The notes below the pieces were generated by a model that had not been told where the DNA came from, did not search any database, and saw only the letters and a list, made by a program, of their open reading frames with translations. The position numbers were made by a program, and so were the translations under genes. From Desulfobacteraceae bacterium (lineage in GTDB: Bacteria > Desulfobacterota > Desulfobacteria > Desulfobacterales > RPRI01), in contig JAABQB010000031.1 of assembly GCA_011391695.1 (NCBI GenBank), forward strand, positions 1 through 34,949: a stretch of 34,949 bases of DNA, read 5' to 3'. Positions 1-34,949 of the stretch are shown piece after piece (positions within the stretch are counted from its first letter, which is position 1; the number at the start of each line of letters is the position of its first letter).

Positions 1-1
1 T

Positions 2-214
2 GTTAAAGGTGTTGCATCCTTCTTTAACCGGGCAGCCGTAAATATCGCCATGTTTGTTTCGGTCAATATCTGGCTCTTGCTGGGTTACCGGGATGAACGG
101 CTGGAAATAAAGAAAAAAAGACTTTATAACGATTTTTTTGAAGGCACCGTACCCATTGGTATGGGTGCTGCGGTGGCCGTATCCTTTATCCTTTTAATGT
201 TTGTTTTAATATAG
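2..214 (+). CDS. C-terminal fragment of an unidentified membrane protein
   Basis: An open frame enters from the left edge and ends at TAG 212-214, giving about 70 residues with no start in the window. It contains a hydrophobic stretch near IAMFVSVNIWLLLGY, a charged linker rich in Lys/Arg/Asp/Glu, and a last hydrophobic segment that ends at the stop codon. This pattern suits the last two membrane segments of a multi-pass protein. It lies 15 nt upstream of the first cyclic-nucleotide-binding gene on the same strand, so co-transcription is possible. I cannot name the family from this fragment. Confidence 0.6.
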   Translation, partial: VKGVASFFNRAAVNIAMFVSVNIWLLLGYRDERLEIKKKRLYNDFFEGTVPIGMGAAVAVSFILLMFVLI

Positions 215-229
215 TCCCGGGATATTTAT

Positions 230-736
230 ATGGTAAAAACAGAAGATTTGAAGCGGATCAACATGTTAAGGGATTTCCCGGGTCATTTACTTGAAATCAT
301 TGCCAGGGAAGCCAATTTAACCATTTTTGGGACAGGCGCCCGATTGGCAACCATTCATGAAAAACTGGATACATTTTATATGTTGATCATGGGGCAGGTG
401 GCAGTGAAAAAGGCTCTCACTCCTGAAATAGATATTATATTTGAGTATGTACAATCAGGATCTACTTTTGGCTCCTCCGCATTCATAGAAGGATCTACTT
501 CCGCTTATACAATCATATGCCAGGAACCCTGCGAGACGATCTCTCTTTCAGGGGAACGGATGATAGAATTGTTCAGGGAAAATCATGAGTTGGCCTATTA
601 TATGATGCTTGGAATTGCCAGGCAGTATAAAAAAAATATGGATATCAGGGCAAAGATGATCATGAAAACCCTGGATGATAATCCGGAACTGAGAGATGAT
701 ATACATGACATTGAAAATCTTGCCCTTGTGATTTAA
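230..736 (+). CDS. Stand-alone cyclic-nucleotide-binding (Crp-type sensor) domain protein
   Basis: This 168-residue protein resembles the beta-roll effector domain of the Crp/Fnr family: an N-terminal helix, then FYMLIMGQVAVKK (the usual 'ly.I.sG.v' strand), then a GSTFGSSAFIEG segment where cNMP binders have the phosphate-binding cassette. The canonical Arg-Ala-Ala-(S/T) of true cAMP binders is not obvious (SAYTIICQEP instead), so the ligand is unknown and could be absent. No helix-turn-helix follows; the C-terminus is helical and acidic. It is therefore unlikely to bind DNA itself and more likely acts as a sensor or adaptor. A paralogue follows 14 nt downstream. The start at 230 has only a weak Shine-Dalgarno sequence. 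Confidence 0.75.
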   Translation: MVKTEDLKRINMLRDFPGHLLEIIAREANLTIFGTGARLATIHEKLDTFYMLIMGQVAVKKALTPEIDIIFEYVQSGSTFGSSAFIEGSTSAYTIICQEPCETISLSGERMIELFRENHELAYYMMLGIARQYKKNMDIRAKMIMKTLDDNPELRDDIHDIENLALVI

Positions 737-750
737 AAGGATCCATAATA

Positions 751-1233
751 ATGGTTGAGAATAAGCTGCTTAAAAAAATAGGGTTTATCAAAGATCTGCC
801 GGATGCCATGCTGGAAAAAGTCGGCGCCATAGCTTTGCTTGAAACGTTTGAGAAAGATAATATTCTGTTTAAGCAAAATCAGGAGAAAACCCATTTATAC
901 ATGCTGGTTTCAGGGAAAGTTTTTTTAAACTGCAGTTTTGCTTCAGGTAAATCCCTGACACTGGATGAAGTTTCTGCAGGAAGAACAGTCGGAGTTTCGT
1001 CTTTATTTGGAGTATACCCAAGCGCATTTACTGCAATCTGTTCTGAACCCAGTTCAATCATTACTGTTTCAGGTCATGATATGCGTCAATTGTTTCTTGA
1101 AGATTTCGAAACAGGTCACGCCCTGATGTTAAAGGTAGTTAAAATTTTCAGGTCACGGATGGTGATGCACACCCGGCAATTTATGCATTCATTGCTCAAT
1201 CATAATGAAATTATAAAATTAGAATCAAAATAG
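751..1233 (+). CDS. Second stand-alone cyclic-nucleotide-binding domain protein
   Basis: This 160-residue protein is a paralogue of the preceding gene. The two share the opening pattern (LLKKIGFIKDLPDAMLEKV against DLKRINMLRDFPGHLLEII), the YMLVSGKVF strand, a GRTVGVSSLFG turn and an AFTAICSEPSSIITVSG strand. There is again no DNA-binding domain; the C-terminus is a Met/Arg-rich helix. An AAGGAT ribosome binding site lies about 11 nt upstream of the ATG. Its 3' end faces the end of the PEP-synthase-like gene only 25 nt away, across a repetitive TCAGGG-rich sequence. The tandem arrangement suggests a duplicated or heterodimeric sensor. The function is inferred from fold only. Confidence 0.72.
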   Translation: MVENKLLKKIGFIKDLPDAMLEKVGAIALLETFEKDNILFKQNQEKTHLYMLVSGKVFLNCSFASGKSLTLDEVSAGRTVGVSSLFGVYPSAFTAICSEPSSIITVSGHDMRQLFLEDFETGHALMLKVVKIFRSRMVMHTRQFMHSLLNHNEIIKLESK

Positions 1234-1235
1234 GG

Positions 1236-1270
1236 TTCAGGGGATCAGGTGTCAGGGGTCAGGGAGCAGG
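1236..1270. repeat. TCAGGG-rich short repeat between convergent genes
   Basis: GTCAGGG/ATCAGG-type words recur three to four times here (ttcagggg, atcaggtg, tcaggggtcaggg). The sequence lies between two convergent genes, and the last codons (Pro-Ala-Pro-stop) of the - strand gene fall inside it. It resembles the low-complexity intergenic words seen elsewhere in this window. Confidence 0.5.
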
Positions 1271-3874
1271 GATTTCAAGCGGCTGTCCTATAATTTGATT
1301 GATATCATTTCTGAATTTTGATTTGTAATAATTTACCGTTGATTCTCTCGACATTATCATGTCGATTTGTCTCGTGTGCATAGTAAGATACCCGAGAACT
1401 TTCAGACGCTTTTCCATGAAGTCTCTCTCCCTATTGTCAATCCTTGAAAACAGGCTGTCTTTTTTGACGGTTACCTTAAATCCGTACTCTTCAAGTATTT
1501 CAGCCAGAAAGAGGACCCTTTTTAACCTTCGGTCGTGATCAGCGGCTCCACCCTTGAACTGAAAGCTGATGTAATTTTCTCCTACCCTGTCGCAAACAAT
1601 GCTTTCTATGATTGAAAAATGGAAACCGAGCCTCGAGCTTAAGCTGCAAAAGTATTTCGAAATCATAAAATAATTCCGCTGGGCATAAACGCTTCGTGCG
1701 CCTGTTGCCAAAGCAGGATTCCGGGTGGCTTCGAACATAACATTCATAAGCCCTTTTCCATCAACCGGTGGAGGCCCCTCCCATGGAAATGCTGTGATTC
1801 CTTCCCATATTGCTATCATCGGAACGGATACTATATTATTAAAATTGACATATTTGCCGTCAACCTCTTCCCTGAATCCATCATCAAGGTTCAAAATCCA
1901 CCACTGCATCGGAACATCGTAAACAAGCTGCTTTCCGGACCGCTCGGAAAAATTGTGCTCCTTTCCGAAATTAAACATCTCCTGTACCGATTTTTCATGG
2001 ATAAATCGTGTAATGTCATGAAGTGTCTTACATCCCGCCGGCTTGAAATCCCGGGAATCGGGATCTAAAAGATTTAATGGGACTATATATCTGCTTACTT
2101 CTTTTAAGATTTCGTAAACGGGGCTTTCATTCATTAGATTTTTTGTTTTACCGGAAGCGGTTGCAAGCGATTCGATTCTTCCAGCATGGATTGAAAGCCC
2201 GTTTGCATCTACTGTAATAAGGTCGCCATCCTTCAGTTTCTCATAGATCTTTGTAATGCCGAAAATGGCGGGGACGCCGAATTCCCGAGCAACATTTGCC
2301 AGATGTCCTGCAAACCCACCCTGCTCTGTTATTACAGCGGAAGCCCTGCTCAAAAGTGGCGCCCACGCAGGGAGAGCCTGCCTTGCCACAAGAACAGAGC
2401 TTTCAGGAAATCTCAAAATATCGACTGCCTTGTCAACATGAAATACTTTTCCTGAGGCCACGCCCGGACTTGCCGTAACACCTCCCTTAACAATAACTGT
2501 TTCGTCTTTCTTCTCCAGACCGGAAGGGATAATTTTATTGCCGGCTTCTATTATCTGAAGCGGTCGGCATTGAAGCATGTAATAAAATCCGTCATCGGTA
2601 ATTGCCCATTCAATGTCCTGAGGAAGTCCGTAATACTTTTCAATTTTAACTGCCTGCTCGGCAAGGGCGCATGCCTGTTCGGAACTTAAAGACGGCTCAG
2701 CCTGTAATTCTTCCGTTATCTCCATACGGCAAATGCCTTCCTGAGGAAAACATACGAATTTTCTGTTTTTTATTTTTATATCTTTGTGCACGAGGGACAT
2801 GGGTGAATCTCTTGATACTACAAAAAGATCGCAATCAACACTTCCGTCAACAACGGACTTTGGAAGCCCCCAGACCGAGTTAATGAAAATATAATCATCG
2901 CTCATATCAACAGGATTTCTTGAATACATTACACCGCCTGCAACAGCATCCACCATCTCCATGCACCCTACCGACATGTGAACATCTTCATCCCTGAATC
3001 CTCTTTCAAATCTGTATGTTATAGCCGGAAGTGAGTATTTTCCCGCAACCACATTTTTGTAAACTTCAAAAATATTATCCGAGCTTACGTTCAATTCAGA
3101 ATGGTAAAGTCCCGCAAAAGAACTTCCGGCGGAATCTTCTCCTATGGCGCTGCTTCTTAAAGCCAGCCTGATTTTTTTTCCGGCATTTCGTTCAAGTTTT
3201 GCATATGCTTCTTGTATTGCAGTCTTAATCTCTTCCGGAATACCCGCCTTGATAATCGTTTGCCGGATTTTTGCGCTTAAGGTGTAAAGCTGCCCAATAT
3301 CTTCAGTCTCCGTGGATTGAAAAAGGCGTTCTATTTCCGACTGGAGGTCATTGTATGAAATGAATTTCTTATATGCCGCCGCTGTAATAACAAATCCTTC
3401 CGGAACAGTTAAATTGAGTCTGTTTTTCATCTCTCCGATGTTTGCCATCTTACTTCCGATAACATCGGCCATATCTTTATTGACAGAATCAAGAGGTATT
3501 ACAAGTGGTTCATTTTTTTCAGGTTCTTTAAACAAAACAATTTTATCTATCTGTTTCTGAATCTCGGTAAACCCCGAAGAAAGCTCTCTGTATTTTCCCG
3601 GGGCAAGCACTTCGAGATTTTTTATCATTTTATAGACATTTACGGAAACTGCCGTGCAATTACCCTTTATATGTGACATGCCGAAAAGACGACTACCGTC
3701 AAGAAGTTTCTCAATATCCGCCATAATGTCGAGGGCCTTGTTGTTGGAACTGAGTAGAATCTTAAAGCTCTGGTAGCGGGATTTAAAATCATTGCGGAGA
3801 TATTCGGCATCGGACGACGATTCAGGCTGATTTCTTTTCAGGAGTTTATTTATAATTTCCGAGAATTTTATCAT
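1259..3874 (-). CDS. PEP-synthase/PPDK-like protein with non-canonical C-terminal domain (paralogue A)
   Basis: This protein is 871 residues from the ATG at 3874, which is preceded by GAAGG at good spacing. An in-frame start at 3949 lies inside a repeat element and is unlikely. Order of parts: a helical N-terminal region of about 120 residues, then a PPDK_N-type ATP-grasp domain with VPEGFVITAAAY, LRSSAIGEDS..SFAGLY, GVMYSRNP, QDIEWA and MLQCRPL. A swivelling phosphohistidine domain follows with ITEQGGFAGHLANVAREFGVPA; its His is the expected phospho-acceptor. PPDK and PEP synthase then have a PEP-binding TIM barrel, but here about 300 residues of unrecognised sequence follow, containing YISFQFKGGAAD. 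The ATP-loop Gly-Gly-Lys of the family reads Gly-Ser-Lys here. It is the last gene of the TauE/membrane-protein unit. A phosphotransfer or regulatory role is inferred; normal PEP synthase activity is doubtful. Confidence 0.75.
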   Translation of the reverse strand: MIKFSEIINKLLKRNQPESSSDAEYLRNDFKSRYQSFKILLSSNNKALDIMADIEKLLDGSRLFGMSHIKGNCTAVSVNVYKMIKNLEVLAPGKYRELSSGFTEIQKQIDKIVLFKEPEKNEPLVIPLDSVNKDMADVIGSKMANIGEMKNRLNLTVPEGFVITAAAYKKFISYNDLQSEIERLFQSTETEDIGQLYTLSAKIRQTIIKAGIPEEIKTAIQEAYAKLERNAGKKIRLALRSSAIGEDSAGSSFAGLYHSELNVSSDNIFEVYKNVVAGKYSLPAITYRFERGFRDEDVHMSVGCMEMVDAVAGGVMYSRNPVDMSDDYIFINSVWGLPKSVVDGSVDCDLFVVSRDSPMSLVHKDIKIKNRKFVCFPQEGICRMEITEELQAEPSLSSEQACALAEQAVKIEKYYGLPQDIEWAITDDGFYYMLQCRPLQIIEAGNKIIPSGLEKKDETVIVKGGVTASPGVASGKVFHVDKAVDILRFPESSVLVARQALPAWAPLLSRASAVITEQGGFAGHLANVAREFGVPAIFGITKIYEKLKDGDLITVDANGLSIHAGRIESLATASGKTKNLMNESPVYEILKEVSRYIVPLNLLDPDSRDFKPAGCKTLHDITRFIHEKSVQEMFNFGKEHNFSERSGKQLVYDVPMQWWILNLDDGFREEVDGKYVNFNNIVSVPMIAIWEGITAFPWEGPPPVDGKGLMNVMFEATRNPALATGARSVYAQRNYFMISKYFCSLSSRLGFHFSIIESIVCDRVGENYISFQFKGGAADHDRRLKRVLFLAEILEEYGFKVTVKKDSLFSRIDNRERDFMEKRLKVLGYLTMHTRQIDMIMSRESTVNYYKSKFRNDINQIIGQPLEIPAP

Positions 3875-3887
3875 ATTTGATACCTTC

Positions 3888-4007
3888 GTAAAAAGTCCTT
3901 CTCGCACAAAGAGCACTGAGGACACAAAGAATAAACTATATGTTTTCAATAGGTTTTTCTTAGTGCCTTTGTGGCTTCGTGGCTTCGTGTGAAAATTGAC
4001 TTTTTAC
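3888..4007. repeat. MITE-like 120-bp element with perfect 10-bp terminal inverted repeats
   Basis: GTAAAAAGTC at 3888-3897 is the exact reverse complement of GACTTTTTAC at 3998-4007. Inside, the left arm has cacaaagagcactgagg and the right arm has an inverted counterpart made of CACGAAG/CACAAAG words. The middle is AT-rich. It has no coding capacity of its own, although an open frame from the downstream gene extends into it. It sits just upstream of the PEP-synthase-like gene A. Its size and layout suit a non-autonomous mobile element or a dispersed intergenic repeat. Confidence 0.65.
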
Positions 4008-4025
4008 AAGTCCATCATATTGATA

Positions 4026-4076
4026 CAAAAAAAAGGGCCGCAGGTAGATCTATTGGAACTGCCTATAGCCCTTTTT
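4026..4076 (-). terminator. Rho-independent terminator after the 228-aa membrane protein gene
   Basis: Read on the - strand, AAAAAGGGC pairs with GCCCTTTTT. An inner TAGGCAG/CTACCTG stem has one mismatch and one wobble pair, and the run of T follows directly. It lies about 22 nt after the stop codon at 4098, so it probably ends or attenuates the upstream unit before PEP-synthase-like gene A. Confidence 0.7.
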
Positions 4077-4097
4077 GCCTGAAAGAATCAAGAATCA

Positions 4098-4784
4098 TTA
4101 ATGCGATAGTTTTAACCCCCACCCTTCAAACATGAACAGGATGGCAAAGCCGTACCACATTGTATAAACTACGTAAAATACAAGAGAAAAAATGACTATG
4201 CCAAGCTTTTCGGAGATCTTTTGCGGAACGATTTTATAGTAATTGTATGAGCATTCGACTCCCTTTTTCGAAACCGAGCCGAGAAGCTTCATTTCCTTGA
4301 ATTTACTCTGTTTGCCGAACTCTTTGTCCATAACCTTGATTGCCGACCACCAGTTAAACAGGACTTCTTTTTCAGGATAGCCGTATTTTTCAGAAACAAT
4401 GCTGCCATTATTGTTGAACATATTATCCGCATCTTCAAGGCAGTTTTCCAGAATTTTATTAAAATCGCCGCTTATCTTGATTCCGGCTCCGGCCACTTCT
4501 GCGGAAGCCCCGCTCTTTGTGAAGAGAAGAGCTGTTTTTTCAGCCTGCTGCGGGTCTTTCATGGCGATTGTTATTGAAACCGGTTCTGCTTTAAAATCAG
4601 CTACATCTTTTTTGAGTTTCGGAATGTAATATGCCGAACCTTTTGATATGGTATTATATAACGAGTCGAGATAATTTAAAGCGTTTTTCCCTTCGAAAAC
4701 AGGCGAAAACATTATGGCCAGAACAACAAAAAACCCGACCAGCAATGCAAAGCCACCGTAGAATTCCTTTTTATCTGCTATCAT
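4098..4784 (-). CDS. Unidentified two-segment membrane protein linked to TauE/SafE permease
   Basis: This 228-residue protein has an N-terminal membrane segment (GGFALLVGFFVVLAIMF, about residues 10-27), a soluble domain of about 150 residues, and a C-terminal hydrophobic hairpin (LGIVIFSLVFYVVYTMWYGFAILFMF). The central domain would face the periplasm if the termini are cytoplasmic. GAGGAGG precedes the ATG, which overlaps the TauE/SafE stop codon as ATGA, so translation is coupled. This suggests a partner or accessory subunit of that permease. I recognise no family. Confidence 0.65.
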   Translation of the reverse strand: MIADKKEFYGGFALLVGFFVVLAIMFSPVFEGKNALNYLDSLYNTISKGSAYYIPKLKKDVADFKAEPVSITIAMKDPQQAEKTALLFTKSGASAEVAGAGIKISGDFNKILENCLEDADNMFNNNGSIVSEKYGYPEKEVLFNWWSAIKVMDKEFGKQSKFKEMKLLGSVSKKGVECSYNYYKIVPQKISEKLGIVIFSLVFYVVYTMWYGFAILFMFEGWGLKLSH

Positions 4785-6070
4785 GATATTGCCTCCTCTC
4801 CCTTAAGCTTTTTGATATTCATGAGGAAGGTGCTGATTACCCAAATCGCAAAGGTGCTGATCACTATGAAGAAAGACCATATTCCGATCAGATCAAGCCA
4901 CCTGCCGGTCTCCTTGGAGAGTGGAATGAGATCGATGCTTGCAAGTTTGGACGGAAGGGCAAAGAACCTGTTGGTAAAACCGGCAAGAACTGCCATTGCG
5001 TAAAAGCCCCTTATTGTTATTCCTTTTACGACCTTGGTCGCCATTGCTCCCACCTGTATTCCAAGCAGTGAGCCAAGGAGCATTCCCATCGCAAGGGTAT
5101 AAAAAATAAAACCGTAAATAGCATACTGTGAAATTGCGGCATAACCGGCAGTAAAAACAATCTGGAAAATATCGGTGCCGACGGTCGTAAGGGAAGAAAC
5201 GCCGAGAACGTACACGAATATCGGAAAGGTCAGGAATCCGCCTCCGACACCCATAATGGAAGCACAAAAGCCGACAAGGCCTCCGCTTAAAACAAGAAAA
5301 AGAGCCGATATTTTACGCCCTCCGGGTACAATCCCCTGGTCAAAGGTGATCATTGGCGGGATATTCATCGCCTGAAGCTTTCTGGGAAGGTTTCCAAGGT
5401 CTGCGCCTTCCGATTTTCCTCCGTGGGCGCCTCCACCCGCGTCAGGTGCTTTTCTTGCCTTGAGAAAATCATAAAGGGAATACGCACCGAGGATACCGAG
5501 CATCAAAACATATATTACAGTGATGAAGACATCGCTTAATAACGGATTTATATCGTAGATAACCCGGTTTATCACCCCTCCGGTTGTCGCTCCGATCATG
5601 GCGCCGATTAAAAATATTACGGCCAGCGCCACCGAAATATTCCCGAGTTTTCTGTGAATAACGGAACCCATGATTGCCTTGGCAAAAATATGAAAAAGGT
5701 CGGTTCCGACGGCCAGAATACCTTTTATGCCGGCGCTCATCAGAGCGGGAGCGATAATGAAACCGCCGCCAGCGCCGATACATCCTGTAATAAGTCCGGC
5801 GCCTATGCCGATAAGAATGGAAGCAATAAAAATACCCGTCGTAAAAAAAGCGGGGCTGTAAGCTGTTTTGCCTCCCAGAAACTCAGGAAGAGCCACTCCG
5901 AGCTGATCTGCAAAAGCAAACCCACCCAGAATAACAGGGATAATCAAAAGTCCCAGAACCGCCAGCCTTTTCTTGCTCCCCAGAATGGTATTCGAGACAT
6001 CAATTTCCCACTGCGCATGGGCCCTTGCGCCCAGCATCATGAAATTCCCCCATTGTTTGAAAAAGTTCAT
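4781..6070 (-). CDS. TauE/SafE-family sulfite/organosulfonate exporter-like permease (long form)
   Basis: This 429-residue multi-pass inner-membrane protein has the twofold pseudo-repeat of the TauE/SafE (DUF81) family. The first half has TGCIGAGGGFIIAPALM...AVGTDLF and the second has ASIMGVGGGFLTFPIFV...TVGTDIF. The two halves are joined by a hydrophilic loop of about 50 residues rich in Gly/Lys (RKAPDAGGGAHGGKSEG). It is longer than typical family members of 250-300 residues, with about 65 extra N-terminal residues including a hydrophobic segment. Family members move sulfite, sulfoacetate or related anions; the substrate cannot be read from sequence. GGAGG precedes the ATG. A sigma-54-like promoter lies about 70 nt upstream, and an overlapping membrane-protein gene follows. 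Confidence 0.85.
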   Translation of the reverse strand: MNFFKQWGNFMMLGARAHAQWEIDVSNTILGSKKRLAVLGLLIIPVILGGFAFADQLGVALPEFLGGKTAYSPAFFTTGIFIASILIGIGAGLITGCIGAGGGFIIAPALMSAGIKGILAVGTDLFHIFAKAIMGSVIHRKLGNISVALAVIFLIGAMIGATTGGVINRVIYDINPLLSDVFITVIYVLMLGILGAYSLYDFLKARKAPDAGGGAHGGKSEGADLGNLPRKLQAMNIPPMITFDQGIVPGGRKISALFLVLSGGLVGFCASIMGVGGGFLTFPIFVYVLGVSSLTTVGTDIFQIVFTAGYAAISQYAIYGFIFYTLAMGMLLGSLLGIQVGAMATKVVKGITIRGFYAMAVLAGFTNRFFALPSKLASIDLIPLSKETGRWLDLIGIWSFFIVISTFAIWVISTFLMNIKKLKGEEAIS

Positions 6071-6139
6071 TCCTCGTTACCTCCAATTTTGTAAATTTTA
6101 TGGTCTTTTCGAAAAGCGCCTGAAGAACAGCCTGTAAAC

Positions 6140-6155
6140 AGCAACTAATATGCCA
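6140..6155 (-). promoter_or_regulatory. Putative sigma-54 promoter for TauE/SafE unit
   Basis: On the - strand the sequence reads TGGCATATTAGTTGCT. It matches the TGGCAC-N5-TTGCW consensus with one substitution (T for C at the end of the -24 box) and exact GG/GC spacing. The expected transcription start lies near 6129, giving a 5' leader of about 60 nt before the ATG at 6070. The 224-nt gap that contains it (6071-6294) holds no other recognised feature. Confidence 0.6.
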
Positions 6156-6294
6156 TAATCGGGATAGGGATTAATAAATATGCGAAGAGGTTGAAATTAA
6201 AGGTAATTTTAAGTCAATAAAATATCAGGCAGATCTATCGGGGAAAAAGGTGTCAGTTTTATTTACAGGTTGTAAAATGTATTGAATATATCGT

Positions 6295-8892
6295 CTAGTT
6301 GCATGCAATTATTTTCTCAAGATTATAATTTCCTTCAAGAAAATTTTTAGCCAGAATTTCAATACTGGCTTCATTGATCATCAGCATATCCATCTGCCGG
6401 GTAAACTGAAGAAGCCGCCCAACAAAGTCGAGTTTTTCCTCCATAAGATGCAGTTCATGTTTTTGATACCTGGCGTTAATCCTGTCTCCCGAGACCTCTG
6501 TGGTAAAATCAAGAGACTGAAGTATCCTTGCGATAGCTCTTACACGCCTGTTTTTCCTGATATCATCTGCGGCGCCTCCCTTGAAAGAGAAGGATATGTA
6601 ATTCATATTAACGGTTCTGCTGCAATAGGAATCGATGACACTGTAATGATATCCGACGCGGGAGCTGAAATTGAGATATTTATCTGAAATAATGGCATAA
6701 CTGCGGTCTCCGAATCTTTCAGCAGCCGATGGAGGCGAGAGCATCTGTTCTCTCATGACGGATAGAAATCCTTTAAACTCCACGGGACGACACTGGTTTT
6801 GCTGGAAATCCCTGTTCATCAATCCATTGAGAAGCGCTTTTAACGGAACAGAAGTGATATTATCAGGAGATATGCTGTTTAGATTTATATTCTTTTCCGT
6901 AACGCCGGATCCTAAATCGATAACATACAGGTCAAGCGGTATATTGACTTTTAATTTAAAAGCCATTCCCTTTTTATCGGAGATAAAATCGCTCAGTTTA
7001 AACATCTCGGTATACGAAAATTCATGTACCAGCCGGCTGATGTCGTGAAGGGTCCGGCAGGAGGAAGGGGCAAAATCAGGCGATGCCGGATCAAGAAGAT
7101 AGAGAGGTACGATCCAATCGCTTATCTCTCGCAGAATTCTGTATACAGGTGTTTCCTTCATTGGAAATCCTCCTGTCTTCTGGAAAACTTCCAATTCATG
7201 CACCTTTCCCTGATATACTCTCCCAGAATAAGCATCGACGGTGACTTCCATGCCGGCCGGGATGACGGAGGTAGCTACATCGGTACTTACAATGGTTGGA
7301 ATGGCAAATTCTCTGGCAAGAGTCGCCATATGCCCTGCTATGTTTCCCTTATCGGTAATAATTGCCCTGGTTTTTTTCATTACCATCGCTATCTTGGGAG
7401 AGGAATGCCTTGCAACAAGGACGGCTCCGTCAGGAAACTTAAGAAGGTCATCCTCTGAAGATACATGAAAAGCCGGTCCGAAACCTATCCCGCCTGAAAC
7501 AGTCACTCCCTTTTCGATCAACAAGGGGTATCCTGGCAGTACAGGGGAGGCAGGATACCTTTTCCCTGCATCTTCGGCGCGCAGAGGACGGCTCTGCAAT
7601 ATGAAAAGGGTTCCGTTTCTGTCAAGCGCCCATTCAATATCCTGGGGGCACCCGTAATGCTCCTCAAGTTTACGGGCATAGCCTGCAAGAACGGCGATAT
7701 TTTCTGCCGAAAGAGAAGGCTTCTCCACTAGATCATCAGCCACAGGAATTTCAGTCAATCCACCTTCCGGTTTACTAATCAATTGAACTGTTTTTCGGGA
7801 GATCTCCGAAGATAATGTACGGCCGTCTTTTCCAACCGTGTAAACATCAGGTGTAATGACTCCGTCAACGGCATAAGGCCCCAGACCCCAAACTGCCGTT
7901 ATTATGATATTATCCTCCAGGATGTTGAGAGGGTTTCTTGAATACATAACGCCGCTGGCAACCGATTCGACCATTTGAATACAGGCCACGCTCATGGCAA
8001 TATCTTCATCTCTGATTCCTTTGTTGAGCCTGTAAGCTATAGCGCTCGGAGTGTAAAGACTGGCTAATATTTCTTTATAGGTTGTTATCAGTTGTTCCTG
8101 CGGCACATTTAATTTTGACAGGTATTGGCCGGCAAAGGATAACTCGCTGTCCTCTCCTATAGCGCTGCTCCTCATCGATACCCGCATGAAAGTGCCGGGA
8201 CTTTTCCCGTATGCGGTCTTATCGGCAAGTTTTGCATAGGCAAGCATGATGGCTTCTTCTATTGCTGGAGGGACATCTGCAGAAATGATCAATTCCCTGA
8301 TATCGTCGCTTATTTTTTTGACTGTATCGGGATCGTCAGGATCTATTTCCATCTTTTTCTTGCTTACTTTATCAAAGAGATCCGTACTGAACAGAAATGA
8401 CTCAAAAGCTTTTGTGGTTATTGCAAATCCTTCCGGGATCGGGAGTCCGATCCTGCTTTCTATTTCACCCAGATTCGCATTTTTACCCCCAACCCAGTCG
8501 ATCATCTCCGCATTTATCTCAGAATAAGGTAAAATAAGCTCCGATATGGAAACCTCTTTTTTTCTGTTGAGAATCTCCTTGATTTTCAGGTCTATATTTT
8601 CGAGAACTTCAAAAAGCCGGGAGTAACGGTGGCCTGAGATGTCGTCTAAATTTTTTATCATGCGAAGGGCATGGAAAACAGCTTTGGCAGATCTCGTTCT
8701 GACATAAGACATGCCGAATACCTGTTCACCGCACAGTTTTTCTTCCAAATCAGTTATTACGTTCAAAAATTCGGAATTCGAATCGAGCAGCATTTTGAAA
8801 CAGGAATATTTAAAACGGAACAGATCCGGCAGGCTATTTTCTGAAGGAGATTTTTTTTGTGATTTATCACGCTTAAAAAGCTTCTTGAACAT
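6295..8892 (-). CDS. PEP-synthase/PPDK-like protein with non-canonical C-terminal domain (paralogue B)
   Basis: This 865-residue paralogue of the gene at 1259-3874 is collinear with it over the full length. The ATP-grasp domain is intact: VGGKNANLGEI, IPEGFAITTKAF, MRSSAIGEDSELSFAGQY, GVMYSRNPL, QDIEWALD, ILQSRPL. The phosphohistidine domain has ITDKGNIAGHMATLAREFAIPT. Instead of the PEP-binding barrel, the last 300 residues carry the same unknown domain as paralogue A (YISFSFKGGAADDIRKNRR, then LMEEKLDFVGRLLQFTRQMDMLM). The N-terminal 110 residues are helical and Lys-rich. Its ATG overlaps the stop of an upstream receiver gene as TAATG, so the two are translationally coupled and probably act together. 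Autophosphorylation by ATP is plausible; synthesis of PEP is doubtful. Confidence 0.77.
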   Translation of the reverse strand: MFKKLFKRDKSQKKSPSENSLPDLFRFKYSCFKMLLDSNSEFLNVITDLEEKLCGEQVFGMSYVRTRSAKAVFHALRMIKNLDDISGHRYSRLFEVLENIDLKIKEILNRKKEVSISELILPYSEINAEMIDWVGGKNANLGEIESRIGLPIPEGFAITTKAFESFLFSTDLFDKVSKKKMEIDPDDPDTVKKISDDIRELIISADVPPAIEEAIMLAYAKLADKTAYGKSPGTFMRVSMRSSAIGEDSELSFAGQYLSKLNVPQEQLITTYKEILASLYTPSAIAYRLNKGIRDEDIAMSVACIQMVESVASGVMYSRNPLNILEDNIIITAVWGLGPYAVDGVITPDVYTVGKDGRTLSSEISRKTVQLISKPEGGLTEIPVADDLVEKPSLSAENIAVLAGYARKLEEHYGCPQDIEWALDRNGTLFILQSRPLRAEDAGKRYPASPVLPGYPLLIEKGVTVSGGIGFGPAFHVSSEDDLLKFPDGAVLVARHSSPKIAMVMKKTRAIITDKGNIAGHMATLAREFAIPTIVSTDVATSVIPAGMEVTVDAYSGRVYQGKVHELEVFQKTGGFPMKETPVYRILREISDWIVPLYLLDPASPDFAPSSCRTLHDISRLVHEFSYTEMFKLSDFISDKKGMAFKLKVNIPLDLYVIDLGSGVTEKNINLNSISPDNITSVPLKALLNGLMNRDFQQNQCRPVEFKGFLSVMREQMLSPPSAAERFGDRSYAIISDKYLNFSSRVGYHYSVIDSYCSRTVNMNYISFSFKGGAADDIRKNRRVRAIARILQSLDFTTEVSGDRINARYQKHELHLMEEKLDFVGRLLQFTRQMDMLMINEASIEILAKNFLEGNYNLEKIIACN

Positions 8893-9308
8893 TACTCTTT
8901 TCCCTGAGCATGTCCTTTTTCTATCATCCCGCGGCGAAAGGCATCCTCAACCTTGACCATGAGATCATTGACGGTACACGGCTTGATCACATAGTCATAT
9001 GCACCTGATTTAATTCCTTCTATTCCCGCTTCAATAGAGGCATGTCCGGTAAGAAGTATAACTTCTATATGCGGATCGATTTTCTTGACCCGCTTCAGGG
9101 TTTCTATTCCATCAATACCGGGCATTTTGATGTCTATTATGGCAACATCGAAAGATTTTTTCCCGATAATTTCTATTGCCTCCTCGCCACTGCCTGCATC
9201 TGTGACATCCAGGTTTCTTCTTTTTAACCTGTTTGCCAGAGTTGTTCTGAAATCTTCTTCATCATCCACCAGTAACAGGCGTATAATTTGCGTGTCTGCT
9301 TTTTCCAT
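8892..9308 (-). CDS. Single-domain response regulator (CheY-like) coupled to PEP-synthase-like protein B
   Basis: This 138-residue receiver has the acidic pair Asp15-Asp16 (LLLVDDEED), phospho-acceptor Asp59 (VAIIDIKMPG), the switch Thr87 (LLTGHAS) and Lys109 (YVIKPC). A short charged tail (MIEKGHAQGKE) follows, with no output domain. The stop codon overlaps the next gene's start (TAATG). The one-base overlap strongly suggests a functional pairing of the receiver with the PEP-synthase-like protein. The start at 9308 has a modest TAGGT site. Upstream, 9309-9435 contains only a small TGCGG/CCGCA hairpin at 9366-9380. Confidence 0.88.
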   Translation of the reverse strand: MEKADTQIIRLLLVDDEEDFRTTLANRLKRRNLDVTDAGSGEEAIEIIGKKSFDVAIIDIKMPGIDGIETLKRVKKIDPHIEVILLTGHASIEAGIEGIKSGAYDYVIKPCTVNDLMVKVEDAFRRGMIEKGHAQGKE

Positions 9309-9435
9309 ATAAACCTATTTATACATGAATATTGATTTAATACAAGTCGGCAGCCTAATATCTAATGCGGATTACCCGCACAGCGCAAGTTGTCGTTTGC
9401 CGTTTTTGTATCCGGAGGATTAAGCGCGAAGCCTT

Positions 9436-10218
9436 TTACCGGACGGCGAGTGCTACCGTATACCCAGGTTTAACTGTGCAGCCTGGTCCGACTCTTGCTA
9501 CCGAGTCTGTTTCAGAGACATTGTGAACGACCACAGTTCCTGCGGGTTTGCCCTCTTCATTGAGGAGGGCAAGGCTGGTATCAGTTCGGATGCCGTGCGC
9601 AGTGCCCAGGCTGAAGGATACCTCGAATCCATCGTCACCTTTTTTTACTCTATAAACCACGGCCTTTCCCTGTTTGGCCATGAGTTGTTCGATCTTTCCG
9701 GAGAGGAAAAAGATATACACGAAGGCCGGAACAAAAAAGGTGGAAAAAGCCGCAGCCATGATCCATGGCGATATATCAAGGTATCGTTTTATGAAAGATT
9801 TGAAGCTCTGGCTATAACCCGCATAATCTTTATAAACCCTTATCAGAAATTCACCGGGCTTTTGTATCTTCATGCCTTCAAGGCCTACCGTAAGGCTGTA
9901 CTCTCCCGCCAATATATCAGGATCAATTGTCAGCCGCCCCTGCCACATGTTGTCCCCGAACCAGTGTCCTTTCTGGATTGAATCGATGGTCAGCAGAATA
10001 TGATTTGAGTTGCCCGTCCATGTAATTTCACGGGCACTTTTGACTTTTCCCGGCATTATTCCGTTGATTTCAACTGTTGTTCCGGGAAGAAGATCAAACA
10101 CATTTGCAGATTGCCTGAACCCGGCTATAACTGCATCAATAATTGACAGGCTGAAAAGAATACAAAATAAGGCTGTGATTTTTCCAACAGCACTTCTTGC
10201 TCGTATTAATTTATCCAT
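9436..10218 (-). CDS. Unidentified two-segment membrane protein with large periplasmic domain
   Basis: This protein has 260 residues if started at the ATG at 10218 (MDKLIRARSAV). A longer frame to 10281 runs into a repeat and is unlikely to be used. An N-terminal membrane segment (ITALFCILFSLSIIDAVIAGF) is followed by a beta-rich domain of about 120 residues with PGTTVEINGIMPGKV and EYSLTVGLEG. A second membrane segment (MAAAFSTFFVPAFVYIFFLSG) precedes a soluble C-terminal domain with repeated VV/VS strands and two similar GTxxGI/GPGxTVKPGYTV turns. No family is recognised. It follows a DUF4881-like lipoprotein in the same direction, so a cell-envelope role is inferred. No strong Shine-Dalgarno sequence precedes the chosen start. 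Confidence 0.6.
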   Translation of the reverse strand: MDKLIRARSAVGKITALFCILFSLSIIDAVIAGFRQSANVFDLLPGTTVEINGIMPGKVKSAREITWTGNSNHILLTIDSIQKGHWFGDNMWQGRLTIDPDILAGEYSLTVGLEGMKIQKPGEFLIRVYKDYAGYSQSFKSFIKRYLDISPWIMAAAFSTFFVPAFVYIFFLSGKIEQLMAKQGKAVVYRVKKGDDGFEVSFSLGTAHGIRTDTSLALLNEEGKPAGTVVVHNVSETDSVARVGPGCTVKPGYTVALAVR

Positions 10219-10241
10219 ATCTACGCAACCACTGCAAAGGG

Positions 10242-10320
10242 GTTCAGGCTGAAGATCGAAGGCTGAAGGTTCGTGCAACATCCCTATATATCTTCAGTCT
10301 AACAGCCTTCAGCCTTCAGT
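10242..10320. repeat. Inverted repeat of CTGAAGGCTGAAGG words
   Basis: The left part holds ggctgaag and aggctgaagg. The right part holds the inverted words cagccttcagccttcag. Together they can form a long imperfect hairpin in the gap between the lipoprotein gene and the downstream membrane-protein gene. It lacks a T-tract. It may be a dispersed repeat or an mRNA-processing hairpin. Confidence 0.55.
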
Positions 10321-10326
10321 TATCTT

Positions 10327-10953
10327 TTATTTCTTGAAAATATCCGTCTTGCTGAGGTTCATAAACCTCCTGGCCTTTCCTTCCTCTTTATAGTAGATGC
10401 GGACTTCATCCCCGGAATCCCAGGTATTATCCGGAAGCGCGAAGTATTCATCAGGCACAGAAAATGTAGTAAGAATTTTCTGTCTTTTCGAATAGACCGT
10501 AACAGCCTTCTTTGCCCTGTCTACAACAGGAAAAGCTTTTGGCTTATCCGCGGCCTTGTCATAGACCTGCGGATCATCACCGCTTACTTTTTCCGCTTGA
10601 GAGATCAGAATGTAGTCGATGGTCTTGAAGTTCTGCGTTGCAGTATCAAAGATGACTATCTGTTTTTTTTCGGTATCGAGCTTCATGCGTTTTCCTGCTT
10701 TAGGAAGAGCTCCTATTTCCGAAGGATCTTTCGGCATCTCATATGTATAAGGCGGCAAATGAGTATAGTCAGGTTTCATCGGGTCGGCCTTAAAATCTCT
10801 GATAAGAGTGACCACTCCTTTTTCCTTGTCAAATTCGATAACCCTTCCCTGATCCACATTTCCCAGTTTTCCGCAGGCAAGGAGAGACCCAAAGGATAAA
10901 ACAGTCAGTATGGCAAACAAGCTTAATTTCTTTATCATAGTATGTCTCCTCAT
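10327..10953 (-). CDS. DUF4881-like outer-envelope lipoprotein
   Basis: This protein has about 208 residues from the ATG at 10953, one base after the upstream stop codon and preceded by GGGAGGG. A second ATG at 10938 has its own GAGGAG site and gives a compact signal peptide, so the exact start is open. MIKKLSLFAILTVLSFGSLLACGK is a type II signal peptide with lipobox LLAC. The mature protein starts at the lipid-modified Cys, followed by GKLGNVDQGRVIEFDKEKGVVTLI. From memory this resembles DUF4881 proteins of Desulfovibrio-type sulfate reducers; no biochemical function is established. The mature part is predicted periplasmic and beta-rich. It lies directly after a TauE/SafE permease gene. Confidence 0.7.
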   Translation of the reverse strand: MRRHTMIKKLSLFAILTVLSFGSLLACGKLGNVDQGRVIEFDKEKGVVTLIRDFKADPMKPDYTHLPPYTYEMPKDPSEIGALPKAGKRMKLDTEKKQIVIFDTATQNFKTIDYILISQAEKVSGDDPQVYDKAADKPKAFPVVDRAKKAVTVYSKRQKILTTFSVPDEYFALPDNTWDSGDEVRIYYKEEGKARRFMNLSKTDIFKK

Positions 10954-10954
10954 G

Positions 10955-12010
10955 TTAAGCCCTCCCTTTTTTCGCGGCGACTTCCTGCTTTGCACCCTGA
11001 ATCATTTTAATAAGAATGTAAAGAGACAGGGCAGCCACAAGCCCAAGGATAAGAGTTGTTGAGGCAATATCCATAACAACCTGGGTTCCGTCTATATACT
11101 TTGGAATTAGTTTCATAATGACGGAAATACAGCAACCGACAACGGCAATTCCAAAGGCGATGCGAATTCCATACCCTTTGATATATTTGGTTGCCACTGT
11201 CCCTACCTGAGCTCCCATAGCTGCGCCGCACAACATGATAACGGCGGCAACCAGCTCCGTCCTGCCTTTGAACGTGTATGTTCCGGCTCCGTAAAGACCT
11301 GAAATCGCAACTTCAAAAAGATCTGTCCCGACGGCTATGTGGGTGGGACAACCGATAAAATAGATAAGTGCCGGCATACGTATAAGGCCTCCGCCGATAC
11401 CCAGAATTCCTGCCAGCCAGCCTGTAACAAAGCTGATAAAGATGGGCAACCAGGCTGAACATGTGAATCCTGCCGCCTTGAAATGTATCATGGGAGGAAT
11501 CTTCAGCTTATGAAAGGTCTTGTGCCATTCTATGCCTGTGGCCAGTTTATCAACATCCTGACCTTTTGCCTTTAGCTCTTTTTCCATTTTTCTCTTCTTT
11601 GCCACGTCGGCAAAGACCATCCATGCGATAAGGATAAGAAGTATAACGTACATCCAGCGGACTATCATATCTACTTTTCCGATGCGTTCCAGCCACATGA
11701 TCATCTGTGCGCCTATTTCAAACCCGGCCACAGTACCGACAATCATAATAACCCCTAGCCTGTAATCTACGTTCCCGAACTTGCCATGCCGCATGGTGGA
11801 AATAAGGGACTTTCCGGCCATGTGGGCAATATCGGTCCCGATAGCGAAAGCCATTGGAAAACCGAGTATGTTGAGCCCCGGTGTCACCATCCAGGCGCCG
11901 CCCATACCAAAAAAACCGCCGATTATTCCGACCCCGATTCCAAGAATAACCAGACCCGGCCAGAATATTGTTACTCCCGAAATAGGCATGAGAACATATA
12001 ACCAATCCAT
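10955..12010 (-). CDS. TauE/SafE-family permease (short form)
   Basis: This 351-residue multi-pass membrane protein has both signature halves: GIIGGFFGMGGAWMVTPGLN...AIGTDIAH, and LAGILGIGGGLIRMPALIYF...AVGTDLFE. A cytosolic-type basic loop lies between them (KKRKMEKELKAKGQDVDK). The C-terminus ends in a membrane segment and a Lys-rich tail. GGAGG precedes the ATG. It is a paralogue of the 429-residue protein further downstream. The substrate is unknown; sulfur oxyanions or sulfonates are known substrates for the family. A small two-segment membrane protein lies immediately upstream and a lipoprotein immediately downstream, suggesting an export module. Confidence 0.85.
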   Translation of the reverse strand: MDWLYVLMPISGVTIFWPGLVILGIGVGIIGGFFGMGGAWMVTPGLNILGFPMAFAIGTDIAHMAGKSLISTMRHGKFGNVDYRLGVIMIVGTVAGFEIGAQMIMWLERIGKVDMIVRWMYVILLILIAWMVFADVAKKRKMEKELKAKGQDVDKLATGIEWHKTFHKLKIPPMIHFKAAGFTCSAWLPIFISFVTGWLAGILGIGGGLIRMPALIYFIGCPTHIAVGTDLFEVAISGLYGAGTYTFKGRTELVAAVIMLCGAAMGAQVGTVATKYIKGYGIRIAFGIAVVGCCISVIMKLIPKYIDGTQVVMDIASTTLILGLVAALSLYILIKMIQGAKQEVAAKKGRA

Positions 12011-12062
12011 AATTTATCCTCCTGATGTTATTTTAAAATCAAATTTTTTACTGGCGGAAATT

Positions 12063-12359
12063 TTAATGTTCGGACAACTCCCTCGACTTAAGATCAATGC
12101 CAATGCGTGACATAACCAGGTCCGCCAGAAGACCAAGAAGAACCCCGATAATCGGGATGGCTATTACAGTGACAATTGTAAAGTATATATGACTCTCATT
12201 GTAAAGATTGGCAAACCATGCTTCCCATCCGGATAGTTTGCGGGTATCAGCCACAATCACAAGAAGGGAAGCCTTTTCTCCTGCAGCCAGAACAAGCTCC
12301 GGAATAACCAGCATTGCCGTGGCTGCCACACCTGTCAGTTTTGTCCATAATTTAAACAT
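12063..12359 (-). CDS. Small two-segment membrane protein upstream of TauE/SafE permease
   Basis: This 98-residue protein has an N-terminal hydrophobic segment that could be a signal anchor or cleavable signal (GVAATAMLVIPELVLAAGE; cleavage after LAA is plausible). A short polar segment follows (ADTRKLSGWEAWFANLYNES), then a second membrane segment (IYFTIVTVIAIPIIGVLLGLLADLVM). AGGAG precedes the ATG. It sits between a universal stress protein gene and the permease gene, all in one direction. It is probably a small subunit or stabiliser of the permease; I know no family name. Confidence 0.65.
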   Translation of the reverse strand: MFKLWTKLTGVAATAMLVIPELVLAAGEKASLLVIVADTRKLSGWEAWFANLYNESHIYFTIVTVIAIPIIGVLLGLLADLVMSRIGIDLKSRELSEH

Positions 12360-12377
12360 TTTTTTAATCTCCTTTAC

Positions 12378-12791
12378 TTATTGTATTATGCTAACACTGC
12401 ACGGGGCATGCGCCACCACCTTAGCCGCTGTGCTGCCTGTCATAGCCCGTTCTATTCCGGTTAGACCGGTTCTTCCCATAAGGATGAGATCGAATTTGTC
12501 CTCTTTCGCTCTCCTTATAATATTGTTTGCCGGAACCACACCAGTCTCAAGAATGGTTTTAATCTTTATCCCCTTTCCGTCAAATATAGCTTTCGCGCTG
12601 TTAAGGGCATCCTTTGCCTGTTTTTCCAGCTTCTCCTGGATACTTGGGGGCATGTCATCGAAGTCGCTCTTGGAGAAATAAGCCACAGACATGAGCGTTA
12701 CCTCCGCCCCTTCTTTTTCGGCCAGCTCAAGAGCCCGTTTTACGGCTTTCATTGAGTGTTCCGAACCGTCTGTTGCTGTCAATACCTTCAT
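12378..12791 (-). CDS. Universal stress protein, UspA family
   Basis: This 137-residue protein starts at the ATG at 12791, which has a perfect AAGGAGG site; an upstream in-frame ATG at 12818 is less likely. The fold is recognisable from MKVLTATDGSEHSMKAVKRALELA at the N-terminus and LILMGRTGLTGIERAMTGSTAAKVVAHAPCSVSII at the C-terminus. The GxTG-x9-GST pattern is the ATP-binding motif of nucleotide-binding Usp proteins. It probably acts in the cytoplasm as a stress or energy-state sensor. Its position between a receiver gene and the permease module suggests it couples the signalling part to the transport part. Confidence 0.9.
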   Translation of the reverse strand: MKVLTATDGSEHSMKAVKRALELAEKEGAEVTLMSVAYFSKSDFDDMPPSIQEKLEKQAKDALNSAKAIFDGKGIKIKTILETGVVPANNIIRRAKEDKFDLILMGRTGLTGIERAMTGSTAAKVVAHAPCSVSIIQ

Positions 12792-12865
12792 AAGCACCTC
12801 CTTTATATTTGAATTCATTCAGAATTTATCATCTCCCGGATCTTTGCGCCGCGAATCTTTTGTTC

Positions 12866-13285
12866 CTAAGTAATATTCTTTTCAAAAGCGGCGATCAGTT
12901 TCTCCAGGTGAGCATTCTTCTTGTCAAAAGCGGCTAGCAGTTTCTCCAGAAGTTCCGCAAATTTTACAGGTTTCAGCAGATAATCAAAGGCGCCTGATTT
13001 CATTCCCTCCATGCTGGTTTCAATTGATGCGTGTCCGGTAAGGAGAATTACCTCGGTCGAAGGCTGAATTTTTTTGATTTCCCTCAAGATCTCTATGCCG
13101 TCCATTCCGCCCGGCATCTTGATATCCAGCAAAACAACATCAAAATTATTTTCCTTCATCAAAGAAAGAGCCTTCTCTCCGCTGGGAACACCCGTTGCAT
13201 CAATATTTCTTTTCAGCAATCGGTTGACGATTGTTTCTAAAAAATCCGTTTCATCATCTACAATTAAAACCCGGAAGGTTTCCAT
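12866..13285 (-). CDS. Single-domain response regulator with duplicated C-terminal coiled segment
   Basis: This 139-residue receiver is read from the ATG at 13285, which leaves 5 nt after GGAGG; the adjoining ATG at 13288 is too close. The acidic pair is Asp10-Asp11, the phospho-acceptor is Asp54 (VVLLDIKMPGG), then LLTGHAS and LLKPVK. There is no output domain. The tail contains a tandem pair LEKLLAAFDKKNA / LEKLIAAFEKN, encoded by a near-perfect 42-bp-period DNA duplication. The gene directly follows a Cache histidine kinase gene, which is its likely phosphodonor. Confidence 0.88.
   Translation of the reverse strand: METFRVLIVDDETDFLETIVNRLLKRNIDATGVPSGEKALSLMKENNFDVVLLDIKMPGGMDGIEILREIKKIQPSTEVILLTGHASIETSMEGMKSGAFDYLLKPVKFAELLEKLLAAFDKKNAHLEKLIAAFEKNIT
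12882..12949. repeat. Tandem duplication with 42-bp period inside receiver gene
   Basis: The 26-nt blocks at 12882-12907 and 12924-12949 differ at only two positions (24 of 26 identical). The period is 42 nt, exactly 14 codons, so the reading frame is kept and a short amphipathic helix is duplicated at the receiver's C-terminus. Confidence 0.8.
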
Positions 13286-13295
13286 CATAACCTCC

Positions 13296-14957
13296 TTATT
13301 TCTTCTCCGGAACAACAACAGGTAATCTCACGGTAAATGTCGTTCCTTTTCCTTCTTCGCTGTCGAGATCGATAGTGCCTCCCATGCTGCTGACAAGGGT
13401 GTAGGTGACCGAGAGACCGAGACCTGTTCCCTTGCCTGATTGTTTTGTGGTAAAAAAGGGTTCAAAAACCCGTGACTGATATTCTTTGGGGATCCCGGGG
13501 CCGTTGTCTCTTACACTGATTGCAATCTCCGAATCGATCCTGCGGCTGGTTAGATGAACGTTCCCATCTTTGCCTATCGCGTCAACAGCATTGGTTAAAA
13601 GGTTCAGAAATACCTGCTGCAGCTGGGCGCGGTCACTGGCAATTATGGGCAGATCGGTTTCAAGCTCTTTTTCTATCACAATGTTATTTGTCCGGGCATA
13701 GCTTTCAAGAAAAGACATTGTCTGGGTCAGGACTTCGTTGATATCCACATCCTCCAGATGCGGCTCCATCCTGCGGGCAAATCCAAGCATGCCGTGGATT
13801 ACTTTTCTTGCTCTCTCGACGTGTTCCTCTATTTTTCCGAGCGATTTTTTATACTCGGCAAAATGCTGGCTCTTCTGAAAATCCTCCTCGGTCAGGAGAT
13901 CCTCCATCCAGCCTGTTTTTTCGGCAATCACGGCAAGGGGATTGTTGATTTCGTGGGCAACACCGGCGGCCATCTTGCCCAGAGCAGCCAGTTTATCCGA
14001 ATGGACGAGTTGTGCGTTCAATTCGTTCACCTCCCTGTCCGCCGTTTCCAGTCGCCTTATTGTCAGGTGGGTGGTAAAGTAAGTTGTGAGGATGATCATC
14101 AAACAACCGAGGGCAACTATAACAATTTCTATTCTTTTCGTTTTGAACAGCTTGGTCATCTCTTCCGATGCATCCTGGCTTATTACCAGAAGCCAGCTGT
14201 TTTTTTTCAGCCAGCGCGCCGCATATAATATCTTTTTGCCGTCCTTGTCCGCCTTTTCCAGTACTGTTGTTCCCTCTCCGAAGAGAGTGGGATCAAGATG
14301 TGATTTGGAAAGAATTTCACCGCCAAAACGAAGAAGTGTCTGATAAGAGCCCTCCTTGTTGATAATAAAAGCGTCGCCTGTTTTTCCAACCTGTGCCGCA
14401 CGGACGAGACTTTCAAAAACATCAGAGTCTATGGTCGCCCTCAGTATCCATCTTCTGTTATTCTCCTGACGCTGAAGAGCGATAATGAAATGGGGTACCT
14501 GCCTGTAACCCAAGAAGACATCGCTGATATAAACACCCTTGCTTTCAACCTCACGGAACCACGGTTGTGAATAGTAGTTCAGGCTGATAAGGTTGTAAGG
14601 GCCTACGTAAGCTATTTGACGGCCGGTGCTGTCAATCAGGCCAAGATCTATAAAACCGCCGACCCGGTGGTTCATTATCTGAAAAATTCTTTCTAATTTG
14701 TTCTTCTCAGCCAGGTAATCAAAAGTATAAGTATCGGCCATGGCCAACAGAATGGCGGTTCGTTCCTTCAGAAAAAGTTCTATTGCATTGCTTTGGACCC
14801 TGGCGCGATATTCAATCTGCTCTTCAATTTTATTCCTGAAAACCTGGGTAAACTGGTAGTAAATTATAACACTAAGAGAGATAAGGGGTATAAATGAAAC
14901 CAGCAGGGTGATGAAAATTATCTTTCTCTGAAGGTTCGCATATATCTGTCTTTTCAT
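13296..14957 (-). CDS. Membrane sensor histidine kinase with Cache-type sensor (second kinase)
   Basis: This 553-residue protein has membrane segment 1 at about residues 13-34 and an extracytoplasmic dCache-like domain at about 40-270 with GLIDSTGRQIAYVGPY, YISDVFLGYRQVPHFIIAL and RATIDSDVF. Membrane segment 2 is at about 276-297. The HisKA dimerisation domain contains the phospho-acceptor His335 (AAGVAHEINNP). The ATPase domain has NLLTNAVDAI (N box), DNGPGIP (G1) and GKGTGLGLS (G2). All catalytic motifs are intact. The ATG follows AGGGG, and the gene starts 1 nt after the receiver stop upstream. It is a clear paralogue of the kinase at 16244-17941 and lacks PAS and attached receiver domains. 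Cache sensors bind small extracellular metabolites; the ligand is unknown. Confidence 0.92.
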   Translation of the reverse strand: MKRQIYANLQRKIIFITLLVSFIPLISLSVIIYYQFTQVFRNKIEEQIEYRARVQSNAIELFLKERTAILLAMADTYTFDYLAEKNKLERIFQIMNHRVGGFIDLGLIDSTGRQIAYVGPYNLISLNYYSQPWFREVESKGVYISDVFLGYRQVPHFIIALQRQENNRRWILRATIDSDVFESLVRAAQVGKTGDAFIINKEGSYQTLLRFGGEILSKSHLDPTLFGEGTTVLEKADKDGKKILYAARWLKKNSWLLVISQDASEEMTKLFKTKRIEIVIVALGCLMIILTTYFTTHLTIRRLETADREVNELNAQLVHSDKLAALGKMAAGVAHEINNPLAVIAEKTGWMEDLLTEEDFQKSQHFAEYKKSLGKIEEHVERARKVIHGMLGFARRMEPHLEDVDINEVLTQTMSFLESYARTNNIVIEKELETDLPIIASDRAQLQQVFLNLLTNAVDAIGKDGNVHLTSRRIDSEIAISVRDNGPGIPKEYQSRVFEPFFTTKQSGKGTGLGLSVTYTLVSSMGGTIDLDSEEGKGTTFTVRLPVVVPEKK

Positions 14958-14958
14958 A

Positions 14959-15384
14959 TCAACCCCTTTCAGGTGTTTCTTCCTCTTCCAGACGTTTTAT
15001 CTTCTGTTCCTGAATTTTTTTTCTTTTGAAAGCGTCTTCAAGTTTATATAATAATTCGTCCACACCGGTCGGTTTCATCAGGTAATCAAAAGCCCCCATC
15101 TCCATTCCTTCTACGGCAACTTCCAGATTGGCATGCCCTGTAAGCATTATCACTTCAACCAGAGGCTTAAGTTTTTTGATTTCCCGCAACGTCTGTATGC
15201 CATCCATGCCCTGCATCTTTACATCGAGCACAACGACATCGGGCGGAGTCTCTCTGATAATCTTCAATGCCTCTTCACCGTTGTTTGCGCCTGTTACCTT
15301 AATTTTCCGTTTCAACAGTCTTTTAACCAGTGTTTCCAGAAACTCTCTTTCGTCATCTACGAGCAGGACATTGAATTCATACAT
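14959..15384 (-). CDS. Single-domain response regulator
   Basis: This 141-residue receiver is read from the ATG at 15384 with GGAGG 8 nt upstream. Motifs: VDDEREFLETL (Asp10-Asp11), VVVLDVKMQGMDG (Asp54), MLTGHAN, YLMKPTGVDELL. A highly charged tail (KRKKIQEQKIKRLEEEETPERG) may be a short coiled coil for partner binding. It ends one base before the next histidine kinase gene, so kinase and receiver are translationally linked. No DNA-binding or enzymatic output domain is present. Confidence 0.88.
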   Translation of the reverse strand: MYEFNVLLVDDEREFLETLVKRLLKRKIKVTGANNGEEALKIIRETPPDVVVLDVKMQGMDGIQTLREIKKLKPLVEVIMLTGHANLEVAVEGMEMGAFDYLMKPTGVDELLYKLEDAFKRKKIQEQKIKRLEEEETPERG

Positions 15385-15397
15385 CTGAATCGCCTCC

Positions 15398-15790
15398 TTA
15401 TTTACCAAGAACCTGTTTGATTTTTCTGACAAGTTCTTCAAAATCACATGGCTTTGTCAGATATTCCACGGCGCCACTTTTAATACCTTCTCTTGCCGCA
15501 TTCTCATCGCCATGGCCGGTCAGTATTATTACCGGAAGATCCGGAGTCATCTTTCCTAGTATTTTAATAACCTCAATCCCGTCCATCTCTTCCATCTTAA
15601 GATCAACGACAGCTATATCAAAATCAGCTTTACGCAAGGCCTGAAGCGCTTCAGGGCCTGAAAAAGTTTTTATCACGTCGAAACCCCTCTTCGAGAGTCT
15701 TTTAGCCATAACATTGACAAAACCTTTTTCATCGTCCACAAAGAGCAGCCTGATAATGTCCGGATTATGATTGGGTCTAAAATCTGACAT
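15398..15790 (-). CDS. Single-domain response regulator
   Basis: This 130-residue receiver starts at the ATG at 15790 with an AGGTG site. An alternative GTG at 15799 directly follows the upstream stop. Motifs: FVDDEKGFVNVM, AVVDLKMEEMDG (phospho-acceptor Asp), ILTGHGDENAAREG, YLTKPCDFEEL. It ends within a few residues of the receiver fold and has no tail. It is the middle of three receivers in a row between the two kinases. Confidence 0.87.
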   Translation of the reverse strand: MSDFRPNHNPDIIRLLFVDDEKGFVNVMAKRLSKRGFDVIKTFSGPEALQALRKADFDIAVVDLKMEEMDGIEVIKILGKMTPDLPVIILTGHGDENAAREGIKSGAVEYLTKPCDFEELVRKIKQVLGK

Positions 15791-15799
15791 TTTTTGCAC

Positions 15800-16231
15800 C
15801 TAAATACGACTCACAGTGATTTTTTTAAGTTCTGCCTCTATAATTTTTTCCTCATGCCTCCTTTTTTTCATGGCGGCTTCACGTACCTTTGATACAAGCT
15901 GCTCCATGTCGCAGGGCTTCATAAGATAATCAAAAGCTCCGAGCTTCATTCCTTCTATGGCAGACTCGATTGTTGCATGACCTGTAAGCATGATAACCTC
16001 AACAAGCGGAAACCTCTGCCTGATTATCTTCAATGCGGAAAGCCCATCCATTTCCGGCATTTTAACATCAAGAATTACAACTTCTATAAGGCTGTTGATT
16101 TCAAGCATCCTTATAGCCTCGGGAGCGCCTGACGCCGATTCCGTAATGAATTCTCTTTTAGTCAGACGCTTTGTCATAGTTTCAAGAAAAGGAATTTCAT
16201 CATCCACAAGAAGTATATTCGCTATTGCCAT
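15800..16231 (-). CDS. Single-domain response regulator
   Basis: This 143-residue receiver has a GGAGG site before ATG 16231. Motifs: NILLVDDEIPFLET, VVILDVKMPEMDG, MLTGHATIESAIEG, YLMKPCDMEQL. A Lys/Glu-rich helical tail (KKRRHEEKIIEAELKK) follows. It lies 12 nt downstream of the first Cache histidine kinase gene, its likely phosphodonor. It is close in sequence to the other receivers of the cluster, which suggests local duplication. Confidence 0.88.
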   Translation of the reverse strand: MAIANILLVDDEIPFLETMTKRLTKREFITESASGAPEAIRMLEINSLIEVVILDVKMPEMDGLSALKIIRQRFPLVEVIMLTGHATIESAIEGMKLGAFDYLMKPCDMEQLVSKVREAAMKKRRHEEKIIEAELKKITVSRI

Positions 16232-16243
16232 TGTTAATCCTCC

Positions 16244-17941
16244 TTAATTGTTTTTTTTGAAGGGAAGCCGCACATGAAATGTTGTTCCTGCATCGATAAC
16301 GCTGCTAACAGTTATTTCTCCACCCATCTCCTTTATGATTCCGTAACATATAGAGAGCCCCAATCCGGTTCCTTTTCCTACAGGCTTCGTGGTAAAAAAC
16401 GGATCGAATATTCTGCCAAGATTAACCTTTGGAATTCCAGGGCCATCATCTTCAACTCTTATTACTACCTCGTTACCTTCCAGATCGCTTGTCACGGTTA
16501 TATTTCCGCCTTTATTTCCTTCCAGTGCATCCATGGCATTGTTCAAAAGGTTGAGCAAAACCTGCTGTAGTTCGGAATTCGAAAGTTGCATTACCGGCAG
16601 ATTCTCCTGAAGTTTTGAATTTATGACTACGTTGCCGAATTTTGCCCTCTGGGCACAAAAGCCGATTACCTCTTTAATAAGCTCATTTATTGTTACATCC
16701 TCTGAAGATGTGACGGTTTTTCGAGCAAAGCTTAAGAGTTTCTGGGTTATCTCTCTGCAGCGTTTCCCCTGTGTTTTAATCTGGGCAAGTGCTCTTTCAA
16801 TCTCGTCTCTATTCTCTTTGCTAACAAGCCGCTCATCTTCCATAAGGTCATTCACCCAGCCTGCTTCTTCTACCATTATGGCAACAGGGTTGTTAATTTC
16901 ATGTGCAATCCCTGACGCAAGCTCACCAAGTGATGCCAGTTTCCCGGTTTCAATCACCTGCTGGTTCATAAGCTCCTTTTCCCAGTCGGCCTTTGCAATT
17001 TTGGTTACCATCCATCTTGACAGCAAAAAAGACGTTACAATGATAACAATGCCACCCATAAAAATGATAAAAATAGCCGCCTCTTTGGCTTGGTTAAGAT
17101 CCGCAAAAGCATCGGATTTGTCCTGCCGATATATAAGAATCCAGTCTTCGTTTTTTATCAGGGATGCCACATAGATATTCTCACTTCCGGAGTCATCTGC
17201 TATTTCCGAAAAGAAAAGCCCGTCTTTTGTCTTTCTGCCGGCTTTTATCGATTCATAGAAAGAATATGGTTTTCTATGAGTTACTTCAAAGAATGGTTTC
17301 GACTGAAACTCTCCCTTGCTGTTTAATATGAATGCAAAGCCGGTTTCCCCTATCCGGAGATTTTCAACAAGGGAGTTGAAAGCAGCAAAATTTATTGTTG
17401 CCCTCAATATCCAGGGTGTTCCGTTATTTTTAAGCCTTACCGTGATAATAAAATGCGGTGTTCCCCTCAGGCCCAAAAAAACATCGCTTATGAAGTAGTC
17501 GCTGTTGATTGCCTTCCTGAACCACTCAGAGTTTGAATAACTGGCCTTTTCCAGCTTGAAAGGACCTGCATATGTAACCTGGATTCCCTCTTCATTTATA
17601 AATCCAAGATCTTCAAAAACCGAACCGTATTCCGTCTGAAGCGCCGCGAGATTATTTCTCAGAAATTTTTCATTCTTCAGATCTTCAATGTCGAAGGACT
17701 TTGCCATAAATCTGATATTATTCAACTTTTCCACTAAAAAACCGTCTATGTTCTGCCTGTGTTTTAAAACAAGTTCACCGAGATGCGCATATAACTTTTC
17801 ATTATGGGATATACTAAACCGGTTTAACATGGAGCCGCTCACCACTAACATAGGAGCAAAAGATACGGCTATGGCGATAAAAACCATTTTATTTATCAAC
17901 GACCTATAATAAGGATTTTTCAGAAGGCTTCTCTGGTTCAT
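16244..17941 (-). CDS. Membrane sensor histidine kinase with Cache-type sensor (first kinase)
   Basis: This 565-residue protein has membrane segment 1 at about residues 19-39. A dCache-like periplasmic domain at about 45-280 has GFINEEGIQVTYAGPF, YFISDVFLGLRGTPHFIITV and RATINFAAF. Membrane segment 2 is at about 289-308. His347 (ASGIAHEINNP) is in the dimerisation helix. The ATPase boxes are NLLNNAMDAL, DDGPGIP and GKGTGLGLS. The domain layout and the YISDVFLG/PHFII sensor motif match the kinase at 13296-14957, so the two arose by duplication. Its ATG overlaps the upstream receiver-like stop codon (ATGA) with a GAGGATAT site. All motifs needed for catalysis are present. Confidence 0.92.
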   Translation of the reverse strand: MNQRSLLKNPYYRSLINKMVFIAIAVSFAPMLVVSGSMLNRFSISHNEKLYAHLGELVLKHRQNIDGFLVEKLNNIRFMAKSFDIEDLKNEKFLRNNLAALQTEYGSVFEDLGFINEEGIQVTYAGPFKLEKASYSNSEWFRKAINSDYFISDVFLGLRGTPHFIITVRLKNNGTPWILRATINFAAFNSLVENLRIGETGFAFILNSKGEFQSKPFFEVTHRKPYSFYESIKAGRKTKDGLFFSEIADDSGSENIYVASLIKNEDWILIYRQDKSDAFADLNQAKEAAIFIIFMGGIVIIVTSFLLSRWMVTKIAKADWEKELMNQQVIETGKLASLGELASGIAHEINNPVAIMVEEAGWVNDLMEDERLVSKENRDEIERALAQIKTQGKRCREITQKLLSFARKTVTSSEDVTINELIKEVIGFCAQRAKFGNVVINSKLQENLPVMQLSNSELQQVLLNLLNNAMDALEGNKGGNITVTSDLEGNEVVIRVEDDGPGIPKVNLGRIFDPFFTTKPVGKGTGLGLSICYGIIKEMGGEITVSSVIDAGTTFHVRLPFKKNN

Positions 17942-18354
17942 GACCGCATATCCTCTGATTCCAATTTTGCATTATCTGTCTCACCGCTCTTGCTTAAAAT
18001 TTCAGAAACTACTTTTTTAAGCTTTTCAACGCTGCTTCCTCCCTTTTCGACAAATTCTGTCGGATCAATAATTTTGGAGGCAATCATATACTCTGAAAAA
18101 TAAGTATGAAAAATTACAGGTATATAGGGAATTCTCTGCCTGAGTTTTTTCAACAATAAAGATTCTTCGGCATCAGGCAAATCCGGGTCCAGGATTAAAA
18201 GATCCGCGGGTTCGCGATGATATGCCCACTTCAGCACTTCCCGGCCGTTATCAGCCAGTTCGACTGAATAGCCTTCAGCCAGCATTTCACGTCTTAAAAA
18301 TTCCCTCACATGGGAATTTCTGTCTGCTATTAATATCTTATATATTTTCTTCAT
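17938..18354 (-). CDS. Divergent receiver-domain protein, first gene of the signalling unit
   Basis: This 138-residue protein has the receiver layout but altered residues. The usual acidic pair is reduced to a single Asp11 followed by Arg-Asn (ILIADRNSHV). The phospho-acceptor position is kept as Asp56 (LLILDPDLP). The switch Thr lies in VIFHTYFS and the conserved Lys in FVEKGG. Loss of one metal-coordinating acid suggests weak or altered phosphorylation, perhaps constitutive protein binding. The acidic/Ser-rich tail (KSGETDNAKLESEDMRS) is unstructured. It is the promoter-proximal gene behind a sigma-54-like site, and its stop overlaps the kinase start. Confidence 0.78.
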   Translation of the reverse strand: MKKIYKILIADRNSHVREFLRREMLAEGYSVELADNGREVLKWAYHREPADLLILDPDLPDAEESLLLKKLRQRIPYIPVIFHTYFSEYMIASKIIDPTEFVEKGGSSVEKLKKVVSEILSKSGETDNAKLESEDMRS

Positions 18355-18392
18355 ATATAGTTCTTAATGATTCGTTTTAGATACTAATGATG

Positions 18393-18408
18393 AGCAAGGT
18401 ATGTGCCA
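18393..18408 (-). promoter_or_regulatory. Putative sigma-54 promoter at head of the signalling cluster
   Basis: The - strand reads TGGCACATACCTTGCT, a full match to TGGCAC-N5-TTGCW with correct spacing. The predicted start site near 18382 gives a leader of about 28 nt before the ATG at 18354. Sigma-54 transcription would need an AAA+ activator; none is encoded in this window. Confidence 0.75.
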
Positions 18409-18494
18409 TGTTAATTTTTTTCATAATATTTTAATAACCAGCCTTAATCATTGGAATATTAATGTTGGACTGCTCGGCTGTTAATAACAATGCT

Positions 18495-18523
18495 TTGTCG
18501 AAAATTTTTACACAGTGTAAAAT
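18495..18523 (+). promoter_or_regulatory. Candidate promoter and 17-bp palindrome upstream of HerA-like gene
   Basis: TTGTCG (18495-18500), 17 nt, then TAAAAT (18518-18523) resembles a sigma-70 promoter facing the HerA-like gene. TTTTACAC-A-GTGTAAAA at 18506-18522 is a perfect 8-bp dyad overlapping the -10 region and looks like an operator. The leader to the ATG at 18660 would be about 130 nt. The rest of the 305-nt divergent gap shows nothing else apart from the sigma-54-like site. Confidence 0.4.
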
Positions 18524-18659
18524 AAAGCAAGATCAAGATGTCAGGCCGGATACCGGTAGCAGTATAAATCAGGTTTTTACGCGTTCATCATTCTTGACAA
18601 TTTGATGAATAAAATGAGAGAAAGATAAAAACAATTATTGCGGTCTTAAGGAGGAAGCC

Positions 18660-20120
18660 ATGTCCCGAAATGAGTCGTTTATCATAGGTGGAGAGAATTT
18701 TCAGCCTGTTGTCCAGTTGGGCCGGATGAGTAATCGCCATGGGATGATTGCCGGCGCTACCGGAACCGGCAAAACAGTTACACTGCAGATTATGGCGGAG
18801 GGGTTCTCCCGCATGGGCGTGCCTGTGTTTGCTGCCGACATAAAAGGAGATCTTTCCGGCCTCGCCGCAGCAGGTAAATCCCATCCCAAAATCGATGAAC
18901 GCCTCAAGCAAATTCCTATAGAGGATTACCGGCAGTCTCAGAGCCCCGTGGTTTTCTGGGATGTTTACGGTGTTAACGGACACCCTATCCGTACGACTAT
19001 TTCCGAGCTGGGCCCGCTGCTGCTTTCCAACCTTCTTGAACTCAATGATACACAGGAGGGTGTTCTCTATGCCGCATTCCGCATCGCTGATGACCAGGGC
19101 CTGCTGATGCTGGATCTTAAAGATTTAAAAGCCATGATTGCCTGGATGTCAGATAACTCCAAGAAATTACGCAGCGAATACGGGAACCTGGCGCCCGCCA
19201 GCATAGGCGCTATCCAGCGCAGCCTGATGGTGCTTGAGGAACAGGATGGCGACCGGTTTTTCAGCGAGCCGGCCGTTCAGATAAGCGATCTGATGCACGT
19301 TGATTTTTCAGGCCGCGGCGTAATCAGCCTGCTGGATGCGACCCGCCTGTATTCACAATCCCCGAGAGTATATACCGCATTTATGTTATGGATTCTTTCC
19401 GAGCTGTTTGAACAGCTTCCTGAGCAGGGAGATTCGGATCGTCCGCGCATGGTACTCTTCTTTGATGAGGCGCATCTGATTTTCAACAATGCTCCGAAAC
19501 CGCTTCTCGATAAAGTGGAGCAAGTTGTAAGGCTTATCCGATCAAAAGGTGTTGGTATCTACTTCATAAGCCAGAGCCCAACCGATATTCCTGAAACAGT
19601 GATGGGACAGCTCGGTCTGAAGGTTCAGCACGCCCTGCGGGCATTTACTCCCAAAGACAGACAGTCGGTTAAAACTATTGCGGCCAATTTCCGGACCAAT
19701 CCCGCCTTTGACACGGAAGCGACCATTACCGAGCTTGGCATAGGCGAAGCGCTCGTTTCAGCCCTGGATGAGAAAGGCACTCCCCTGCCGGTAAGACGCA
19801 CCCTTATTGCCCCGCCCCAATCGCAAATCGGCCCGATATCTCCAGAAGAGCACAATGAATGCATGAATCGCTCGCCTTTGCGCGGCCGATACGATATTCC
19901 CGTCGACCGTGAGTCGGCATACGAACTTCTCAAGACACGTGCTGTCCGGGAGACCGCTCAGACGGCTGCGCCGCCTTCTCCGAAACCTGCCGCCCAGAGC
20001 AGTAGCCGACAGTCCATAACCGAGGCTTTCATCAAGAGTGCCGCCCGGTCAATTGGCAGCCAGATCGGGGGCCGGATTATTCGCGGGGTCCTGGGATCAG
20101 TATTCGGCGGGCGTCGATAA
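18660..20120 (+). CDS. HerA-like ATPase, DUF853 (YjgR) family
   Basis: This 486-residue cytoplasmic protein has a Walker A motif at residues 32-39 (GATGTGKT) in the family context HGMIAGATGTGKTVTLQ. The D60-IKGDLSGLA motif follows, and Walker B is MVLFFDEAHLIF with Asp269-Glu270. A sensor region (YFISQSPTDIPETVMGQLG) comes next, and the C-terminus is Gly/Arg-rich (SQIGGRIIRGVLGSVFGGRR) like other DUF853 members. AAGGAGG precedes the ATG. Length is normal for the family. HerA-type proteins are hexameric DNA translocases; the role of the YjgR branch is not established. Confidence 0.9.
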   Translation: MSRNESFIIGGENFQPVVQLGRMSNRHGMIAGATGTGKTVTLQIMAEGFSRMGVPVFAADIKGDLSGLAAAGKSHPKIDERLKQIPIEDYRQSQSPVVFWDVYGVNGHPIRTTISELGPLLLSNLLELNDTQEGVLYAAFRIADDQGLLMLDLKDLKAMIAWMSDNSKKLRSEYGNLAPASIGAIQRSLMVLEEQDGDRFFSEPAVQISDLMHVDFSGRGVISLLDATRLYSQSPRVYTAFMLWILSELFEQLPEQGDSDRPRMVLFFDEAHLIFNNAPKPLLDKVEQVVRLIRSKGVGIYFISQSPTDIPETVMGQLGLKVQHALRAFTPKDRQSVKTIAANFRTNPAFDTEATITELGIGEALVSALDEKGTPLPVRRTLIAPPQSQIGPISPEEHNECMNRSPLRGRYDIPVDRESAYELLKTRAVRETAQTAAPPSPKPAAQSSSRQSITEAFIKSAARSIGSQIGGRIIRGVLGSVFGGRR

Positions 20121-20392
20121 TGAAAATCTTTTACATAACATATGAATAAAGAGACGTAGGAATAAAGGAACCTTATCAACATCCCCGGGTAACCGACAAA
20201 GACCGAACAGACAGATAGAAAACAAGCTTTCGTGGCCATCTGTCCTTTGAAACTGTTTGGGTCTGATGGATGTCCGTCTCAGGCGGATTGCCGGAGCCGG
20301 AGCTGCATTCTTTTTGGAATGCCAAAGCCCATTACCCCTGCCCTGCCAGAACGGGAGATATTCAAAGCCCTCTTGCAGCTGATAATAATCAT

Positions 20393-21118
20393 ATGAGAAT
20401 TGCGGTTATTTCGGATATACACAGCAACATGGAGGCATTTACCAGGGTTCTGGAGGATGCCGACAGTTCCTTTATTGATACTATGGTCTGCCTCGGGGAC
20501 GTAATCGGTTACGGCCCTGAACCGAATGAGGCTATCCGCCTTATTCTGGAACGAAAGGTCCCGACTGTAATGGGAAATCATGAACTTGGCGTGGCCGAAC
20601 GCGATTACATGGATGACCTGAATCCCGTTGCATGCAAATCATTGCAGATGACTATTGAAATGCTCTCTGAAGAATCTTTGTCTTTCGTAACCGGCCTTGC
20701 GCATTTTTTAGTTTTCAACGGCGCCCGTCTGGTTCACGGCTTTCCTCCTGATTCTCCAATAACATACATGTTTGAAATTTCGAATGTAAAGACGAAGGAA
20801 ATTTTCGGTCAATACAAAGAAAGGCTCTGTTTTACAGGCCATACCCATAACCCAGAGATAGTTGAATTTGACGGCGATTTTGTTGTCCGCACCCTGCTGA
20901 AGAAAGGAACAACAAACCTCGACAAAGGCAAGCGTTACATAATAAATGCCGGAAGCGTGGGACAGCCAAGAGACATAAACAACAAGGCAAAGTACGTAAT
21001 ATGGGATACGGAAAACGACTCCATCGAAGTAAAACATATTTCTTACGATATCGAGTCGGTTGCAAGTAAAATCATCAGGGCAGGTTTGCCTTCAATAAAT
21101 GCGACAAGACTTATGTAG
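20393..21118 (+). CDS. Calcineurin-like metallophosphoesterase (YfcE/diadenosine-tetraphosphatase-like)
   Basis: This 241-residue protein starts at the ATG at 20393; an in-frame ATG at 20270 would add 41 residues without homology-like character. The dinuclear-metal motifs are complete: DIHSN (Asp8, His10), GDVIGYGP, GNHE, VHGFP and GHTHNP. The final part has NAGSVGQPRD, typical of the MJ0936/YfcE-like phosphodiesterase group. The substrate is unknown. The 272-nt gap before it contains only a loose GACAGAT/ATCTGTC dyad (20210-20244). The Shine-Dalgarno sequence is weak. Confidence 0.85.
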   Translation: MRIAVISDIHSNMEAFTRVLEDADSSFIDTMVCLGDVIGYGPEPNEAIRLILERKVPTVMGNHELGVAERDYMDDLNPVACKSLQMTIEMLSEESLSFVTGLAHFLVFNGARLVHGFPPDSPITYMFEISNVKTKEIFGQYKERLCFTGHTHNPEIVEFDGDFVVRTLLKKGTTNLDKGKRYIINAGSVGQPRDINNKAKYVIWDTENDSIEVKHISYDIESVASKIIRAGLPSINATRLM

Positions 21119-21139
21119 TTTTCAACCGACTTGAAAACT
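21117..21139 (+). other. Perfect 9-bp hairpin overlapping a stop codon
   Basis: AGTTTTCAA, a CCGAC loop and TTGAAAACT form a perfect stem that starts inside the TAG stop codon of the phosphoesterase gene. There is no T-tract, so it is not a standard terminator. It may be a 3'-end stabilising structure. Confidence 0.45.
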
Positions 21140-21184
21140 CCCTTGCGCCCAAAATTATAGTAAACGACAAATATTAATTGATAT

Positions 21185-21275
21185 ACCCCCTCACCCTAAC
21201 CCTCTCCCACAAGGGGAGAGGGAAGAGCTGACTGCTTCCCCTCCCTTGATGGGAGGGGACTAAGGGGAGGGTGAT
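21185..21275. repeat. Nested inverted repeats of CCCTC/GGGAG words
   Basis: Two hairpins lie side by side: CCCTCTCCC/GGGAGAGGG (loop ACAAG) and CCCCTCCC/GGGAGGGG (loop TTGAT). They are enclosed by an outer TCACCCT/AGGGTGA pair. This ~90-bp compound palindrome is typical of dispersed REP/MITE-like intergenic repeats. It occupies much of the 327-nt gap (21119-21445) between the phosphoesterase and acyltransferase genes; nothing else is seen there. Confidence 0.7.
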
Positions 21276-21445
21276 TTATGTCAACTTATTTAATTCGTTC
21301 GCTATAGTTACCAGATGGACACTATGTAACGCGGATTATTGCAGTAGGGAATTAAATGAATCCTATTGGTACATACAGGATATGCGGTCTTTTAGGAAAA
21401 GTCTTTATGGAGAAACCGGCAGCGGAAAAACATTCGGGGTGAAAA

Positions 21446-22966
21446 ATGGGCGGACATATTGCAATACCTGTCTGGTTGTTTGTTTTACTGATAATAGTGA
21501 CTTGCATTGCTGTTCTGGACAGAGTTCTTATTCCCAGCACACGCTGGTTTATCCGTCGTAAAATAAATCGGGTCATAGATGAAATCGGAACCCGGCTGGA
21601 TATAGAGATCAGGCCTTTTCAACTGACAAAGCGGCAGGTTTTGATTGACCGGCTTGTCTATGATCCAAAGATTATCGAAGCCATACAGTTACATGCCCTG
21701 GAGCGGAACATTCCCCGCGAAATTGCACAGGCCAAGGTTGTTGCCTACGCAAAGGAGATAGTCCCTTCTTTTAATGCATATCTCTATTTCAGGATCGGTT
21801 ACTGGATAGCAAAAAAAGTTGCGCGTCTCCTCTACCGGGTCAGGGTCGGTCTGGTAGATAATGAAAACCTGTCACAGGTTAATCCAAATTCCACAGTTGT
21901 CTTTGTCATGAACCATCGCAGCAATATGGATTATATTCTTGTGGCATTTTTAGCCGCGGAACGCACGACTTTATCTTATGCTGTTGGAGAATGGGCCAGA
22001 ATCTGGCCGCTGCATATGCTTATTAAATACATGGGAGCTTTTTTTGTGCGCAGAAATTCGGGAAACAGGTTATACAGGCTTGTTCTGGAAAGGTACATTC
22101 ACATGGCGACTAAAGAGGGCGTCTGCCAGGCTGTTTTCATTGAAGGCGGTTTGAGCCGTGACGGCTGCTTGAGACCTCCCAAACTCGGCCTTCTTGATTA
22201 TATGCTGCGGGGTTTTCAACCTGATAATGACCGGGATGTTGTTTTTATTCCCGTCGGGATAAATTACGACAGGACAATTGAAGACCGAAGCCTTCTCCGG
22301 GAACTCGATCCTGAAATCGAAAAGAGAAGCGGATGGTTTGTTTTTAGAACAACAGTCGGCTTTATCTTGCATAACCTGTCGCTGATGATTCAAAATAAGT
22401 GGCATCGTTTCGGATTCGCATGCGTCAATTTCGGTCCGCATATATCGGCGCGAAAATATTGCATGGAAAACGGCATTAATTTCGGATCAATGAGTCGTGA
22501 AGTCCGTTTTCCGGAAGTTGAAAAACTTTCATGCAAATTGCTTGATTCAATTAAAACCATCATACCTGTTCTGCCTGTCCCTCTTGTAGCGACAGTTCTT
22601 CTGGAGAACCGGAGCAGATGGATCTCCGAATTTGATATAAAAGCCAGGATATATAATTTAATGGAAGAATTGAAATCAAAAGGCGTGACGGTCAATGTTC
22701 CTGATAAAAATAGTGAAAGCGTTATTGATAATGCAATAAATATGCTTAGAATCAGAAAGATGTTTATCGAGTCAGACGGATTAATCAGGGCGGACACCGG
22801 CATGATCGATGTTTTGTCTTATTATGCCAACTCGATTGTTCAATGGAGACAAGACCAGGATATTACAATTGCCGGAGATTTGAAAAATAAAGCTGGGAAT
22901 GTTGAGAGCGGGAGAAGAGCCAAAATTGAATCATTAAGGAGAAATGGAATACAAAATGAGTACTGA
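21446..22966 (+). CDS. PlsB-like glycerol-3-phosphate acyltransferase
   Basis: This 506-residue protein has an N-terminal membrane segment (VWLFVLLIIVTCIAVLDRVLI). The acyltransferase domain has motif I HRSNMD with catalytic His157 and Asp162, motif II GAFFVRR at 197-203 and motif III FIEGGLSRDG at 231-240. A motif IV-like FIPVGINYDR follows. These fit the PlsB/GPAT-DHAPAT branch rather than PlsC. It is shorter than E. coli PlsB (about 807 residues). The C-terminal 150 residues resemble the helical GPAT C-terminal region. It would acylate glycerol-3-phosphate at the inner membrane. Its end overlaps the ABC-F gene. The start has a GGGGTG site. Confidence 0.82.
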   Translation: MGGHIAIPVWLFVLLIIVTCIAVLDRVLIPSTRWFIRRKINRVIDEIGTRLDIEIRPFQLTKRQVLIDRLVYDPKIIEAIQLHALERNIPREIAQAKVVAYAKEIVPSFNAYLYFRIGYWIAKKVARLLYRVRVGLVDNENLSQVNPNSTVVFVMNHRSNMDYILVAFLAAERTTLSYAVGEWARIWPLHMLIKYMGAFFVRRNSGNRLYRLVLERYIHMATKEGVCQAVFIEGGLSRDGCLRPPKLGLLDYMLRGFQPDNDRDVVFIPVGINYDRTIEDRSLLRELDPEIEKRSGWFVFRTTVGFILHNLSLMIQNKWHRFGFACVNFGPHISARKYCMENGINFGSMSREVRFPEVEKLSCKLLDSIKTIIPVLPVPLVATVLLENRSRWISEFDIKARIYNLMEELKSKGVTVNVPDKNSESVIDNAINMLRIRKMFIESDGLIRADTGMIDVLSYYANSIVQWRQDQDITIAGDLKNKAGNVESGRRAKIESLRRNGIQNEY

Positions 22967-24641
22967 GCCTAACAAGATTATATATTCAATGATCGGGGTT
23001 AACAAGTTTTATGACAAAAAGCCCGTTCTAAAAGACATTTATCTGTCCTATTTCTATGGCGCAAAAATAGGGGTCCTTGGTCTGAACGGTTCAGGCAAGA
23101 GTTCTCTCTTAAGGATACTGGCAGGAGTTGACAAGGAATTTGTAGGCCAGACGATCCTGACTCCCGGGCATACCATAGGTTTTCTGGAGCAGGAGCCGAA
23201 GCTCGATGAAAACAAGACTGTTCGTGAAATTGCAGAAGAGGGAGTGCAGGAGACGGTTAACCTTGTCGATGAATACAACCGGATAAACGAAAAATTTGCG
23301 GAGCCAATGTCTGATAATGAGATGGACAAGCTCATCAAGAGGCAGGGAGAAGTTCAGGAAAAACTCGATGCGCTCGATGCCTGGGATCTTGACTCACGCC
23401 TTGAAATGGCCATGGATGCGCTCCGCTGTCCGCCGGGAAGCACTCCTGTAAAGATCCTGTCGGGAGGTGAAAAACGGCGCGTGGCTCTTTGCAGGCTGCT
23501 TCTTCAGAAACCGGATATTCTGCTTCTTGACGAACCTACAAACCATCTTGATGCAGAATCGGTGGCATGGCTTGAAAACCATCTGCAGCAATATGCGGGG
23601 ACAATAATTGCCGTTACGCATGACCGGTATTTCCTGGACAATGTTGCCGGATGGATTCTTGAACTGGATCGCGGGCAGGGGATTCCATGGAAGGGAAACT
23701 ATTCATCATGGCTGGATCAGAAGCAGACAAGACTTCAGCAGGAAGAAAAAACCGTAAGCGAGCGCCGGAAAACACTGCAGAGAGAACTCGAATGGATAAG
23801 AATGTCCCCGAAAGGACGCCATGCAAAATCGAAGGCACGCATCAGTTCTTACGAAGCGCTTCTTGGTCAGGAAGGCGAAAAGAGGACAAAAGATCTTGAA
23901 ATCTATATTCCACCCGGTCCGCGCCTTGGAAACCTTGTAATAGAAGCTCAGGATGTATGCAAAGGGTATAATAATCAGCTTCTTGTAGAAAATATGACAT
24001 TTTCTCTCCCTCCCGGCGGTATAATTGGTATCATAGGACCAAACGGGGCGGGAAAGACAACTCTGTTCAGGATGGTTGTCGGGCAGGAAAAGCCCGATTC
24101 GGGTATAATCAGGACAGGAGAGACAGTAAAACTGGCTTATGTTGACCAGAGCCGTGACATACTGAATCCCGACAAAAGCATATGGGAGGTCATTTCGGAC
24201 GGGCGCGATTCTGTCATGCTCGGAAACAGGGAGGTAAATTCCCGCGCCTATGTAGCAAGGTTTAATTTTTCCGGTACCGATCAGCAGAAGAAAGTCGGAT
24301 TGCTCTCAGGTGGAGAGAGAAACAGGGTGCATCTTGCGCGCATGCTGAAAGAAGGCGCCAACGTCCTTCTTCTTGACGAGCCGACAAATGATCTTGATGT
24401 AAATACCATGAGGGCTCTTGAAGAAGCCCTTGAAAACTTTGGCGGCTGTGCGGTTGTCATAAGTCATGACAGGTGGTTCCTTGATAGGATTGCAACTCAT
24501 ATCCTTGCTTTCGAGGGGGACAGCAGGGTAGTCTGGTTTGAAGGGAACTATTCCGAATATGAAGCAGACAGAAAGGCGCGTCTCGGCGCCGCGGCCAGCC
24601 AGCCGCACCGCATTAAGTACAGGCAACTGACAAGAATATGA
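22956..24641 (+). CDS. ettA: ABC-F protein EttA (energy-dependent translational throttle)
   Basis: This 561-residue soluble protein has two ABC domains. The first has GLNGSGKSS, LSGGEKRRVALCRLL and LLLLDEPTNHLD; the second has GPNGAGKTT, LSGGERNRVHLARML and LLLDEPTNDLD. The linker between them contains WIRMSPKGRHAKSKARISSYE, the EttA-type ribosome-contacting linker and toe region. No membrane segments are present. Family members bind the ribosomal E site and gate translation by ATP/ADP ratio. The start is uncertain: ATG 22944 is too close to AAGGAG and ATG 22956 is somewhat far. I chose 22956 because family members begin near this point. It overlaps the acyltransferase gene. Confidence 0.9.
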   Translation: MSTEPNKIIYSMIGVNKFYDKKPVLKDIYLSYFYGAKIGVLGLNGSGKSSLLRILAGVDKEFVGQTILTPGHTIGFLEQEPKLDENKTVREIAEEGVQETVNLVDEYNRINEKFAEPMSDNEMDKLIKRQGEVQEKLDALDAWDLDSRLEMAMDALRCPPGSTPVKILSGGEKRRVALCRLLLQKPDILLLDEPTNHLDAESVAWLENHLQQYAGTIIAVTHDRYFLDNVAGWILELDRGQGIPWKGNYSSWLDQKQTRLQQEEKTVSERRKTLQRELEWIRMSPKGRHAKSKARISSYEALLGQEGEKRTKDLEIYIPPGPRLGNLVIEAQDVCKGYNNQLLVENMTFSLPPGGIIGIIGPNGAGKTTLFRMVVGQEKPDSGIIRTGETVKLAYVDQSRDILNPDKSIWEVISDGRDSVMLGNREVNSRAYVARFNFSGTDQQKKVGLLSGGERNRVHLARMLKEGANVLLLDEPTNDLDVNTMRALEEALENFGGCAVVISHDRWFLDRIATHILAFEGDSRVVWFEGNYSEYEADRKARLGAAASQPHRIKYRQLTRI

Positions 24642-24660
24642 CGTTGATGAACTTATTAGG

Positions 24661-24813
24661 ATTCAAGGGTTCAAGGGTTCTGGGGTTCAAGTGGAAGGAA
24701 AGCCTGTCGAAACTTTGTAAGAGATGTTAATGAGGTTGAGAGGATGATGATAAATCTTATAAAATTTTTGGGAAATAAACACTTGAACTCTTGGCCCCTT
24801 GCTCCTTGAACCC
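24661..24813. repeat. Inverted repeat of GGGTTCAAG words flanking an AT-rich core
   Basis: The left arm (24661-24693) has three GGTTCAAG copies ending in GTTCAAGTG. The right arm (24780-24813) begins CACTTGAAC and ends CTTGAACCC, its inverted counterpart. The core is about 85 nt. The right arm runs into the apparent N-terminus of the znuA-like gene, so the repeat has probably altered that gene's 5' end. Confidence 0.6.
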
Positions 24814-25747
24814 TTTTTCACAACTGATCGGGAGAAAAACAAAAACTTCTCATTTTTTAACGGCATTTATTGTTCTCCTGATAACCCTCTGCCCTTTCCC
24901 CTGCTTCGGGGAAAAGATGCCCGTAGCCGCCAGCATATTTCCGGTTGCCGATATGGTGAGACAGGTGGGCGGTGATTTAGTCGAAGTTATTTCCGTTATT
25001 CCGCCGGGAGCAAGTCCCCATACATACGAGCCGAAACCGAGTGTTTTGAAGAAAATATCATCGATTAAGATATTCTTCATGATAGGCGCCGGGCTCGAAC
25101 ACTGGAATGAAAAATTTGTTAACAGTACCGATGGCAGGCTTAAGAAAATTGTTCTTTCGGATGGAGTTGACCTTATACATGGGAAAGACCACCATCATGG
25201 AGAAAAAGCCGGTAAGCCGCATTCCGAAGAAACATTTGCCAATCCCCATATCTGGCTTGATGTTGAAATAGCAAAATCGATGGTGAAAAAAATTGTCGCA
25301 GCCTTTGTCTCCATTGATAACGCGCATGCCCCGTACTATGAAGACCGAGGGAATCAATATATGTCCGAATTGGACAGTCTTGACCTGACAATATATAAGG
25401 AGGCCGGGAAGTTTAAAATAAAACAGTACGTGGCCTTTCACCCTGCATGGGATTATTTCGCGAGGCGGTATGGTCTTGAAAGCGTTGGCGTGATTGAATC
25501 GGTTCCGGGGAAAAGCCCCACACCTCTTGATATAAAAAACATTATCGGCAACATTAAAAAACATGGTGTAAAGGCAGTATTTGCGGAACCTCAATTCAAT
25601 CCGAAAGTTGCGGAAGTTATTGCAAAAGAAGCAGGCGTAAAAGTGCTGATGCTTGATCCTATGGGAGGGCCCGGGATAAAGGGTCGCGAAAATTATATTG
25701 ATCTTATGAAGTATAATCTTGCGGTTCTCAGGGAGGCGATGCTTTGA
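24791..25747 (+). CDS. znuA: Zinc/manganese ABC transporter substrate-binding protein (ZnuA-like)
   Basis: The open frame gives up to 318 residues. A hydrophobic signal segment (FLTAFIVLLITLCPFPCFG) is followed by a mature part with AASIFPVADMVRQVGGDLVEV, PPGASPHTYEPKPS (metal His), a short His-rich loop (DHHHGEKAGKPH), NPHIWLD, VAFHPAWDYFARRYGL and FAEPQFNP. This is the cluster A-I metal-binding fold. The true start is unclear. There is no ATG before the signal peptide; the only upstream candidates are TTG codons at 24791 and 24806, both inside a repeat and without a ribosome binding site, while GGGAG at about 24833 has no start codon behind it. It is the first gene of the znuACB operon. Confidence 0.85.
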   Translation: MAPCSLNPFSQLIGRKTKTSHFLTAFIVLLITLCPFPCFGEKMPVAASIFPVADMVRQVGGDLVEVISVIPPGASPHTYEPKPSVLKKISSIKIFFMIGAGLEHWNEKFVNSTDGRLKKIVLSDGVDLIHGKDHHHGEKAGKPHSEETFANPHIWLDVEIAKSMVKKIVAAFVSIDNAHAPYYEDRGNQYMSELDSLDLTIYKEAGKFKIKQYVAFHPAWDYFARRYGLESVGVIESVPGKSPTPLDIKNIIGNIKKHGVKAVFAEPQFNPKVAEVIAKEAGVKVLMLDPMGGPGIKGRENYIDLMKYNLAVLREAML

Positions 25748-26547
25748 TAGTGGATAAAACGATTCCTGAAAAACCAGTATTCGTGGAACTCAGCGATGTA
25801 TGGGTCGGTTATAACGGAAAGTGGGTTTTAAAATCAGTTTTCCTGGATTGCCGTGCAGGTGAAATCCTTGGCATAGTCGGCCCGAACGGAGCCGGAAAAT
25901 CGACACTGCTGAAAGTGATTTTGGGTCTTATCAAGCCAGACAGGGGAAGTGTTGCCCTTTTTGGAAAGAAACCCGGAAAAGAGGCAAGGCTTGATGTCGG
26001 GTATCTTCCCCAGATATCAAATGCGGAAAGGACATTTCCTGTTACAGCCCTTGACGTTGTCATGATGGGAATTTACAGCAGGATAGGCCTCTTCAGAAGG
26101 CCGGGCCGCAAAGAAAAAGAGACTGCACTCGATATGCTTTCCATGGTCCACATGTCCGAACATGCAAGACGGCCTTTCGGTGTTTTGTCCGGAGGGCAGC
26201 AGCAGAGAATAAATATTGCCAGGGCTCTTTGTTCAAATCCCAGACTGCTTGTGCTTGACGAGCCTTCGACAGGAGTAGACAGCGTTGCCCAGGAAGATTT
26301 TTATCTTCTGCTGGCAAAATTAAGAGATGAGAAAGGACTTTCTGTTATTATGGTTTCTCATGATATCGGCGTTATAACATCCCATGCAGACCGGGTGGCA
26401 TGCCTCAATATTGAAGTTCACTATCATGGAAATCCAGAGTCGTGCACTTCAGATGAAGTGATGGAAAAAGTGTTTGGAAAGAATTTGAATATAATGGTTC
26501 ACGACTCAAAATGTGCAACCTGCCACATGAAGCATGAGGATGTATGA
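25744..26547 (+). CDS. znuC: Zinc/manganese ABC transporter ATP-binding protein (ZnuC-like)
   Basis: This 267-residue ATPase has Walker A GPNGAGKST (46-54), the Q-loop LPQIS, signature LSGGQQQRINIARAL, Walker B LLVLDEPSTG and the H-loop VSHD. The start is TTG 25744, overlapping the znuA stop as TTGA, with GGAGG 7 nt upstream; a GTG at 25750 is an alternative. The C-terminal extension ends in DSKCATCHMKHEDV, a Cys/His cluster that could bind a metal ion. It is cotranscribed with the substrate-binding and permease genes. Confidence 0.9.
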   Translation: MIVDKTIPEKPVFVELSDVWVGYNGKWVLKSVFLDCRAGEILGIVGPNGAGKSTLLKVILGLIKPDRGSVALFGKKPGKEARLDVGYLPQISNAERTFPVTALDVVMMGIYSRIGLFRRPGRKEKETALDMLSMVHMSEHARRPFGVLSGGQQQRINIARALCSNPRLLVLDEPSTGVDSVAQEDFYLLLAKLRDEKGLSVIMVSHDIGVITSHADRVACLNIEVHYHGNPESCTSDEVMEKVFGKNLNIMVHDSKCATCHMKHEDV

Positions 26548-27350
26548 TTGAGATACTTGATTTTGAGTTCATGCGGAATGCCTTTCTTGCGGGATTTATC
26601 CTTAGTATTGTTCTTGCTGTCGTCTCTTTTTTTATCGTCCTGAAGCGTTATTCGTTTATCGGCGTCGGTGTTGCACATTCTGCTTTCGGAGGAGTTGCCC
26701 TTGGTTCTCTGATAGGAATTTCCCCAACCCTTACAGCCCTTGGTTTTGCGGTTATCGTTTCAAATGCGATAGGTTATGTCGGAAGGCGGGAAAGACTCAG
26801 CACAGATACTGCCATAGGCATCTTTTTTGCGCTTGCCATGGCTCTCGGAGTAATATTCATAGGCTTGTCAGACAAATATAATACGGACCTATTCGGGTAT
26901 CTTTTCGGCAACATACTTGCAATAACCCGTACCGACATCTTTGTCGTTGGAATACTCGGCGCAATAGTGCTTTTTTCATGCTACTTTTATTTCAAGGAAT
27001 TGCTCTTCGTGGCGTTTGACAGTGAAGTCGCTTTTGTAAGCGGTATGCCGGTCGTTTTCCTGGACCATTTTTTTCTTACGATTCTGGCCTTCGCCGTTGT
27101 TATAAGCATTAAAATCGTCGGAATTGTGCTTGTATCGGCGCTTCTTGTTATTCCGGGCGCGGCTGCATCACAGGTCACAGATCGTTATGTCTCAATGATT
27201 GCTGTCTCAATTGCAGTTGCCTTGATATCAACGACCGGGGGATTGATTATTTCATATTATGCAGACCTTGCATCCGGCGCCACTATCGTCACGTTCGCAT
27301 CATTGATTTTTTTTATTATGGTTGGCGCGGGCAAACTCAGAAAAAGATAA
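26544..27350 (+). CDS. znuB: Zinc/manganese ABC transporter permease (ZnuB-like)
   Basis: This 268-residue integral membrane protein of the ABC-3 family has about seven to eight hydrophobic segments. It begins with FMRNAFLAGFILSIVLAVVSFFIVLKRYSFIG, followed by GVAHSAFGGVALGSL. The family coupling motif region is GIVLVSALLVIPGAAASQ. The start overlaps the ATPase stop codon (ATGA). With its two neighbours it forms a complete importer. No Zur-type operator is recognisable upstream of the operon. Confidence 0.92.
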   Translation: MIEILDFEFMRNAFLAGFILSIVLAVVSFFIVLKRYSFIGVGVAHSAFGGVALGSLIGISPTLTALGFAVIVSNAIGYVGRRERLSTDTAIGIFFALAMALGVIFIGLSDKYNTDLFGYLFGNILAITRTDIFVVGILGAIVLFSCYFYFKELLFVAFDSEVAFVSGMPVVFLDHFFLTILAFAVVISIKIVGIVLVSALLVIPGAAASQVTDRYVSMIAVSIAVALISTTGGLIISYYADLASGATIVTFASLIFFIMVGAGKLRKR

Positions 27351-27421
27351 GCCGCTTCCGGGGCTTTTGGGGTCGGGCCCCGTTATCCCGGGGAACCGGT
27401 CAAAGGAGATTAAAGGAAATC

Positions 27422-29026
27422 ATGCGAGTGGCTGTGATTGCACCCCCTTATCCGCTGGAAGAAGCGCCCGCCCCGCCGCTGGGCATTACTTACGTAGCGG
27501 CGGCCTTCGCGGCAGCCGGCGCCGAAGTGAAAATTCTGGATTATATTGTCAGCCGTTACACGCCGGAAAAATTGAAGGCGGAGCTGGATGCGTTCCGGCC
27601 CGATGCCGTCGGAGCCACGTCGGTAACGTTAAACTTTTACGGTGCGGCGGACATCGTCCGGACAGCCAAGCGCCACAATCCTGACATCGTTACAATGATG
27701 GGTGGCCCGCATGTCTCTTTTGACGCCGAAAACACCCTCGCGGCATACCCTGAAATCGATCTCATCGTCAGGGGGGAGGGCGAACAAACGATTGCCGAGC
27801 TCACGCCGCATTTGAAAGACCGGAACGCATGGCCATTGATCAAAGGAATAACCTTCCGTCAGAACGGCCGGTTGGTTGTAAACCCGCAGAGGGAATTCAT
27901 CGACGACCTCGACACGTTGCCCCTCCCTGCCCGTCATCTTCTGCCCTTGTCGCGCTATCAAGCGCTCGGTTATCCCATCAGCATTATTACCAGCCGGGGC
28001 TGCCCCTATTCCTGCATTTTCTGTCAGGGCAGGCGCATGGTGGGCAAAAATATCCGCAAGAGAAGCGCCGCACGGATTGTTAATGAGATCGAGCAGATCC
28101 TTTCTTACGGCATCAACCGGATCAACGTCGCAGACGACCTGTTTACCTCCGACAAGGCCAGAGTCATGGATGTTTGCGGCGAGATTCAGAAAAGGGACCT
28201 CTCCTTTACCTGGAGCGCCTTTGCTCGGGTCAATACAGTGGATCGGGAAACCCTTCAAATCATGAAAGAAACGGGTTGCGACAGCGTGAGCTTCGGCGTC
28301 GAATCAGGCAACCAGGAAATGCTCAGGCGCATCCGAAAGAACATAACGCTCGATCAGGTTCGCCGGGCTGTCAGGCTTTGCAACGACGTGGGCATGATCG
28401 CCCATACCTCCTTTGTCGTCGGTTTACCCGGTGAATCAATGGAAACCCTCGAAGAAACCAAACGGTTTGCCGGAAGTCTGGGCTCCCTATACGGCTATCA
28501 TTTTCTGACACCTTTCCCCGGCACGACCGTCCGCGAAGAAGTAGACCGATATGACCTTGAAATTCTGACGCATGACTGGTCACGCTATGACGCCAACAGC
28601 GCCATCGTGAGGACCTCATCGCTTTCTCCCGAGCAGATCAATGCCTTTGTGGGCGAGTTCGAACGTGAAATCGAAAAAGGCTGGGAAAAGCAGGTTCGGG
28701 GCTACCATGAGAAGACCAACACGCACACCGAGAATATGCAGGTGGAGGGAAATTTCAAGATGCGCTTTGTGTTCCGACTACTCTCGGAAGATCTGATCGA
28801 GTCCTTGGGATGCAATCTGCCCTCCGACCCTGCAATTATTGACCGGGAAAAGATTCTCGAAGAGGCCGCGGAACAACTCTGCCTGCGCCTGGAATCTGCA
28901 ACCGGTACGGACGCGGGCCTTATCCGCCGCACCATTCGGCTCTTCATAGACCATGGCTACATCAAGTTACGGCAGGACGGCAAAACTCACGCCTGGCGCT
29001 GGACGCATAATAACAAGGTTGATTGA
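27422..29026 (+). CDS. Radical SAM protein with N-terminal B12-binding-type domain
   Basis: In this 534-residue protein, residues 1-140 form a cobalamin-binding-like Rossmann domain (MRVAVIAPPYPLEEAPAPPLGI, MMGGPHVSF, IVRGEGEQTI). The radical SAM core starts with CPYSCIFC (Cys194, Cys198, Cys201), which binds the 4Fe-4S cluster. Further core motifs are INVADDLF, SVSFGVESGNQEMLRRI and HTSFVVGLPGES. The C-terminal 130 residues are helical with no recognised domain. This layout is common among methyltransferase or ring-forming enzymes; the substrate is unknown. AAAGGA precedes the ATG. Codon choice looks more GC-rich than in the zinc importer just upstream. A CCCCG/CGGGG hairpin lies in the 71-nt gap before it. 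Confidence 0.85.
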   Translation: MRVAVIAPPYPLEEAPAPPLGITYVAAAFAAAGAEVKILDYIVSRYTPEKLKAELDAFRPDAVGATSVTLNFYGAADIVRTAKRHNPDIVTMMGGPHVSFDAENTLAAYPEIDLIVRGEGEQTIAELTPHLKDRNAWPLIKGITFRQNGRLVVNPQREFIDDLDTLPLPARHLLPLSRYQALGYPISIITSRGCPYSCIFCQGRRMVGKNIRKRSAARIVNEIEQILSYGINRINVADDLFTSDKARVMDVCGEIQKRDLSFTWSAFARVNTVDRETLQIMKETGCDSVSFGVESGNQEMLRRIRKNITLDQVRRAVRLCNDVGMIAHTSFVVGLPGESMETLEETKRFAGSLGSLYGYHFLTPFPGTTVREEVDRYDLEILTHDWSRYDANSAIVRTSSLSPEQINAFVGEFEREIEKGWEKQVRGYHEKTNTHTENMQVEGNFKMRFVFRLLSEDLIESLGCNLPSDPAIIDREKILEEAAEQLCLRLESATGTDAGLIRRTIRLFIDHGYIKLRQDGKTHAWRWTHNNKVD

Positions 29027-29142
29027 CAACCGGAATTCATCTAAAAATATTAACCCGGGCTGCGCGCTCAGCGCTATGGGAATGCCTTCCTGAATGTTCC
29101 GACTTGATATTTTAAGTTTCTATGGCGGACTTCCGTTTTTTA

Positions 29143-29967
29143 TCAGAGATTGTCACACAATAACTGCTTCAACCGCTCACTTAAAAACATTATTGATTCG
29201 ATATCCAGGTGATCGGTAATTGTTTCATCAAAAAGCAGCCGGGTTTTGGCTTCAAAACCGTCTTCCGGTTCCGCATCCCAGAACATCAACATCACTGGCA
29301 CCATAGGCAGTACTTGAAAATAAAGGGCCGCGTCAGCTGACCCGACTTCCCGGGTCATGTCCCGGCCCCCCACACTGGCAGCTGCAGCCCGAAGTTGTTC
29401 GATTTTTCCCTTGAATGCCTCCTTCAGAGGTTCTTCTACGTGGCTTTTCATGGATTTGATCTTTGAAACCGTGTTAGGAAATTCAACCAGGCCCTTCCAA
29501 TTGCCGGCCGGCCTGGCGCTGCCGCCCTGGGCCATGTGGTTGAAGATAAATACCTGCTCCAAGCGGTTCAATGGTCTGCCGTCAAAGTGCTTGATAGTTT
29601 CGCCGGTTATCAAAATGGTTTCATTAAAATACGGTAGTTCAAGTACCGGCTGTCCATCATAATCCACCAGCCGGCCACCGATGCGCTCCGGCAATTCGCT
29701 GATGTTCATGGATGTCGACCGTTGTTTAGCCCACTCCAGAGCATCCCTGGCCATGTCCCGCCTGGTCCATTTGCCGTCAGAGTACTGTGCCTCCAGTTCG
29801 GTCCGGCAGGCAGAAATTACTTCCGGCGAAAGATACGGGCATTTCTCCAGGGGTAGTTTTTCCGAAATTACCATGCTGGCTAAAGCCAAACAGGAGGGAA
29901 ACCCGCACTCCCCGCAATTGGTTTTTGGCAGCACATCGCGATACAGATCGAGCGCGGAAAGCGGCAT
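29143..29967 (-). CDS. 4Fe-4S-cluster (CODH-gamma-like) plus DUF3786 domain protein
   Basis: This 274-residue protein has an N-terminal four-Cys motif (Cys18, Cys21, Cys26, Cys43; TNCGECGFPSCLALA...EKCPYLSP). It resembles the 4Fe-4S domain of the corrinoid iron-sulfur protein large subunit and of electron-transport subunits. The rest, with LPYFNETILITGETIKHFDGRPLN and PMVPVMLMFWDAEPEDGFEAKTRLLFDETITDHLDIES, is typical of DUF3786 proteins from sulfate reducers and acetogens. GGAGG lies 8 nt before the ATG. It converges with the radical SAM gene across a 116-nt gap. A redox or corrinoid-linked role is inferred from the domain only. Confidence 0.82.
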   Translation of the reverse strand: MPLSALDLYRDVLPKTNCGECGFPSCLALASMVISEKLPLEKCPYLSPEVISACRTELEAQYSDGKWTRRDMARDALEWAKQRSTSMNISELPERIGGRLVDYDGQPVLELPYFNETILITGETIKHFDGRPLNRLEQVFIFNHMAQGGSARPAGNWKGLVEFPNTVSKIKSMKSHVEEPLKEAFKGKIEQLRAAAASVGGRDMTREVGSADAALYFQVLPMVPVMLMFWDAEPEDGFEAKTRLLFDETITDHLDIESIMFLSERLKQLLCDNL

Positions 29968-30061
29968 TAAATGAACCTCCGGAAAGTTATGTCAGAGCCA
30001 GGCTGTTCTTCAGCTCCAAGTCCACGTTTTCCCTCTATCATCCCAAATTATCACTGTCAAC

Positions 30062-30083
30062 TTATATATTGATGAACGTCCCC
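30062..30083 (+). repeat. Left copy of 22-bp direct repeat bracketing the toxin-antitoxin block
   Basis: It contains TTGATGAACGTCCCC (30069-30083), found again at 34388-34402. Including seven upstream bases, 20 of 22 positions agree. The copies are in the same orientation and lie just outside the AbiE and HigBA modules. Confidence 0.6.
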
Positions 30084-30150
30084 TGTTTGTTTGGATGTTC
30101 TTCAAAGATCTCAACACTCTGAACTTAATAGCAATTTCGAGAGAGAGTTG

Positions 30151-30867
30151 TCAAGGTACTTTAGATGGCTGCGAATTTATCCCGGACATTTTCTCCAGCA
30201 GCGAAACGGTTTCATCTATTAAATGTTCACGCGCCCAGACTTTTTGTTTGTCGTCAAGCGCTTCGCCAAGCCCTTGCAATACATTTCGACGGGAAAATGT
30301 TTTTTTGATAAACCTAACCAGAAATGCGCAGTATTCGCCCACTCCTTTTCCTGTCCGTTCTATCAACAATTGTTCATTCAACTTAAACCCATGACTCAGA
30401 AAATACCATGCATCGAATAAATCACGGACAACGGCACTTTTGCGGTCTGATAATGCAACCAACTTGTTTGTCGCCACAGTCATCTCGTCCGCAAGTAGTA
30501 TCGGCACTCCCATAAACCATTCGTTTTTATAGCGGTTATTCTTCCAAACGCGTTTGTTGAATTCGATTTTTATTTTTGTAGCGCCTTTCCCATAATCGAA
30601 TTCATACAGAAGTGTGTACTTTTTATCTGCCTCATCCACTACGCGGCCATTGGCAGACAGAACTTCTTTGATGGCATCATTGTCGCGTGTTTCAAACGGC
30701 CTGATAATATCAAAATCGAGGTCGAATGAAAAACGCGGTAAATCATAAAACAGCGCTGCGCACGTTCCTCCTTTAAAAGCTGTCTTTTCAGGCACCGCTT
30801 TAATAATGCCCGTTAACAGAGCAGTCAAATAACGCCCGTGAGTGTTTCTGTCAAAACCGGTGCTCAT
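30151..30867 (-). CDS. AbiEii-type nucleotidyltransferase toxin
   Basis: This 238-residue protein has the DNA-polymerase-beta-type nucleotidyltransferase signature of the AbiEii/AbiGii family. It reads FKGGTCAALFYDLPRFSFDLDFD, with Gly33-Gly34-Thr35 and acidic residues Asp49, Asp51 and Asp53. A later IKIEFNKR strand supplies a further conserved basic residue pattern, and LVALSDRKSAVVRDLFDAWYFL is the usual helical motif of the family. The start overlaps the AbiEi-like stop (ATGA), the standard toxin/antitoxin order. AbiE systems are type IV toxin-antitoxins linked to phage abortive infection. Confidence 0.87.
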   Translation of the reverse strand: MSTGFDRNTHGRYLTALLTGIIKAVPEKTAFKGGTCAALFYDLPRFSFDLDFDIIRPFETRDNDAIKEVLSANGRVVDEADKKYTLLYEFDYGKGATKIKIEFNKRVWKNNRYKNEWFMGVPILLADEMTVATNKLVALSDRKSAVVRDLFDAWYFLSHGFKLNEQLLIERTGKGVGEYCAFLVRFIKKTFSRRNVLQGLGEALDDKQKVWAREHLIDETVSLLEKMSGINSQPSKVP

Positions 30868-31421
30868 ATTAATTTCTCAGCCTTTTTCTGGACTGTTTTC
30901 GGATACAGTACACACAATCGTTTAAGCGCTGTAGCGTTGATCTTAGACGGCTCATCAATATCCGGTAAAAAACCCAAATACAAACTATCCAGAATCGCGC
31001 GTTCAGGAGATGCTATAGAAATTCCTTCTTTGATACGGATACCGTCAAGATTGAAAAATAAATCATCCTTCAGCACATAATATACGTATAAGACCACGCC
31101 TCTTTTTTTCCGGCTGTTAATCCGAGCCGCGCAATCGATTTGATTTCGTACCTGAAAACTGACCCCGGCATAATCAAGCGCGGATTGGAAACTGACATAG
31201 GAAGGTGTAACCATACGATTCGCAAGTTCGTAAATATTATACTGCTTGTTGAGAGCATAGAAACCTTTGGCAATGCGCAAAATAAGACCGTTTGCGACCA
31301 TACGAACCGCATTTGTTTTGGCATTAAGTTCTCCTCCTCCCCAGAATATGCGCAAATCCTGGGAAGTGAAGACGGTTTTGCCGGAATCCATCAATATTTT
31401 AAGTCTGTTTGAACTGTTCAT
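30864..31421 (-). CDS. AbiEi-type antitoxin/transcriptional regulator
   Basis: This 185-residue protein has an N-terminal winged-helix region (VFTSQDLRIFWGGGELNAKTNAVRMVANGLILRIAKGFYAL). The AbiEi C-terminal region has VTPSYVSFQSALDYAGVSFQV and IASPERAILDSLYLGFLPDIDE. In characterised AbiE systems this protein represses its own operon by binding inverted repeats; an 8-bp inverted repeat lies only 10 nt upstream here (31431-31452). It is coupled to the toxin gene downstream by a 4-nt overlap. Confidence 0.83.
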   Translation of the reverse strand: MNSSNRLKILMDSGKTVFTSQDLRIFWGGGELNAKTNAVRMVANGLILRIAKGFYALNKQYNIYELANRMVTPSYVSFQSALDYAGVSFQVRNQIDCAARINSRKKRGVVLYVYYVLKDDLFFNLDGIRIKEGISIASPERAILDSLYLGFLPDIDEPSKINATALKRLCVLYPKTVQKKAEKLI

Positions 31422-31430
31422 ATCTTTTAT

Positions 31431-31452
31431 AAGTATACAGTTTTGTATACTT
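31431..31452 (-). promoter_or_regulatory. Inverted-repeat operator and promoter of the abiE-like operon
   Basis: AAGTATAC and GTATACTT are perfect inverted 8-bp arms separated by AGTTTT, ending 10 nt before the ATG at 31421. Further upstream on the - strand is a perfect TTGACA box whose -10 partner is not clear. The position suits autorepression by AbiEi. Confidence 0.6.
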
Positions 31453-31676
31453 CCATAAGATATCCATAATATGCCGAGGCGGTTTTGTCAACAGGACAGT
31501 TTAATCGTATTTAATAACATCATACTGGGTCGATTCCATACCCATTGAAACTCTCTGCTAATATAGTCTTTTAAGCCCGCTTTTCATCAAGTCCCATCAG
31601 AATTTTCAGGCGCCATTAATGATGCTTATTATTACGGTTGTGTTTAACATTCTAAAAACAACATGAGATCCCCCAA

Positions 31677-31827
31677 GCTCCCAGTTACCGAAAACAGCCT
31701 TGAGCCGAAATCGGTAATTGAAGTGGTAATAGCGGTTCGTCGCTGAAGATTTCCTGAAGGCAGGTTAAAATAACGTGAGCATTCTTTGATCAACGGGATA
31801 TCCTCCGAAACTTCAGATGTGTGCAGC
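31677..31827 (+). repeat. Copy A of a ~150-bp direct repeat, upstream of XRE-ImmA module
   Basis: It starts GCTCCCAGTTACCGAAAA and includes GAGCCGAAATCGGTAATTGA, AGTGGTAATAGCGGTTCG and AACGTGAGC. It recurs in the same orientation at 33283-33458. No coding function is apparent. The surrounding 31453-31968 gap holds, apart from this, only AT-rich sequence and the operators listed next. Confidence 0.85.
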
Positions 31828-31865
31828 GTTCCTTTTGTATCCCACTTCCCATAAATATTTTCCTT

Positions 31866-31919
31866 TTGTACAAATAAATGTTGTAATTTTATAAACAACG
31901 TTGTATATAAATTAACAAC
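31866..31919 (+). promoter_or_regulatory. Promoter with two abutting 20-bp operators for the XRE-ImmA pair
   Basis: TTGTAC (31866-31871), 18 nt, then TATAAA (31890-31895) resembles a sigma-70 promoter. Two dyads of form GTTGT-N10-ACAAC follow each other without a gap: GTTGTAATTTTATAAACAAC at 31880-31899 and GTTGTATATAAATTAACAAC at 31900-31919. The 20-bp period is close to two helical turns. The first dyad overlaps the -10 box. This suits cooperative binding of the XRE protein encoded 50 nt downstream. Confidence 0.7.
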
Positions 31920-31968
31920 GGTTGGGGGAGCTATAAATTGAGGGACAGCAATAAAGGGGGGGAAAAAT

Positions 31969-32343
31969 ATGTATACCAATTTTGGAGAATTGTTTGCAGC
32001 TAAGCGAAAGGATCTCCGAAAAACTCTCAGGGAGTTTTCTCGTGAGAATGGTTTTGATGCAGGTAATATAAGCAAGCTTGAAAGAGGCATTTTACCGCCT
32101 CCCCAAAGCAAAGAAAAAAGGCTGCAGTATGCTAGTGCGCTCGGTATCAAGGAAGGCTCGGATGATTGGCTTGAATTTTGTGATTTAGCAACTATCAGCG
32201 CAGGTAAAATTCCTGCCGATATTATTTCTGATAGGGAATTATTTGCATCAGTGCCGGTGTTTTTCAGATCTATAAGAAAAGACGGCATTGATAAGGAAAA
32301 AATTCAGAAACTTCTGGAAACTATAAAGGCGGAATTGAGATGA
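31969..32343 (+). CDS. XRE-family helix-turn-helix regulator/antitoxin
   Basis: This 124-residue protein has an N-terminal helix-turn-helix (GELFAAKRKDLRKTLREFSRENGFDAGNISKLERGILPPPQS) with the NISKLERG recognition helix typical of the XRE family. The C-terminal half is helical with no recognised domain. A G-rich Shine-Dalgarno sequence lies about 6 nt before the ATG. Its stop overlaps the ImmA/IrrE gene start (ATGA). In such pairs the regulator is inactivated by the protease, releasing transcription. Two matching operators lie upstream. Confidence 0.85.
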   Translation: MYTNFGELFAAKRKDLRKTLREFSRENGFDAGNISKLERGILPPPQSKEKRLQYASALGIKEGSDDWLEFCDLATISAGKIPADIISDRELFASVPVFFRSIRKDGIDKEKIQKLLETIKAELR

Positions 32344-32963
32344 CCTTCAAGGCACCTTACCTGACTTATAGAGATGTCGGTAAATATGCAGAAGATTTTT
32401 TAACAAAGTATCATCCGGCATTAGAATTGCCGATACCGATTGAGTGGATAATAGAGTTTAATTTGGGCCTCAATATTGTTCCCATCCCTTATTTATATAA
32501 AACGTTCAAACAGAGTGGTTTTTTGAGCGCAAATCGGAAGATAATTTTTATCGATGAATACCAGTATGATAACTTTGTTGAAAAGTACAGATTCACTCTT
32601 GCGCACGAAATTGGCCACTTCGTTATGCATGAGTCCATGTATGAAGGACTTTCCTTTGACTCTGTCCAGGAATATATTAAATTTATGCATTTATTACCGC
32701 AAAGCGAATTATACTGGTATGAAACACAAAGTGATTGGTTTGCAGAGCAATTACTGGTTCCTACTACCCAGCTTGAAAAATCCTGTATCGATTTATTGGA
32801 ATCAAACCGTAGCCAGTTCTCGGAAATACAATCTCTTTCATATGAATTCTGGTCTTATGCCTCGAACGAACTTTCCGATTATTTTGAAGTAAATCCTATA
32901 GTCATCGATATCAGAATACAGCGTGAGAACTTTGTGGAAAAATTTAAGAATTTCTATCAATAA
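32340..32963 (+). CDS. ImmA/IrrE-family metallo-endopeptidase
   Basis: This 207-residue protein has the zinc-protease motif HEIGH (His89, Glu90, His93) in RFTLAHEIGHFVMHES. The second motif, QSDWFAEQLLVP, replaces the usual E-x-x-AN-x-FA-x-x-LL-x-P and has Asp at a position where family members often have an acidic ligand. The N-terminal 70 residues resemble the IrrE-type helical start. It is translationally coupled to the XRE gene, its likely substrate. This arrangement is shared by phage-like switches and by toxin-antitoxin variants. Confidence 0.85.
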   Translation: MTFKAPYLTYRDVGKYAEDFLTKYHPALELPIPIEWIIEFNLGLNIVPIPYLYKTFKQSGFLSANRKIIFIDEYQYDNFVEKYRFTLAHEIGHFVMHESMYEGLSFDSVQEYIKFMHLLPQSELYWYETQSDWFAEQLLVPTTQLEKSCIDLLESNRSQFSEIQSLSYEFWSYASNELSDYFEVNPIVIDIRIQRENFVEKFKNFYQ

Positions 32964-33045
32964 TTTTAATGAAAATCTTCAGTCTGTGTTAATAAATACT
33001 GTCAAACGCTTAATACCTTCACTCTCTCTGAACACAGAATGCTCT

Positions 33046-33098
33046 GCTGCATTTCCCTGATCCGCAATGCTTGCGGTTCAACAGTTGGCGTTAGCAGC
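33046..33098 (+). other. Asymmetric hairpin with attC-like 3' half
   Basis: CCGCAA-TGC-TTGCGG (33062-33076) is a perfect hairpin. It is followed by TTCAACAGTTGGCGTTAGC, and an outer GCTGC/GCAGC pair encloses it. The 3' half recalls integron attC sites, but the matching 5' half is absent, so its nature is uncertain. Confidence 0.3.
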
Positions 33099-33123
33099 AT
33101 AGTTATAAAAAGGATTTTTGGTA

Positions 33124-33348
33124 ATGGAAATGTGTCCGGCTTGCGGTAAAATCAGCAATATGGTCTCTTCCACATCCATGAGAATGATAGCCGGCTCCTC
33201 CGGAGATAAAAAGAGGATTAAGACCATTACATTTCACTGCGAACAATGCCGTCAGTTCGTCCGCAGCGAAGACAGGGAAGAGGCTCCCAGTTACCGAAAA
33301 TCCGCCATACCGATCGGCGGATCTGCGACTTTGAGCCGAAATCGGTAA
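33124..33348 (+). CDS. Small zinc-ribbon protein
   Basis: This 74-residue protein starts at ATG 33124 with AGGA 9 nt upstream. It has two Cys pairs, CPACG at the N-terminus and CEQC in ITFHCEQCRQFVRSED, forming a plausible zinc ribbon. The last roughly 20 residues (from PSYRKSAIPIGG to SATLSRNR) are encoded by copy B of the ~150-bp repeat, so the native C-terminus may have been replaced. No further family is recognised. It stands alone between the ImmA/IrrE gene and HigBA. Confidence 0.55.
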   Translation: MEMCPACGKISNMVSSTSMRMIAGSSGDKKRIKTITFHCEQCRQFVRSEDREEAPSYRKSAIPIGGSATLSRNR

Positions 33349-33458
33349 TTGAAGTGGTAATAGCGGTTCGTTGCGGAAGGTTTTACGAAGGCAGGTTTAA
33401 ATAACGTGAGCGTTCTTTGATCAACAGGATATCTCCAGAAACTTCAAAAGTGTGGAGC
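33283..33458 (+). repeat. Copy B of the ~150-bp direct repeat, upstream of HigBA module
   Basis: It matches copy A at 31677-31827 in the same orientation, with a net 25-nt insertion near its start. The insertion contains an ATCCGCC/GGCGGAT hairpin. The repeat begins inside the zinc-ribbon gene and ends about 70 nt before the higB promoter. Confidence 0.85.
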
Positions 33459-33529
33459 AGATACTGCCCCTATCCGTTACCTGCTTTGCAATGATCAAAG
33501 ATTTATTCTAAATTCATGTAACATTATAG

Positions 33530-33557
33530 TTGACACTGTAACAGTACGTGATACAAT
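33530..33557 (+). promoter_or_regulatory. Sigma-70-like promoter with internal dyad for higBA
   Basis: TTGACA (33530-33535), 16 nt, TACAAT (33552-33557). Between them ACTGT-A-ACAGT is a perfect dyad, a natural place for HigA autorepression. The predicted start site falls one or two bases before the higB ATG at 33566, so the mRNA would be nearly leaderless. Confidence 0.6.
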
Positions 33558-33565
33558 CCGAAGCT

Positions 33566-33841
33566 ATGATAAAAAGCTTTAAGCATAAAGGGCTTGCTGA
33601 GCTTTTCGAAAAAGGAAACTCTCGTAAGATTCGATTGGATTTGCATTCTCGAATATTGCGACGGTCAGAAGCTTTAGATCAGGCTGAGTCATTGACAGAT
33701 TTGAATGTTCCGGGATTCAATTTCCACGGCCTTCAAGGAGCGCCAAAACGTTACAGTATTCATGTCAATGGGCCCTGGTGTATGACATTTGAGTGGGTTG
33801 AAGGCGAGGCGCTTCGAATCGATCTCGAACAATATCACTGA
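33566..33841 (+). CDS. higB: HigB/RelE-superfamily toxin (plasmid maintenance killer family)
   Basis: This 91-residue protein has the RelE-like fold: MIKSFKHKGLAELFEKGNSRKI at the start, a helix with LHSRILRRSEALDQAESLTDLNVP, and terminal strands KRYSIHVNGPWCMTFEW and ALRIDLEQYH. HigB toxins are mRNA interferases that cleave at the ribosome. The start at 33566 is preferred over a GTG at 33548 because the latter lies inside the promoter. The antitoxin gene follows 11 nt later, the usual HigB-HigA order. Confidence 0.88.
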   Translation: MIKSFKHKGLAELFEKGNSRKIRLDLHSRILRRSEALDQAESLTDLNVPGFNFHGLQGAPKRYSIHVNGPWCMTFEWVEGEALRIDLEQYH

Positions 33842-33852
33842 GGATTAGAGCT

Positions 33853-34182
33853 ATGGAAGAATATTTTGTTAAACGTCCTTTAAAAAGACCCCCGGTTCAT
33901 CCGGGTGAGATACTGCGGGAAGATGTGCTCAAAAATCTTGGCTTGTCGGTCAGCGAAGCCGCCAAGCGCCTCGGGGTTTCCCGCCAGCAGTTGCACCGGA
34001 TTCTGGCCTGTACTCATCCGATTACTACAGAGATGGCTCTTAGAATCGGTAAGTTTGCAGGCAATGGACCAGGGCTATGGTTGCGTATGCAGCAGGCATA
34101 TGATTTATGGTATACTGAACAGAAGTTTGCGGATGTGCTTTCAAAAATTAAAACATCCGCCACAACGAGCTGTAATTCCTGA
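33853..34182 (+). CDS. higA: HigA-type antitoxin (XRE family)
   Basis: This 109-residue protein has the HigA signature PPVHPGEILREDVLKNLGLSVSEAAKRLGVSRQQLHRIL, followed by ALRIGKFAGNGPGLWLRMQQAYDLW. The helix-turn-helix binds the operon promoter, and the protein neutralises HigB. GAGGATTAG lies before the ATG. The C-terminal tail (KIKTSATTSCNS) is unstructured. After its end, 34183-34459 is AT-rich, with a TCAGA/TCTGA hairpin and the right copy of the 22-bp repeat but no gene. Confidence 0.9.
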   Translation: MEEYFVKRPLKRPPVHPGEILREDVLKNLGLSVSEAAKRLGVSRQQLHRILACTHPITTEMALRIGKFAGNGPGLWLRMQQAYDLWYTEQKFADVLSKIKTSATTSCNS

Positions 34183-34380
34183 CTGCATATTTCCAACCGT
34201 ACATAATCTGACGTACTTAGGGGCCTTTCGAATAACCACCCCATTTTTCAAATAACAAAGCTCCTTCCCGGAAGCTCATTTAATTCGATAATTTTTACAT
34301 GGCAGTCAATTATTTTGAACCATAATCAGACTCTCTGATTAAAAAATTATATCAATAAATCAAAAGAGTTAAGGCTGTAT

Positions 34381-34402
34381 TTATGTTTTGATGAACGTCC
34401 CC
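34381..34402 (+). repeat. Right copy of 22-bp direct repeat bracketing the toxin-antitoxin block
   Basis: It contains TTGATGAACGTCCCC at 34388-34402 and agrees with the left copy (30062-30083) at 20 of 22 positions. It lies between higA and the cysteine desulfurase gene. Confidence 0.6.
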
Positions 34403-34459
34403 AAAGCGCCTTTAATTAATTGGACATGAAAATGTTTTTATAGTAATTGAAAAACTATT

Positions 34460-34949
34460 ATGATTTATCTTGATAATAATGCAACAACACCGATTCTTCC
34501 GGAAGTGTTTGAGGTGATGGTACCTTACCTGACTTCCGAATGGGGCAATCCATCCAGTACGTACAAGTTCGGATCAAAGCTTAAGTTTGAAGTCGAAGCA
34601 GCGCGAGCCCAAGTAGCAGAATTAATCGGGGCTCGGTCGATGGAGATCATTTTCACGTCTTGCGCAACGGAGAGCAACAACACGGCAATTAACGCGGCTC
34701 TGAAATCCAACCCTCGGAAACGTCATATTGTTACCTCAGTGGTAGAACATTCATCCGTTTTAAACTACTGCAAGGCATTGGAAAAGGAAGGATACCGGGT
34801 TACCTATCTTCTTGTTGACCGGGAAGGTTTGCTGAATACGGCTGATTTAGAGAATGCAATTACAGAGGAAACCTCAATTGTTTCGTTGATGTGGGCGAAT
34901 AATGAGACCGGAGTTCTATTTCCTGTTAAGCAAATCGGTGAGATCTGCC
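34460..34949 (+). CDS. Cysteine desulfurase (NifS/DndA-like), 3' end outside window
   Basis: The frame starts at ATG 34460 and stays open to the window edge, giving about 163 residues. MIYLDNNATTPILPEV is the family start. GNPSS, EIIFTSCATESNN (PLP phosphate region), VVEHSSVLN with the catalytic-site His, and MWANNETGVLFPV follow. The active-site Lys and Cys lie beyond the edge. The usual His in NPSS-x-H-x-x-G reads Tyr (NPSSTYKFG). These proteins are PLP enzymes that take sulfur from cysteine. The position next to toxin-antitoxin genes raises the possibility of DndA or SspA (DNA phosphorothioation) instead of an Fe-S-assembly NifS. No clear ribosome binding site is visible. Confidence 0.85.
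   Translation, partial: MIYLDNNATTPILPEVFEVMVPYLTSEWGNPSSTYKFGSKLKFEVEAARAQVAELIGARSMEIIFTSCATESNNTAINAALKSNPRKRHIVTSVVEHSSVLNYCKALEKEGYRVTYLLVDREGLLNTADLENAITEETSIVSLMWANNETGVLFPVKQIGEIC

Follow-up and report, generated by a model that had tools for sequence, protein, structure and literature searches.

A partnership of a sensing histidine kinase, a PEP-synthase-like phosphotransfer protein and an anion transporter recurs in many bacterial families, and its only relatives studied so far are poorly understood. The window analysed here (34,949 nucleotides of contig JAABQB010000031.1 from a Desulfobacteraceae bacterium) contains a cluster that is best explained as two joined copies of one kind of signalling-and-transport module. 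The host, a sulfite-reducing bacterium, has dsrA and a sigma-54 gene in its genome.

Organization of the gene cluster

The cluster has 17 genes spanning coordinates 1259–18354, all on the minus strand, and the gene calls were confirmed to be real and correctly read. They encode two dCache histidine kinases, six single-domain receivers, a UspA protein, two TauE/SafE permeases with small membrane partners, a DUF4881 lipoprotein and two PEP-synthase-like (PEP-like) proteins, PepA and PepB; gene coordinates together with Pfam and NCBIfam matches confirm the one-direction cluster of the first-pass annotation, its overlaps included. In the order of transcription, the gene for receiver REC1 (17938–18354; PF00072, 2.7e-12) overlaps by 4 nt that for kinase HK1 (16244–17941; dCache_1, 1.4e-23, with HisKA and HATPase_c). 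Three PF00072 receivers, REC2 (15800–16231), REC3 (15398–15799) and REC4 (14959–15447), precede kinase HK2 (13296–14957; dCache_1, 6.5e-16, with HisKA and HATPase_c), and a further one, REC5 (12866–13318; PF00072), follows; the starts of REC4 and REC5 may lie further in. Next are a UspA-type protein (12378–12818; PF00582, 2.2e-28), a DVU0150-family small membrane protein (12063–12359; NF040783, 132 bits against a cut-off of 70), the permease TauE2 (10955–12010; PF01925, 8.6e-41), the lipoprotein (10327–10995; PF16222, 2.1e-74; lipobox assigned by reading, start perhaps further in) and hyp281 (9436–10281), which has no Pfam or NCBIfam match and recurs with DUF4881. REC6 (8892–9308; PF00072, 7.1e-30) overlaps PepB (6295–8892) by 1 nt. 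The remaining genes encode TauE1, a long-form permease of 429 aa (4781–6070; PF01925, 1e-33), its small membrane partner sm228 (4098–4784; no Pfam match; 4-nt overlap with TauE1) and the PepB paralogue PepA (1259–3949; PPDK_N and PEP-utilizers), whose start is probably ATG 3874 rather than TTG 3949, judging from the family alignment. Both permeases score well above the PF01925 gathering score of 32.6 (117 and 141 bits).

By domain content this is a two-component system, with HisKA and HATPase domains in the kinases (36% identical over 559 aligned positions) and a phospho-Asp site in the receivers. The phosphorylated Asp, the Thr and the Lys are retained in all six, and in REC1 an Arg replaces one residue of the acidic pair. 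All six are stand-alone PF00072 proteins, in agreement with the initial description of receivers without an output domain.

Only two sigma-54-like sites stand out, both on the minus strand: a perfect −24/−12 site upstream of REC1 (TGGCACATACCTTGCT; 18408–18393), the sole zero-mismatch match in the window, and a site with a single mismatch upstream of TauE1 (TGGCATATTAGTTGCT; 6155–6140). They are letter-identical in the related loci L011 and L009, respectively. The second site suggests that the cluster forms two transcription units, not one. The sigma-54 control proposed at first holds for these two sites only; loose scans of the window gave chance-level numbers (17 found versus 16.8 expected, and 10 versus 9.4). 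None lies directly before the DVU0150-type gene, and none of the 17 cluster proteins matches Sigma54_activat. In other loci such sites are few upstream of TauE (6/103), receiver (2/209) and DVU0150-type (6/28) genes, and exact copies of the motif number 17 in 2013 kb of loci, three in 720 kb and one in 390 kb of control sequence, counts so small that no argument is built on them.

The PEP-synthase-like proteins

PepA and PepB are 38% identical and match the Pfam families PPDK_N and PEP-utilizers (E = 2e-91/3e-93 and 2e-19/3e-17). PepB comprises a helical N-domain (residues 1–118), an ATP-grasp domain (132–442), a swivel domain with the phospho-His (486–557; His521; PF00391) and a new C-terminal domain (about 566–865). 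ATP-grasp residues K137, R241, E420, Q433 and R435 and swivel H521 are invariant in 45/45 sequences, and in a larger set the ATP-grasp and swivel residues are kept in 179 to 186 of 188; the catalytic residues of the PPDK_N domain are present in both proteins. Six PEP-like paralogues lack ATP-site residues, four of them also the swivel His, with the C-terminal domain kept, and each of these degenerate copies adjoins an intact one.

The PEP/pyruvate TIM barrel (PEP-utilizers_C) is absent from PepA and PepB (Pfam, E up to 1) and from the families listed for 45 C-terminal domains. The position is taken by a domain of ~300 residues with eight invariant polar residues, in which D617, H749, G773, R783 and D835 are identical in 188/188 sequences. 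It belongs to no Pfam family; a profile search against the PDB gave a best E of 0.017, which is not meaningful, a structural model (pLDDT 82.5) had no Foldseek match at E up to 0.001, and its best VIA match (Z 5.3, rmsd 4.1 over 104 residues) is within background. The helical N-domain gave generic helix-hairpin matches only, which neither support nor exclude an HPt-like docking domain.

Domain make-up and family cut-offs rule out PEP synthase, rifampin phosphotransferase (RPH) and PTS enzyme I as names for these proteins. Scores fall short for PEP synthase (365 and 368 bits versus 598 for NF005057; 351 and 354 versus 740 for TIGR01418) and for RPH (227 versus 999 for NF041857). The likeness to PEP synthase (PpsA) is the ATP-grasp and swivel His, with PDB matches to PEP synthases within residues 115–567, whereas PepA and PepB lack the barrel and have the additional N- and C-terminal domains. 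RPH and HpeHI share the same pair of domains, employed there for acceptors other than pyruvate. The acceptor domain of RPH sits between ATP-grasp and swivel, whereas the extra domain of PepA and PepB comes after the swivel, and only ~43 residues separate the swivel from the ATP-grasp domain. In HpeHI, ATP-grasp and swivel His serve a non-pyruvate acceptor (PMC12167813).

The PEP-like domain was found in 58/148 sampled genomes of the phylum, with up to 12 matches per genome and 184 in total, and the family is also present in phyla outside Desulfobacterota.

Recurrence of the partnership and its studied relatives

Neighbourhoods were taken from the matches listed in 54 of the 58 positive genomes and yielded 150 distinct PEP-like genes; the main figures exclude the 42 whose flanks were shorter than 12 kb (n = 108). 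Neighbours outside the window were labelled with iterated profile HMMs, ten of the proteins being checked against Pfam. Controls were 20 windows on contigs bearing PEP-like genes, 18 random and two hand-placed as replacements for random windows that overlapped PEP-like loci. Among the matches listed, a TauE or DASS transporter gene lies within 9 kb of 78 of the 108 genes, a kinase of 87, a stand-alone receiver of 86, and all three of 63; the control windows contained one TauE, two DASS, three kinases and two receivers. Counting was also done by family, because the genomes are related, and all three partners recur in 24/26 families among the matches listed. The full 150 genes listed have TauE in 79 cases, DASS in 26 and receivers in 111, and a second set of 40 domain-bearing loci with flanks of varying length (42 inspected, two without a PEP-like C-terminal ORF dropped) has TauE/DASS in 30, kinases in 27, receivers in 23 and all three in 20. 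The grouping of kinase, receiver, PEP-like and transporter genes is not due to chance. Neighbourhood comparison had been named as a test that could overturn a kept-together system; it came out in favour of one.

A receiver gene directly adjoins the PEP-like gene on the same strand in 50/144 cases, which supports the earlier suggestion that the PEP-like protein is the likely receiver output, and receivers are the commonest labelled direct neighbours (31 upstream and 23 downstream, n = 144). Gene fusion was dropped as a proof of this coupling, since no fusion of a receiver, kinase, TauE or Usp domain to a PEP-like protein occurs among the loci examined.

The clades of PEP-like proteins follow transporter type, with other clades adjoining DASS (Na+:sulfate/citrate-type) symporters: on the PEP-like tree the transporter-module type changes 18 times versus 57–72 in 200 shuffles, with 76 of 188 rows unlabelled and uncounted. 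TauE1 and TauE2 share the PF01925 domain of TauE/SafE (TSUP) permeases and fall in a clade that holds 85/96 PEP-linked TauE proteins and six not known to be linked; ‘unlinked’ proteins in this tree are mostly top Pfam scorers for which no more than about 1.5 kb of flank was covered, and a PEP link further out is possible for some. Genomes with the PEP-like domain have on average 6.9 TauE genes (58 genomes) versus 2.5 in those without (90 genomes), with no correction for relatedness. A TauE gene is required for magnetosomes in Desulfovibrio magneticus, and no link to PEP-like genes appears in the available text (PMC4287615). Among the matches listed, hyp281 and sm228 lie within 9 kb of 21/150 and 25/150 PEP-like genes, respectively, versus 0/20 control windows for each.

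No TauE or DASS gene lies within 9 kb of 30/108 PEP-like genes among the matches listed. Five of these loci (L148, L151, L175, L179 and L230) have a PEP-HK-receiver-PEP arrangement, so a transporter gene can be missing from the immediate surroundings; L131 and L132 have a TauE gene just past 9 kb. No common transporter family emerged around the PEP-like genes without TauE/DASS (73 of 142 unlabelled neighbours, the first 25 of 65 families, and ten hand-picked), and the recurring neighbours in the inspected clusters included no prominent catabolic gene family.

The claim that no system of this composition had been described is almost right. In our literature search the PEP-like family was not found described as a system, and pyruvate phosphate dikinase, sulfite exporter and response regulator occurred together only in PMC4001038; the available texts of that paper and PMC4641369 do not name the family and at most guess at function. 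The exceptions are the Desulfovibrio ‘nitrate cluster’ (DVU0251–DVU0245 / Dde_0597–0605; PMC4001038), which has the core composition, and the DVU0150–DVU0146 operon, which shares a gene family. The nitrate cluster shares with the window a TauE permease, a kinase, a single receiver, a conserved hypothetical protein and a protein with PPDK-type ATP-binding and PEP mobile domains. It has one kinase and one receiver, whereas the window has two permeases, two PEP-like proteins, two kinases and six receivers, and it alone includes a phosphonate-type binding protein and a dual-specificity phosphatase, for which no Pfam match was found among the 17 window genes. Both are present in the Desulfovibrionaceae loci L035 and L056, where TauE, small membrane protein, binding protein, kinase, receiver, PEP-like and phosphatase genes lie in that order on one strand and the PEP-like proteins carry the new C-terminal domain. 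From this gene order and domain content, rather than from its own sequence, we infer that DVU0246 bears the same domain.

In the nitrate cluster, disrupting the permease, the receiver or the PEP-like gene by insertion gives the same nitrate resistance, and single mutants in DVU0251 (TauE), DVU0250, DVU0247 (receiver) and DVU0246 (PEP-like) grow equally with and without 100 mM nitrate (PMC4001038). The same report gives negative pooled fitness for DVU0250 and DVU0245; pooled and single-mutant tests disagree for DVU0250, the DVU0245 mutant is still nitrate-sensitive, and preliminary data show little or no advantage for a single mutant in DVU0248 (a kinase, annotated as a pseudogene). If the D. 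vulgaris genes are ordered as in L035 and L056, the phenotypes of the receiver and PEP-like mutants are not accounted for by polarity. Resistance upon loss of permease, receiver or PEP-like protein fits anion entry, and the authors' own guess is a leaky thiosulfate transporter (PMC4001038).

The sigma-54 operon DVU0150–DVU0146 of D. vulgaris has the adjacent activator DVU0151, and no PEP-like protein is mentioned with it in the available text (PMC4641369). The DVU0150-family gene and a sigma-54-like promoter are common to it and the window, whose 17 genes include no sigma-54 activator. The order DVU0150-type, TauE, DUF4881, hyp281 of the window cluster is also found in L174, L176, L183, L185 and L194, where a sigma-54 activator gene, with a PEP-like gene behind it, runs divergently. 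The other genes of DVU0150–DVU0146 presumably match TauE2 and DUF4881.

Proposed function and alternatives

We tentatively propose, at somewhat less than an even chance for the full scheme, a path that leads from the kinase through the receiver and the PEP-like phosphotransferase to the anion permease. One module (B) would consist of the DVU0150-type protein, TauE2, the DUF4881 lipoprotein, hyp281, REC6 and PepB, and the other (A) of TauE1, sm228 and PepA, with both Cache kinases and the remaining receivers probably serving the two. The periplasmic Cache domains may bind an outside metabolite or anion, and the kinases would phosphorylate the single-domain receivers, the catalytic residues for this step being present. 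A phosphorylated receiver might then bind and switch PepA or PepB, as gene adjacency and the shared phenotype in the Desulfovibrio relative suggest. Phosphate from ATP would pass to the swivel His, as in PEP synthase and consistent with the kept residues, and from there to a putative acceptor at the conserved C-terminal domain, upon which the paired anion permease, probably acting in uptake rather than export, would become active. A more specific form is possible but doubtful: single-domain receivers would control an ATP-driven phospho-His enzyme, and its hitherto unrecognised C-terminal domain would act on a dedicated anion permease by phosphorylating or gating it.

Alternatively, PepA and PepB could be dikinases that trap an imported anion, or a metabolite made from it, by phosphorylation, with the C-terminal domain as the substrate pocket (comparable to the substrate-binding parts of HpeHI and RPH); the two-component proteins would then regulate the pathway. 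ATP-grasp plus swivel His is small-molecule dikinase machinery, as in HpeHI (PMC12167813), the invariant polar C-terminal residues resemble an active site, and clades that follow transporter type are what substrate specificity would predict. However, a trapping enzyme does not obviously explain nitrate sensitivity and leaves the equal effect of receiver, PEP-like and permease losses unexplained; the inspected clusters have no prominent catabolic family, and in four paralogues the C-terminal residues persist although those of the ATP site and the swivel His are gone. We regard this reading as unlikely, though a serious one. Sensor-controlled export of a sulfur anion such as sulfite or a sulfonate, as the first-pass annotation had it, is improbable and the export claim is not supported: the Pfam label ‘sulfite exporter’ and dsrA in the organism favour it, but a family name tests neither direction nor substrate, the PEP-like family also adjoins DASS symporters and extends to phyla outside Desulfobacterota, and the nitrate phenotype of the relative fits entry, its authors proposing a leaky thiosulfate transporter (PMC4001038).

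Equally improbable is an exchange of phosphate between the swivel His of PepA/PepB and neighbouring receivers, which would make the PEP-like protein an ATP-fed input instead of an output. The receiver adjacency and the kept phospho-acceptor residues in both partners speak for it, but most loci already have kinases and we know of no precedent for such a relay; paralogues with an H-to-R change adjoin an intact copy and so neither exclude nor support it. That signalling, transport and PEP-like genes are mere neighbours in unrelated units is very improbable indeed, being largely refuted by the neighbourhood counts: the two sigma-54-like sites split the cluster and 30 of the 108 listed genes have no transporter within 9 kb, but the grouping recurs in 24/26 listed families and several phyla and is nearly absent from control windows.

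Should the more specific, doubtful form hold, two-component systems would gain a new class of output, the ATP-powered equivalent of the regulatory PTS, and the partner copies that are catalytically dead, present in some genomes, would serve as regulatory subunits of a heteromer. The cluster offers a testable answer to the role of output-less receivers, and the C-terminal domain is a new candidate acceptor domain for PEP-synthase-type phosphotransfer. A large unnamed enzyme-like family is tied here to sensing and anion transport, and this would help to make sense of the ‘poorly annotated’ nitrate cluster, which determines how much nitrate two sulfate reducers tolerate, a trait that bears on the control of oil-field souring.

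Gene content and organization of the cluster

The cluster consists of 17 genes spanning 1259–18354 of the window, all on the minus strand as listed in the first-pass annotation, and Pfam and NCBIfam searches confirm the assigned domains wherever a family matched. Two of the products, sm228 (a small membrane partner of the TauE/SafE permease TauE1) and hyp281 (encoded near the DUF4881 lipoprotein gene), have no match in either database. The source genome is a 2.8-Mb draft (98% complete) containing both dsrA and sigma-54 genes, and the presence of dsrA indicates that the host metabolism is likely of the dissimilatory sulfite/sulfate type.

Gene order and comparison with relatives show that the cluster is composed of two units. 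Module B contains a DVU0150-type small membrane protein gene, the permease gene TauE2, DUF4881, hyp281, the stand-alone receiver REC6 and the PEP-synthase-like protein PepB, in an arrangement also found in the homologous locus L011. Module A contains TauE1, sm228 and the PepB paralogue PepA, arranged as in L019, L021, L024 and L043; in L009, as in the window, TauE1-sm228-PepA comes after PepB. Among the homologous loci compared, the closest relatives of PepB (81–83% identity) are in three MAG contigs, titled Proteobacteria (L008), Thermodesulfobacteriota (L009) and Desulfobacterales (L011).

Sigma-54-like promoters had been proposed to drive the cluster. The site upstream of the receiver gene REC1 is a perfect match and that upstream of TauE1 has a single mismatch, and both are letter-identical in L011 and L009. 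Loose matching finds 17 sites in the window, no excess over the 16.8 expected by chance, and the claim is therefore limited to these two. Such sites are rare upstream of corresponding genes in other loci (TauE, 6/103; receivers, 2/209; DVU0150-type, 6/28).

Several other genes lie outside the cluster. Two small single-domain cyclic-nucleotide-binding proteins (230–1233, plus strand) are encoded convergently with PepA, and have relatives also in L009, which contains a PepA gene. ABC ATPase and permease genes, both assigned by reading, come after a gene for a ZnuA-type zinc-binding protein (24791–27350, plus strand). An AbiEii-type nucleotidyltransferase gene is overlapped by an upstream gene that on reading resembles its antitoxin, with no Pfam match (30151–31421, minus strand), and an IrrE-like metallopeptidase (M78) gene and a HigB-type toxin gene precede a likely HigA antitoxin gene, the last assigned by reading only (32340–34182, plus strand).

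Domains and conservation of the PEP-synthase-like proteins

PepB matches solved PEP synthases in its ATP-grasp and swivel domains only, within residues 115–567 at the widest. Residues in these domains that we take to be the catalytic ones of PEP synthase and RPH are invariant in 45/45 sequences, and are retained in 179 to 186 of 188. Unlike PEP synthase, PepA and PepB have no PEP barrel, and a C-terminal domain of ~300 residues occupies its place. This domain has 12 invariant columns among the 45 sequences, eight of them polar, no Pfam family common to two of these members, and no PDB relative found by sequence. The structural model is fair (pLDDT 82.5, pTM 0.72), with no clear fold match in structure searches. 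The first 118 residues of PepB are modelled as three helices (pLDDT 86.8) with generic structural matches only. Some PEP-like proteins (homologues of PepA and PepB elsewhere) are longer (~1050 aa) and carry ~200 additional residues at the C-terminal end (L237:7571–10732, L238:6723–9881, L231:7298–10759, L241:228–3425); two of these four have a galactocerebrosidase lectin-domain match under the Pfam cut-off.

Six PEP-like proteins lack ATP-site residues, and retain all or all but one of the C-terminal residues examined; apparent losses in L228, L234 and L238, which may be truncated or mis-started, are left out of this number. Four of them (L175:5463, L179:5390, L227:5277, L230:10780) combine K-to-A, E-to-T, Q-to-M or L, and swivel H-to-R changes with intact C-terminal residues. 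Each of the six has an intact paralogue as a neighbour within its own locus, and the arrangement in L175, L179 and L230 is PEP-HK-receiver-PEP (HK, histidine kinase). These defective paralogues suggest a role for the C-terminal domain independent of self-phosphorylation, perhaps acting in a mixed oligomer. Two of the PEP-HK-receiver-PEP loci (L175:2231–5353 and L230:13810–16959) adjoin flagellar export genes coding for a FliH-type protein and a FliI-type ATPase.

The C-terminal domain is present in 58/148 genomes sampled across the phylum (41/116 genera), with a maximum of 12 matches per genome, as well as in MAGs titled Nitrospirae, Zixibacteriota, Bacteroidetes/Ignavibacteria, Acidobacteria, Omnitrophota and Chitinivibrionia. 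Genomes with the domain average 6.9 TauE genes and those without it 2.5, values uncorrected for relatedness.

Neighbourhoods and transporter types

Neighbourhoods were compared in 120 regions around the matches listed, from 54 genomes with 150 distinct PEP-like genes; the main counts are for neighbours within 9 kb of the 108 genes that have 12 kb or more of flanking sequence. TauE genes are near 63 of these, DASS (Na+:sulfate/citrate-type symporter) genes near 21 and either near 78, while histidine kinases are near 87 and stand-alone receivers near 86; transporter, kinase and receiver occur together near 63. Twenty control windows contain TauE in one, DASS in two, kinases in three and receivers in two. 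By family, all three components are seen at least once in 24/26, and a separate set of 40 domain-bearing loci has TauE/DASS in 30, kinases in 27, receivers in 23 and all three in 20. A receiver gene is immediately beside 50/144 PEP-like genes, and the phospho-Asp and both acidic residues are intact in 48/48 aligned adjoining receivers. Thirty of the 108 genes have no TauE/DASS inside 9 kb; five of these loci are PEP-HK-receiver-PEP, and in L131 and L132 TauE is just outside the limit.

Five transporter-module types recur, with named neighbours checked by example: TauE with sm228; TauE with DVU0150/DUF4881/hyp281; TauE with an Alph_Pro_TM protein; DASS with a CBS protein; and a nitrate-cluster type with a binding protein and phosphatase. 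At L134:9998–12067 a DASS (Na_sulph_symp) symporter and CBS-domain protein are encoded beside a PEP-like gene, a pair that recurs in other loci. Transporter type changes 18 times on the PEP-like tree (188 proteins, 112 labelled) against 57–72 in 200 shuffles, and one TauE clade takes in 85/96 PEP-linked TauE proteins and 6/28 others; PEP-like lineages thus tend to stay with a single transporter kind.

Studied relatives and a proposed mechanism

Individually, TauE permeases, receivers and ATP-grasp/swivel enzymes are known already; joined with one another and with the new C-terminal domain, they are found in the literature searched only as an unexplained 'nitrate cluster' and, partly, as the DVU0150 operon. 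In the parts of Korte et al. 2014 (PMC4001038) drawn on here, the nitrate cluster is DVU0251–DVU0245, and 100 mM nitrate made no difference to the growth of transposon mutants in DVU0246 (PPDK-like), DVU0247 (receiver), DVU0250 or the TauE gene, while in nitrite these mutants grew no better than the control; mutants of all listed homologues in strain G20 had positive nitrate fitness. The authors propose a leaky thiosulfate transporter, citing mild thiosulfate defects as unpublished. Fitting less well, DVU0245 mutants were still nitrate-sensitive, DVU0250 had negative fitness in pooled tests, and preliminary data gave a single mutant of DVU0248 (a kinase annotated as a pseudogene) little if any advantage. 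L035 and L056 encode, in a row on one strand, TauE, a small membrane protein, a binding protein, HK, receiver, PEP-like protein and phosphatase, and their PEP-like proteins carry the new C-terminal domain; if the D. vulgaris order is the same, downstream polarity explains the nitrate phenotypes poorly.

DVU0150–DVU0146 is described in the sections of Kazakov et al. 2015 (PMC4641369) used here as a sigma-54 operon under DVU0151 with the function 'transmembrane transport', the substrates of such transporters being stated as not known. In L174, L176, L183, L185 and L194 a DVU0150-TauE-DUF4881-hyp281 row in module B order diverges from a gene for a sigma-54 activator, and a PEP-like gene comes after the activator gene; this arrangement ties the PEP-like family to this regulon type.

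Composition, conservation, recurrence and transporter-type pairing are established for these loci, as are like phenotypes in a relative. The main rival is metabolic trapping, in which the PEP-like protein would be a small-molecule dikinase acting on the imported anion; HpeHI, as presented in the part of PMC12167813 used here, shows that such dikinases exist. The best reading is a relay running from the kinase through the receiver and the PEP-like phosphotransferase to the anion permease; the receiver would act on the PEP-like protein, which would autophosphorylate, and the permease, probably an importer, would be the final target.
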